This document shows positions 1 to 64,000 of a stretch of 64,000 nt of DNA, in pieces; position 1 is the first letter of the stretch, and the number at the start of each line of letters is the position of its first letter. Below the pieces are notes generated by a model. It was given only the letters and a program-made list of their open reading frames with translations. It ran no database searches and had not been told where the DNA came from. Where the stretch lies: assembly GCF_907164915.1 (NCBI RefSeq), contig NC_061867.1, positions 46,782,242-46,846,241 of the forward strand, given 5' to 3'. A program made the translations under genes and the position numbers. The stretch is from Impatiens glandulifera. Its lineage: Eukaryota; Streptophyta; Magnoliopsida; Ericales; Balsaminaceae.

Positions 1-1196
1 TCTATGATTAGTATTAATTTTCTCGCTCCACTTGTACAACTTGAATCTTTTTCCTCTGATAAAGGTATATTTGCTCTCTATGATCGACTTTCTTTCTCTT
101 TCATTTCTGAAGGATAGAAAGTAGAATCCGTGATTATTGATTTTGATCATCTCCCGACCATAGGATTCCCACTAACCCATCAGCGTTCTTTTAATCTCAA
201 CAAATGGTGCCTTCATGTTGCCCATAAAGTAACCAACTATGACAAACTCGCATGCCTTTACGCATTTTCTTCAATTTCTGGTGGGAGCTCAAACCGGTGC
301 GGATGATCAAGTGTAATTACCTTTGGGTATAAGGTGTCTATTTGGAATTTTCCCTTTTCTAGATTGTTCATGGCATTTTCATTCCACACCTTTCCTTCTT
401 TCCAGGTTTTGTTTGGGTTGCTCATGATTATATACACTTTTGTTTTATTACATTTCGAAATTTCCTTCATGGCGTCAACCGTCCACTTGATCACTTCATC
501 ATATTGGTCTTTGTTGAAGAGATTCCAATTCTTTAGATAGTGAATGTTGAACTGAGCATTCAACTGATCATTTCTTTCCTGGGGCATCGTAATCTTCTGT
601 TTATTAACTTGGAAAAATAGCTTCTTCATATGGTTTCTCAGTCTTGTCAAATTTTCTATTTCATTTTTACTTATTGACCACGTTAGACCAGCAGTAGGAT
701 CCTTGTTATCAACCTAAGTAAATTCTTTGTTAGGAATTGCAGCAGTAGGAGGAGTTGAAGAGATGACTGTTTCAGGGTTTATATCTTTCCTGACTTGTTT
801 GTTCTTTTCGGCCCATCTAACCTTTGTATTTCCCACAAAATCGTTGCCTTCAATTGTTCCAATCTTCTTTAGAATATCCCCTTCAGTGCTCTTCTCTCGT
901 GCACCAGTTTTTCTCTTTTGAATGCTATCAATTGGAATTTTAGGATCCAAATTAACGAGTGGAGAAAACGCACTCATTTTCAATATCTTAGGGTTAACCT
1001 CGGGTGTCACGGGTTCCTTGGGATTTACTTTAGTATTCTTCTTGGAACTTTAGTTATTTGTCTTCATGTTTTTCTTTTCTTTGATTTTCGATCCATTCTT
1101 AACCTTCTTAGCTATTTTAGAATTATTCGATCCTGTTATTTGATCGATCCTTTCAATTTCAACCCTTGTTTTGGAAGAACTATGCCCCTTTGTTTT
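1..1196 (-). pseudogene. LINE ORF1 fragment (DUF4283 region and N-terminal linker), copy A
   Basis: This is a degenerate minus-strand ORF1 of a plant L1-type LINE. It aligns to 34,746-35,920 of the longer LINE copy. The readable pieces are 258-650 (ends DHPHRFELPPEIEENA) and 714-1,010 (an N-terminal linker with KMSAFSPLVNLDPKIPIDS). The frame is broken between them. At about 1,196 the LINE match stops and AT-rich DNA equal to 40,337 onward begins, so about 4.4 kb present in copy B is missing here. The element continues leftward out of the window. No function is expected. Confidence 0.75.
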
Positions 1197-2027
1197 AGGT
1201 TAGATTATTTATATATTAGAAATGTTAGATACGTTAATTTGTTAGATTATAATTCTAATCCGAGTAAGTTTACTGAGTATAATTTAACCCAAGTGTAAAT
1301 TTTCCGATAAGCTGACGACATTTCTAAATCGTGACGTGCATCCGATAATTTTATTATCGTATTATTGAAAAAAAACTAAACATATATTCATTATTTCTTA
1401 CTTTCTCTAATTGTTATTTTTATTTGAACGTCAAACCTAATTTATTTTTATTAAAATATGCTCAAACTTTGAATTACATTGTATTTGCACAATTTTATTA
1501 ATTTACTACTAGTGATATTTAAGGGACCAAAAAGTTAGGAAGTGATAAATATATTACTTAGTTTGATATTTTAGGTTATTTTAACGTTTCTCTTATAATT
1601 GTTTTAAAATCAATTATCACATTAATATTATTTTAATCATTAAATTATTTAAATGATTTATTAAAATATCTAAATATTTTATTTTTATTAATTTTAAATT
1701 TTAAATTTTAAATACAAAAATTTATTTTAATAATTTATCTTTAATAAATCTCAACTAATCTTTACTTTAATCAAAATATTATATATTTGTATATATTTAA
1801 AAACTATTCAAAACCCAATATAAAACAAGCTCTTCAACATATTATACACATGTATATATCTGAAATTAGTAATTAGAATGTGTTTTAAAAAAATAATAAT
1901 AAATAAGTTATTATGCAACTAATAAAATTATTATTTTTTTTTTAATTTTAAAATGTAAAATTTTATTAATTTGGTTTTATATAATATTTTTATTGTATCT
2001 ATTTAAGACCTATCTATCTGTATATCA
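1197..2027. other. AT-rich noncoding tract, duplicated at 40,337-41,166
   Basis: No gene is seen. The sequence is extremely AT-rich with short runs of attttaaattttaaa type. It is nearly co-linear with copy B, which shows it is part of the duplicated unit rather than LINE sequence. Confidence 0.6.
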
Positions 2028-3006
2028 AGTTCTCGCACAACAATATATACATAATGCCGTTCATGAGATTTTTTAGGCCTTAGGCGAAAGCATGAAATTG
2101 GAGCCCTACGCATAAACTCAAGATTTTATTCCTTTCTAGGACCCTTTTCAATCAATAAATCTCTTGTTTTATTATCAAGATTATCCCATAGGATCATATA
2201 TATATACTAGGGCGTTATCCACGAGAGAGATAGAATGGTTGTTCGTTTGACTATCGTTTTCGGGAATGATATTTATTTCCTCCACATTCTCATCTACATT
2301 AACTATATTAATTTCTTCAGCATTTATCGCTTCAGTGGAGTCTAAATTTTCAGAAGCTTTTGTTCTTTTAACAAATTTGTCAAGCGCACCACTTTGAGAT
2401 TTAACAAATTGTTCTTCTAATTCATTCATTTTTCTTTTTTCATATCCAGACAAATATTTTTTCGGCGCCATCAAACAAGTAAACTATTTTCAAAGATCTT
2501 TACGGCTTAACCACACAATACACAATCTCTAAACAAAGCATAAAAATAAATAACAATCAAACCCTGATGTTGAATTTTCACTTTTAATGGTTAAACCTTA
2601 CCTCAAGGCTCAACCCAGCGAAACAGAGCCACCGTCGAAATTATTTTGTTGTCGGTTTCGTTGTCGGTTTCGTTATGAGTTTCGTTGTCGATGTAGGATA
2701 CAGAGACTGAGAGAGACAGATAGTGAGACAGACAGTAGGGTTTTCAATTTTTTGTTCTGATAGTGTTAGTTTGTTTCTCTATTTGGGCTATAGAGTCTTG
2801 GGCCAAAAAATCTAACATCATACAAAAAATTAAAGAATAAGAAACTAAAAATCCTTACTAATACCTAGTATCTATAAAAAAAATGGATCCCTTTTTGGTC
2901 CTAGGCCGTGGCCTAGGCTGCCTACCCCTTTTTGGCTTGTCAATTTAGTTCTTAAAAAAATTGTATCGATAAATTGTAATAAGTTAACGTTGTTGGTGCG
3001 AGAACT
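2028..3006 (-). mobile_element. Short TIR DNA element (hAT-like), copy A
   Basis: The ends are inverted repeats. The right end is TGTTGGTGCGAGAACT. The left end is its complement with one base missing (AGTTCTCGCAC-AACA). The copy B version has a perfect 16-bp pair. Inside, near both ends, are GC-richer blocks with ccta/tagg words, and a minus-strand exon like the N-terminus of hAT/ZMYM1-type transposases. No 8-bp target duplication could be recognised outside the repeats, so the true element ends could be slightly different. It is nonautonomous: there is no catalytic or dimerisation region. Confidence 0.55.
2181..2474 (-). pseudogene. hAT/ZMYM1-like transposase N-terminal exon, frameshifted
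   Basis: The 97-residue reading frame begins MMAPKKYLSGYEKRK and contains QSGALDKFVKRTK, a lysine-rich start followed by a GALDKFV box. This is typical of the N-terminus of plant proteins annotated as zinc finger MYM-type 1-like or TTF-type hAT transposases. Compared with the copy B frame (41,270-41,623), a 5-bp deletion near 2,190 changes the end from the YDP-NWDNLDNKTRD block to an early stop. A promoter-like region rich in gagaca and tgagac words lies upstream at about 2,680-2,760. The family call is from recalled motifs, not a search. Confidence 0.5.
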
Positions 3007-3098
3007 CGAGAGTTTGTGATTAAACAATATCTATATTTATTTTTATTTATCAATAAAAAGGATTTAATCAGCAGAACATTGAATCAAAATAATATAAT

Positions 3099-5733
3099 TT
3101 AAGGACAGATTCCAGAATAACCGGGTCCTCCGTAAAATATAGAATTACCAAAAACAAGTGCACCATAACATGGACTAGCTGTCATAAAAACTTCATGCAA
3201 TTCTTCAACTGGATTTCTGTATTGGTCATAAACTTTAATTTCAGATACAGTACTTGTTCCATTTTCATGGGCATATAGTCCATTTCCCATTTGAGTAGTT
3301 GTGTGGTGACCTTCATTTTCCTTATTAAGAATCTCTCCACCAAAATCCACTCTATCAGCATATTCACTCAATGAAGTGAAGAGATTCTTAGGAAAATATC
3401 CTATGATAATACCATTTACATATAGCCACCAGTGTCCATCCTCACCATAATCCTGTAAAAAAATTTTGTTCAAACATAATAAATATATTGGGCCGCAACC
3501 CATCAGTCAATCTTCTGGTTTTGATTTGCAATTAAATACAGTTTTATTTTTTCAATTATAATTTAAATTGAAATGGCCCAATAATTATTAATTAAGGCTC
3601 CCATTTGAGACATTTTAACTTTTTTTTCAAATGAATAAAATATTAGAGTTGTTTTTGTTATAACTTAATAAATTAATTATTAAAAGTTTATAATACGTTT
3701 GAATGGTTTCAAAATACTAGTTAGATTTACCTTATAGACCATAATTGTTAGGAAAGTTAATTGCCCTCCAAGAGTGGAAGGAGAAATGGGTTGACCAAGT
3801 TGAATGCTGAAATCAATTTGTACAAATCCAGCGCAATCATGGTCATAACAACCTGTAGTATTGTAACCATCTCTCTGTATAAACAATAAACCAGTTCTAT
3901 CAATTTAACGAATATTTGGTTAAATTGATTAATCCTAACATACACACCCACTTAAGGCTTGTTCGGATTCAAATTTTTTAAATAACTGTATTATATAAAA
4001 CGTAATGATCGGTGATAATGTTAAAGATATTAGAAATTTTTGGTAAAAAATTTAGGAGTATTAATATATAATGATAAAATAAATAAAAATATTATTTAAA
4101 ATATATGGTATTTTAGTATTTTTTTTTTTTTGAGAACGCTGGGTTCCGCTACTCCGATGGAGTGCGACTAATCCCCGCGGGTTAAGTACATAGCCCACAA
4201 ACATACTTAACCAATTAACCAGGCGCAGAACATGCCGCCTGACGGGCTCGAACCCAGGACCTCATGGAGGCCTGGGGGATATCTACCTCTTGTTACCACT
4301 AGACTTAAATAATGTTATTTAGAGAGAAGTAGTGAAATAATATTTAATTATGTTAAATTATTTTAAATAATTCTATAAAAAAATGTCTTACTTACTGTCC
4401 AAAATATGAATAATCTTGGTTGATCATCACCATATTTTATTGGATAAACCTGGGGTAGTATCAACAACAACAAAAATAAAACTGGTTAATTTCTTTACTA
4501 TAATTTCTAAATTCTCACGTTGAAACATTTTTATACTTACTATCCATCCGACTTCAATGGTATTTGTGTTTGAACCATTTCCCGAAGTAATCCATATTTG
4601 AGCTAAACTAAATTCATTATGCTCGACTTCAGGTTTCCATACCGTAAACGTTGCACTTGCTCCAAATAAGCGACCATAATTTTGGACTACAGCATACTTT
4701 AATGAACAATAGAAAGAATGATATAAAATATCAACATATATAATATTAATATTTTTTTTCTAAAGTGCAATTATTGTAGGTTGGTAATAATCTTTATACT
4801 ATAAAAAAAATTAAATATATATCGCTTAATTTTGAAGTTATATTTTGTATTGATAATGCTATTAGGTTTAAATGCTTTATTAAATGAAAGTTGAGTTGAG
4901 TTCTTTGATTACCTCGTGCACCTCTTCGTATGGGTTTAAAAATAAGCTACTATTGAAATGAGGCGAAGGGTGTTTGCGAGTGATAGAATTTGTACTCCTT
5001 CTAATGGGAACAGTTCCTTCTGGGCATTTTCCGTATTTTTGCCATTCTTGAGATATTTGTCCATTGGATGTTGATTCCATTTTGATTTCGATGGGGTAAG
5101 AGCTATGTTCCGTCTAGTTGAATTTGAATTATCAAACATTTGTATAAGATTAATTTGTTTTTCTTTTTCCTAGTATATATATTAATGCATTATAGTATTT
5201 TACTAGATCGGGAACTCAAACTATGTTTGAAAGAAAGAATTAAATATTTCATATGAATATTGAATAGATGAAATATTGTTCTAAAATATATCTTAATATA
5301 TATTAACAAATTTATTAACATTTTTTCCGTTCAAACCGAACTTCACTACATTTCTAAATGTTTTAAAATAAAATTGACAAATTCAATCAATAAAACAAAA
5401 TTAATAATACCTTTAAATCTTTAGTATTATCAACTATAGGACCATGGTTGGATGCAAGTTGATTATTCATGTTAACACAATCAATCACATCATCACCCTA
5501 CAAAATAAATGATATAAGAAAATATAATAAAGATGATAAATAATCCATATATACATTGAATTTAGAATTGGACAAGAATTATAATGACCCACTATGGTTT
5601 GAACAGTGTCCTGGTCCTTTAAACCCTTTGAACTCTTTGTTGTCCCAGAAACATAGTATATAAATTGCCATGTTATCAAGGTTACTAGAAATATTGAAAA
5701 AACAATATTAATATTATGTTTCTTGAGAGCCAT
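3099..5733 (-). CDS. Neprosin-family glutamic peptidase, copy A (seven exons, exon 1 donor damaged)
   Basis: Exons on the minus strand are about 5,590-5,733, 5,411-5,497, 4,913-5,113, 4,541-4,696, 4,396-4,449, 3,731-3,874 and 3,099-3,452. Exons 2 to 7 join in phase with GT-AG borders and give 331 codons before the stop. Exon 1 encodes a membrane-inserting signal (VFSIFLVTLITWQFIYYVSG). Exons 2 and 3 hold the activation peptide (GDDVIDCVN; EWQKYGKCPEGTVPIRRS). Exons 4 to 7 hold the neprosin domain, with NTIEVGW and DFGGEIL likely carrying the catalytic glutamate pair, GCYDHDCAGF, and the C-terminal YGGPGYSGICP. The family consists of secreted prolyl-cleaving or related plant peptidases. Where copy B has GT after exon 1, copy A has GG (5,588-5,589). 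The nearest GT, one base on, would put a stop at once in exon 2. The gene may therefore be a pseudogene, or may use another first exon. Confidence 0.8.
4119..4302 (-). mobile_element. tRNA-derived SINE in neprosin intron 5 (copy A only)
   Basis: On the minus strand this GC-rich insert starts near ctagtggtaacaagaggtag, has a Pol III B-box-like gggttcgagcc, and ends in a poly-A (poly-T on plus at about 4,119-4,131). The same intron of copy B (near 43,290) lacks it entirely and runs straight from agtatttt to gacttaaataatg. It was thus inserted after the duplication or lost cleanly from B. The exact target duplication is blurred by the poly-T. Confidence 0.82.
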
Positions 5734-5772
5734 TAAAGAGTTTATATTAAAAATGGTTTCTTAAGTTCCTTA

Positions 5773-5786
5773 CTATTTAAATATAG
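5773..5786 (-). promoter_or_regulatory. Candidate TATA box of neprosin copy A
   Basis: On the minus strand CTATATTTAAATAG lies about 40 to 53 nt upstream of the ATG at 5,733 and is identical in copy B. Position and sequence suit a plant TATA box, but the surrounding DNA is so AT-rich that chance matches are common. Confidence 0.35.
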
Positions 5787-5789
5787 ATT

Positions 5790-6593
5790 GATTAAACAAT
5801 AACTAGACATTATAATAACATCTTTCTTTTACTTTTGAATTTTTTTTTCTAATTCTTGAAATATTTTCTCTTTTATGACCTGTTTTAAAAGAAAGTTTTG
5901 ATAGCCCAATTGTTATTTGTAGTTCAACTTTGTGTATTTTTTTAAATGAGTCATAAACTTTAAATTTATATATATGTGCCTCAAATTATTATAATTTTTT
6001 TATCATACAATTTTTATATCTTTATAATAATCTTGAATGAATAAATAATGATTATATATATGATATAATTATTTTAAAAAAAAATTATCGTATTTTTTTA
6101 ACAATATAATTGTTTAAATGTTATAGATGTTATTTTATATTATTTGTAATGACAATCGTTCTAATTATTTAGCAGAGATTCTTTTATTATAGTTTGATTT
6201 GATTTTCTTAATCCATTATTATTATGAAATAAAAATATATTGTACTTATCTGGAAGAGTGATTGATATTTTAATTTTTTATAATTAATTATTTATTAAAA
6301 AAAATTGATCAACAATAATTAATTTAATATGATATAGTAAATTTAAATATACTATAACATATGTATTTAATTAATAAAAATTATCCCATAATATTTTATG
6401 CATTTCAATTATATAGTTTTTCATTCAAAGGTATCAAAACCTTCATTTTACAATTAATTCTTATCGGTAAACTCATTTCTAATAGTCTTTTCTTTTATTT
6501 ATGGTTAATAATAGTCATTTTGTATAATCGATTTTATTAAATTAATGATTAAAATTTCAATACATAACCTATTAATTAAACAAAATCTGACCA

Positions 6594-6643
<50 letters not shown>

Positions 6644-6710
6644 AATTAATTAAATTAGACAAAAATGTATACAAGTTGTTTATTTTTTACCCAAATAGAT
6701 AATAAATAAA
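5790..6710. other. AT-rich intergenic tract
   Basis: No gene is seen between the neprosin promoter and the next LINE derivative. It holds a TA microsatellite at 6,599-6,638. The tract is co-linear with 44,790-45,798, where copy B has an extra insertion of about 80 bp near 45,010-45,090. Confidence 0.6.
6599..6638. repeat. (TA)n microsatellite
   Basis: This is an uninterrupted TA run of about 40 bp, with a counterpart at about 45,686-45,723 that is interrupted by a tt. Confidence 0.9.
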
Positions 6711-6949
6711 TTTTTATTTTATTTTTGAAAAACAGCTTAACGTTATTTCATTAAAAATCTCAAAAGTGGGAGAGGGTCAAAATTAAAGTTAGGCAATCTC
6801 TATCTTTGATTAAAAGATGACAAACAACGACCTAGAGTATCTTATTGGAAATATCAAACACACAAAAATTATAGTAAAAAACAACAAAAGCATACAAGGC
6901 CTACAGTTTTAAAATTCTGAATCTAGTGTGAACTTCCTTTTTGACTACG

Positions 6950-8748
6950 CTTACTCTGCTTTAGAATCCCAATTTGCATTCCTCAAAACCCAATTTGCAT
7001 TCCTCGAATTCTAGCAATTATATTTATGTCGCATCCTCACTTATTTGACTCTAGGTTTTACTATCACAGATCAAACTATTGCATATGATGATGTTTATTT
7101 TTGAGTTGCACATTTAATGTCTTTAACTTTGCCTGAGTTGTTTCGATCTACTTTTATAGTCTCCTATTCACTTTCCTCCACTGCTTTTCTATCACTTCCA
7201 TCTGCTAATTTTCCATTTCTTTCATCCTCCTGATTCTTCACATTTTTCTTCCTCTAATTCTTTTTCATTTTCACCCTCTATTTCTTCTTCTTTATCTGAT
7301 TCTTTATCTTCTCCTTCCTCTAATTTTTCATCTTCTCCTTCTTTTGAATCTCAACATTTTCATCATCTTCTTATTCATCTTTAGTTTCCTCTAGATGTTT
7401 TCCAGTTCAGGATTCTTCAATTTTATTTTCCTAAACTTTCTCATTCTGCTCCTGAACTTTTAGGCTATAATTGTGTTGCTGAACTTTCAAGATCTTATGT
7501 TGTTCTTCAATTGTTTTTTCACATTGATTACTCACATGTTCAAAAGTATTGCAGAATGCACATCTGTTTGGCCTCCATTCATATGAAATATCCATGATTG
7601 TGGGCTTACCTCTTCTGTCAATAACTGTCATTTTTTTGTTAGAGTACTTCTAGGGTGCACTTCAATGTTTATCATAACATATGTGATGTGTTCTCTTTCT
7701 TCCGTGATTGAGTCCATATACAATGGTTTTCCTAATAGACTAGCAAAATGACTAAATGCTTCTGCATTGTACATATGAGCCAAAATGTTCCTTAGTTTGA
7801 ACCAAATTTGAGTTGTTTCTTTCGGTTTTCTACGTAGGTTCAATCCTTCAGACCATCTTTCCGGCTTCATGAAGTTTGACCCAACATAAGTATGTCCCAA
7901 CTCCAGAATATTCTCCAAATTTGTTCCCTTCTTGAACTTTAGGAAATAAGATCATTGATATTTGCAGATACATTTTCCAGTCCAATATTCTCTCATTACT
8001 TTAGCAATACATCCTTAGTGACCAAGAAAGATACACGATTTTTTCCTATATAGTTACCAACAACTACATATTCCCAGTCTTTAATGCATTTCTCTTCAAC
8101 TTCAAGGGATAATTTAAACTCAAAAGGAGATTTGAGAATCTCAACCTTTGGTTTAAAATCCCCCAAGTAAATTTTGCCTTTATATTGTACCTGAGTTTCA
8201 ACTTTCTGTTCAGTGTTTTTCTTCCAAACTTCATTTACTTTCCAACTGGAGTTACTTCTGATAGTGTAATTATTGGTGTTTGGGCACTTCATTAGCTCCC
8301 GCATTGTCTCTACACACCAACTAACTATCTTATCATATTCTTCTTTTTTAAGTAAATTCCAGTTCTAAAGGTATTGAATATTAAGTTGGGCTATAAACTG
8401 TTGAGTTTTTTCCATGCTAAAAACAATCTCTTCTTTCTTCGCATGAAATAGCAATTTCGAAATTTGATTATTTAGTCCGTAGAGATTAGCCCTTTTATTA
8501 TATTCAACCCTCCATTTTCCATCTTTGTTGACTTCTGCCTGAATACTTTATGTCATTTTAGTTTTTTTCTGAGAATTTTCTTTATTTTCCTTCTGTTCTA
8601 TTTCAGCATTATCAGAACTCTATTTCTGCTCTATTTCAACATTCTCAGAACTCTATTTCTGCTTTGTTACAACCATCACTTTCTTTCTTGTATCAATTTC
8701 CCCGAATTCTTTTACTTTTTTTGCCTTATTTTTGTTCTTTTTCCCCAT
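6950..8748 (-). pseudogene. LINE ORF1 protein (DUF4283 + CCHC knuckle), degenerate
   Basis: This is an RNA-binding ORF1 of the plant L1 type, which normally coats LINE RNA. The readable blocks are 7,996-8,304 (WKVNEVWKKN, GKIYLGDFKPKVEIL and EYVVVGNYIGKNRVSF), 7,628-7,918 (LGHTYVGSNFMK, IWFKLRNILAHMYNAEA and GKPLYMD, the DUF4283 core) and 7,431-7,631. The last block has an intact CCHC knuckle, C-AF-C-NTFE-H-VSNQ-C. The C-terminal part is rich in Glu/Lys and Ser and ends with a basic stretch containing NANW repeats. Several stops and frame changes mean it no longer makes a full protein. Confidence 0.68.
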
Positions 8749-8960
8749 TGTTGAAGAGAATAACAAAGTAATAGAGAAGAGTAAATGCAGAAACATGCAA
8801 TTCAGAAACCCTAAAGATTTAACGACTAAATCGCTCCGAAATACAACCTTCCAAAAATACCCAAGATTAGAGAACTAATCGACGCTCACAACTAGGAAAC
8901 AAGTGTCTAGAAAAATATCGATGCTATTCTAATAGTTTTAGGGTTAGCGTCACTAACTTC

Positions 8961-9052
8961 GTGAATCGTGCCGTTCGTGCCGATCGTGTTGTTTGTGCCG
9001 ATCATGCTGTTTGTGCTGATCGTGTCGACCGTGCCAATCGTGCTGATTGTGT
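8961..9052 (-). repeat. 9-bp tandem array (GTGCCGATC type) in LINE 5' leader
   Basis: On the plus strand about ten 9-bp units read gtgccgttc, gtgccgatc, gtgttgttt, gtgccgatc, atgctgttt, gtgctgatc, gtgtcgacc, gtgccaatc, gtgctgatt. The array sits 200 to 300 bp upstream of the ORF1 start. The same unit recurs at the 5' side of each other LINE with a visible 5' end in the window. Confidence 0.8.
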
Positions 9053-9174
9053 TTCAATCGACGAGCGACGTTTCTTGCTTTTGAATCTCCAAAGCTTTTC
9101 TCTTCCTTTTTATAGGTGGGGAGGGTTTGGGTTCTGATAATAAATAAACTTAATAATTGATAATTAAGAATATT

Positions 9175-9755
9175 TTTGGGGAGGAAAACGACTTAGCGTC
9201 ATTTTATTAAAAATTCCAAAAAATGGGAAAAAAAACTACGAGTTTAAGAGATCATTCTAGACAGACCTAGAATGATTTTAAAGTTGTATCATTCTGAATA
9301 AAAACAAAAACGTAAATGAACTATCTGATTACAATGTTTTCGTTCCTAATGATTTTAGTAAACGGTAAATTCCAATTCTTGCTAATATTCCAAATATACT
9401 CCTTACTTGGAACTTTTCTCCACGTTCCCGCAAGTACGCCACAATCCGAGACTATGTCTCTCTATAATTCTTCAACACTTCTGCGGGTTCTACCATAGAC
9501 TCTCCATTACGTTCCTGCCAAATGTTGTAAATTACTGCTCTAAAGCCGCACTTGAATACGCTTGTTGTGAATCTGTTTCTCCTTTGGAAACTTATCAGCT
9601 TCAGACTTTTAGAAAATTTGTCCCAAATTTCTAATACTATACTGCAACTCCCAAACAAGTGATCAATGGTTTCTTCACTTCCGTTGCATAGAAGACAACT
9701 CATGTCCGGGATGCTCATATATACTTGTTAATACAGTCACGAGTGCTGAGTCTTT
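9175..9755 (-). mobile_element. 5'-truncated LINE 3' end (zf-RVT), copy A
   Basis: The minus-strand fragment ends with the shared LINE 3' sequence (tttattaaaaattcc and aacgacttagcgtc on plus). It encodes the C-terminal reverse-transcriptase zinc-binding domain at 9,452-9,718 (CLLCNGSEETIDHLFGSCS). The copy B version runs on to 49,230. Here the match stops at 9,755 at the word gctgagtctttc and jumps to sequence equal to 50,563, so about 1.7 kb was deleted in A relative to B. Confidence 0.8.
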
Positions 9756-9829
9756 CAAGGTCGCGGTTTCATTTGTTGTGGTCGCGGTTGCTATTCGCTT
9801 AGAATCGTTTGTCAAATTAAGAATGTGCG

Positions 9830-9897
9830 CACGAGCACGAATCACGATCGACACGATCAACATGATCAACACAATCGGCACGAACGACACGGTATCG
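9830..9897 (+). repeat. 9-bp tandem array in LINE 5' leader (plus element)
   Basis: The units read gatcgacac, gatcaacat, gatcaacac, aatcggcac and gaacgacac, the complement of the GTGCCGATC unit of the other LINE 5' ends. The plus-strand element therefore carries the array in the same orientation relative to its transcript as the minus elements. Confidence 0.75.
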
Positions 9898-10046
9898 ACT
9901 CTAATAACTAGATTGGTCATTCATCTACAAAGCTTGGTTGTAAGGTTAGAGTTTCTAGTTTTCCATATTTTGTAATAATTAGGGTTTCTAGTGTACCTTA
10001 TTCTGTTATTGCTCCATTTTGTTGTTGTGTTCTGTTATTCATCAAA

Positions 10047-11739
10047 ATGGGAAAAAGAAAAGAAATAAGAATAAGGAAGTCAGATAATTTGTTGTGGAAG
10101 GTTAAAGGGAGGTAGGTGAAAAAGAAATCGATAGAATTGCTGAAAAAATTATCCATGAAAAACAGGAATGTAACAAAGGTAAATAACCAATTACTGATTA
10201 AATTCTGATGAAAGTGCAACAGGAAAACATGGAAAAATTGAAGGAACATGGAAGGTTCGGTATAATGAAAGAGCAAACATATTTGGACTTAAAATTCAAA
10301 TCACAAAGCTACTAATGCATGCAAAGAAAGACGAAATTGTGTTCAACAAATAGAAAATACAACAAACAACCGTCTAATTGAATATACATTATCTTCAAGA
10401 TTCTAACCTACTGAAGAAGGAAGAATACGAAAAGATAGTGAAGTGTTCAATCAAAACAATGAGGGAGCTAATGAAGTCCCCAAAATCAAAGACATATACT
10501 ATCATGAGCAATTCCAACTTAAGGTAAATGAAGTCTGGAAAAAGAATGCAGAAAAGAGAGCAGAAGATCATGCATACAAAGGTCAAATCTACTTGGGTAA
10601 GTTTGAAACAAAAGTTGAGATTCTCAACTCTCCTTTTGAATTTAAATTGCCCACTGAAGTGGAGGAAAAATGCGTCAAAAAATGAGAAAATGTAGTTGTT
10701 GGAAACTACAAAGGAAAGAACCGTGTATCTTTCACAGATTCTAAGGAATCATTAATGAAACAATGGGTGCATAAGAGACTGGAGAAGGTTTTTACAAAAC
10801 ATCCATGATCTCTATTTCTACAATTCAAAAGGAAATGAACTTGAATGATATTCTGAAAATTGGGCATACTTATATTGGATCCAACTGTATGAAGTTGGAG
10901 AGATGGTCTGAAGAATTGAGCCTTCTAAGCAAGTCAAAGGAAACAACCCCAATATGGTTCAAACTTAGGAACATCCCAACACACATGTATAATGTAGAAG
11001 CTCTAAGTCACTTTGTTAGTCTATTTGGGAAACTATTATATATGGACCCAATTACATAAGGAGGAGAGCACCTTACTTTTATTAGAATAAGCATGAAGTG
11101 CATCCTCAAAGTACACTGCCAAAGAACATGGCAGTTGTTGATAGGAAGGGAAAGAGCACAGTCATGGAAATCTCACATGAATGGAGGCTAAAAAGGTGTT
11201 CTTTCTACAATACTTTCCAACATGTTAGTATTAAATTTGCAAAAACAATTGAGGAAGAATAGAAAATCATGAAAGCCCAGGAAGCAAAAAAACAACAAAA
11301 TGAAACGATATAATCAAGAATGGAAGAGCATATTGTGGAAGTCAAGAATAGCGATAAAAAAGACAAAAATGAGGAAAATACAGAGGAAGAAAGAAAGAAG
11401 GATTCTGAGTAAAAGGAAAGTAGCGAAAGAAAGAGATTAAAGGGAATCAAGGTGAAGAGGAAAATAAAATTTTCTGTAATGCAAATGATTATGATGAAAA
11501 TGAAAGATGAACCTCAAATTGTTGTTGAGGAAATTCAAGAGGAAAACACCGAGAATTTCAAAGATGAAACAGAGAATTATAAAGTCGATAAAGAATATTC
11601 CAAAACAGATGCGGAGTCTGATGTTGAAGCTGAACATAAGGAAGACAAGAAGATAAAAAAAGTAAAAATCTTGAAATTTTCAAAAACAATTCTTTCTATC
11701 AAATCAAACAGACTTGTACAAAGAGAGAATTCAAAATGA
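10047..11739 (+). pseudogene. LINE ORF1 protein, degenerate (plus strand, copy A)
   Basis: Blocks match the minus-strand ORF1: 10,443-10,685 (FQLKVNEVWKKNAEKR, GQIYLGKFETKVEIL), 10,805-11,059 (KIGHTYIGSNCMKLERW, IWFKLRNIPTHMYNVEA) and 11,452-11,739 (a Glu/Lys-rich linker). The knuckle at about 11,200-11,240 reads C-SF-Y-NTFQ-H-VSIK-F, with two of three cysteines lost. The copy B version keeps all four ligands. Stops separate the blocks, so this is a relic. Confidence 0.65.
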
Positions 11740-12124
11740 GAAACAACAATACACATCATTATCTTCAATACAATCTCCTTTTATCGTTAGAGGAAGAGAA
11801 AGATGAAGGGGAAGAATGTATCTCAATGAAAATAGATGGCATGCGAAAATCCCAGGCTGGGATGGTTATGTTTGAATGTAGTCTTTTTTGTTTTTAATCT
11901 CTGTTTTTTATAATGTATGAATGCTACTAATCAGTTTTTTTTAGGGTCTTTTGATTGTCATCCTTAATCATAGTTAATGTTTGTCTAGCTTTTATTTATG
12001 ACCCTCCAACTTTTAGGATTTTAATGAAATGGTTTCAACCGTTTTCACAAAAAAATTAATAAATAAATAATACTCTTTCATATAATTTCTTCAAATTTTT
12101 ACCCCATGAAATTCAAATATTTGT

Positions 12125-12290
12125 GGCGTAATCTTATATGTTGAAAAAAAATAAAATAATTTATCCATCTTCTCTCTCCTTACACTTTTCTCTTTTTCAA
12201 TTCAATAATGTGATGCAATTTTATTCTCTCTTCCATTTTGTTCCCCAATTTCCCTCCCCTATCACATATTAAAGTTTTTGAAATAAAATA
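12125..12290. mobile_element. MITE relic, ttctctctcc/ccctcccctatcac family (half element)
   Basis: The pyrimidine-rich stretch resembles the right half of the hairpin at 23,535-23,745 and the 17,573-17,735 element. The matching left half is not evident. It is present in copy B at about 52,930-53,095. Confidence 0.35.
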
Positions 12291-12656
12291 TTAACTGAAT
12301 ATATATTCTTAGGTATGTTTGGTAATCCTAGAATTAGTATTGGAATTGAGAGTTTAATTTTAATTATTAAGTTTTGTAAACACTTTATTCTTAAAATTGA
12401 ATTAGAATTCCAATAAAATTTAATCTTATGTAATTTTATAGTTTTGAATTCTACTATTTGGTTGGAATTGTAATTATAAATTTTATATTTTTTAATATTT
12501 TTTTAAAAAAATAATTTATTATTTAATTATTTAAAAAAGTAATTTATTATTTAATTATTTAAAAATAATTTATTATTTGTTATTTCAATCGAGATTTGTT
12601 TTTGGAACTTAGGAGGTTAGAAGATGTTTTTTTTTTATTTAGTAACTTAACATTTT

Positions 12657-12659
<3 letters not shown>

Positions 12660-12688
<29 letters not shown>
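12660..12688. repeat. (TA)n microsatellite
   Basis: This is a TA run of about 28 bp. The equivalent site in copy B (53,455-53,586) is expanded more than fourfold with TATC interruptions. Confidence 0.85.
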
Positions 12689-12692
<4 letters not shown>

Positions 12693-13084
12693 AAGAAGTT
12701 AAATCGATATTTTATTTTTAAATTTAGAAAGTTAAAATGTGGAACTTATATTTTTTTTTAATATATGAAGTTAAAATATTGAAACGATATTTTTTTAATA
12801 AAAATTAAAATTTAAAACTCTTGAACTTTGTTAATAATTAGTTGTGTCAAATTAATATTTTAATAAAATAAATAATATATATTAAAATTATTTTATTATA
12901 TTATTTTCTACCAATATAGGAATTGAGATTGAATTACAATTATATAATTTTCCTAAACATAGGAATTGAATTGTAATTTAATGTTAATTATGTAATTAAA
13001 ATTGAAATTCAAATACCAATTCTATTTTCAATCATCCAAACATATTTTTATAAAAGTATTACTTGTAACTTGTATTATAGGTAT

Positions 13085-13250
13085 ATTAAGATTATTATTA
13101 TTATTATTATTTTAATAAAGAAGAGCTAGTACGACAACCACACCGCTATAACCCCGTTTAATCTCAAAGCGCTTTTAGATGGAATCGAACTTATGACATT
13201 TTGATATATCTTAATCCGAATCTTACTCCTAGGATACTTTGGTGAGATAG
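13085..13250 (-). mobile_element. Second SINE family (tRNA-like), copy A
   Basis: On the minus strand the B-box-like gttcgattcca is followed by gttatagcggtgtggttgtc and a 3' (TAA)n-like tail (attatt repeats on plus near 13,095-13,112). Copy B keeps it at about 53,965-54,115, so it predates the duplication. The exact 5' end is uncertain. Confidence 0.5.
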
Positions 13251-13880
13251 ATAAATTAAAATTATATATAAATAATAATAAAAAAAAAGAATGAAGAAAA
13301 AGAAATAAAACAAAGTAAAAAGAATGTTCAAAATTAAATTATTTTATTAATCAATGTAATGTAGTCTATCCATTCTCACTAGAGTTTCTACACAGATATC
13401 TTTTCAATATTTTAAAACAATTTTAATGATCCATTTTCAATCTTGGAAAACATATTTTTCAATAGAGAACGTTAAAAATTAAATTATTTTATTAATCTAA
13501 GTCATTTAACTCTAACCCTTCTTATTAGATTTTTACATCAACGATCTCTTTTCAATCTTGGAAAAACAGATTTTTGTGATGCCTTCTCAATATTAGAAAA
13601 CAGATTTTTCTCAATATTGTAAAACAGATTTTTCTATATTTACTCAATTTGGACTGAAAATATATAAGTTTTTCAATATGTAATCAAGATAGAGTTATGA
13701 TATATTAAATGAATACTTAAACAATTTTGAAATTTTAAAGATTATCAGTTTTGTTTTAAAATTATATTTAATTTGTTAAATATTAAGTTTAAATTATTAT
13801 TATAATATATATTTAAAATATGAGAAAGAAATATGCATATGAATAAATAAAATAAACTTTTTACTATTGGTTAGTTATAC

Positions 13881-14190
13881 TTTGAGGAGTGATAGAGGGA
13901 GGGAATTTGAGTGATGGAATGAAGGAGAGAATGATGTATCACTACATCACTGGTTGGAAAAACCATAAAAGGTGAGGAGAGAGATAAAATAAACCTTTTA
14001 ATATTTGTTAGTTATTTTTGAAGAGTGATAGAGGGAGAGAATTTGAGGGAAGGAATGAGGGAGAGAATGATGTACATCACAGGTTTGAAAAACCATAAAA
14101 GGTGAGGAGAGAGAAGAGAGAGAAATTTTGTTATTTTTTTGGCTAATCAAATTCCGGCACATCATTCCCTCCCTCAATCATTTCTCTTAT
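13881..14190. mobile_element. MITE with internal tandem duplication, copy A only
   Basis: The ends are inverted: tgatagagggaggg on the left, and the complement of ccctccctcaatca on the right. Copy B (near 54,745-54,770) lacks it and joins the flanks as ttagttattctttttgttaa. Inside, a segment of about 125 bp ending in aaaccataaaaggtgaggag is tandemly repeated (about 13,870-13,990 and 13,995-14,112). Confidence 0.7.
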
Positions 14191-15925
14191 TCTTTATTGT
14201 TAATTATATTTATTAAATATTTTTTTAATTATTGCCTATTTCATGCCACATTTTTTAGTTTAAAAATTATTTATTATTAATATTTATAAACTTGATTTTT
14301 ATATTTTTTAATAAATAAATATTTGTCTAGAAATATTATTGGGTTTATATTTTTATACTTAATTTTGTTTGATTAAATATTTTACAACTTTAAATTATGT
14401 AGGATATTTGAAAAATATATCAAATTAACCTAATATTCTTTTATGAATCGACTAAGATTCTCTATGGGAAAGTCTAAAATATAAAATTAAAATTTATATA
14501 TAGACCTGTCTCAATAGTAATGTTTGGTAGAGGGTAGAAAGAGATATAAATTATACCAATAGTGTTATAATTATGGTTAATTTTAAAGTGTTTTGGTGGA
14601 GAGTTTAGGTGAATTTGTATATATATAAGGAAGTTAAATGAATATTTTAGTCGTATAGTAACTTGATCGATCCAACAATAAATTTACAAGAGTTAATTTT
14701 AAAAAATAAAATAAAAATATTCTAAAATTCACAATAACAACATATTTTAACCAACTAAGTTAATAAGATATTATATTTCCTATTTAATCTAAATTTGGAT
14801 GAATATACCCTTAAGTAATGTTTGATTGGTGATACAAAGATGTATAAAACTATTAGTATAGTATAAATTATATTGTTTTAATATAGTGTTTCTTAAATTT
14901 TTACTATTAATATAAATTTATATCCTTATATAATTTATACATCATATTAGGTGTAAAATAATAACTAGTCTTCCTAAAGACAACATTATTATTATTATTA
15001 TTATTATATTTCATAATTTTTATTTTTCATTATATCCTTTATTAATATTATATAACTTATTATTCATTTTTAATATATTTTTTAAATAGTTTAATATATT
15101 TTTTTTATAACCATAATTTTATTAATTATTATTTTATATATTTACTTGTATTATAAATACTATTGTTTATTTTATATATTATTTTAATTTTATGTTTATT
15201 TTATTATAATTATTAATAATATTTAAATTAAATAAATATAATTTACAGTTTATATTATAATTTATTTTATATTATAATTAAAATTATATTAATTATTAAA
15301 ATAATAATAGTACAATAATTTATAATATTAAACAATATTATTTATAATATAAATAAATAAATAAAATAATAATAATTTTAAATTCATATTTGTATCACTT
15401 ATACTTTATACGGTATATCAAACACTTAATTATAAATCATATACTATTTATTATAATTTATACCAAACACTTAATTATAAACCCTATACTATTTATTATA
15501 ATTTATACCAAACATCAATAAACTATGCAACTTATATTACCATATACTATTTATACCTTATTATAATTTATACCGTATATAATTTGCATTACCTACCAAA
15601 CTTGTTTTATTCTCAATATTTTAATAATCCTTATATATTATATATACACATAAACCATTTTTAAACATTATATATATAAATTAATTAATTAATTTTTATT
15701 ATTTGTCTCTTTTTTATAGTTGACACGAAAATAATAAATAATATTTTTTATACTTAAAAAAAAGTTTTAACTTATTAATAAAGTGAGAAATATTATTAAT
15801 GAATTTTATAAAAAAAAAAATAATTTTATTGATATTTATTAGGTTACAATAGATATATATATATATATATATATAATTATAAATAAAATTTATCAATCAC
15901 AATTGGTCTAATATTATTATTATTA

Positions 15926-17361
15926 TTTTTTATTTTTTTTGAAAAACGACTTAGGCGTCATTTCATTAAAAATTCCCAAAAATGAAAAAAAAAACCCACT
16001 AGTTTAAGAGATAACTGTAGACATGCTAGAATGATTTTAAAGTCGTAACATTCTGAATAAAAGCTAAAAAGTTAAAAACGCAAATGAATTATCTGATTAC
16101 AATGCTTTCAATTCTAGTGAGTTTAAAAAATGGTAAATTTCAGTTCCTACACATATTCCAGTTCTGCTTCGTGCTTGGAATTCTTATCCACGTTCCCGCG
16201 AGGGCTCTGCAATCCGATACAATATTTTTCCATAACTCTTCAACGCTCCTGCGGGTTCTGCTATATACCCTTGTATTTCGTACTTGCGAAATATTATACA
16301 CCACTACTCCAAAGCTGCACTTGAACACGCTTGTTGCAAATATATGTCCTTTGGCTTTGAGAAGTGTTGCATCTTTGATTTCATTCCATTCGCTCGGGAA
16401 ACTAATTAGCTCCAGGATTTTATAGAATCTGTCCTAAAGCTCTGAAGCAATACAACAGCTCACGAATAGGTGATCTATTGTTTCTTTATTTCCTCTACAT
16501 AGAAGACAACTCGTGTCAGGGATGCCCATATACTTGCTGATACGATCACGAGTGCTGAGTCTTTCCCAGAAGGCGAGCCATAAAATGAACTGGTGTCTAG
16601 GGATAATCTTCGTTGACCATACAAGAGGAGCCTATTCTACTTTCTCTGCTTTTTCCAGGGTTACCTCCCATATTTTCTTCGATACCAGCTTCCCATTGTC
16701 CTCAACTTTCCATTCATGAATATCCGGTCTGTCGTGTACTTGTATGTTACTTATATGATCAAGTATCCTCTGTCCTTCTGGATTTCTTCTTAGGAGTGAG
16801 TCCCAATTCCCGTCTTAAATGTCTCTAATTTTTGCTTCTGTGTAGTCCCTTCTGATGCGGGTATTTTGAAACTCCTCCTTGTGGATGATAGGCTTGTTTT
16901 CGAACTAGGGGTCGTGCCAGAATAGAGTGCCTTTCCTGTCCCTAGCCGGACGTCATAAAGATTTGTAAAATCGCTTCTTAGTTTAAGAATCTTTTTTAGA
17001 GACCAACTCATACCTTCATGAATTTTGCAGGTCCAGATGTTGGTTTCATATTTTATAAACCTCGTATGCACCCATTTGATCCATAGTGACTCTTGATTGC
17101 GCTCCAAAGCGGACAGATGCTTGAAGGTGAGAGTTTTGTTCCACTCGATACAGTTATTCAAGCTGATGCCTCTCTCGTCCTTCAGTTTGCAGAGAGCGGT
17201 CCTTTTGACTTTTTTTCCTCCTCTTCCGCTACTTCCCCATATAAAGTTTCTCATCAGTGTATCGAGCTCATTCATTACCTTCTTTGGAATAACCATTTGT
17301 TGCGCCCAATAGCCAACTATACCCATGACCACGGTTTTGATAAGTTCGATCCTCCCTGCAA
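15926..17361 (-). mobile_element. 5'-truncated LINE insertion, copy A only
   Basis: The poly-T and gaaaaacgacttaggcgtca at the left are the 3' end. The minus-strand frames at 16,790-17,332 (GYWAQQMVIPKKVMNELDT, FIWGSSGRGGKKVKRTALCK) and lower positions match the RT-C-terminal and zf-RVT region of the LINE at 29,377-33,152. Copy B has no LINE between ttggtttaatattt and gatcttcttctaca (about 56,515-56,545). The insertion ends mid-ORF2 at about 17,361, as expected for target-primed reverse transcription. Confidence 0.85.
16790..17332 (-). pseudogene. LINE ORF2 C-terminal fragment
   Basis: This 180-codon open stretch corresponds to 30,185-30,778 of the long LINE, the connector between reverse transcriptase and the zinc-binding domain. 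Key words shared with it are MRNFIWGSSGRGGKKV and LTFKHLSALERNQESLWIKW. The last part changes frame relative to the long LINE (GTTPSSKTSL instead of LHDSWFENQS), a frameshift near 16,930. It has no start of its own and is a retrotransposition fragment. Confidence 0.75.
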
Positions 17362-17572
17362 GTGACCATCTTCCACATTCAAAATTACTCTCACATATAT
17401 ATTAATAATACTTCTTCAAATTTTCACCCCATGAAATTCAAATATTTGTATTTATGTCAATTATAAAAAAGTAATTAATTTATATTTATATAATTTTATA
17501 TGAATTTATAACTCCAATACTTGTATTACCATGAATTAAAAAACAAGAAGTAATCAATTATAAAAAAAAGTG

Positions 17573-17735
17573 ATAAGTGGAGGAAAATTGAGAGAATGTG
17601 AGAGAGAATGACGTGTCACCACGTCACTTTGGAAAAAGGATAAAGAGTGAAAAAGAAAGAAATTTTGTAATTTTTTAAGTGAATCAATTCTCACTCCCAA
17701 ATTCTTTCTCTCAATTCTTTCTCTGATAAAAAATA
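17573..17735. mobile_element. MITE (gagagaatg hairpin family), copy A
   Basis: The left arm aattgagagaatgtgagaga pairs imperfectly with the complement of aaattctttctctcaattct on the right. The spacer carries gacgtgtcaccacgtcac, a short palindrome. In copy B (57,385-57,640) the same MITE has an extra direct repeat of about 65 bp. Confidence 0.55.
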
Positions 17736-18559
17736 GTTAATTTATATTTTTATAATTTCATATGATTTATTAATTTATAACTAGAGGATGAATAGGCATT
17801 ACAACAAAAAGGATTTTCGACGACGCTTATATGCCAACGCATATTAAGCGTGGTAAAAGTTAAAAGAAAATAAACTTTTGCCAATCTTTATACCTCTACA
17901 ACCACCTTTATTTTTCTTTATATACAAACTTTTTTAATAACCTTACAATTTAACTATTCTAAATTTTAATATTTGTTATGTTTTATTTTTAAACTTTAAA
18001 AATATTTTATTTCACTATTTTAATATTTTTAAAATTAAATTTGACTTAAAATTTATTAATCATAAAATTTTATTATTGTTTTTTATATGACATATTTTTT
18101 AATTTTTTTTAATATTATTAAATTTTTTTTATTAATTTTTTAATTTTATTATTATTTAAATTTAATTAATGTAAAATAAAAAATAATATAAACTAAAAAT
18201 AAATTAATTAAACATTATATATATATTTAAGAATAAAAATTAACTTATTTATTTTTTAAAATTAAGAATTATTCTTTTGTAGGTATATAAAAAAAGCCCA
18301 ATTCCAAGCCTTTTGTCATTTTCTATCATAATAGTTCATTTTCCGCAGCATCAACAAGCTAGTCTCTTCATTCATCTCTTTTCTTTGTAGTTTAAATATT
18401 CATCTCATCAAATTCTTCCATTCTTGATTCTTCGACATTCTTCACACTAGCTAGATCTGTATTCCGATTCATCTTTATTATGCTCATCCTTCTTCACCTT
18501 CAAGCCACACGTAAACGTCAATGATAACAAAAAAGACGTTTTTATAAATTCTTTCATCA

Positions 18560-18830
18560 ATGGGAAACTGTAATGGCTGTATACAGTCACGCAAGGGAGG
18601 TTACAGAGTCGATAACGGAGCTATCCTTAATGATGCTAAAACCCTAACCGATAAGCATAAAGGCCAAGATCAAAGAATGGAAGAAGCTAAATCTAAAATG
18701 GATTCTCCATCTCTGCCTTATGTGAACGTCGATTCTTCTCTCCGAGCTCTCGCCGGTCAAGCTGAAGGTTTCGGCCGCTCTGCCATCGGCGGTCTTCACG
18801 ATCCACTTTATCACGTTACTACTTTGGAAG
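18560..18830 (+). pseudogene. Captured first exon of a pectate lyase-like gene
   Basis: The open frame starts MGNCNGC and ends at a donor, ttggaag|gtcagt. Its C-terminal part, DSSLRALAGQAEGFGRSAIG followed by GLHDPLYHVTTL, is the conserved N-terminal block just ahead of the ADDGPGSLR motif in plant pectate lyases. The catalytic parallel beta-helix is absent, as no further exon is seen downstream. About 260 bp of leader and promoter-like DNA precedes it (pyrimidine-rich, 18,300-18,500). The exon is intact, but the gene is only a fragment carried by the transposon. The family assignment is by recalled motif. Confidence 0.72.
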
Positions 18831-18849
18831 GTCAGTTTATTCCTGGTTT

Positions 18850-19400
18850 CTCTATCTCTACAGTTCAATTGAAGCATGATAATGTTTGATCTGAATCTCT
18901 AGATAGTTTATTATGATTTCATAACGATTTCTTCTTCTGTTTATTATGGAAATTGAACTCGATTGTTATTTGTGAATAATTTAATCATTCCATTGACACA
19001 TTTATGGCTTACTCTGCTGGTTAGTAGCTTAATAGCATTAGAATTGATAATCCACCATTGAAGTTGTATATATTAAGCACAAGCTTAATGATATCTACAG
19101 TTGAATTGAAGTATAATATTATTTGATCTGAATCTCTGGAGAGTTTATTATGAGTTCATAACGAATTCCTCTTCGGTTTGTTACAGAAATTGAACTCAAT
19201 TGCTATTTATGAATAATTTCATCCTTCCATTGACATATTCATGGTTTACTCTGCTTGTTGGTAGCTTAATATCATTAGAAATGCTAATCCACTATTGAAG
19301 TTGTATATATTAAGCACAAGCTTTATGATCTCTATAGTTGAATTGAAGCATACTATTCTTTGATTTGAAACTCTCGAGAGTTTATGATTTCATAACCATT
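18850..19400. repeat. Tandem repeat, about 240-bp unit, 2.3 copies
   Basis: Units begin at about 18,852 (ctacagttcaattgaagcat), 19,092 (ctacagttgaattgaag) and 19,329 (tatagttgaattgaagcat). Each contains tttgatctgaatctct-like and gttgtatatattaagcac words. It lies just after the pectate-lyase donor site and begins inside that exon's downstream sequence. Confidence 0.85.
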
Positions 19401-19619
19401 TTTTCTTCTAGCCAGTTAATTCTGATAATGTTATTGTTGGATCTCTTTAATATATTCCTTTAAATTCAGGTGCGTATCTATATCATCATTCTTTTTGATT
19501 TCTTAATCTATTATTGCTTGATTGAAACATATTTTAATGTTTTTTACTTTTTTTTGTTCAAATGTTTGCAGTTCCTAGTGAGCCATAATATCATTCTTAG
19601 ATTTTTTTTCTCAAATCAA

Positions 19620-22310
19620 TTCAGAGGCTGAAACAGAGTTCCATAACTTCTTTCAACAAGGATTTTCAACAAGGATACTCTAAGAAGGTTTGCAGAAACA
19701 GTCTCATTGGATTCAGCAAAACATATGCCGTGGCTTGTTGAAAACATTATTTTTCTTGGTCTTATTGGATTCATCCATGGAGCAGAAGATTGGTATCTTT
19801 TTATTTTGTTTCCTTTCAATTACAAATTAGTTTTTTCCCTTTCTGTCATACCTGATTTTTGGTGTTAAGTTCTGGCTTAATTTTGTTATATTATGAAGTT
19901 CCTTCATTTGAAGGAGATAAAGTTCATCATTTTTTCTCTTCCAATCAATGTAGTTTCTCCATTATTTGGATTTTAGAATGCTTCTGGGCCGATAAGAAGT
20001 TATAAGCTTAGATCATGTTTTTAGATGGAATTATGATACTGGAAGCCCTTGATACTTTTTATTTCTCTTATTACATTTTTTTATTCTTTTAACTTATGAC
20101 ACTTCCATTAATAGACACGCATAATAATTATGGATGGAGACTGCAATATATTTTTGGAGCAACTTTTTCAAGTCAATATTGGTGCCAATTTGAGACAACT
20201 CAATGCTGAGATATTGCTTGCCTTGTTCTAGAGGTTGCTGGAGAAATTTTTTACTACGGTTTCATCAGGTTTCTACAAGGTTTTTAGTTTTTTGTTTATT
20301 TATTTTCTGTTCTCATCATCTTTGGAATAACCCACATCTATTTATAATTAATAATCACTGCAAAACATGGAATTTCAGGATGATGAGCAGGGTTGGCTGT
20401 GTTTAGAGGATTTCTGTCTTTTTCTCTTCATCTAAGTCAAAACATGTTTTCCATGAGCATCTCAACTTTCTAGTCACAAAATTCAAGAATTCCCAAGGCA
20501 GATTTTTATCTTGATTTTCACTGAAGAAGGTTTGTTTTAATGTCATCCCTTTTTACTGCCATCTAATTTGACATTTCTGATATTGTTTATTTTTTTCATG
20601 CTTTTGAGTATTTATTGTCTTATCTATCTTGTTTATCATTACCCTTTACTTAATACTTTTGTGCTTTCATTTATCAGCAAAAATAATTTTGGGACACAAT
20701 ATTTAGAAAAGCTTCATTTGCTAAAGTTTAAGTTACATTCCTTGTGTTTTGTATGAGAAGTGTATGCAGAACATAGCGTACAATTGTCCAATTCCTTATA
20801 TACATAGTATCAGGGTTGTTGCTACTTATTATGTATTCTGTTTTGTGTATTCACTAACTTTGCTTTCTTATCTATGGTTCATCTTTCTTGGGACAGGTAT
20901 TCCATTAGCTGTCCAACTGGAAAGCCTTCGCTCTTTCCTATTTCTTTATTCTCAATCAGATGAAAGTTTACTTGTCTAACTTCTGGCTGAATTTCCTTCG
21001 CTGCTTGTTCCTCTGTCTAGTGATATTCAAGTTATACATCTTTTTGGTTGAATATTTTCATTCCAAGTGTACATTAAATGATTTTGTATTAATGACAAGA
21101 ATATAATCTTTTCCTTTTTATCCGAATTTATGCATGTTATTATCTTCTTTCAGGATGTGCGAACTGCGATATCTTATATAATTTAACCTTCTTTGTTAAA
21201 ACTATGACAGGTGAAAGTGGAAAATGGAGTCACTTTCTCGGGGAACTGCTAAGCTTAATGGTTGAATTTAAAACATTGTTACTATCTAATAAAAATGTGA
21301 TTTTCTCGTTTTTACATCTGTTCTGGGCTGCTCAGGCAATAATCTTCTACTGCCAGAAACAATTGGAGAAAGGTCTTTAACTGATTTTATAGTACTTTTT
21401 TTGTTCATCTTATACATATTCCAGGCCATTGTATGATCTTTTCCTCTCCATTATAGTTTTTGGTACTTTATGCCTATACCATAGAGAGTTGCATAACTTT
21501 ACTACAATATTTAGTAACCACATCCCATTCTTTTCAGTTTTGAAAAATCTAAAAAGAATCAGATGATGCATTTCATTGTTGGCTTTGCTCTAACCTTCCT
21601 TCTTTTGCACTGGTAAGTTGTCAAAGGTTCTTAATTTCTTTTGCTTGTTGTACACTTGTATTGCTACTGTGCTTGAGCATATGTTTTTTATATAATTGAG
21701 ATCTTTGTTAACAAACTTGTGTTCCCCCGCCCTCTCCCTTCACTTTACAACTAAACATCCTTTCTTTGGTCAAAGGAGTGGACGGTCAACTCTTACATGT
21801 AAAAGATGTTAAAATATTGGCTAGCATTCTTTTGAAAAGGCGCCATGAATATCATATTCAACATGCAGAGTCTTGTCAAAAGTTGTCAAAGACAGGGGTT
21901 TATATCCTCTGGCTTCTACTAGAGGTATGTGAAGTTGCATAGAATTTAGAGGTATGTGAAGTTGCATAGAATTTATTGTTTGCATTTATGTAGGTTATTA
22001 TTATATGGTATTTCAAAGTAGGAAAAATATCTAAATTAATATTCTCTGATTGGTAGACCTGTGCTGAATTTGTATCTTTTTCACCTGGTGAATGTGAAGA
22101 CCTACTATTGGAGGTGCTGTAGGTAAAAGATTTAATACCTCAATTCTTGTAGCTACAAAGTCCATTATATATTTTTCTCTTGAAAATTGTTTTGCATTAG
22201 CAGCAGGGTGAGCCAGCCTCTAAAGATCCAGATGTTTTGCTGCCTTTCATAATTGTCTTGAGGAGTCCCACTAACTCATCTTTTGGAGCTATGAGTAATA
22301 AAAATCAGGT
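19620..22310 (+). pseudogene. UTP10: Captured multi-exon fragment of UTP10 (U3 snoRNP HEAT-repeat protein)
   Basis: Successive exon-like blocks, in order, match an internal part of plant UTP10/HEATR1, a large ribosome-biogenesis scaffold of the small-subunit processome. They are SLDSAKHMPWLVENI (about 19,700), IFLEQLF with LNAEILLALF (about 20,150-20,235), IPLAVQLESLRSFLF with LLAEFPSLLVPLSSD (20,900-21,030), WSHFLGELLSLMV with NNLLLPETIGER (21,220-21,370), FEKSKKNQMMHFIVGFAL (about 21,540) and LLHVKDVKILASILLKRR with SCQKLSKTGVYILWLLLE (about 21,790-21,930). Intron-like DNA with AG and GT borders separates them, so capture was from DNA and not mRNA. Several stops, for example TAA near 20,977, show decay. 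N- and C-terminal parts of the protein are missing. Confidence 0.72.
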
Positions 22311-22559
22311 TATTTTTAATTCTTTTCACTATTTTGTTGAATTGGCTATTCAAATACTAAAAATTCGTTCCCCAAATTTAAAATACTTATGAACCCTCTA
22401 GGGAAGCTCAAGTGGCAATGGGTGTTATCTTGGAGACCAATGGTCTCAGGTTGATTCCCACTTGAACTCCCTCATCATGTAAAACCTCAAAAACTTATTT
22501 CTTTGTATGTCACTGGATTCTCAATACTTGAGTAATGCTACTTTCTATTTAAAAGTGGT

Positions 22560-23175
22560 CAATAGTTTTCTCTTTATGTGTTTAGAGGTGGTTGCTGAGC
22601 CAAAGCAGATTCCTCCTTTTCAGAATGAATTGATTAACTCATTGACTGCCTCTTTGATTGACTCCTCAACTAAGGAGGATGATACATTAATTGATACATA
22701 ACTGTTATGATTTCTTTGTCGTCAAACAATAAGTTTTCATATTTGTCAAGCCAAATATGTTTTTTTTACAGTTATGCTTAAGTCAGATGATGAAGTTGAG
22801 AATGTGATTGCAAAAGTACAGAATGGAATGGCTGAAAAAGGTTTAATGCTTTTACGAATCTTAAATGACTTAATGACTATTTTTGCTGTTATTTGTATAA
22901 AAGTTTAATGAAATTTGTGTTTGACAGATGTGGTTGCAGGTCAAAAGAAAATTATTTCAGAGGTTGTTGCTATGAAGGTGGGAAGACCTGTCTCTCTTTC
23001 CAAGTTTGGTACCAACTGTGGAGGCCTTTTATTTTTTTTATTATTGATTATGTTTTGTTTGTATTTCCAGCTTTCCGAACTTAACTGCAGCTCCAAGCAA
23101 TCTGATTTAGCTAAAAATCAGTTAGAAAGTTGTAGACAGATGCATGTAGAGAAGTTGTTAAAAGAATTCAAATAA
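22560..23175 (+). pseudogene. Unidentified gene fragment in the CACTA-like element
   Basis: Coding-like pieces are VVAEPKQIPPFQNELINSLT (in 22,507-22,701), LKSDDEVENVIAKVQNGMAE (about 22,770-22,840), DVVAGQKKIISEVVAMKVGR (about 22,925-22,990) and LSELNCSSKQSDLAKNQLES near the end (23,070-23,175). Intron-like borders separate them. The composition is hydrophilic and helix-prone. I do not recognise the family. It could be further UTP10 sequence, a third host gene, or part of an element-encoded protein. Confidence 0.35.
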
Positions 23176-23534
23176 TTTGTATTTTATGAGATAGTTTTAT
23201 TGCAAAAATTTATATTAATTTTGTTATAATTAAAAATGTCAATAATTAATAATTAGTATATATTAAATTTTCTTGATTATTAATTTAATTTAAAAAAATA
23301 TTCAGATAAATTGTCAAAAAAAATTAATATTATAATATAAAGAATGGTTAAAAATGAAATAGACTTTTAGCAACGCCTAAATTAATGTTACCGACGCTTA
23401 TTTCAGCGTCGTTATAACTTGCGCCCACCTTGCTTCTGGCGACGCAAGAATAAGTGTCGGTAATACTTTTAGCGACGCTTTTAAGTCCACTATAATATTT
23501 AGATCAAAATATGTTTTAATCTTACTTAAAGCTT

Positions 23535-23745
23535 TCGAATAGTATCAAAACAAACGATGGAGAAAAATTGAAAAAACGAAGGAGAGAAAATAATGTGGCG
23601 CAATCTAATTGGTTGAAAAATTAAAATAATTTTTCTTTATTCTCACTCTTCAAACTTTTTTTTTTCAATTATTAAGAATGTGAAGTCATTCTCTCTCAAA
23701 TTCTTTCCTAAATTTTTCTCCCTTATTACTCCTCTAGTATCAAAT
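23535..23745. mobile_element. MITE (gagagaatg hairpin family), second locus
   Basis: The left arm (ggagaaaaattg, aaggagagaaaataatgtgg) pairs imperfectly with the complement of the right arm (gaagtcattctctctcaaat, tttttctcccttattactcc). Copy B carries it at 57,870-58,075. It shares its arms with the elements at 17,573 and 13,881. Confidence 0.5.
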
Positions 23746-25390
23746 AATAATTTTTTGATATGAAATATTAATTAAATATCTTTTCTTTTCTTTTAAGTTT
23801 GGTAATCGTTGGTATTGGAATTGACATTGAAATTGGAGGGTTCAATTTCAAATTTTATGTTTGTATACATTTTATTATTAAAAATTAGAATTTCAATAGA
23901 ATTAAATCTACTGTAATTTTTAGGTTTGAATTGTAATTATTTTTTAAAATATTTTTTTAATGTTTTTCTAACAAAAATAACTTATTATTTTATAATTTAA
24001 AATACGTTAAAAATTTTCAATCGATATTTTTTTTTTTGGAATTTAAGATGTTAAAATATTGAATAGATATATTTTTTTTAATATATGAAGTTAACATTCA
24101 TGTTAAATTATTAAATTATTTTATTAATCTCTTTTCAATATTTTAAAACAGATTTTAATGATGCCTTTACAATCTTAGAAAACATATTTTTATAATAAAA
24201 CGTCAAAATTAAATTATTTTGTTAATCTAAGTAATTTAACCTTAACCCTTCTTCATTAGGTTTTACATCAATTATGTTTTTTCAATCTTAGAAAATAGAT
24301 TTTAGTGATACCTTAACATCTTGGAAACAGTTTTTTCTCATTTTCTATATTTACTCATTTTAAACTGAAAAATATATAAACTTTTTAATATATAGTCAAA
24401 ATAGAGTTGTAATATATTAAAAACTGATATCTTATAGTCGAATATATATGATTGAGTCAAATAACTCAGCTAAATATATGCAGATTTAAACAATTTTGAA
24501 ATTATAATGTTTATCAGTTTTACTTTTAAACTATATATTTAATTTTTTAAATATTGAGTATATTATTATAATATATATTTGATATATGAGAAAGAAATAT
24601 GTATATGAATAAAAAATAAACTTTTTACTATTTTTGAGTTGTTCTTTATTGTTAATTATATTTATTAAATAATTAATTTTTAAGTATTGTCTATTTAATG
24701 CCAAATTTATTTAGTTTAAAAATTATTTATTATTAATATTTTTAAACTTGAAATTTATATCTTTATTTAATAAAAAAGTCACTTGGGTTTATATTTTTAT
24801 ACTTAATTTTGTTTAACTAAATCTTTACTACTTTAAATTATATAGAATATTTAAAAAATATATCAAGTTAACCTAATATTCATTTAAAAATCCAATTGGA
24901 CGAATATTTTGTATGGCAAAGTCTAAAATATAACTTCACTTATAATAGATTTTAAATTTATCTATAAACAAGTCGTAATGTTTGGTGGGTGGTACAATGT
25001 ATAAATTATATATACCAATATTGTTATAATAGGGTGTTTTATTTTATTGTTTTATTATTAATATAATTTATATCCTTATATAATTTATACATCATATTTG
25101 GTATAAAATGATAACTAGTCCCATAAGCACAACATTATTCTTATATTACTTAATTTTAATTTCTTATTATACTTTATTAATATTATATATAACTTATTAT
25201 TAAATAATATATTAATTATATTTTATTTAGTTTTAATATTATTATTAAATATAATCATTTTTTAATTTTTTCTTAGTACAATATTTTTTATACATAAGAT
25301 AAAATAATAAATAATATTATTTATAATATAAGGAAATATATAAATAATAATAATAATTTTAAATTAATATTTATAAAACTTATACTACAT

Positions 25391-25437
<47 letters not shown>

Positions 25438-26150
25438 ACCCTAAATTATAAACCATACACCATTTTATAATTCATACCAAATATCAATAACATATACAAT
25501 TTATACTATCCTATTTGATTACAATTTATACTTATACTTGTATAATTTGTAGGTACCAAACTTGGTGAAATACAATGCATGAACATATTTAATACTTATT
25601 GAAAAAATAATTATTACACTTAATCATTTATAATCATAAGCTTTAAAATACTTAGAAAAATATTTATAAAACTCATCAAATTCATAACATAAAATTTTTA
25701 GTTTAAAAATATATAAAATTCACTGTAAATAAAATAAACTAAATATGTATTGTGGGATGTAAATGTAATTGTAATTGGTATAATTTCTCTCGAAATGTGA
25801 TTAACTGATATATACCATATTATTTAGGTAATTTGATGATTAACTTTAATATTAAATAAATTATGATATTTCAAGAAGTATGGTCTAAGAGACTAAAGAT
25901 GTTAGTATTTAATTTTCAGTTATAAAAATAATATGTATTGTAATGAATTCAAAATAATAATATTTAATTATCATAATTAAGTGTCAAAGTGGTGGTCATT
26001 CATCACTTATATTTAACAAAAATAATTTTTATCGTCGACACTATTTCATTGGTTTGCTCGGTTTATCTATTTCTTCACTTATTATTATTTGTGTGATTGT
26101 TGAATATTTTACATTAAAATTTTAGTCTTTATTTGATCCAGGCGTGACAA
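23746..26150. other. AT-rich tract, diverged paralog of 12,291-15,925
   Basis: No gene is seen. The landmarks described for 12,291-15,925 recur in order. At 25,261-25,396 a segment is in the opposite orientation to the same place in copy B (59,891-60,024). Confidence 0.55.
25395..25434. repeat. (TA)n microsatellite
   Basis: This TA run of about 38 bp lies directly beside the segment that is inverted between the two duplicate copies. Confidence 0.88.
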
Positions 26151-27190
26151 ACTAACACCCATGCCCGACGATTCCATGATGAAGGTCCTAGTCAAGTCAT
26201 AAAATGGTCAACCGTGCTTCCAACACAAGAAACAATCGCAAGACACTCACGGGTGAAAAAAGAACGTGTAGCACGACTTGAGGTTTTGGCCTTCTTCCCT
26301 AAGACGACAACGACGACAACATGAAAATTTTCCATCTTTTGAAAAAGACAACTTTTCTGTTTCTCAACCATTTGTTTTCATTTAAAAAGAGAAATGATCG
26401 CGAAAGGACCATGATAATTTCTCATAATTCCTTGCATGAAACTAGCGACTGAACATGTCCGATTTGTCCGATGAATGTTTGAAATATTTTTGAGAAATCG
26501 GGGATCTAAAGTTGTTTGGTGTTCACTTGATGCAAGGTTGTCCTTCACACGTCCATTACATCATTTGTGGTAGACGGTCGAGGCTAGAGAGAGTTTAGAG
26601 CAGATAAAAAAAAGCTATTGTTGTTCTTAGAGCTCTCGAGATTTTTTACTTTTGTAGTTAGAATTCTATGTTCGTGTTCTAGTCAATTAGAGTGTGTTCC
26701 TTGACTATTTTGAAAAATGTGTACCGATTTCGAGTAACGCTTCTTGATCACAAGTATTTGCATTTTTTTATAGTTTAGATTTAGAATATATGACAACAAC
26801 GTAGACGAATGCTCCTCTGAATAAATTGATACCAAAACTAAACACGCTTTTATGTTTCAATTCATCTTTAGATGCATGTTATAGGATGAAATAAATCAAT
26901 AAAGTGTAAAATAATATTCTTTTAAATGGTGAAGAGTTTAAATTAGAGACCGTGTAACCAAGCACCGAAATTAAAATAAAATCTATAAAACGCGTTTGAA
27001 CACGCATAATATTTTTCTTTCATAATTTATCGATGAATAAAATATGTTGCGACTCTAAAAAAGTCAAAACTAGTCCAAAACGAAAGTTTTAAATTCACTC
27101 TAGTTGCACCTACCATTTTAATTTATCGTTTCATCAAGATGATATCGTCCCTAAAACATCATCTCATGTCGAAGATTATCAATATAAGTT
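26151..27190. other. Intergenic tract without a recognised gene
   Basis: The GC content rises here compared with neighbouring DNA (for example acgacaacgacgacaacatg at 26,303), but all frames are short and broken. It may be an old retroelement remnant. Up to 26,477 it is duplicated at 60,730-61,070. Confidence 0.4.
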
Positions 27191-27239
27191 ATTTCTACCT
27201 TTTTAGTTTTGTAGCGGTAAGTTATATGTATTTAGGTTT

Positions 27240-29110
27240 TTCAGTAAAGAATTTTATGTGCAAGGTCCTATAAGGCCATGTACATCGTCTTATAAGGCCA
27301 CGTGCATCACATTTTATGTTAAAAAAATTTGTTTTTTCATTTAAAAATGTCATGTGCAGAACGTTATAAGGCCATGTGTAGCGCCTTATAAGGTCATGTG
27401 CACCACATTTTTTCTGTCAAAAAACATATTTATCCTTTTCATTTAACAATGCAATGTGCAGCGCCTTATAAGGCCATGTGCATCGCCTTATAAGGTCATA
27501 GGTAGCGCCTTGTAAGGCAATGTGCAACACATCTTTCTTTTAAAAAATTATTTAATTTTTTCAGTTAACGATGCAATGTGCAAGGCAATGTGCAACACAT
27601 TTTCTTTATTAAAAAAATATTTAGAAAAATGGAACTCTTTAATATAATCTGACTAAAGATTGTTGATATTGTAATTAACTTCTCAAATATTTTATTTTTT
27701 TAGTTACCTAGCCATATGATATATTAACATGAATATGGGACTTTGCAGATCTTCATTCTTATTGTTTAAAGTGAATATTTTTATTTTTTCCGCATCAACA
27801 TGACACTCAAAAAATTCCAAATAATTGGCAACCTTCTATGGTTAAAATAGACAAAATGGGAGGATAAATATTTGACAGTTTCAAACCTAGTAATACGCTG
27901 AACATATTTAAAATTTAATCGTTCAATTAACAAATAATCTCTTTCCCTGTTTATAATTTTCTTACCTTGGTAAAATAGAACCAAGAATTTGTGGATTTCA
28001 TGGAATGAATAGTCTGCCGCTTTAATAGTACAATTTCATCTCAGAGTATTAAAATTTTTATGACAATCACTAAAGAATAAAACATATTGTGGAATGTACT
28101 ATATAAGACACATGGAGACTTATACTGGAGATAAAATAGAATGACATCATGACATTGTAGTTTATACAGTTTTAACATGTTTGAATGTTTGAGAATTCTT
28201 TATACTAATTTGTAAGATTTGTTTTTTTAAAAGTAAAAGGAATAATTTAGACACTTAGAATAAAATACCGCGCAGTTATAAAGTTAGAGCTCAACACTTT
28301 TAGGAGATTATTGCCAAAAATAAGTGGTGACTTATATAAGAAGATTAATAAACGAAGAATGCAGTCGAATAAATGAAAGTAGTGACTTGATGAAAGTTTG
28401 ACATTTATAAAGATTAAAATTAATAAAATTTATATTTATATAAATAGAAATTTTAATTTTAATAATCCATATGTTATTATTTATATAAATAAATATTTTA
28501 GTTTAATAATCCATATTTGTAGTTAGTTTTTTTAAAAGAATATGACCTTATAGGGCGTTGCACATGGCCTTATAAGGCACTTCCCATGACATTAACTTTC
28601 ACTAAACATATTATTTACATAAAAAACCCACAAGTCTTTATAATGTCCTTAAAATGTTCATAAATACACATCATAATCTTATGTGTTGTGAATGAGATAG
28701 TAGACATTCACGTTTGTAGGGATGTGGAGCCGATGTTGACATTGAAGTTGTAAGCGAAAATAAAAACACAATTATAACACTTTTATTAAACATAACATAA
28801 ATCACATAGAAAATAATTAAGATACTCAATAATGCCGCCAAACCATTTTTCGAAATCTTGAGGCCGATTTACTTACAATTTTCTCAATGAAAGTTTGTTT
28901 TCAAAAAACAAATGTTGCACGCGACATTGTTAACTGAAAAAACTAAATATTTTTTTTAACAGAAAAAGTTATGCACATATAGCATTATAAAATGTTGCAC
29001 ATGAAATTGTTAACTTAAAAGCTATATATAATTTTAACCAAAAAAATGTATTGCGCGCTCATAGCATGATATGGCGCTACACATACCATTGTTCACTAAA
29101 AAGGCTAAAA
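27240..29110. mobile_element. Foldback-like inverted repeat with palindromic minisatellite units
   Basis: The left arm (27,250-27,620) contains units of cgccttataaggccatgtgc with caatgtgcaacacat and tttttcagttaac spacers. The right arm (28,540-29,110) carries related units in the opposite orientation (gttaactgaaaaa, gttgcacatg, ggcgctacacat). The core CCTTATAAGG is a perfect palindrome and occurs at least four times. Terminal sequences and target duplications could not be defined. Confidence 0.5.
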
Positions 29111-29499
29111 AAAACTAACAGAAAAAAGTGATGAATAATGGACACTAGAATCTAGCAACCAAACTATAAAAGTAATAAAACGATACATTTTGGGGTCAAC
29201 AAATGATTTGTTTAATGCTTCATCTTTTGCGACGTTGTCTCTATTGTATTCCGAAAATAAAATCTTAAAACTTCATTATCTATATAAAAAAGTTTGTGTA
29301 TGACTATAACTGAAAATCTTACCATTTAGTGAAAGAATTTGTAGTATTTGAATTCACGTAATGAATAAATATTGGGTTTTTTTTGGAAAAATGACTTAGC
29401 GTCACTTCATTAAAAGTTTCCAAAAACGGGAAAAAACCCACGAGTTTAAGAGATCATTCTCGACAGGCCTAGAATGATTTTGAAGTCATAACATTCTAA

Positions 29500-32400
29500 T
29501 TAAAAGCTAAAAACGTAAATGAATTATCTGATTACAATGCTTTCAATTCTAGTTAGTTCAAAAAACGGTAAATTCCAGTTCATGCAGATATTCCAGTTCT
29601 GCTCTGTGCATGGAATTCTTTTCCACATTCCCGCGAGGGCGCTACAATCCGATATATATCTTTCCATAACTCTTCAATGCTCTTGCGAGTTCTGCCATAT
29701 ACCCTTGCATTATGTTCTTACCAAATGTTATACACCACTACTCCAAAACCGCACTTGAACACGCTTCTTGTAAATTTATTTCCCCTGTTTCGATTTCATT
29801 CCATTCGCTCGGGAAACATATCAGCTCCAGGCTTTTATAGAATCTGTCCCAAAGCTCCGAAGCAATAAAATAGCTCCAGAATATGTGATCTATGGTTTCT
29901 TTATTTCCTCTGCATAGAATAGAACTCGCGTCCAGGATGCTCATATACTTGCTGATACGATCACGAGTGTTGAGTCTTTCCTAGAAGGCGAGCAATAGGA
30001 TAAACATGTGTTGAGGGATAATCTTCGTTGACCATACAAGATGAGCCCATTTTACTTTCAGCGTTTTTTCCCGGGTTACCTCTCATATTTTCTTCGATAC
30101 TAGCTTCCCATTGTCCTCAGCTTTCCATTCATGAATATCCGGTATGTTGTGTAGTTGTATGTTACTTATATGATCAAGTATCCTCTATCCTTCTGGATTT
30201 CTTCTTAGGAGTGAGTCCCGATTCCCGTCTTTAATGTTTTTGATTTTTGCTTCTGCGCAGTCCCTTCTAATACGGGTATTTTGAAGCTCCTCCGTGTGGA
30301 TGAAAGACTGGTTTTCAAACCAGGAGTCGTGCAAGAATATAGTGTCTTTCCCTTCCCCTAGCCGGATGTCATAAAGATCTGTAATATTGCTTCTTAATTT
30401 AAGAATCTTTTTCAGAGACCAGCCCATACCTTCATAAATTTTGCAGGTCCAGATACTGATTTCGTATTTCATAAACCTCCTATTCACCCATTTGATCCAT
30501 AATGACTCTTGATTGCGCTCCAAAGCCCATAGATGCTTGAAGGTGAGAAATTTGTTCCACTTGATATTGTTCTTCAAGTCGATGCCTTCCTCGTCCTTCA
30601 GTTTGCAGAGAGCGGTCCATTTGACTTTCTTTCCTCCTCTTCCGCTACTGCCCCAGATAAAGTTCCTCATCAGCGTGTCGAGCTCCTTCATTACATTCTT
30701 CGGAATGACTATCTGTTGCGCCTGATAGCCAACTATGCCCATGACCACGGTTTTGATATGTTCGATCCTCCCCTGCATAAGAAAGTTTTTTTTGCTGTCT
30801 AGCCATATATCGTGTGTTTTACCTTTTCAATCAATGGCTTGCAATGTGAGATCTCGATCTGCTTCATAGTTAACGGAATTCCTAAGTACCTTACGGGAAA
30901 ACTTCCTTTCTTGATGTCCATGATGTTGAAGATGTCCTACTTTGTTTCGTTCTTCACGCCTCCATAAAATGCCACATTTTTGCTTTCATTAATAGTTAAA
31001 CTTGTAACCTCAGAAAAGAACGTTAGTGCAACCCTAATAGTTTTAATGGAATCAATGTCTGTGTGCGCTAGAATGAACAAATCATCGGTAAAATATAAAT
31101 GGGTTACCTCCTCTACCTCACACAATGGGTGAAAGATGTATGGACGATTCTTTCGGAACATCGCGAAGATGCTCTCAAAGATCTCCATGATAGCTACAAA
31201 AATGTAAGAAGAGAGGGGGTCCTCTTGCCTTACCCCGTTTCCCCTCTTGAAATAGCCTCTTTGGACTCCATTGACGATAACAACAAAGCAAGATGATGAA
31301 ACGCACAGCATAATCCAATCAATAAAATTTATAGGAAAAGTATAAACAACCAGAAAGTCCCAAATGGCTTCCCATCTAACAGAGTCAAAAGCTTTCTTGA
31401 TATCTATTTTGAAAGCCACTCTTAGGGATATTTTCTTTTTCTCGTAGCCTTTTAAAAGGCTCTACATAAGAAGAATATTATGAGACATTGTCATGCCGGG
31501 GATAAATGTAGATTGGTTAAGATTTATAATTTTTCCTATGACATTTTTAAATCGTTTAGAAATGATTTTTGAAATTATTTATAAATCACATTGCAGTAGG
31601 AAATTGGTCTGAAATATTGTACTACTCGGGTACCGTAGTTTTAAGGATCAAGGTTAGGACCGCTGTAATCCATTGTTTTAACATCTTCCTATTCTTGAAA
31701 AACTCTAGAACCCATTGAGTAATATCTTTACCCACAACCGACCAATTGTCTTTGATGAACTGTGCATTAAACTCATCATGACACGGGCTTTTATTCCCAT
31801 CAATATTAATTAGATCTACTTTAACCTCAACCCTCGTGACCACCCTTATCAGCTTGCGACTATCTTCTACAGAGATTTTCCTATCAATATTCTGATACAA
31901 GGTATTCAGGTGACTTTGATTCTGCTTTCTTGTACCCATAAGCTGCTTACAGAAATTGATAGTCAAATCTTGTACACCCTTTTGACCCTGAATATATCCA
32001 TCATCATCATTCTTCAGCCTATATACATTGTTTCTCATGTTTCTAGCCTTGTATTTTCTGTAGAAGAAAGTTGTGTTTTTGTCACCCAACGAGAGCCAGC
32101 TCTGTCTTGATTTCTGTCTAACAAAATTCTCTTCAAGCTGACTCAGCTTCCTGAAGTTTTCAAGTGCATTCCTTTCTGTTTCATTGAGTTTTACATCACT
32201 ATCATCCCTTCATAACCTTTTTAAACTTCTTCTAGTTCTTCTCTAGCAGCCATAACTCTATTTGAGATATTACTGAATTTCTTCTTGTCAAATATTTGAA
32301 GATAATTTTTCAGGAGCTTAAGCTTCTCAGAAACCCTTTACATGTTGGATCCCCTGACATCTGTAGACCATACGCTTTCGAGAATACCCTTGTATTTGTC

Positions 32401-33152
32401 ATTTTCCATCCAGAAATTGAAAATTTTAAAGGGCCTTTTAACATTTCTTCCTTTCCCCAGAACAATTTAATCGGGCAGTGATCAAATACTCCCGGATTCA
32501 GAACGTGAAGTTGACTTCTCGGAAATTGGTTAATCCAGTTCTTATTTACTAAACATCTGTCAATTCTACTTCTTCTAATTATCTCATTCCCTCTCGTAGA
32601 AGACCAAGTGAAGAAATTCCCAGAATTGGTAGGCTCGATACAACCCATATCTCTAATGCAGTCATTAAAGTCAATCATATCCTGAGTTATTTCAAATTCT
32701 AGGCTACGATCAGATTTGCTTCTAGTTACGTTGTAATCACCGAGGACAACCAAATATTTATCACTATCGATCTAGTTTCTAAGACAATTTCAGAGGAGTC
32801 TTCTGTCAGTGCTTGAGTTGCTACCATAAACAATAGCCAGATTAAACACGATTCCTGTGATTCTGTCTTTGACCTCCACTAGGAATGCTTGATCATTGAA
32901 AAGAGAGCCCTGACCTCATCAACTTTGTTATCCCAGATAACCCATATTCTGCTTGTTTTTGTCATTTGAAGTTTGAATGATTTCCCAGCTGCTATCAATA
33001 CACAATTTGCTAACCTTTTCAACGTTCCGGCTTTTGACTTTTGTCTCAAGAATACCCATAATAGTGATCTTCTAGTTCTCAACGATCCTCCTGATTTCTT
33101 TGCATTTTAGAGGGTCATTGAGTCCTCTTACGTTCCATGTAACTATATTCAT
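29500..33152 (-). pseudogene. LINE ORF2: endonuclease, reverse transcriptase, zinc-binding domain
   Basis: ORF2 starts MNIVTWNVRGLNDPLK at 33,152, the standard N-terminus of the APE-like endonuclease that nicks target DNA. Further endonuclease residues are visible at 32,310-32,753 (VVLGDYNV, RRSRIDRCLVN). The SDH motif is changed to FDHCPI. The linker is at 31,622-32,089. The reverse transcriptase is at 30,937-31,419 (FKIDIKKAFDSVRWE, GVRQEDPLSSYIF), with the catalytic FADD box changed to FTDD. The connector is at 30,185-30,778 and the zinc-binding end at 29,738-29,944, with cysteines partly lost (ILCRGNKETIDHIFWS). Several stops and frame changes (first TAG at about 33,072) make it inactive. 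Confidence 0.88.
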
Positions 33153-33169
33153 GAATAGATATAAGTGTT

Positions 33170-35950
33170 GGGTTCCTGACTTTCTAGACTGTCCTGGACC
33201 TCTTCATTAGAGAAATCGTAAGCATCATTTTCCTTGCTATCCTCAATGGCTACATCTTGATTACATGGAATACCATTGCCATTGAGTGTGAGTTTCCTCA
33301 CATAGATTTCACCTTCTCCCGTTATAGAGTCAATGGCTTTTAGATATAGGATCTTTCTGCTTTGTCTTCTATTTTCAGCTTGTTCTTCTTGAGTAAGTCT
33401 TTTCTAACTTTGAACCTCTTCACTACTGAATTCATGTCTGTTATCGATTTTAATTCGCTCTACTTCAAAACCAAGGCTCACTGCCTTATTCAAGACCAAA
33501 TTGTCTTCTTCAACACTTGATCTTTTGATTTCACAAATTCCAAGATTTCTCAGTCATTTCTCAAGAGCTTTTATATAGCTTGTTAGATTTTCAATGTTTT
33601 TTTGTCCAGGATTCTTCTGTTCATTAACTTGAAAGGTGGCTTTGAGCCCATGAATCGGGTCATTTCGAATTCTGATGACATTGCTTTTTCGGTTCCTACT
33701 TGCATTCGTAGAATTGTGAAGAGTGGACTCATAACCTATTGGAGTGCCATCAGATCCAATTTTTCTTTTTTCTTATGGGCCAAGTATTCCCCGTCCTATA
33801 GATCTTTGAATTTCAGAAACTTTAGAACTAGGACATGTAGTTACATCATGACCAGTTCTTTGATCAGTATTGGGACCAGTTGAGTTAGGACCAACAATAG
33901 TATCATCCACAATAATAGGACTTGTGTTAGTATCAGGACCAATATAGTTGGGACCAACAATGGTTGCACCTTTTTCATCAGGACTAGTAGTAGTAAGTCC
34001 GGTAGCTTGAGTAGTATCAGGATTAATAAGTCAAGGACCATGCTTAACATGGTCAATATGGCTAGGTACGGTAGCATTAAAGACCAGTGTGGCTATGTCT
34101 AGCTTTATTAGGACCGATACCCTGACCAGGACCGACGTTTTGAACATGACCTATTCTTGAGAAAATAGAATCCCTAAGACCGGTTCCCTGAACATGACAA
34201 ATAGGATTAGCGTTAGCAGGGTCAGCTTGTACACTTACCCACTTCATTCTTTTTCCTATCTTTTTCCTTACCCTTATATGTTCTTGCTTTTGGTTGCCCA
34301 TCCTATCATTATTAGTGCGATTATTTCTGTTAAGTTCGGTCCTGCTCACATTTCTCTTAACCTGAGCCTAGTTAGAGTCATTGATACTGCCTTCCTGAGC
34401 GTTGTTATTGGCCTTCAATTTTAGATTATTGTTGAATAGACATTTATTCGTAGCATGTGTGAAAGTGCTACACTATATACATCGATTTTGTTTCCATTCG
34501 TATTGTACTCCAATGTCAAATAAATTTCCCAGTCTATCTTTAAGTTCAAGCTTGATTGGAAGAGAGCTACTTGGATGAATTTCGACACTAACTCTGGCCA
34601 CAGATGCACGCTCGTAGCCTTCCATTGGTGGGTCAAACATAAGTGGTTTGCCTATAATGTTTGAAATATAGGCCAGGACCATTGGGTTGCATTGATGTGG
34701 TGGAACATTCTTGAGATTCACCCAGATTTGTTCAAGTTCAGGCGGTCTATGGTTAGTATTAAGTTTCTCGCTCCACTTGTACAACTTCAATCTTTTTCCT
34801 CTAATAAAGGTGTATTCTCTCTTTATGATCAGCTTTATTTCGCTTCCATTCCTGATCATTGATTGTGATCCTCTCCAGACTAGAGGATTCCCACTGACCC
34901 ATCAACGTTCTTTTAACCTCAGCAAATGGTGCCTTCATGTTGTCCATAAAGTGACCAACTATGACAAACTCCCATGTCTTTACGCATTTTTCTTCAATTT
35001 CTGGTGGGAGCTCAAACCGGTGCGGATGATCAAGTATAATTACCTTTGGGTATAAGGTGTCTATCTGTAATTTTCCCTTTTCTGGATTGTTCATGGCATT
35101 TCTATTCTACACCTTTCCTTCTTGCCAGGTTTTGTTTGGGTTGCTCATGATTGTATACACCTTTATTTTATTAATTTTCTAAATTTCCTTCATGGCGTCA
35201 ACCGTCCACTTGATCATTTCATCATATTGGTCTTTGTTGAAGAGATTCCAATTCTTTAAATAGTGACTGTTGAAATGAGCATTCAACTAATCATTTCTTT
35301 CCTGGGGCATCGTAATCTCTTGTTTATTAACTTGGAAAAATAGCTTCTTCATCTGGTTTCTCAGTCCTGCCAAATTTGTTATTTCATTTTTCCTTATTAC
35401 CACGTTGGACCAGCAGTAGGATCCTTGTTATCAGCCTGCGTATTTTCATTGTTGGGAATTGCAGCAGTAAGAGGAGCTAAGGAGATGACTGTTTCAAGGT
35501 TTCTATCTTTCCTGACTTGTTTGTTCTTTTCGGCCCATCTAACCCTTGTATTTCCCACAAAACCATTGCCTTCAATTGTTCCAATCTTTTTTAGAATATC
35601 CCCTTCAGTGCTCTTCTCTTGTGTACCAGTTTTCCTCTTTTGAATGCTATCAATTGGAATTGTAGGATCCATATTAACGAGTGGAGAAAACGCACTCATT
35701 TTCAATATCTTAGGGTTAACTTCGGGTGTCATGGGTTCCTTGGGATTTACATCAGCATTCTTCTTGGAATTTGAGTTATTTGTCTTCATGTTTTTAATTT
35801 CTTTGATTTTCGATCCATTCTTACCCTTCTTAACTGTTTTAGAATTATTCGATCTATTACTTGACCGATCCTTTCAATTTTAGCACTTGTTTTAGAAGAA
35901 CTATGCCCCTTTGCTTTTGATTTGATTTATGTTGCCGACATCTTCTTCAT
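33170..35950 (-). pseudogene. LINE ORF1 (DUF4283, knuckle remnant, GP-rich linker)
   Basis: The N-terminal linker is at 35,397-35,789 (KILKMSAFSPLVNMDPTIPI). The DUF4283 core runs from 35,094 to 34,473 across a frame change (FELPPEIEEKCVKTWEFVIV, LEQIWVNLKNVPPHQCNPM, GKPLMFDPPMEGYERAS). A knuckle region begins YEWKQNRCI near 34,475 and is interrupted by a stop. The 33,840-34,350 linker is rich in Gly-Pro and Asn, for example GPGQGIGPNKARHSHTGL. It ends just before ORF2. Copy A's 1-1,196 fragment matches its first part. Confidence 0.75.
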
Positions 35951-38000
35951 GGACTTATGATATTCAAGGTCACATATTATTGTTTCATCAAAGTCGATGT
36001 TATCGTCTGATTCCAAATAAACATCCATGCTTTGGTTCTTTTTATTCGACCGGTGGCTCATAGCTTTGATTGTAGAGTTATCATCCTATCGATTAAGACC
36101 AGCAGAGGAAGCAATTTTATGACCAGAAACATGAGTAACATCAGGGCTTATGTGATCAACCAGATTATCTTTTTCAGACCCAGCCAAAAAAAACCATTGG
36201 CTAACCCCTTATCAGACCCGGCCAAGAGAAAATCGTTGGCTAATTCTTCTAGTTTCATACATTCTTCACTTCTTATACCCTAACTTATATTCTAACTCAA
36301 CTTATTTGTAGCTTCCACTAGATCCATACCCAGACCTATATATTCAAATAGATTGTCATTCATGGTGCATCAACATACGAATCAATATAATTCCTAGCCA
36401 AACTTTCAGCATTGACTGTACAAATCAAGTTTAGTTCATCATCCTTTAGATCTATTTTATTAGATTTTTCTGATTTAGTTGAATTTATTTCCATGACCAG
36501 CTCCAACTCAGATCTAATTTCTTTTGTAATTCCAGATTCTGTTAGACTATGTCCTTCAACAACTTCAGCTAGATGTGTAAGTTTTTTAGAAGATCCTGCA
36601 ATTTTAGCCTCGGTTTAGAATCTTGGGCGCATTCAGTGTCTTCTGTTCAAACTTTTTCTAGCCTAGTCCATAGTCTAGTTGTCTGACTTTCCATCTGATC
36701 CTTAGTAGGGCAGGTAGACTTAGATTCTGTTCATCAATGGAACCCAAGAATTTCAGTTTTGTAACATTTCTATTGCAGAACAAGATTATGAAATTATGTC
36801 CTTCTTTGGACCCAATGGAATATGAGCAGTTGATATCTCCAACTCTGTAGAGGCAATTTCAATATGACCCATTTTCCCCAGTTCAGCATCCTCTCTAGCA
36901 GGACCGGTAAGCTCTGTTTTCTGATATTTTTCTGCACCTGAATAACCAAAACTATCATGTTTTCCTATTTCTGAAACTATCCCCGACCTTGTAATATTTT
37001 TTGAACCTACTAATTCTCGACCAGCAGTCTTATTCAACCCTGTTATATTTTCCTCAATAGGAACACCAATACCAACTTCAGTAGGATCATTCAAAACATA
37101 CATAGAGCTCATCATAATGTTTTCACCCGATGCAGAAACATACCCCAACATTGAGCTTTCAATAGGACCCGATAAACTTGTAAAATTTATGTCCTTTTCC
37201 TGCATTACCTTAAAGCCCTTTTGACAGATTATCTCCAACATTGGGAGCGAATTTTTAGCACAAGCAACCCGATTCTCATCAGTTTTAGCCAAACAAGATT
37301 TCAAATCCAATTTCTCAGTAGAATGACCGGTCAGGTCTAGGGTACCAACCAGCGACCCTAACGGTCCATTCTGTGCAGCAATTCCAATAACAATAGATAA
37401 TTATAGATTTAAAGTTCTATCATTTCTATATGCAGTACTCTCTTTTCCTATCAATTTAATCCCATCATTTCTATTATGAACATGCATATCATTACAGTAT
37501 GAATCCCCAATAGAATTATTCTTATATAATTCATCAGTATGTGGAAAATAACTCATACCCGATGATGTATTTGACATAGAATCAATAGGCGCATCTTCTC
37601 CATTTTTTAGGACTTCATCCATTATTTCTGGCTTTTGCTTCATGGGATTGTTAAGAGACCTGTGAGTTTGTCTATCAGACCTAGCCTTGTTGTTTATCGA
37701 CGGCCCCTTCAGTATCTTCTTAGGATCATCAGGGAGGACTTGAAGGACGCCCCTTGCCCGAGTAACAACACTGGACGGGCGTGTACCAGTCATTGGAAAG
37801 ATCAAGCGCAAACTGTCTAATCTTTAAATGAGCCACAGAGGTTGGAATTCTACCGCAAAGAGTGGGCACACCGGAATAGGGGCTTGAAGATAATTACTCA
37901 AACAAAAAGGGTTTAAGTAATTTTGGAACGGTCTGTAGCTACCAAAGCTTCCTCCAGACCGAACACTTGATTCAAATAGCGAGAAAGAAGTTCAATGGAG
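35951..38000 (-). pseudogene. Unassigned coding-like zone upstream of LINE ORF1
   Basis: Two long minus-strand frames stand out: 36,786-37,310 (174 codons, hydrophilic, with repeated GP, TGP and SGP words) and 37,401-37,811 (begins MRLIFPMTGTRPSSVVTRAR, basic). A shorter in-frame stretch near 36,000 reads SMDVYLESDDNIDFDET. The style resembles the low-complexity linker of ORF1 proteins, but no DUF4283 or knuckle is present. It may be the linker of a second, older LINE nested here, or an unusual N-terminal extension. The whole zone is absent from copy A. Confidence 0.35.
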
Positions 38001-38278
38001 ACTTACCCGCACCTCGCGGTGTGGTTTGATGTCCCGACTGAGATCCGAACTAACCTAGAAGCGAAAAGTGAGGAGAGGAAGGCGACCGACGCCAATTCCA
38101 TGTCAGGTCTCTGCAGAAGGGGTTTTTGACGAAATGCTACGGTCGACGGTAGGAGAAGATGACCGAGATCGTTCCTTGCACAACAGAACACGTTCTAGAG
38201 GGCGCACGACAACCGATCGAAGGCGTTGGAGGATGGAGGCCGACTTCTGATGTAGAAGCGTGGTCACGGTGAGAATCT

Positions 38279-38342
38279 GTGTCGTTTCTGTCGTTCGTGT
38301 CAATCGTGTCAATTGTGCCGATTGTGTCGATCGTGCCGACAG
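38279..38342 (-). repeat. 9-bp tandem array in LINE 5' leader (long LINE)
   Basis: Seven units in register on the plus strand read gtgtcgttt, ctgtcgttc, gtgtcaatc, gtgtcaatt, gtgccgatt, gtgtcgatc, gtgccgaca. They sit in a GC-rich leader (38,040-38,640), as expected for a LINE 5' untranslated region with an internal promoter. Confidence 0.8.
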
Positions 38343-38640
38343 CGACCCAAATATCCGATCCAGAAACTAAAATCGCGATATCTCCCGATTCCTCTGGCCA
38401 AATTAAAATTCTTTCGGTCAGATTGTAAGGGGGAAAGAGACGCACCTGCTGGTGAAATTTGAGATCATTCGACGTTAGATGCTCCGGCGACGTTGATGTG
38501 CCGGTCGTGCCCGAGGTGAGAAAAAATAAATCTCCAGATAAAATTTCTCTCTCTAGGTGAGGTTTAGGATTTGGAGACGATATTCGCTGGAGAAATTTGA
38601 GAGAGGGAAACAATTTGACGACAATGAGCGGTAAATAAAT

Positions 38641-39540
38641 TTAGAGAAGATTGCAAACGTTGAAGCTCATGTCGTATTCGTGGCATTACTTTCGTTACAA
38701 TTTTATTGTCTCTATCATTTTTCCTATTTTTAGGTCAGGGTGATAGTTGATCAGATTACATCAAATTTTTAAATAAATTTTAATTCAGCTCGATTAGGTC
38801 GATTATACTAAATTAATACGTTACATGTTTCTCTATATCTAACTAATTGAATAATTCATATATTGGGTTGGTATAATAATTATTTAGATATCTCATTCTG
38901 TATATCTAATAATTATATACATGTTTTAAATTAATTTTAAACAAAATTAATTATAAAACCATCTAAATAATTTTTGAAACTAGAATCAATTCTTTTGTAA
39001 GAAGGTTAATGGCAATGGAAAAACCAACACGCTTATCCTTTTAACAAAGAATGCATAATCCTAATAAGGGATATTTAGAACTAACATCTCTGTTTTATTT
39101 ATTCCTATGTTAGCATACACACAAAGGTTACCACATAACACGTCAATTGGTATCCATCATAAGTCAAAAGGGTGCATACGATTATGATTTCTTCCAACAA
39201 TTAGTATATAAATTAGCAAGCTTAATTTAGAGTAAAGACAAAAATGTCATCGAGATTCTCTTTAGAAGTTTTTCATTTCTTTTTTTGTCATTTTTTGTGG
39301 AGGCAAGCTCGGATAACTAGATGAAACCTGGATAACTAGATGAAACCTGTCGACGTATTACATGATTAGATGAAGGCATGTAAGAAATGAGTAGAGCATA
39401 GAGTTAGGGGAAATGGAGGGCGAGCCATCTGGGGCTACATCATTTCAAGAAAGGGTGGATTTGTGTACAAGCCTACTTGAACGGTAGCTCATGTAACCTA
39501 AAAGGAATTAGCGATAATATATTTTCTTTGTTTCTTCGAT
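38641..39540. other. Intergenic tract without a recognised gene
   Basis: Moderately AT-rich sequence with a local duplication (cggataactagatgaaacct appears twice near 39,310-39,347). No coding potential is seen. It is absent from copy A because of the deletion at about 1,196. Confidence 0.5.
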
Positions 39541-39543
39541 ATT

Positions 39544-40055
39544 CACTAATAGAAAAATGGTCGTCTATAACGAATGTCAATAACAGGTATATAAGGTCGT
39601 TACAGATACTTCATATCAGTAACGGCTCTATTAGGCCATTACAGATACTAAATATATGTAACGACTTTATAATGTTATTACTAATATAGTATTTTCAACA
39701 ACTCTTAGAAAGGTCGTTACTAACACCATAGTTTTCTTACCATTTTTTTAAACAAGGGTATTAATAAAAGTTTTAAGGAATGTCGTTACAAATAGAGTAG
39801 AATTATCTTTAACGGTTTTCCAAAGAACCGTTACAGATACATTGTTTGTCGTTCCATTTTCCGAATTAATGAAATGTCGTTACAAATAGAATAGAAGTAT
39901 CTTTAATGGTTTTCCAAAAAAACGTTACAGATATGTTTTTTGTCATTTCATTTTCCGATTTAAAGGTATTTGTAACGGGTGTTTGTAATGTCGTTACTGA
40001 TATACAAGGAGTATCTGTAACGTCTATATGCTAATGCAGTTACATATTCTCATTA
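39544..40055 (+). mobile_element. CACTA-like left terminus with subterminal repeats
   Basis: It begins cactaatagaaaaatgg, a CACTA-type terminus, and is followed by about ten dispersed copies of tcgttacagata-like motifs in both orientations (for example gtcgttacagatac, gtaacgactt, aacggttttcc). That is the usual CACTA subterminal organisation. No matching right end is found before the duplicated AT-rich tract resumes at about 40,337, so it is a truncated element. The 40,060-40,260 stretch is pyrimidine-rich and may be an internal leader. Confidence 0.6.
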
Positions 40056-40336
40056 ATGTAACGATTATTCCTTTAATTTACCTAATTTTCTTTCTCTTTA
40101 TTTCTTCTCTTTTCATCTTTCTTTCTTCTTCCCTCCGTTGTCAATGTTCCTGCACTACTATTGTCGTTGTTCCTGCGCTCCTATTATGCCGTTCTTCGTT
40201 CCGATCGTTCGTCGTTAGGTTTATCTATTTTTTTTTTCTTCTTTGCTCCTGTGGTTAGGTTAGGTTATATATATATATAAAAATTCGGTTAGATACGTTA
40301 GATTAAGTTTGATTATTTGTGATTCTAGATAGATAA

Positions 40337-41166
40337 GATAGGTTAGATTATTTTTATATTATAAATGTTAGATATGTTAATTTGTTAGATTATAATTTTA
40401 ATCCAGTTAAATTTACTGAGTATAATTTAACCTAAGTGTAAATTTTCCAATAAACTGATGACAGTCCTAAATCGTGACGTGCATTCGGTATTTTATTATT
40501 GTATTATTGAGAAAAAAACTAAACATATATTCATTATTTCTTACTTTCTCTAATTGTTATTTTTATTTGAAACTCAAACATAATTTATTTTTATTAAAAT
40601 ATGCTCAAAACTTTGAATTACATTGTATTTGCAAAATTTTATTAATTTACTAAAAAGTGATATTTAAGGGACCCAAAAGTTAGGAGGTGATAAATATATT
40701 ACTTAGTTTGATATTTTAGGTTATTTTAAGGTTTCTCTTATAATTGTTTTAAAAACAATTATCACATTAATATTATTTTGATCATAAAATTATTTAAATG
40801 ATTTATTAAAATATCTAAATATTTTATTTTTATTAATTTTAAATTTTAAATCCAAAAATTTATTTTTATAATTTATCTTTAATAAATCTCAACTAATCTT
40901 TATTTTAATCAAAATATTATATATTTGTATATATTTAAAAACTATTCAAAACCCAAATATAAAAGAAGCTATTCAACATATTATACACATGCATATATCT
41001 GAAGTTAGTAATTAGAATGTGTTTTAAAAAAATAATAATAAATAAGTTATTATGCAACTAATAAAATTATTATTATTTTTTTAATTTTAAAATGTAAAAT
41101 TTTATTAATTTGGTTTCATATAATATTTTTATTGTATCTATTTAAGACCTATCTATCTGTATATCA
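40337..41166. other. AT-rich noncoding tract, duplicate of 1,197-2,027
   Basis: No gene is seen. It is nearly identical in order to copy A, with small indels. Confidence 0.6.
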
Positions 41167-41180
41167 AGTTCTCGCACCAA

Positions 41181-41219
<39 letters not shown>

Positions 41220-42159
41220 CGCCTTAGGCAAAAGCACGAAATTGGGGCCCTACGCATAAACTCAAGATTTTATTCCCGTCTAGGACCCTTTTCAATCAAT
41301 AAATCTCTTGTTTTATTATCAAGATTATCCCAATTTATAGGATCATATATATCTACTAGGGGGTTATCCACGAGAGAGATAGAACGGTTGTTCGTTTGAC
41401 TATCGTTTTCGGGAATGATATTTATTTCCTCCACATTCTCATCTACATTAATTATATTAATTTCTTCAGCATTTATCGCTTCAGTGGTGTCTAAATTTTC
41501 AGAAGCTTTTGTTCTTTTAACAAACTTGTCAAGCGCACCACTTTGAGATTTAACAAATTGTTCTTCTAATTCTTTCCTTTTTCGTTTTTCATATCCAGAT
41601 AAATATTTTTTCGGCGCCATCAAACAAGTAAACTATTTTCAAAGTTCTTTACGGCTTAACCACACAATACACAATCTCAAAACAAAGCATAAAAATAAAT
41701 AACAATCAAACCCTGATGTTGAATTTTCACTTTTAATGGTTAAACCTTACCTCAAGGCTCAACCTAGCGAAACAGAGCCACCGTCGAAATTATTTTGTTG
41801 TCGGTTTTGTTGTGAGTTTCGTTGTCGGTTTCGTTGTCGATGTAGGATACAGAGACTGAGAGAGACAGATAGTGAGACAGACAGTAGGGTTTTCAATTTT
41901 TTGTTCTGATAGTGTTAGTTTATTTCTCTATTTGGGCTATAGAGCTTTGGGACAAAAAATCTAACATAATAAAAAAAATTAAAGAATAAGAAACTAAAAA
42001 TCCTTACTAATAACTAGCATATATAAAAAAAAATGGGTCCCTTTTTGGTCCTAGGCCCTAGCCGCCTAAGCTGCCTACCCCTTTTTTGCTTGTCAATTTA
42101 GTTCTTAAAAAAATTGTATCGATAAGTTCTAATAAGTTAACTTTGTTGGTGCGAGAACT
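41167..42159 (-). mobile_element. Short TIR DNA element (hAT-like), copy B
   Basis: It has a perfect 16-bp terminal inverted repeat, AGTTCTCGCACCAACA at 41,167-41,182 and its complement at 42,144-42,159. A TA microsatellite of about 30 bp sits just inside the left end (41,184-41,216). It carries the intact N-terminal transposase-like exon. Flanks gtatatca and cgagagtt show no target duplication. Confidence 0.62.
41270..41623 (-). CDS. hAT/ZMYM1-like transposase N-terminal exon, open in copy B
   Basis: The 117-residue frame begins MMAPKKYLSGYEKRK, has QSGALDKFVKRTKASENL and a long acidic Asn/Ile-rich spacer, and ends with the NWDNLDNKTRDLLIEKG block. In plant ZMYM1-like/TTF-type hAT proteins this arrangement leads into the TTF zinc finger, which is absent here. 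The frame is complete up to its stop, so a short protein could be made, but no DNA-binding or catalytic part remains. It is probably a leftover first exon. Copy A is frameshifted. Confidence 0.5.
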   Translation of the reverse strand: MMAPKKYLSGYEKRKRKELEEQFVKSQSGALDKFVKRTKASENLDTTEAINAEEINIINVDENVEEINIIPENDSQTNNRSISLVDNPLVDIYDPINWDNLDNKTRDLLIEKGPRRE

Positions 42160-42265
42160 CGAGAGTTTGTGATTAAACAATATCTATATTTATTTTTATT
42201 TATCAATGAAAAGGATTTAATCACCTTATTTGATATTGCAGAACATTACATCAAAATAATATAAT

Positions 42266-44733
42266 TTAAGGACAGATTTCAGAATAACCGGGTCCTCCGT
42301 AAGATATAGAATTACCAAAAACAAGTAAACCATAACATGGACTATCTGTGATAAAAACTTCATGCAATTCTTCAACTGGATTTCGGTATTGGTCATAAAC
42401 TTTAATTTCAGATACAGTACTTGTTCCATTTTCATGGGCATATAGTCCATTTCCCATTTGAGTAGTTGTGTGGTGACCTTCATTTTCTTTATTAAGAATC
42501 TCTCCACCAAAATCCACTCTATCAGCATATTCACTCAATGAAGTGAAGAGATTCTTAGGAAAATATCCTATGAGAATACCATTTACATATAGCCACCAGT
42601 GTCCATCCTCACCATCATCCTGTAAAAAAAATTTGTTCAAACATAATAAATATATTGGGCCGCAACCCATCAGTCAATCTTCTGGTTTTGATTTGCAATT
42701 AAATACAGTTTTATTTTTTCAATTATAATTTAAATTGAAATGGCCCAATAACTATTAATTAAGGCTCCCATTTTAGACATTTTAACATTTTTTTCAAATG
42801 AATAAAATATTATAAGTTGTTTTTGTTCTAACTTAATAAATTAATTATTTAAAGTTTATACGTTTGAATGGTTTCAAAATACTAGTTAGATTTACCTTGG
42901 AGACCATAATTGTTAGGAAAGTTAATTGCCCTCCAAGAGTGGAAGGAGAAATGGGTTGACCAAGTTGAATGCTGTAATCAATTTGTACAAATCCAGCGCA
43001 ATCATGGTCATAACAACCTGTAGTATGGTAACCATCTCTCTGTATAAACAATAAACCAATTCTATCAATTTAACGAATATTGGGTTAAATTGATTAATCC
43101 TAACATATACACCCACTTAAGGCTTGTTCGGATTCAAATTTTTTAAATAACATGTATTATATAAAACGTAATGATCGGTGATAATGTTAAAGATATTAGA
43201 AAATTTGGGTAAAAAATTTAGGAGTATTAATATATAATGATAAAATAAATAAAAATATTATTTAAAATATATGGTATTTTAGTATTTTGGTTAATGACTT
43301 AAATAATGTTATTTAGAGAGAAGTAGTGAAATAATATTTAATTATGTTAAATTATTTTAAATAATTCTATCAAAAATGTCTTACTTACTGTCCAAAATGT
43401 GAATAATCTTGGTTGATCATCACCGTATCTTCTTGGAGAAACCTTGGGTAGTATCAACAACAACAAAAATAAAACAGGTTAATTTCATTACTATAATTTC
43501 TAAATTCTCATGTTGAAATATTTTTATACTTACTATCCATCCGACTTCAATGGTATTCATGTTTTCATCATCTCCCGAACTAATCCATATTTGAGCTAGA
43601 CTAAATTCATTATGTTCGACTTCAGGTTTCCATACCGTAAACGTTGCACTTGCTCCAAATAAGCGACCAAAACTTATGACTACAGCGTGCTTGGATGAAC
43701 AATAGAAAGAAGGATATAAAATATCAACATATACAATATTAATATTTTATTTCTCTAAAGTGCAATTATAGTAGGTTGGTAATAATCTTTATACTATAAA
43801 AAAAATTAAATATATATCGTTGAATTTTGAAGTTATTTTTTGTATTGATAATGTTAATAGGTTTGAATGCTTTATTAAATGAAAGTTGAGTTCTTTGATT
43901 ACCTCGTGCACCTGTCCGTCAATGCCTAGAAATAAGCTACTATTGAAATGAGGCGAAGGGTGTTTACGAGTGATAGAATTTGTACTCCTTCTAATGGGAA
44001 CAGTTCCTTCTGGGCATTTTCCGTATTTTTGCCATCCTTGAGATATTTCTCCATTGGATGTTGACTCCATTTTGATTTCAACGGGGTAAGAGCTACGTTC
44101 CGTCTAGTAGAATTTGTATTATCAAACATTTGTATAAGATTAATTTGTTTTTCTTTTTCCTAGTATATATTAATGCATTAGTGTATTTTACTAGATCGGG
44201 AACTCAAACTATGTTTGAAAGAAAGAATCAAATATTTCATATGAATGTTGATTAGATGAAATATTGTTCTAAAATATATCTTAATATATATTAACAAATT
44301 TATTAACATTTTTTCCGTTCAAACCGAGCTTCACTACATTTCTAAATGTTTTAAAATAAAATTGATAAATTCAATCAATAAAACAAAATTAATAATACCT
44401 CTAAATCTTTAGTATTATCATCTATAGGACGATGGTTGGATGCAAGTTGATTATTAATGTTAACACAATCAATCACATCATCACCCTACAAAATAAATGA
44501 TTTAAGAAAATATAATAAAGATGATAAATAATCCATATATACATAGAATTTAGAATTGGACAAGAATTATAATGAACCTCTATGGTTTGAACAATGGTTT
44601 GAACAGTGTCCTGGTGCTTCAAACCCCTTGAACTCTTTGTTGTCCCAGACACATAGTATATGAATTGCCATGTTATCAAGGTTGCTAGAAATATTGAAAA
44701 AACAATATTAATGTTATGTTTCTTGAGAGCCAT
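42266..44733 (-). CDS. Neprosin-family glutamic peptidase, copy B (seven exons, intact model)
   Basis: Exons are 44,578-44,733, 44,399-44,485, 43,903-44,103, 43,534-43,689, 43,389-43,442, 42,896-43,039 and 42,266-42,619. All introns have GT-AG borders and all junctions are in phase 0, giving 383 residues plus stop. The protein has an N-terminal hydrophobic signal (residues about 9-30), an activation peptide (GDDVIDCVN, WQKYGKCPEGTVPIRRS) and a neprosin domain. In the domain, the conserved TIEVGW and DFGGEI probably supply the catalytic glutamates, with GCYDHDCAGF and NGSTS-like glycosylation candidates. The family consists of secreted or apoplastic acid peptidases; pitcher-plant neprosin cleaves after proline. 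Exon 4 begins with HAVV, the family-typical form. Exon 7 differs from copy A at seven residues by eye. Confidence 0.87.
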
Positions 44734-44772
44734 TAAAGAGTTTATATTAAAAATGGTTTCTTAAGTTCCTTA

Positions 44773-44786
44773 CTATTTAAATATAG
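44773..44786 (-). promoter_or_regulatory. Candidate TATA box of neprosin copy B
   Basis: CTATATTTAAATAG on the minus strand lies about 40 to 53 nt upstream of the ATG at 44,733 and is the same as in copy A. Implied transcription would start very close to the ATG, so the leader would be short. Low weight given the AT-rich context. Confidence 0.35.
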
Positions 44787-44789
44787 ATT

Positions 44790-45685
44790 GATTAAACAAT
44801 AACTAGACTTTATAATAACTTATATCTTTTACTTTTGAATTTATTTTCTAATTCTTGAAATATTTTATCTTTTATGACCTGTTTTATTAGAAGGTTTTAA
44901 TAGCCCAATTGTTATTTGTAGTTCAACTTTGTGTATTTTTTTAAATGAGTCTTGAACTTTAAATTTTTATATACGTGTCTTAAATTATTATAATTTTTTT
45001 ATCATACATACTATACTAATTTGTAAAAAAAATTGATTGGTTTGTGAACTTATTTACGTCATTACTTATTGTTATAATATTCAAATATGTATATCTTTAT
45101 AATATCTTGAATGAATAAATAATTATTATTTATATGATATATTTATTTTTCAAAATAAAATTATCATATTTTTTTTAATAATATAGTTGTTTAAATGTTA
45201 TAGATGTTATTTTATATTATTTGTAATGATAATCGTTCTATTATGAAATAATAGTTTGATTTGATTTTCTTAATCAATTATTATTATGAAATAAAAATAT
45301 ATTGTACTTATCTTGAAGAAATTGATTCTTTATTGGTTGATATATTAAATTTTTATAATTAATTATTTACTAAAAAAAATTGATCAACAATAATTAATTT
45401 AGTATGATATAGTAAATTTAACTATACTATAATATATGTATTTAATTAATAAAAATTATCCCATAATATTTTATGCATTTCAATTATATAGTTTTTCAAT
45501 CAAAGGTATCAAAACCTTTATTTTACAATTAATTCTTATTGGTAAACTCATTTCTAATAGTTTTTTCTTTTATTTATGTTTAATAATAGTCATTTTGTAT
45601 AATCGATTTTATTAAATTAATAATTAAAATCTTATTATTAAAATTGTAATACATAACCTATTAATTAAACAAAATCTGACCAATT

Positions 45686-45720
<35 letters not shown>

Positions 45721-45798
45721 ATAAATTAAATTAATTAAATTAGACAAAAATGTATACTGAGTTGTTTATTTTTTACCCAAATAGATAATAAATAAACT
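44790..45798. other. AT-rich intergenic tract with interrupted (TA)n
   Basis: No gene is seen. The TA microsatellite is at about 45,686-45,723. There is an insertion of about 80 bp relative to copy A near 45,010-45,090 (ttgattggtttgtgaactta). Confidence 0.6.
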
Positions 45799-45955
45799 TC
45801 TTTTTTACTTTTGGAAAACAAATTAGCATTATTTCATTATAAATCTCAAAAGTGGGAGAGGGTCAAAAATAAAGTTAGACAATCTCTATTTTTAATTAAA
45901 AGATGACAAACAACGATCCTAGAGTTTCTCATTGGAAACAACAAACACACAAAAA

Positions 45956-47826
45956 TTACAGTAAAAAACAACAAAAGCATACAAAGCCTACAGTTTTAAA
46001 ATTCTGATTCTGGTGTGAACTTCCTTTTTTACTACTCTTACTCTGTTTAGAATCCCAATTTGCATTCCTCCAAACCCAATTTGCATTCCTCGAATTCCAG
46101 CAATTATATTTATGTCGCATCCTCACCTGTTTGACTTTAGGCTTTACTATCAGTGATTGAATTGTTGCATATGATATTGTTTTTTGTGAGCTGTGCATTC
46201 AATGACTTCAACTTTTCCTGAGTTGTTTCGATCTACTTTTATAGTCTCCTATTTACTTTCCTCCACTTCTTTTCTATCACTTCCATCTGCTAATTTTTCA
46301 TTTCTTTCATCCCCTGTTTCTTCACATTTTTCCCTCTAACTCTTCTTCATTTTCACCCTCTAATTCTTCTTCTTTATCCGATTCTTCATCTTCTCCTTCC
46401 TCTAATTTTTCATCTTCTACTTCTTTTGAATTCTCAACATCTTCATCTTTTTCTTCTTCATCTTTAGTTTCCTCTAGATGTTTTTCAGTTCCTTTTCAAT
46501 TTCATTTTCCTAGACTTTCTCATTCTGCTCCTGAACTTTTAGGTTATAATTCTGTTGCTGAACTTTTAAAATTTTTTGTTGTTCTTCAATTGTTTTTTCA
46601 CATTGATTACTCACATGTTCAAAAGTATTGTAGAATGCACATCTGTTTGGCCTCCATTCTATGCAATATCCATGGTTGTGGGCTTACCTCTTCTCTCAAT
46701 AACTATCATTTTTGTTGGTAGAGTACTTTTAGGGTGCAATTCAATGTTTATCCTAGCGTATGTGATGTGATCTCTTTCTTCCGTGATTGTGTCCATATAC
46801 AATGGTTTTCCGAGTAGACTAGCAAAATGACTAAATGCTTCTGCATTGTACATATGAGCCAAAATGTTCCTTAGTTTGAACCAAATTTGAGCCATTTCTT
46901 TCGGTTTGCTACATAGGTTCAATCCTTCAGACCATCTTTCCAGCTTCATAAAGTTTGACCCAATATAAGTATGCCCCAACTTCAGAATATTCTCCAAATT
47001 TGTTCCCTTCTTGAACTTTAGGAAATAAGATCATTGATATTTATAGATACCTTTTCTAGTCCAATGTTCTCCCATTGCTTTAGCAAGGCATCCTTAGTGA
47101 CCATGAAAGATACATGATTTTTTCCTATATAGTTACCAACAACTACACATTCCCACTCTTTAATGCATTTATCTTCAACTTCAAGGGGTAATTTAAAATC
47201 AAAAGTAGATTTGATAATCTCAACCTTTGGTTTAAAATCCCCCAAGTAAATTTTGCCTTTGTATTGTACCTGAGTTTCAGCTTTCTGTTCAGTGTTTTTC
47301 TTCTAAACTTCATTTACTTTCCAACTAGAGTTACTTCTGATAGTGTAATTCTTGGTTTTTGGGCACTTCATTAGCTCCCGCATTGTCTCTACAGACCAAC
47401 TAACTATCTTTTTATATTCTTCTTTTTTAATTAATTCTAGTTCTGAAGGTAATGAATATTAAGTTGGACTATAAATTGTTGAGTTTTTTCCTTGCTAAGA
47501 ACAATCTCTTCTTTCTTCGCTTGAAACAACAATTTCGAAATTTAATTTTTTAGTCCGTAGAGATTAGCCATTTCATTATATTCAACCCTCCATTTTCCAT
47601 CTTTGTTGACTTCTGCTTGAATACTTTATGTCATTTTAGTTTTTTTCTGAAAATTTTCACTATTTTATTTCTGCTCTATTTCAGCATTATCAGAACTCTG
47701 TTTCTGCTCTATTTCAACATTCTCATAACTTTGTTTCTGCTTTATTTCAGCCATCACTTTCTTGCTTGTATCAATTTCCCCGAATTCTTTTACTTCTTTC
47801 ACCTTATTTTTGTTCTTTTTCCCCAT
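45956..47826 (-). pseudogene. LINE ORF1 protein (DUF4283 type), copy B minus element
   Basis: The start MGKKNKNKVKEVKEFG is at 47,826. The readable blocks are 47,018-47,245 (ECVVVGNYIGKNHVSF), 46,659-46,997 (LGHTYIGSNFMKLERW, IWFKLRNILAHMYNAEA) and a basic C-terminal tail at 45,956-46,198 (RMRHKYNCWNSRNANWVWRN, then KQSKSSKKG). The knuckle has lost one ligand (C-AF-Y-NTFE-H-VSNQ-C), unlike copy A. The middle linker is Glu/Ser-rich. Stops and frame changes persist. The C-terminal basic tail directly precedes the 3' untranslated region. Confidence 0.66.
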
Positions 47827-48040
47827 TGATGAAGAGAAGAAAACAGTAATAGAGAAGAGTAAATGCAGAAACATGGCAATTCAGAAACCCTAAAGATTTA
47901 ACGACTAAATCTCTTCGAAAGACAACCTTCCCAAAACAACCAAGATTAGAGAACTAATCTACGCTCACAACTTGGAAACAAGCGTCCATAAAAGATATCG
48001 ATGCTATTCTAATAGATTTAGGGTTAGCGTCAATAACTTC

Positions 48041-48122
48041 GTGAATCATGTCGTTTGTGCCGATCATGTTGTTCGTGTCGATCGTACTGTTCGTGTAGAT
48101 CGTGTCAACCGTGTCGATCGTG
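48041..48122 (-). repeat. 9-bp tandem array in LINE 5' leader (copy B minus element)
   Basis: Units on plus include gtgccgatc, atgttgttc, gtgtcgatc, gtactgttc, gtgtagatc, gtgtcaacc and gtgtcgatc. It is similar to but shorter and more diverged than the copy A array. Confidence 0.75.
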
Positions 48123-48241
48123 TTTCAATCGATGAGCGACGTTTCTTGCTTTTGAATCTCCAAAGCTTTTCTCTTCCTTTTTAGAGGTGAGGAGAGTTTA
48201 GGTTCTGATAATAAATAAACATAATAATTGATAATTAAGAA

Positions 48242-49230
48242 TTTTTTTTTGGGGGGGGGGGGGGAAACGACTTACCTTCATTTTATTAAAAATTCCCAAA
48301 AACGGGAAAAAACTATGAGTTTAAGAGATCATTCTAGATAGACCTAGAATGATTTTGAAGTTGTATCATTCAGAAATAAAAACAAAAATGTAAATGGATT
48401 ATCTGATTACAATGTTTTCGTTTCTAATGATTTTAGTAAATGGTAATTCCAATTCTTGCTAATATTCCAATTATGTTTCGTACTTGGAACTTTTCATCAC
48501 GTTCCCGCAAGTGCGCCACAATCCGAGACTATGTCTCTCTATAATTCTTCAACACTTCTGTGGGTTCTGCCATAGATTCTTCATTACGTTTCTGCCAAAT
48601 GTTGTGAACTACTTCTCCAAAGCCGCACTTGAATACGTTTGTTGTGAATCTATGTCTTTTTCTTTGAGTAGTGTTGCTTCTTTGATTTCTTTCATTCTTT
48701 CGGGAAACTTATCAGCTTTAGGCTTTTAGAAAATCTGTCCCAAATTTCTAATACTATCCTGCAACTCCCAAACAAGTGATCAATGATTTCTTCACTTCCG
48801 TTTCATAGAAGACAACTCACGTCCGGGATGCTCATATACTTGTTGATACGGTCACGAGTGCTGAGTCTTTCTCAGAAGGAAAGCCATAGGATGAACTGAT
48901 GTCGATGAATGATCTTGGTTGACCGTACGAGAGGAGCATATTCTACTTTTTGTGCTTTTTTCTTGGATTACCTTTCATATTCTCTTTGAGACCAGCTTCC
49001 CATTGTCTTCTGCATTCCATTCATGAACGTCGGGTCTGTCTCAGAGTTGTATGTTACTAATATGATCTAGTATCCTCTGTCCTTCTGGATTTCTTCTCAA
49101 AAGCAAGTCACAGTCCGCGTCTTTTACGTCTTTAATTTTCGCCACTACGAAGTCCCTTCTGATACGTGTATTTTTTAACGCCTCTTTGTGAATGATTGAC
49201 TGGTTTTCATACCAGAGATAGTGTCAGAAC
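48242..49230 (-). mobile_element. 5'-truncated LINE 3' end, copy B
   Basis: It begins with poly-T then a run of 14 G (48,251-48,264), then the shared LINE 3' sequence. The zf-RVT-like region is at about 48,500-48,830. It ends near agatagtgtcagaacat (about 49,230). It is longer than copy A's version by about 370 bp because of the deletion in A. Confidence 0.75.
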
Positions 49231-50465
49231 ATATTAAGAAATTTAAATTAATAGAAAATATGCTATATCTTATAATATTCGCAATAGATAATAATTTGAA
49301 ATTAAGTAGAAAATGTATAAGGAATAAAATTATAATAACGAATATATTAATAATATACTGTCAAAACAAAAATTATGTCAAATTATGTATAAATTAAAAA
49401 TTATCATATATAGTAAAACCTACGGATAAATAAAAACAGATAAATAATATAAAAAAGAAAGTATAACAAAAATAATTAAACACAAAATATTTCATTTTCT
49501 AATCTTGTTTAAACAAAATAAATATTTGAAAAATACTTTTTAAAAAAATGTAGAAGTTGTTTAGAAATACAAGTATTTAGTTTAAATATATTTGTACACA
49601 CTAATCGGTATTAATTCAGGTATTAATTCATCGCCATTATTAACCTATTTATTACCCCTTCGCATTTTGCATCAACTAACTAACTGAATTCCTACCATTT
49701 TATATAATTAAGCATTACCTATTATATAAATTTTTATAATTTATTCAAAACAAATAAAATATTAATTTATCATCATTATTTATTTTTATCCTTACTAAAA
49801 TTTTCACCAAGCCAGCGTGTTATTACTTACACAACTATATATATAATTATGGTTAATTTAAAAATGTCTAAATTATCGAGTCGAGAACTCTCTGGTTAAT
49901 TTGAAAATGTATGTGACAGTAAATAAATATTTGGATCGGAAAGTAAATTAATCTGTTCATAAACTTGAAACAGTTAATTTTACAAAATAAAATAAAATAT
50001 ATTTTATAAAATTTCAAAATTACAAATTAAGAAATTCTTAAGTACATATTTTAACCAACTAAGTTAATAACTTATTATATTTCAAATTTAACCAAAATTT
50101 GTGGATGAATGTACCTCCCTTGTTATATTTTTAATATTTTAATAATATATATATATATATGAATTATTTTGAAAATTTATATATATATAAATTAATTATT
50201 ATTATTTTTTTATTATTTTATTCTTTTTTATAGTTGACACGAGAAAATTAATAATAATTTTTATACTTAAAAAAAATTAAATTATTAATAAAGAGGGAAA
50301 TATTATTCGTGAATTTTAAGAAATAAATTAAAATTTTAATATTTATTAGGTTACAAAAATATATATACATACATATAATTATAAATAAAATTTATCGTAA
50401 TGGTTAAATGATCTATCTTCCACACTACTGGAGATACTCACATATATATTAATAATACTCTTTCT
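49231..50465. other. AT-rich tract resembling 14,640-15,910
   Basis: No gene is seen. The stretch 49,850-50,400 shares words with the AT-rich tract at 14,640-14,820 and 15,690-15,910 (ttaaccaactaagttaataa, tatagttgacacgaaa-like, tattaggttacaa). It is therefore a further dispersed copy. It is deleted from copy A (junction at 9,755). Confidence 0.5.
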
Positions 50466-50479
50466 TAACAGGAGATTTC

Positions 50480-50697
50480 ACGGCACGATCGGCATGATCA
50501 ACACGAACGACGCGATCGGTACGATCAGCATGAAAGGAACGAATAACACGATCGACACGGTATCAAGGTCGCGGTTTCACTTGTTGTGGTCGCGGTTGGT
50601 AGTCGCTTAGAGTCGTTTGTCAAATCAAGAATGTGCACACGATCGGCACGATCAACGTGATTAGCACAATCGACACAATCGGCACGAACGACATGGT
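50480..50697 (+). repeat. Double 9-bp array in LINE 5' leader
   Basis: Units such as gatcggcat, gatcaacac, gatcggtac, gatcagcat, gatcgacac (50,480-50,553) and gatcggcac, gatcaacgt, aatcgacac, aatcggcac (50,639-50,697) are in the same 9-bp register. The leader appears internally duplicated, which is typical of LINE 5' regions that carry repeated promoter units. Confidence 0.72.
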
Positions 50698-50850
50698 ATC
50701 GACTCTAATAACTAGATTGGTCATTCATCTGCTAAGCTTGGTTCGAAGGTTAGGGTTTCTAGTTTGACATATTCTGTAATAATTAGGGTTTCTAGTGTAC
50801 CTTATTCTATTATTGCTCCATTTTGTTGTTGTGTTCTGTTATTCATCAAA

Positions 50851-52560
50851 ATGGGAAGAAAGAAAATGAATAAGAATAAGGAAGTCAGATAATTTGTGAT
50901 GGAAGGTTTAAGGGATGTAGCTGAAAAAGAAATCGATAGAATTGCTGAAGAAATTATCCATGAAAAACAGGAATGTAACAAAGGTAAAGAACTAATTCCT
51001 GATTAAATTCTAAAGAAAGTGCAACATTAAAACATGGGAAAATTGAAGGAATATGGAAGGTTCGGTATAATGAAAGAGCAAACATGTTTGGACTTAAAAA
51101 TCAAATCACAATGCTACTAATGCATGCAAAGAAATGCGAGATTATGTTCGACAAATAGAAAATACAACAAACAACTGTCTAATTGAATATACATAATCTT
51201 CAATATTCTAACCTACTGAAGAAGGAAGAATACGAAAACATAGTAAACTGCTCAATGAAAACAATGAGAAAGCTAATGAAGTTCCCAAAATCAAAGATAT
51301 ATACTATCAGGAGAAATTCCAACAAAAGGTAAATGAAGTCTGGAAAAAGAATGCAGAAAAGAAAGTAGAAGATCATGCATACAAAGGTCAAATCTACTTG
51401 GGTGAGTTTAAAACAAAAGTTGAGATTCTCAACTCTCCTTTTGAATTTAAATTGCTCACTAAAGTGGAGAAAAAATGCATCAAAGAATGAGAAAATGTAG
51501 TTGAAGAAAACTACAAAGGAAATAACCGCGTATCTTTCACGGATTCTAAGGAATCATTAATGAAACAATGGGGGGCATAAGAGACTGGAGAAGGTTTCTA
51601 CAAACATCTATGATCTCTATTTTCTACAATTCAAAAGGAAATGAACTTGGATGATATTCTGAAAATTGGGCATAGTTATATTGGATCCAACTATATGAAG
51701 TTGGAGAGATGGTATGAAGATTTGAGACTTCTAAGCAAGCCAAAGGAAACAGTCCCAATATGGTTCAAACTTAGGAACATCCCAACACACATGTATAATG
51801 TAAAACTCTAATTCACTTTGCTAGTCTATTTGGGAAACCATTATATATGGACCAATTATAGAGGGAGGATAGAACCTTACTTTTACTAGAATAAGCATTG
51901 AAGTGCATCCTCAAAGTACACTTCCAAAGAGCATGACAATTGTTAATAGGAAGGGAAAGAGCATAGTCATGGAAATCTCATATGAATAGAGGTTAAATAG
52001 ATGTGCTTTTTGCAATACTTTCCAACATGTTAGTATTAAATGTGCAAAAACAATTAAGGAAGAATAGAAAATGATGAAAGCCCATGAAACAAAAAGCAAA
52101 AAAATGAAACCGAAGAATCAAGAATGGAAAAGCATATTGTGGAAGTCAAGGATAGTGATAAAAAAAGACAAAAATGAGGAAAATACAAAGGAAGAAAGCA
52201 AGAAGGATTCTGGGAAAAAGGAAAGCAGTGAAAGAAAGAGACTAAAGGGAATCAAGGTGAAGAATAAAGAAAAATTTATGTAATGCAAATGATTATGATG
52301 AAAATGGAAATGAACCTCAAGTTGTTGTTGAGGAAACTCAAGGGGAAAATACCGAGAATTTCAAAGCTGAAACAAAGAATTATAAAGTCGATAAAGAATA
52401 TTCCAAAATAGATGCGAAGTCTAAAGTTGAAGCTAAAGATAAGGAAGACAAGAATACAAAATTCAAGTTGAAGATAAAAAAATGTAAAACCTTGAAATTT
52501 TCATAAACATTTATTTCTATCAAATCAGAACAGACTCGTATAAAGAGAGAATTCAAAATG
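50851..52560 (+). pseudogene. LINE ORF1 protein, degenerate (plus element, copy B)
   Basis: It starts MGRKKMNKNKEVR. The DUF4283 blocks are broken by many stops. The knuckle near 52,000 is intact, C-AF-C-NTFQ-H-VSIK-C. The 52,071-52,283 stretch is a lysine/glutamate-rich linker (70 codons open). The last block near 52,380-52,500 is frame-shifted relative to copy A. Confidence 0.62.
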
Positions 52561-53454
52561 AGAAACAACAATATACATCATTATCTTCAATACAATCTCT
52601 TTTTATCGTTAGAGGAAGAGAAAGAGGATGGGAAGAATGCATCTCAATAAAAATAGATGGCATGCGAAAATCCCATGCTGGGATGGTTATGTTTGAATGT
52701 AGTCTTTTTTGTTTGTAATCTCTGTTTTTTAGAATGTATGAATGCTACTAATCAGTTTTTTTAAGATTTTTTGATTGTCATCCTTAATCATAACTAATGT
52801 TTATCTAATTTTGATTTCTGACCCTCCCACTTTTAAGATTTTAATGAAATAGTTTTAACCGTTTTCACAAAAACAAATAATAAATAAATAATACTCTTTC
52901 ATATAATTTCTTCAAATTTTCACCCCATGAAATTTAAATATTTGTGGCGTAATCTAATATGTTGAAAAAAAAATAATTTATCCATCTTCTCTCTCCTCAC
53001 ACTTTTCTCTTTTTCCAATAATAATGTGATACAATTTTATTCCCTCTTCCATTTTCTTCCCTAATTTCCCTCCCCTATCACTCATTTAGTATTAATTTTT
53101 TTAAAATAAAATATTAACTGAATATCATATATCTTCCATAGGTATGTTTGGTAACCTTAGAATTGGTATTAGAATTGAGGGTTTAATTTTAATTCTTATG
53201 TTTTTACACTTTATTATTAAGAATTAAAATTGAATTAGAATTCAATAAAATTTAATTTTATGTAATTTTATAGTTTTCAATACTATTTGGTTGGAATTGT
53301 AATTATAAATTTTGTTTTTCTAATATTTTTTTAAGCAAAATAATTTATTATTTAAAATATGATTAAAGTTTTCAATCGAGATTTGTTTTGGGAATTTAGG
53401 AGGTTAGAAGATGTTTTTTTTTAATTTAGTAACTTAACATTTTGAACTAATATT

Positions 53455-53522
53455 ATATATATGAGGTCTATCTCTATCTATATCTATATCTATCTATATA
53501 TATATATCTATATCTATATCTA

Positions 53523-53586
<64 letters not shown>
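53455..53586. repeat. Compound (TATC)n/(TA)n microsatellite, expanded in copy B
   Basis: Tatctatatctatatc-type units run into about 60 bp of pure TA. The same locus in copy A (12,660-12,688) is a simple short TA run. Confidence 0.92.
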
Positions 53587-53589
<3 letters not shown>

Positions 53590-53964
53590 TTAAAAGGTTA
53601 ACATGTTGAATTGATATTTTATTTTTAAATTTAGAAAGTTAAAATGTTGAAACAATAATTTTTTAATAAAAATTAAAATTTAAAACTCTTGAACCTTGCT
53701 AATGTGTCAAATTAATATTTTAATAAAATAAATAATATATATTAAAATTATTTATTATATTATTTTTTTTTACCTATATAGGAATTGAGATTGAATTACA
53801 ATTATATATTTTTTCTAAACATAGGAATTGAATTATAATTTAATGTTAATTTTCATGTAATTAAAATTGAAATTAAATGCCAATTCTATTTTCAAAATCG
53901 TCCAAACATATTTTTATAAAAGTATTACTTGTAACTTGTATTATAGGTATATTAAGATTATTTA

Positions 53965-54115
53965 TTTATTTTTATTTTATTAATAAAGGAGAGTTAGTAT
54001 GACAACCACACAGCCATGACCCCCGTTTAAACTCAAAGCGCTTTTAGATGGAATCGAACTCATGACATTTTGATATATCTTAATCTGAATCTTACTATTG
54101 TGCTACTTTGGTGAG
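53965..54115 (-). mobile_element. Second SINE family (tRNA-like), copy B
   Basis: It has the same gttcgattcca B-box on the minus strand and the same internal words as 13,085-13,250 (aaagcgcttttagatgg on plus). The 3' tail differs slightly in repeat length. Confidence 0.5.
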
Positions 54116-55527
54116 ATAAGTAAATTAAATTTATATATAAATAATAAAAAAATTAAGAAAAAAAATAAAACAATGTAAAAAAAGGTTCAAAATTAAATTA
54201 TTTTATTAATATATGTAATGTAGTCTACCCATTATCACTAGAATTTTTACACTGATATCTTTTTAATATTGTAAAACATATTTTTCAATAGAGAACGTTC
54301 AAAATTAAATTATTTTATTAATCTAAGTAATTTAACTCTAACCCTTCTTATTAGGTTTTTACATTGATGATTTCTTTTCAATCTTGGAAAAACAGATTTT
54401 GGTGATGCCCTCTCAATATTAGAAAATAGATTTTTCTCAATATTGTAAAACAAAATTTTCTATATTTACTCAATTTGGACCGAAATATATAAGTTTTTCA
54501 ATATGTAATCAAAATAGAGTTATGATATATTAAAAACCGATATATTATAGTCTAATATATGATTCAGTCAAATAACTCAACTAAATCGATGAATACTTAA
54601 ACAATTTTGAAATTTTAAAGATTATCAGTTTTGTTTTAAAATTATATTTAATTTGTTAAATATGAAGTTTAGATTATTATTATAATATATATTTAAAATA
54701 TGAGAAAGAAATATGTATATGAATAAATAAAATAAACCTTTTACTATTTTTTAGTTATTCTTTTTGTTAATTATATTTATTAAATAATTTTTTTTTTAAT
54801 TATTGCCTATTTCATGCCACATTTTTTAGTTTAAAAATTATTTATTATTAATATTTATAAACTTGATTTTTATATCTTTTTTAATAAATAAACATTTATC
54901 TAGAAATATTATTGGGTTTATATTTTTATACTTAATTTTGTTTGATTAAATCTTTTATAACTTCAAATTATGTAAGATATTTGAAAAATATATCAAATTA
55001 ACCTAATATTCTTTTATAAATCGACTAAGATTCTCTATGGGAAAGTCTAAAATATAAAATTAAAATTTATCTATAGACCTGTAGTAATATTTGGTAAATG
55101 GTAGAAAGAGATATAAATTATACCAATAGTGTTATAATTATGGTTAATTTTAAAGTGTTTTTGTGGAGAATTTAGGTGAGTTTGTATATATAATGAAGTT
55201 AAATGAATATTTTAGTTGGACAGTAACTTGATTCAACATTAGTTTTAAAAAATAAAATAAAAATATTATAAATTTCACACTTACAACATATTTTAACCAT
55301 CAAAGTTAAGATATTATATTTCCTATTTAATCTAAATTTTGATGCATATACTCTTAATTAATGTTTGATTGGTGATACAAAGATGTATAAAATTATTGGT
55401 ATAGTATAAATTATACTGTTTTAATATAGTGTTTCTTATAATTTTTAGTATTAATATAAATTTATACCCTTATATAATTTATACATCATATTAGGTGTAA
55501 AATAATAACTAGTCTTCCTAAAGATAA

Positions 55528-55566
<39 letters not shown>
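55528..55566. repeat. (ATT)n microsatellite
   Basis: There are about twelve ATT units, against about five at the equivalent site in copy A (14,987-15,007). Confidence 0.9.
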
Positions 55567-55568
<2 letters not shown>

Positions 55569-56572
55569 TTCATAATTTTTACTTTTCATTATACCCTTTA
55601 TTAATATTATATAACTTATTATTCATATTTAATATATATTTTAAATAGTTTAATATTTTAATTATTTTTTAAAAACCATAATTTTATTAATTATTATTTT
55701 ATATATTTACTTATATTATAAATACTATTTTTTATTTTATATATTATTTTAATTTTATGATTATTTTATTATAATTATTAATAATATTTAAATTAAATAA
55801 ATATAATTTACCGTTTATATTATAATTAATTTTATATTATAATTAATTTTATATTATAATTAAAATTATATTAATTATTAAAATAATAATAATACAATAA
55901 TTTATAATGTTAAACAATATTATTTATAATATAAATAAATAAATAAAATAATAATAATAATTTTAAATTCATATTTATACAACTTATACTTTATACGTAT
56001 ACCAAACACTTAACTATAAACCATATACTATTTATTATAATTTATACCAAATAATTAATTATAAACTATATACTATCTATTATAATTTATACCAAACATT
56101 AATAAACTATATAACTTATATTACCATATATTATTTATACCTCGTTACAATTTATACCAAATATAATATGTATTACCTACCAAACTTGTTATATTCTCAA
56201 TATTTTAATAATCTATATATATTACTTGTTATATTTCTAATATTTTAATAATCTATATATATTATATATACACATGAACTATTTTTAAACATTATATATA
56301 TATATAAATAAATTAATTAATTTTTTTATTTGTCTCTTTTTTATAGTTGACACGAAAATAATAAATAATAATTTTTATACTAATTTTTTTTAAAACTTAT
56401 TAATAATGTGAAAAATATTATTAGTGAATTTTATAAAAAAAAATCAATTTTATTGAAATTTATTAAGTTACAATATATATATATATATATAAATAAAATT
56501 TATCAATCACAATTGGTTTAATATTTAAATTGATCTTCTTCTACACTCGAAATTACTCTCATATATATATAA

Positions 56573-57230
56573 GGGAAGAATGTCAATTTTATCATTAAAC
56601 TATAACAAAATATTCACGTATATCACTAAATTAATTTTTGAATTTAATGTTCATTTATGTCAATTTTTGAGTTTTTGTTAAATGATAACACTTATGATTG
56701 ACCTGTCATTTTTTAAAACTAATATATATTATATATTTATTTTTATTCATTATTTTTAAATAATAAAACTTAATTTACATTTTCAATGACATTAATCAAA
56801 TAAATTATACATTTTGAGAAACATTAACAATAATTCACTTTTTTTTAATTAATATATTTTTAACATTTATTTTTATTAACATTTTTAAATAATAAAATTT
56901 CGTTAATAAAATTAAATATTAAAAATATATTAATTAAAAAAAAAATTATTGTTAATTTCTCTTAAAATATCTAGATTGTTTGGTTAATGAATATGAAAAT
57001 ATAAAAATTTTATTATTTAAAAATTATGAATAAAAAAAAAAATATATGATATATTAATATAAAAAAAATGATATATCAATCACATGTTTCATTATTTAAC
57101 GGAAAACTTAAGGGAGTTAGATGTTTTTTGGTAACTAGTTCAACTACAGTGGTATGAACGAACAAAAATTAGTTCAGTGATATACATTAATATTCAATTA
57201 TAGTTCAATGATAAAATTAACATTATTCCC
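56573..57230. mobile_element. Long-TIR nonautonomous DNA element (MULE-like), copy B only
   Basis: The two ends are inverted copies of each other over at least 65 bp. The left end is gggaagaatgtcaattttat and the complement of the right end begins gggaataatgttaattttat. Both continue through tatatcactaaattaattt-type words. There is no coding frame. The empty site is seen in copy A (actctcacatatatattaat, about 17,390). The target region is TA-rich, so the duplication length cannot be read. The superfamily (Mutator-like or other) is inferred from the long TIR beginning with G. Confidence 0.82.
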
Positions 57231-57384
57231 AATATATTAATAATACTTCTTCAAATTTTTACCTCATTAAATTCAAATATTTGTATTTATGTAAATTATA
57301 AAAAAAATTAATTTATATTAATATAATTTTATATGAATTTATAACTCACCTTGAATTATAAAATAAGAAGTAATGAATTATAAA

Positions 57385-57640
57385 AAGATAAGGGATAAGG
57401 AGAGGAGAATTGAGAGAGAATGTGAGAGAGAATGACGTGTCACCAGTCACTTGGAAAAAGGATAAAGAGTGAAGAGAGAGAAGAGAATTTTTTTTTATAA
57501 TTGTTTAAGTAAGTGAAAAAGGATAAAGAGTGAAGAGAGAGAAGAGATTTTTTTTTTTATAATTGTTTAAGTGAATCAAATTGTGCCACTCAATTCTCAC
57601 TCCCAAATTCTTTCTCTCAATTCTTTCCCTAATAAAAAAT
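57385..57640. mobile_element. MITE (gagagaatg hairpin family), copy B, with internal duplication
   Basis: This corresponds to 17,573-17,735. A segment of about 65 bp containing ggaaaaaggataaagagtga and a T-run is present twice in tandem (57,451-57,515 and 57,516-57,580). Confidence 0.55.
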
Positions 57641-57869
57641 AGTTAATTTATATTTTTATAATTTCATATGATTTATTAATTTATAACTAGAGGATGAATA
57701 GGGTAATAAGTTATTTTTATTCATTTACCTTAGATTTAATAATCAATAATTGAGAATTATAAATACTTATTTTTTCTTTATTAAATTCTATCGGGATGGC
57801 TCATTGCAAAGAGTCCACTATAATATTTAGATCAAAATATGTGTTAATCTTACTTAAAGCTTTCAAATA

Positions 57870-58075
57870 GTATCAAGACAAACGATGAAGAAAAATTGGA
57901 AAAATGGAGAGAAAATAACCGGAGTGGTACAATCTAATTGGTTAAAAAAATAAAATAATTTTTCTTTATTCTCTCCTCACACTTTTATTTTTTTCAACCA
58001 TTATGAAATATTACGTCATTCTCTCTTAAATTCTTTCTTAAATTTCTTTCCCTTATTACTCCTGTAGTATAATAT
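57870..58075. mobile_element. MITE (gagagaatg hairpin family), second locus, copy B
   Basis: This corresponds to 23,535-23,745, with the same arms and similar length. Confidence 0.5.
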
Positions 58076-61070
58076 AATAAATTTTTGATATGAAATATTA
58101 ATTGAATATCTTATCTTTTCTTTAAGGGTGTGTTTTGTAACCCTTGGTATTAGAATTGACATTGAAATTGGAGAGTACAATTTCTAATTTTAGGTTTGAA
58201 TTATAATTATGTTTTAAAATATTTTTTTAATATTTTTCTAACAAAATAACTTATTATTTTATCATTTAAAATACGATAAAATTTTCCAATCGATATTTTC
58301 TTTTGGAATTTAAGATGTTAGAATATTGAACCGATGTATTTTATTTAATATATGAAGTTAACATGTTGAACCGATATTTTTTTTAATGAAAATCGAAACT
58401 TAAAAAAATTTCTTGACCCTTGATCTATGCTAATTAGTTATGTCAAACTAATATTTTAATAAAATAGATAATATATATATATATATTATTATTATTTTTA
58501 ATCACTGTAAAACTTTTAATTAAATTACAATTTTATAATTTTCGAAACACATAGAAATGTCAATTTCAATTTTACTCATCCAAACATATTGTTTTTTAAA
58601 ACGGTTAGTTGTAACTTGTATTATATAACTTGTATTATAGGTAATAATAATAATCATAATAATAATAATTATAATAATAAAATAAAGAAAGAAATAAAAG
58701 AAAAGCAAGAAAATAAAATAAAATATAAGAAAATAAAGTAAAATGAAAGTTTAAAATTAAATTATTTTATTAATCTCTTTTCAATATTGGAAAATAGATT
58801 TTAATGATGCCTTTACAATCTTAGAAAACATATTTTTATAAAAAAATCGTCAAAATTAAATTATTTTGTTAATCTAAGTAATTTAACTTTAACCCTTCTT
58901 CATTAGGTTTTACATCAATTATGTTTTTTCAATCTTAGAAAATAAATTTTAGTGATACCTTAACATCTTCGAAACAGTTTTTTCTCATTGTAAAATATTT
59001 TTTTTCTATATTTACTCATTTTAAACTGAAAAATTTATAAATTTTTTAATATATAGTCAAAATAGAGTTATAAATATTAAAAACTGATATATTATAGTCG
59101 AATACATATGATTGAGTCAAATAACTCAACTAAATCTATGCAGATTTAAACAATCTAAAAAATTTTAATGTTTATCAGTTTTACTTTTAAACTATATATT
59201 TAATTTGTGAAATATTGAGTTTTAATTATTATTATTATTATAATATATATTTGATATACGAGAAAGAAATATGTATATGATTAAAAAATAAACTTTTTAC
59301 TATTTTTGAGTTGTTCTTTATTGTTAATTATATTTATTAAATAATTAATTTTCTAGTATTGTCAATTCCATGCCAAATTTATTTAGTTTAAAAATTATTT
59401 ATAATTAACATTTTTAAACTTGATATTTATATCTTTATTTAATAACAAAATCACCTGTCTATAAATATTATTGGGTTTATATTTGTATACTTATTTTTGT
59501 TTAATTAAATCTTTTACTACTTCAAATTATGTAGGATATTTGAAAAATATATCAAGTTAACCGAAAATTCTTTTAAAAATTCAATTGGACTAATATTTTG
59601 TACGACAAAGTCTAAAATATAACTTCACTTATAATAGATTTTAAATTTATCTATAAACAAATCGTAATGTTTGGTTGGTGTTAAAAAATGTATAAATTAT
59701 ACCAATAGTGTTATAATAGGGTTTTTTTTTATTGTTTTATTATTAATATAAATTTATATCCCTATATAATTTATACATCATATTTGGTATAAAATTTGAT
59801 AAAAAATGATAACTAATCCCCTAAACACAACAATATTCTTATATTACTTAATTTTAATTTTTTATTATAGTCTTTATTAATATTATATATATAAAGAATG
59901 TAGTATAAGTTGTATAAATATTAATTTAAAATTATTATTATTTATATATTTACTTATATTATAAATAATATTATTTATTATTTTAAATTATTTATAAAAA
60001 TATTGTAATAAGAAAAAATTAAAATATATATATATATATTACACCATTTTATAATTTATGCCAAATATCAATAACCTATACAATTTATATTTTCCTATTT
60101 GGTTACAATTTATACTTTCATACAACTTATACTTGTATAATTTGTATATACCAAACTTGGTAAAATACAATGCATGAACATATTTAATCCTTATTGAAAA
60201 AATAATTATTACACTTAATCATAAGCTTTAAAATACTTAGAAAAATATTTATAAAACTCATCAAATTCATAACATAAAATTTTTAGTTTAAAAATATATA
60301 AAATTCACTATAATTAAATTAACTAAATATGTATTGTGGGATGTAAATGTAATTGTAATTGGTATAATTTCTCTCAAAATGTGATTAACTGATATATACC
60401 ATATTATTTAGGTAATTTGATGATTAACTTTAATATTAAATAAATTATGATATTTCAAGAAGTATGGTTTAAGAGACTAAAGATGTTAGCATTTAATTTT
60501 CAGTTATAAAAATAAAATTTATTGTATTGAATTTAAAATAATAATATTTAATTATCATAATTAAGTGTCAAAGTGCTGGTCATTCATCACTTATATTTAA
60601 CAAAAAAAAATAATTTTTATTATCGACACTATTTCATTGGTTTGCTCGGTTTATCTATTTCTTCACTTATTATTATTTGTGTGATTGTTGGATAATTTAC
60701 ATTAAAATTTTAGTCTTTATTTGACCCAGGCGTGACAAATTAACACCCATGCCTGACGATTCCATGATGAAGGTCCTAGTCAAGTCAGAAAATGGTCAAT
60801 CGTGCTTCCAACACAGACAACAATCGCGGGACACTCACGGGCGAAATAAGAACGTGTAGCGCGGCATGAGGTTTTGGCCTTCTTCCCAAGAAGACAACGA
60901 CAACGACGACAACATGAAAATTTTCCATCATTTGAAGAAGACAACTTTTCTGTTTCTCAACCAATTGTTTTCATTTAAAAAGAGAAATGATCGCGAAAGG
61001 ACCATGATCATTTCTCATAATTTCTTGCATGAAACTAGCGACTGAACATATCCGATTTGTCCGATGAATG
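58076..61070. other. AT-rich tract, duplicate of 23,746-26,477
   Basis: No gene is seen. It is co-linear with copy A except for the inverted segment at 59,891-60,024 and loss of the long TA run. The last 330 bp are GC-richer and match 26,150-26,477. Confidence 0.55.
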
Positions 61071-61556
61071 TGTTAGACTTTAAATTATGACCGAGCCTTT
61101 TGAGTTCTTTAGTTCAAGAAACAAGTTCTTGATTGTAAGGACCAGGGACAGAATTCAATTCTCAAGCGCAGCGGACATAGAATGAGATGAGAATTCGAGG
61201 TTAAGGAGAGAAGAGCCAAAGGGGAGAAGAGAAATACCACTAGATTACACCTAGCGGTCCAAGAAGGGGGAGGAGGGCCAAGAGATAACTTAGAGCATCA
61301 AGTTCCAAAATATTCAATTCATAGCCCCAAAAAGTGGGGTGGGCATCAGCATTTAAAGAGGCTGGTTTACCCAAAAGTATTCGGTTACAACAAACTTTCA
61401 AGATAACAGAATTCAGTTCAAGAGAAATAATAGAGAAAAGAAACAAAACAGAATTATTCCATAAAAATCATAAACTGGCCCATATGCACACTTGGGCCGA
61501 GAGACGGGTGCATAAAATATTTTAGGACCGAGGTTTTTGATGAGCAGACCGTAACA
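61071..61556 (-). repeat. LTR (3' LTR of the element)
   Basis: The 486-bp LTR starts tgttagac and ends ccgtaaca on plus, giving TGTTA...TAACA ends. Compared over 329 bp with the other LTR, about nine or ten differences are seen, mostly transitions, so the insertion is fairly recent (roughly 3 percent divergence). Confidence 0.9.
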
Positions 61557-61559
61557 TAA

Positions 61560-61571
61560 TCTCCCCCTTCG
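61560..61571 (-). promoter_or_regulatory. Polypurine tract
   Basis: The minus-strand gaagggggaga lies next to the 3' LTR, the expected primer site for plus-strand DNA synthesis of the retrotransposon. Confidence 0.8.
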
Positions 61572-61640
61572 AGGTTTGTCGCCCTCGACGAAAAGAACTG
61601 GACAGGTCAACCTCTAATGCACATCTTCAATCTTAAAAAA

Positions 61641-63641
61641 CTATTGCTTCGGTCGGGCTTCGACACATTCAACAAGGGTCGTAGCATAAGACCGTATTTT
61701 CTCAAAAAACTTTCGGCAGAATCGCTTCAGTAGTGGAACTGGCCGGGTCCTTGCGGTCTTTTGCGCTGTCGGGTCGCTTGCCACTCCGCCCATGTGAGGA
61801 ATTTCTGTGCACCTAAGGTCGAGTTTTTCAGTGTTTAGAGCTGGCCTTGGTTGCTGCAATGTCCCCAACGCCTGGGGCAAAAATAATTTCTTCCAACTTT
61901 GATTAAACTCCATACTTGGCTCAAAAATCCGGGCCAAGTCTTTTTCCCGAACCAACATAACAGCAACATCGAAGGAGCCATAGTTTCTAATTAGATCGTT
62001 AGGAATATCTTCTAAGGTCATTGCCGCGAGTGAAACAGTTTGACCTTCGGGCTTACTCTTTATTTGCATTTTGGCAGCAACAATATATTCATCTAGGGTC
62101 TTTTCCAGTTGGTTTCCATGCATCAAACTGGCCTGCGACTGAGGAATTCCCTATAGGACCGTGGTTCTGTCTTGCTTCTCATAGGATAGGGTCAGCTTTT
62201 CAAAGTCCCAAGAAGACGGGCCTAGAGTAATCAGCCATTCAATTCCCAACACAATATCATATCTGTCCATAGAAATTACCTTCATTTCTGTTTGGTATTC
62301 ATTGCCTTCCATCGACCACTTCAAGTCCTTGCAAACACTAGAAAATAACACATTAGACCCATCGACCACTCTAACCGATTGCACCTGTGTTTCTATACTT
62401 TTGTGGTCTATTTTCTCCAAAATCCTGCTATTGATAAAATTGTGGGTGCTGCCTATATCGATCAAGATCACCACCGGCAGGTTCCCAACTTTGCCAAGAA
62501 TCTGGAGCGTTTGGAAAGCTTTAGACCCGGTCAAGGCATGTAAAGATATGGCTGGTTCATCCCTTGGGCCGAGCAATGAAGGTAGATCATCCAAAACAGG
62601 TTCTTGGTCGGGTTCTTGATCTTCTTGATTGGCCGAGACTATAAATAACGTTGATTTACACCTATGGTTTGGTTGCCATTTTTCATTGCAAGAGTAACAT
62701 AGGCCCTTCTTCCGCTTTTCATCCATTGAGGCTGGGTCTAATTGCTTAACATGGCCCTGGTTTGCATTTGAAGAGGACCCATATGATGAATTCTTGAAGT
62801 CGGTATTGGTGCTCGGCCCGGCTGTGTTGATATTGGACGGTGTGGGTAGCATCGATGCATCAGCGATGTACAAGTTACCACTGCTCATTAAGGACTGATA
62901 TGTTGCTTCCTGGGCTTTATCCATGGCCATTTCTTCGATTAAAGAATCTGGGAATCGCAACCTGATGCAGTTCGCAATCTCTTCCCTTAGACCGGACAAG
63001 TAGCAATCTATGACATATTCTCTTGGCATGCTGTAGAGTTTTTGAGAGATCGACATGTATCACATATTATATTCTTGAACCGACCCAACCTGTTTTAAAT
63101 TCATCAGCTGTCTCATTGGTGTGTCATGTATAGATGGCCCGAATTGAGTCATAAGGTCTCTTTCGAACACGTCCCAAGATAAGGCTTCCATATGATTTCG
63201 GTTTTGAAGATATGACCCGTACCACATTTTTGCTTCGCCAGAAAAATGAATGGGGGCGATTTCTAATTTAGTGGCATCCTTAGTTTTGTTCACCCTAAAA
63301 AATTGCTCGGAAGATATTAGCCAACCCTCGACATCCGACCCATCAAACCGAGGAAAATCGACCTTGGTTAGCCGAGTAGGAGGAGCATAGTGTTGGTCGC
63401 GGTTCTGGACAAGGTGCGGGGGCCTAAATGGTGAAGGACCGTGGAAAGAATTATCATCATAGGGTCTGTGGCGGGGTTCTTGCACGTTTCCAGATGCCCC
63501 GCTCTCAAACGCTTCCATTCTTTCTTCAGCCGCATCAAATCTTCGGTCTATGGTAGCTTGCATCGCAGCTGTTTGTTGGGACATGTTTTCAATGAGGGCC
63601 TTGAGCGCATCCATTTCTGATTGCTGACGAGTTTCTACCAT
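61641..63641 (-). pseudogene. gag-aspartic protease polyprotein, one frame with two internal stops
   Basis: A single frame runs 63,641 to 61,641, about 666 codons, broken by TGA at 63,060-63,062 and TAG at 62,151-62,153. The gag capsid part is in the first 193 codons (VDFPRFDGSDVEGWL, FSGEAKMWYGSYL). After the first stop come the rest of gag, a zinc knuckle (LCYSCNEKWQPNHRCK) and a retropepsin-like domain. In that domain the catalytic DSG/DTG is changed to DIG (LIDIGSTHNFI), and the flap-side YDIVLGIEWL is normal. The C-terminal 161 codons have no recognised domain. The frame stops before any reverse transcriptase. The protein could not be made whole without readthrough. Confidence 0.85.
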
Positions 63642-63656
63642 GATGAAAATCGGCCA

Positions 63657-63668
63657 GCTCTGATACCA
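63657..63668 (-). promoter_or_regulatory. Primer-binding site (initiator tRNA-Met)
   Basis: The minus-strand TGGTATCAGAGC lies three bases inside the 5' LTR. It is the classic complement to plant initiator methionine tRNA, and this fixes the element's orientation. Confidence 0.93.
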
Positions 63669-63671
63669 AGA

Positions 63672-64000
63672 TGTTAGACTTTAAATTATGACCGAGCCTT
63701 TTGAGTTATTTAGTTCAAGAAACAAGTTCTTGATTGTAGGGACCAGGGACGGAATTCAATTCTCAAGCGCAGCGGACATAGAATGAGATGAGAATTCGAG
63801 GTTAAGGAGAGAAGAGCCAAAGAGGAGAAGAGAAATACCACTAGATTACACCTAGCGGTCCAAGAAGGGGGAGGAGGGCCGAGAGATAACTTAGAGCACC
63901 AAGTTCCAAAATATTCAATTCATAGCCCCAAAAAATGGGGTGGGCATCAGTATTTAAAGAGGCTGGTTTACCCAAAAGTATTCAGTTACAACAAACTTAC
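63672..64000 (-). repeat. LTR (5' LTR of the element, partial)
   Basis: It begins tgttagac exactly like 61,071 and matches it to the window end. About 157 bp should follow outside the window. Confidence 0.9.

Follow-up and report, generated by a model that had tools for sequence, protein, structure and literature searches.

Neprosin genes of Impatiens glandulifera lie in a large array of 35-37 kb segments of two types

The stretch of Impatiens glandulifera DNA analysed here (the window, 64,000 nucleotides) contains two adjoining members, unit A (Y-type) and unit B (X-type), of a gene-segment array of 0.7-0.97 Mb. The original prediction, a tandem duplication of segments that each bear a single neprosin gene, was upheld: self-comparison and flank alignment revealed adjacent, same-orientation, colinear copies that include the non-coding flanks, and a neprosin gene was found in both A and B. 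The duplication is genuine but bigger than had been stated. We consider it probable that X-Y pairs of segments were amplified, with exchange or conversion among them, and that selection has favoured open, diversifying peptidase genes, so forming a reservoir of neprosin variants.

The two units were delimited as follows (positions are those of the window, with the strand where one is assigned):
1-34,745: unit A, 34.7 kb; at least 1,046-4,309 is X-type (H-like), and the part to the right of 4,376 is Y-type
34,746-64,000: unit B, X-type, 36.8 kb, running beyond the window to about 71,546
26,473-34,745: distal part of A, which belongs to the repeating unit and holds a decayed LINE

A chain of colinear same-strand blocks of up to 4.3 kb, with 78-94% identity and far above chance, was found in the self-comparison between 1-26,478 and 34,746-61,071. 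Landmarks had been described as repeating at 1-26,477 and 34,746-61,070; the colinear blocks were confirmed, but the copies do not stop there. Positions 26,478 and 61,071 are merely where a 3.1-kb LTR element breaks into B, and when flanking sequence was included in the alignment, 26,473-34,745 matched 64,150-71,546 at 90-93%, which gives A and B the lengths listed and leaves no spacer between them. The decayed LINE, on the minus strand, showed an RVT_1 match, and a DUF4283 match lies in an open reading frame crossing 34,745; its endonuclease match falls below the cut-off.

In the genome (654 Mb), at least 25 neprosin gene recurrences were found on contig C6 at 46.67-47.64 Mb. A similarity search of the genome contigs placed 13 closely related gene-bearing units (A to M) of this array of head-to-tail 35-37 kb segments at 46.783-47.445 Mb of this contig, with a third unit (C) coming after B. 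Beyond these, C6 carries a 14th copy, 91% identical, together with 11 older ones of 72-83% identity, and older copies sit between F and G, between G and H, and beyond M; 14 copies reach at least 91% DNA identity to A. Three further close gene-bearing units (u1 to u3) lie on an unplaced contig of 134 kb (C214). More units had been predicted to either side, and these are the units that were found.

Additional host genes were sought among 250 open reading frames of at least 55 codons. The 95 frames starting at 5.8-30 kb gave only matches to zf-RVT (three), DUF4283 (two) and, weakly, DUF7708 (one); outside this interval the frames scanned were those among 20 selected ones, so genes with short exons could escape. 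The Rfam (gathering cut-offs) and tRNA scans gave no matches.

The insertions and segments that distinguish the units are:
61,071-64,000, continuing to about 64,153, minus strand: LTR retrotransposon with gag and aspartyl-protease matches; LTRs of about 480 bp, K2P 0.032
2,054-2,935: 882-bp repeat element in A, with many further copies genome-wide
41,221-42,084: the same repeat element in B
4,123-4,301, minus strand: SINE-like insert of 179 bp with an A-rich tail, found in A alone of the 16 copies compared
35,928-40,338: 4.4-kb segment in B, missing in A
17,797-23,483: 5.7-kb insertion in A, starting CATTACAACAAAAAGG; missing from B and from P, a partial unit upstream
15,916-17,359: 1.4-kb insertion in A, a repeat also present at 29,378-30,777; absent in B and P
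48,872-50,562: 1.7-kb insertion in B that A and C lack
56,571-57,231: 661-bp insertion in B, lacking in A; its terminal inverted repeats share an exact core of 12 bp, and ATATAT flanks it

Copy-specific insertions with empty partner sites had been proposed; in the copies examined this held for the inserts of A at 15,916 and 17,797 and for that of B at 48,872, but not for the LTR element. The latter, with LTRs at 61,071-61,560 and 63,672-64,153 and the target-site repeat GAATG, occupies the identical site with the same target repeat in B, D and J, and the empty site is seen in A, E and L; an insertion confined to B was rejected because D and J carry the element too. Units A, B, D, E, H and J carry the 882-bp element at the corresponding position; it is missing from C, F, G, I, K, L and M and from all three copies on C214. 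Apart from about 0.9 kb, the 4.4-kb segment is found again in C, and the A-type junction without it recurs in H. The SINE-like insert, for which no clear target repeat was found, contains a B-box-like motif. The start of the 5.7-kb insertion is CACTA-like; a right terminus matching it was not found. The A/B pair alone does not provide a dated insertion series, as had been suggested, since several insertions are common to other units and A is recombinant.

The product of the array is a predicted secreted peptidase (neprosin), and the two gene models of the window are:
3,099-5,733, minus strand: neprosin gene of A; seven predicted exons (5,593-5,733, 5,411-5,497, 4,922-5,113, 4,541-4,696, 4,396-4,449, 3,731-3,874 and 3,099-3,452); 375 amino acids, open; PF14365 and PF03080
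42,266-44,733, minus strand: neprosin gene of B; seven predicted exons (44,581-44,733, 44,399-44,485, 43,912-44,103, 43,534-43,689, 43,389-43,442, 42,896-43,039 and 42,266-42,619); 379 amino acids as modelled, open; PF14365 and PF03080

In the profile search, Neprosin_AP and Neprosin scored 53.3 and 199.6 bits in A and 51.7 and 202.4 bits in B (cut-offs 39.2 and 22 bits). The exon 1 donor of gene B probably lies 3 nt further on (GAG/GT), giving one codon more. The hydrophobic N-terminus, judged by eye, resembles a putative signal peptide. An open reading frame was present in 13 of the 16 gene copies compared, and three were broken. An exon 7 frameshift in the Y copies was rejected, as the splice acceptor is shifted; with this shift accounted for, the frames of C, F, G, M and u3 are open.

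The array copies resemble the glutamate peptidase neprosin of Nepenthes (PDB 7zu8, 9qr8) in combining PF14365 and PF03080, an activation peptide and a catalytic domain. In the Nepenthes study, E188 and E297 form the catalytic dyad, Q173, W175 and Y214 are active-site residues, H134 and Y136 are ancillary active-site residues, and an H134 alanine mutant lost about 80% of its activity (PMC9343461). Equivalents of the dyad and of Q173, W175 and Y214 were present in all 13 open copies. In contrast, the H134 equivalent was replaced by G or E in all 13, and that of Y136 was retained in 11 and is H in units B and H.

Comparison of the 5' gene halves separated two types, with identities of 97.4-99.1% for X-X, 96.9-99.0% for Y-Y and 93.4-95.6% for X-Y pairs, so that same-phase units are more alike (97-99%) than adjacent unlike ones (93-96%). 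In this half, A is nearest u3, C and u1, and B is nearest J, D and H; neither is nearest the other. D and J, 350 kb apart, are mutual closest relatives and both carry the LTR insertion of B; F and M, separated by 440 kb, show identities of 98.8% and 99.4% across their gene halves. Gene A itself is a Y/X chimera, with its switch located as follows:
4,310-4,376: Y/X switch interval in intron 5 of gene A; exons 1-5 Y-type, exons 6-7 X-type

Among 81 diagnostic sites in A, 44 were Y, 36 were X and one was other, with a single switch. A compatibility test indicated at least 31 recombination events over 193 sites (0 of 2,000 permutations as low), and E carries a short Y-type tract extending to the start of exon 4. 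Diversification of an extracellular peptidase may even be active, X-Y blocks being amplified through out-of-register exchange and X/Y recombination within genes, as in A and in the tract of E, bringing active-site segments into new combinations and so yielding new cleavage specificities; this we advance tentatively, and its logic would be comparable to that of recombining immune or venom gene arrays, here neprosin-based.

The neprosin genes could instead be passengers under relaxed constraint in a neutral, transposon-rich array, with a dN/dS near 1 reflecting loss of function. Consistent with this, dN/dS was 1.0-1.3, not above 1 overall (intervals 0.65-2.8), the M0 estimate of 0.83-0.87 did not differ from 1, three of the 16 copies are broken, and several parts of the unit contain transposon-derived sequence. 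However, disabled copies are too few for neutral decay: neutral simulation (substitutions only) predicted that 13.8-14.6 of the 16 copies would carry a premature stop, and none of 1,000 runs on either tree had one or fewer, the number observed by substitution being one (copy I). Indel classes that are not multiples of 3 made up 25 of 29 in introns against 4 of 8 in exons, and the five active-site residues are unchanged in every open copy. Of the four frame-breaking exon classes, one comes from a shifted alignment at a splice site; the other three are the three broken copies. M2a was favoured over M1a in both gene halves (2dlnL 7.04 and 7.67; favoured site class near 2.2), and 0 of 60 null simulations reached 7.0 in each half, although recombination within a half can inflate such site-model tests. 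In the M2a posteriors, variable sites entered the high class almost whatever their position, and these were set aside.

Replacements are also clustered, in a segment located in B as follows:
43,666-43,929, minus strand: replacement hotspot covering residues 139-152 of B, made up of the last part of exon 3 (43,912-43,929) and the first part of exon 4 (43,666-43,689), with intron 3 between

These residues align with residues 130-143 of Nepenthes neprosin, including H134 and Y136. Within residues 140-152 of B, 12 of 13 were variable (permutation P=0.00035, the hotspot having been picked by inspection and not preset), and 19 of 39 nucleotides varied against 28 of 224 in the intervening intron (P=1e-6). 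A second variable cluster, with 11 of 13 variable at residues 323-336, is not known to be connected with the cleft. As dS (0.075) exceeds intron divergence (0.049), mutation may account for some of the exon excess. Taken together, the evidence for selection is moderate, the array may be a diversifying secreted-peptidase family, and we regard the neutral explanation as unlikely.

The types mostly alternate along C6, so that recent amplification appears to have proceeded by X-Y pairs measuring 75-81 kb. Serial duplication of single units, with no two-unit register and alternation by chance, is an unlikely alternative that draws on the modest strength of the order itself: 11 runs in 13 units gave only P=0.034 in the run test (58 of 1,716 arrangements as extreme), which is nominally significant and depends on the way types are called; linker order alone over the 13 places was not significant (P=0.098); and D-E and F-G are exceptions to the alternation. 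On the other side, alternation is unbroken from P to E and from H to L when a gene-less Y-type remnant between D and E is counted, a post hoc account of the D-E exception. Two markers 18-23 kb from the gene also follow the gene type where matched (in K as two pieces, at 92% and 98%). The marker 21-23 kb away agreed in all nine of the 13 units that have a long match, eight of them informative because A was the query; F, G, H and M gave short or no matches. The long-range close pairs D/J and F/M likewise argue against single-unit duplication.

Retention for dosage, in which near-equivalent copies raise enzyme output and conversion homogenises them while no new specificities are selected, would account for the open frames, the conserved catalytic residues and the exchange between copies. 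It is nevertheless a distinctly poor prospect, as X and Y remain unhomogenised despite exchange and variation is greatest in the segment that aligns with H134/Y136.

Haplotig duplication, whose exclusion the original prediction had called essential, was ruled out for A and B by their divergence, their relationships to other units and the third unit on the same contig, and an assembly artefact or haplotype duplication that set two haplotypes end to end is highly improbable given blocks just 78-94% identical, kilobase-scale insertion differences, 13 related units in one contig, and A and B each lying nearer to other units in the 5' gene half, which two haplotypes could not produce. The three units of C214 do leave possible haplotype or placement problems in the region, and C214 may be another haplotype; u2 is nearest L (99.1 and 99.4% in the two gene halves) and the 5' gene half of u1 shows nearly the same identity to A, C, K and u3 (98.6-98.8%), so that no single place is a simple allelic counterpart of C214.

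Under the favoured account of X-Y amplification with exchange and selection, an ancestral segment would have been duplicated into an X-Y pair, and this pair (75-81 kb) would have been amplified through out-of-register unequal crossing-over. Exchange or gene conversion among misaligned units would reshuffle gene halves and short tracts. Selection would retain most copies as secreted zymogen peptidases and favour amino-acid change near the substrate cleft, and the array may serve as a reservoir of neprosin variants, for which extracellular proteolysis or defence is the most plausible use.

Plant tandem arrays such as those of resistance genes and S-locus F-box genes evolve by unequal crossing-over and gene conversion. 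The neprosin array resembles them in birth and death, chimeric genes and replacement hotspots in the functional surface, but differs in having one recognised host gene per transposon-rich 35-kb segment and in apparently mostly two-segment copying. In the higher-order repeats of centromeric satellites, the monomers of one block are unlike each other, and those at the same position are nearly identical across blocks. Here too, like-position monomers are closer than neighbours, whereas the monomer is a gene-bearing 35-kb segment and the blocks number only about 5-6 and are irregular. Among the matches listed for the neprosin/DUF239 and tandem-array literature (titles and abstract openings), there was no study of a neprosin tandem array or of selection. 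In Arabidopsis, the HOLO family (LOTR1 plus 42 further proteins bearing both domains) is likewise a large plant family, and in the available part of its description the average protein identity to LOTR1 is 38%, in contrast to at least 91% DNA identity to A in the 14 copies here, and no array of 35-kb units is described (PMC8794472).

Neprosins are numerous in plants, but few have a known role; LOTR1 is the one described in the available part of that source (PMC8794472). In the Impatiens array, the common transposon insertions serve as markers of shared descent among units, and the array is a candidate for higher-order repeat formation with a gene-bearing 35-kb monomer. With many open, recombining copies and replacements concentrated where the sequence aligns with the active site, it would allow a direct test of substrate differences among X, Y and chimeric neprosins.

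Self-comparison of the window gave a colinear chain of 1–26,478 with 34,746–61,071, and the tandem duplication of the original prediction was retained. On extension to 200 kb of sequence overlapping and flanking the window, the chain was found to run on (26,473–34,745 against 64,150–71,546, 90–93% identity), so the predicted copy ends at 26,477 and 61,070 were corrected to 34,745 and 71,546; the end near 61,070 is an LTR element interrupting the second unit rather than a true unit boundary. Unit A (34,745 bases) adjoins unit B (36,801 bases) directly, with no gap. Unit C follows B at C6:46,853,790, and a partial unit without the gene part (P) lies upstream of A, from about C6:46,757,941. Further units had been expected on either side and were recovered, with 13 units (A–M) on contig C6; A and B belong to a large array. 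A very A+T-rich block (about 16% GC) was observed at about 13321–15604, 24103–25520, 54147–56200 and 58707–60160, that is, twice in each unit. Its copies are roughly 66–80% alike, and an older internal duplication inside the 35-kb unit therefore seems to have occurred.

The assembly comprises 654 Mb in 1,110 contigs, and the window occupies C6:46,782,242–46,846,241. The array was surveyed using the 5′ part of the A gene as the query (140 candidates, 40 scored). Among the 40 scored, units A–M showed at least 93% identity to the query, an additional C6 copy at 47,424,081 showed 91%, and at least 11 older C6 copies showed 72–83%, for at least 25 C6 copies in total between 46.67 and 47.64 Mb. One of these 25, at 47,540,603, is inverted relative to the others. 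The unplaced contig C214 (134,112 bases) carries three more close units (u1–u3) and older fragments; u2 is 99.1–99.4% like L, and u1 resembles A, C, K and u3 to about the same degree, so C214 does not simply represent the allele of a single stretch of C6. A profile search (262 candidates, 150 scored) gave at least 175 exon-level Neprosin matches in the genome. Other match clusters were seen at C7:3.29–3.77 Mb, C1:53.2–54.3 Mb, C1:94.296–94.350 Mb (period about 9 kb) and C2:0.98–1.04 Mb. Two copies in opposite orientation at C6:11.48–11.52 Mb (77–82%), with partly matching A+T-rich flanks, are a possible older source or offshoot of the array on the same chromosome. Ten matches (71–73%) to window 27.6–28.4 kb, on one strand and spaced 20–67 kb, lie at C1:38.11–38.45 Mb, perhaps another segment array sharing the distal unit part only.

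When the genes of 16 copies (A–M and u1–u3) were compared, two types were observed.

Gene types among the 16 copies
Type X: B, D, E, H, J, L, u2
Type Y: A (5′ half), C, F, G, I, K, M, u1, u3

In the 5′ half, identity was 97.4–99.1% within X, 96.9–99.0% within Y and 93.4–95.6% between them. The C6 order from A to M is Y X Y X X Y Y X Y X Y X Y, a run count reached in 58 of 1,716 arrangements (P = 0.034). Among 13 units checked, a marker 21–23 kb from the gene matched the gene type in all nine with a long match (eight informative, A being the query; F, G, H and M gave short or no matches), and its order over the 13 places, taken alone, was not significant (P = 0.098). A third marker, matched in two pieces in K, repeated the X/Y split and revealed a gene-less Y-type remnant between D and E. 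Start-to-start distances were 75.2 kb (A–C), 79.1 kb (B–D), 76.2 kb (I–K) and 81.3 kb (J–L). Within Y, units F, G and M make up a subtype, and an older neprosin copy follows each of them. A two-unit register is likely; in the simplest reading, the recent amplification unit was an X–Y pair, and the middle and right-hand parts of the array follow a second arrangement.

Units in the array have also exchanged sequence. At 193 informative sites, compatibility was 0.089 versus 0.226 in permutations, none of the 2,000 giving so low a value; the minimum number of recombination events was 31. The gene of A is chimeric: of 81 diagnostic sites, 44 Y-type sites are followed by 36 X-type sites (one other), with a single switch at 4,310–4,376 in intron 5. 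Right of the switch, A showed 96.9–99.6% identity to C versus 86.8–96.2% to B (19 windows of 500 bases, 4,501–14,000). H and the left part of A share a junction lacking a 4.4-kb segment (98% over 300 bases) and an 882-bp element. The switch may derive from one unequal crossover or conversion tract. E carries four consecutive Y-type sites from intron 3 into exon 4, and the 3′ half is mosaic in I, u1 and u3.

Units B, D and J all carry the LTR element, originally taken as specific to B, at an identical site flanked by an identical target repeat, and the site is empty in E, L and A. The distances (K2P 0.032 for the LTR pair, 0.049 for X–Y introns, about 1% among B, D and J in the 5′ gene half) suggest that the X/Y split preceded the LTR insertion and that copying of B/D/J followed, a relative order only, as exchange between units can blur distances. 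An inverted pair (7476–8523/10240–11283, also 46555–47601/51045–52080) is about 72–73% alike; an ORF in its B copy matches DUF4283, a LINE ORF1-like domain. Window 6.7–8.9 kb is part of a repeat with many copies elsewhere (79–90%), and a 237-bp tandem repeat (2.2 copies, 18857–19385) lies within the 5.7-kb insertion of A.

Seven exons were predicted, encoding 375 residues in A and 379 in B, with Neprosin_AP and Neprosin domains above cut-off in both; B residues 39–376 align to a solved neprosin (E = 6e-66). The reading frame is open in 13 of 16 copies; frameshifts interrupt it in I, K and u1, and I has a nonsense codon as well. In all 13 open copies the equivalents of Nepenthes E188, E297, Q173, W175 and Y214 are invariant and the H134 position is G or E; at the Y136 position, 11 copies have Y and two have H. 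Passages of PMC9343461 report that about 80% of activity was lost in Nepenthes H134A, Y136A and Y214A, and all activity in Q173A and W175A. At the exon 1 donor (5593/44581), X copies read GAG|GTTCAT and Y copies ATAGTGGGTC. Y copies would need another donor, ATA|GTGGGT being in frame, and exon 1 splicing may differ between the types.

A neutral simulation that allowed substitutions only (base frequencies assumed, kappa 2, midpoint root) predicted a premature stop in 13.8 to 14.6 of 16 copies; one copy has such a stop by substitution. Pairwise dN/dS among open copies was 1.33 (0.77–2.78) for X–X, 1.31 (0.78–2.44) for Y–Y and 1.02 (0.65–1.72) for X–Y, values that do not place overall dN/dS above 1. 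Site models, which take each gene half as non-recombining, favoured a class at about 2.2 in each half (2ΔlnL 7.04 and 7.67), and none of 60 null simulations per half reached 7.0. Replacements cluster at the exon 3/exon 4 junction, where 12 of the 13 B residues tested at about 139–152 vary (P = 0.00035 by permutation, the region having been picked after the data were seen), and again at residues 323–336 (11 of 13). At the first hotspot 19 of 39 nucleotides vary versus 28 of 224 in the intron between (P = 1e-6), a contrast that speaks against a single imported tract being the sole cause. Synonymous divergence also exceeds intron divergence; this, the overall dN/dS, the recombination inside each half that the site models leave aside and the choice of the hotspot after the fact all count against a reading by selection.

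In the literature searched on neprosin/DUF239 and tandem arrays, the combination of a large array, a likely two-unit register, exchange and a functional-looking, changing gene was not found for neprosin. Each property taken singly is of a known kind. Judged from its sequence, the neprosin gene of this array looks functional and changing.
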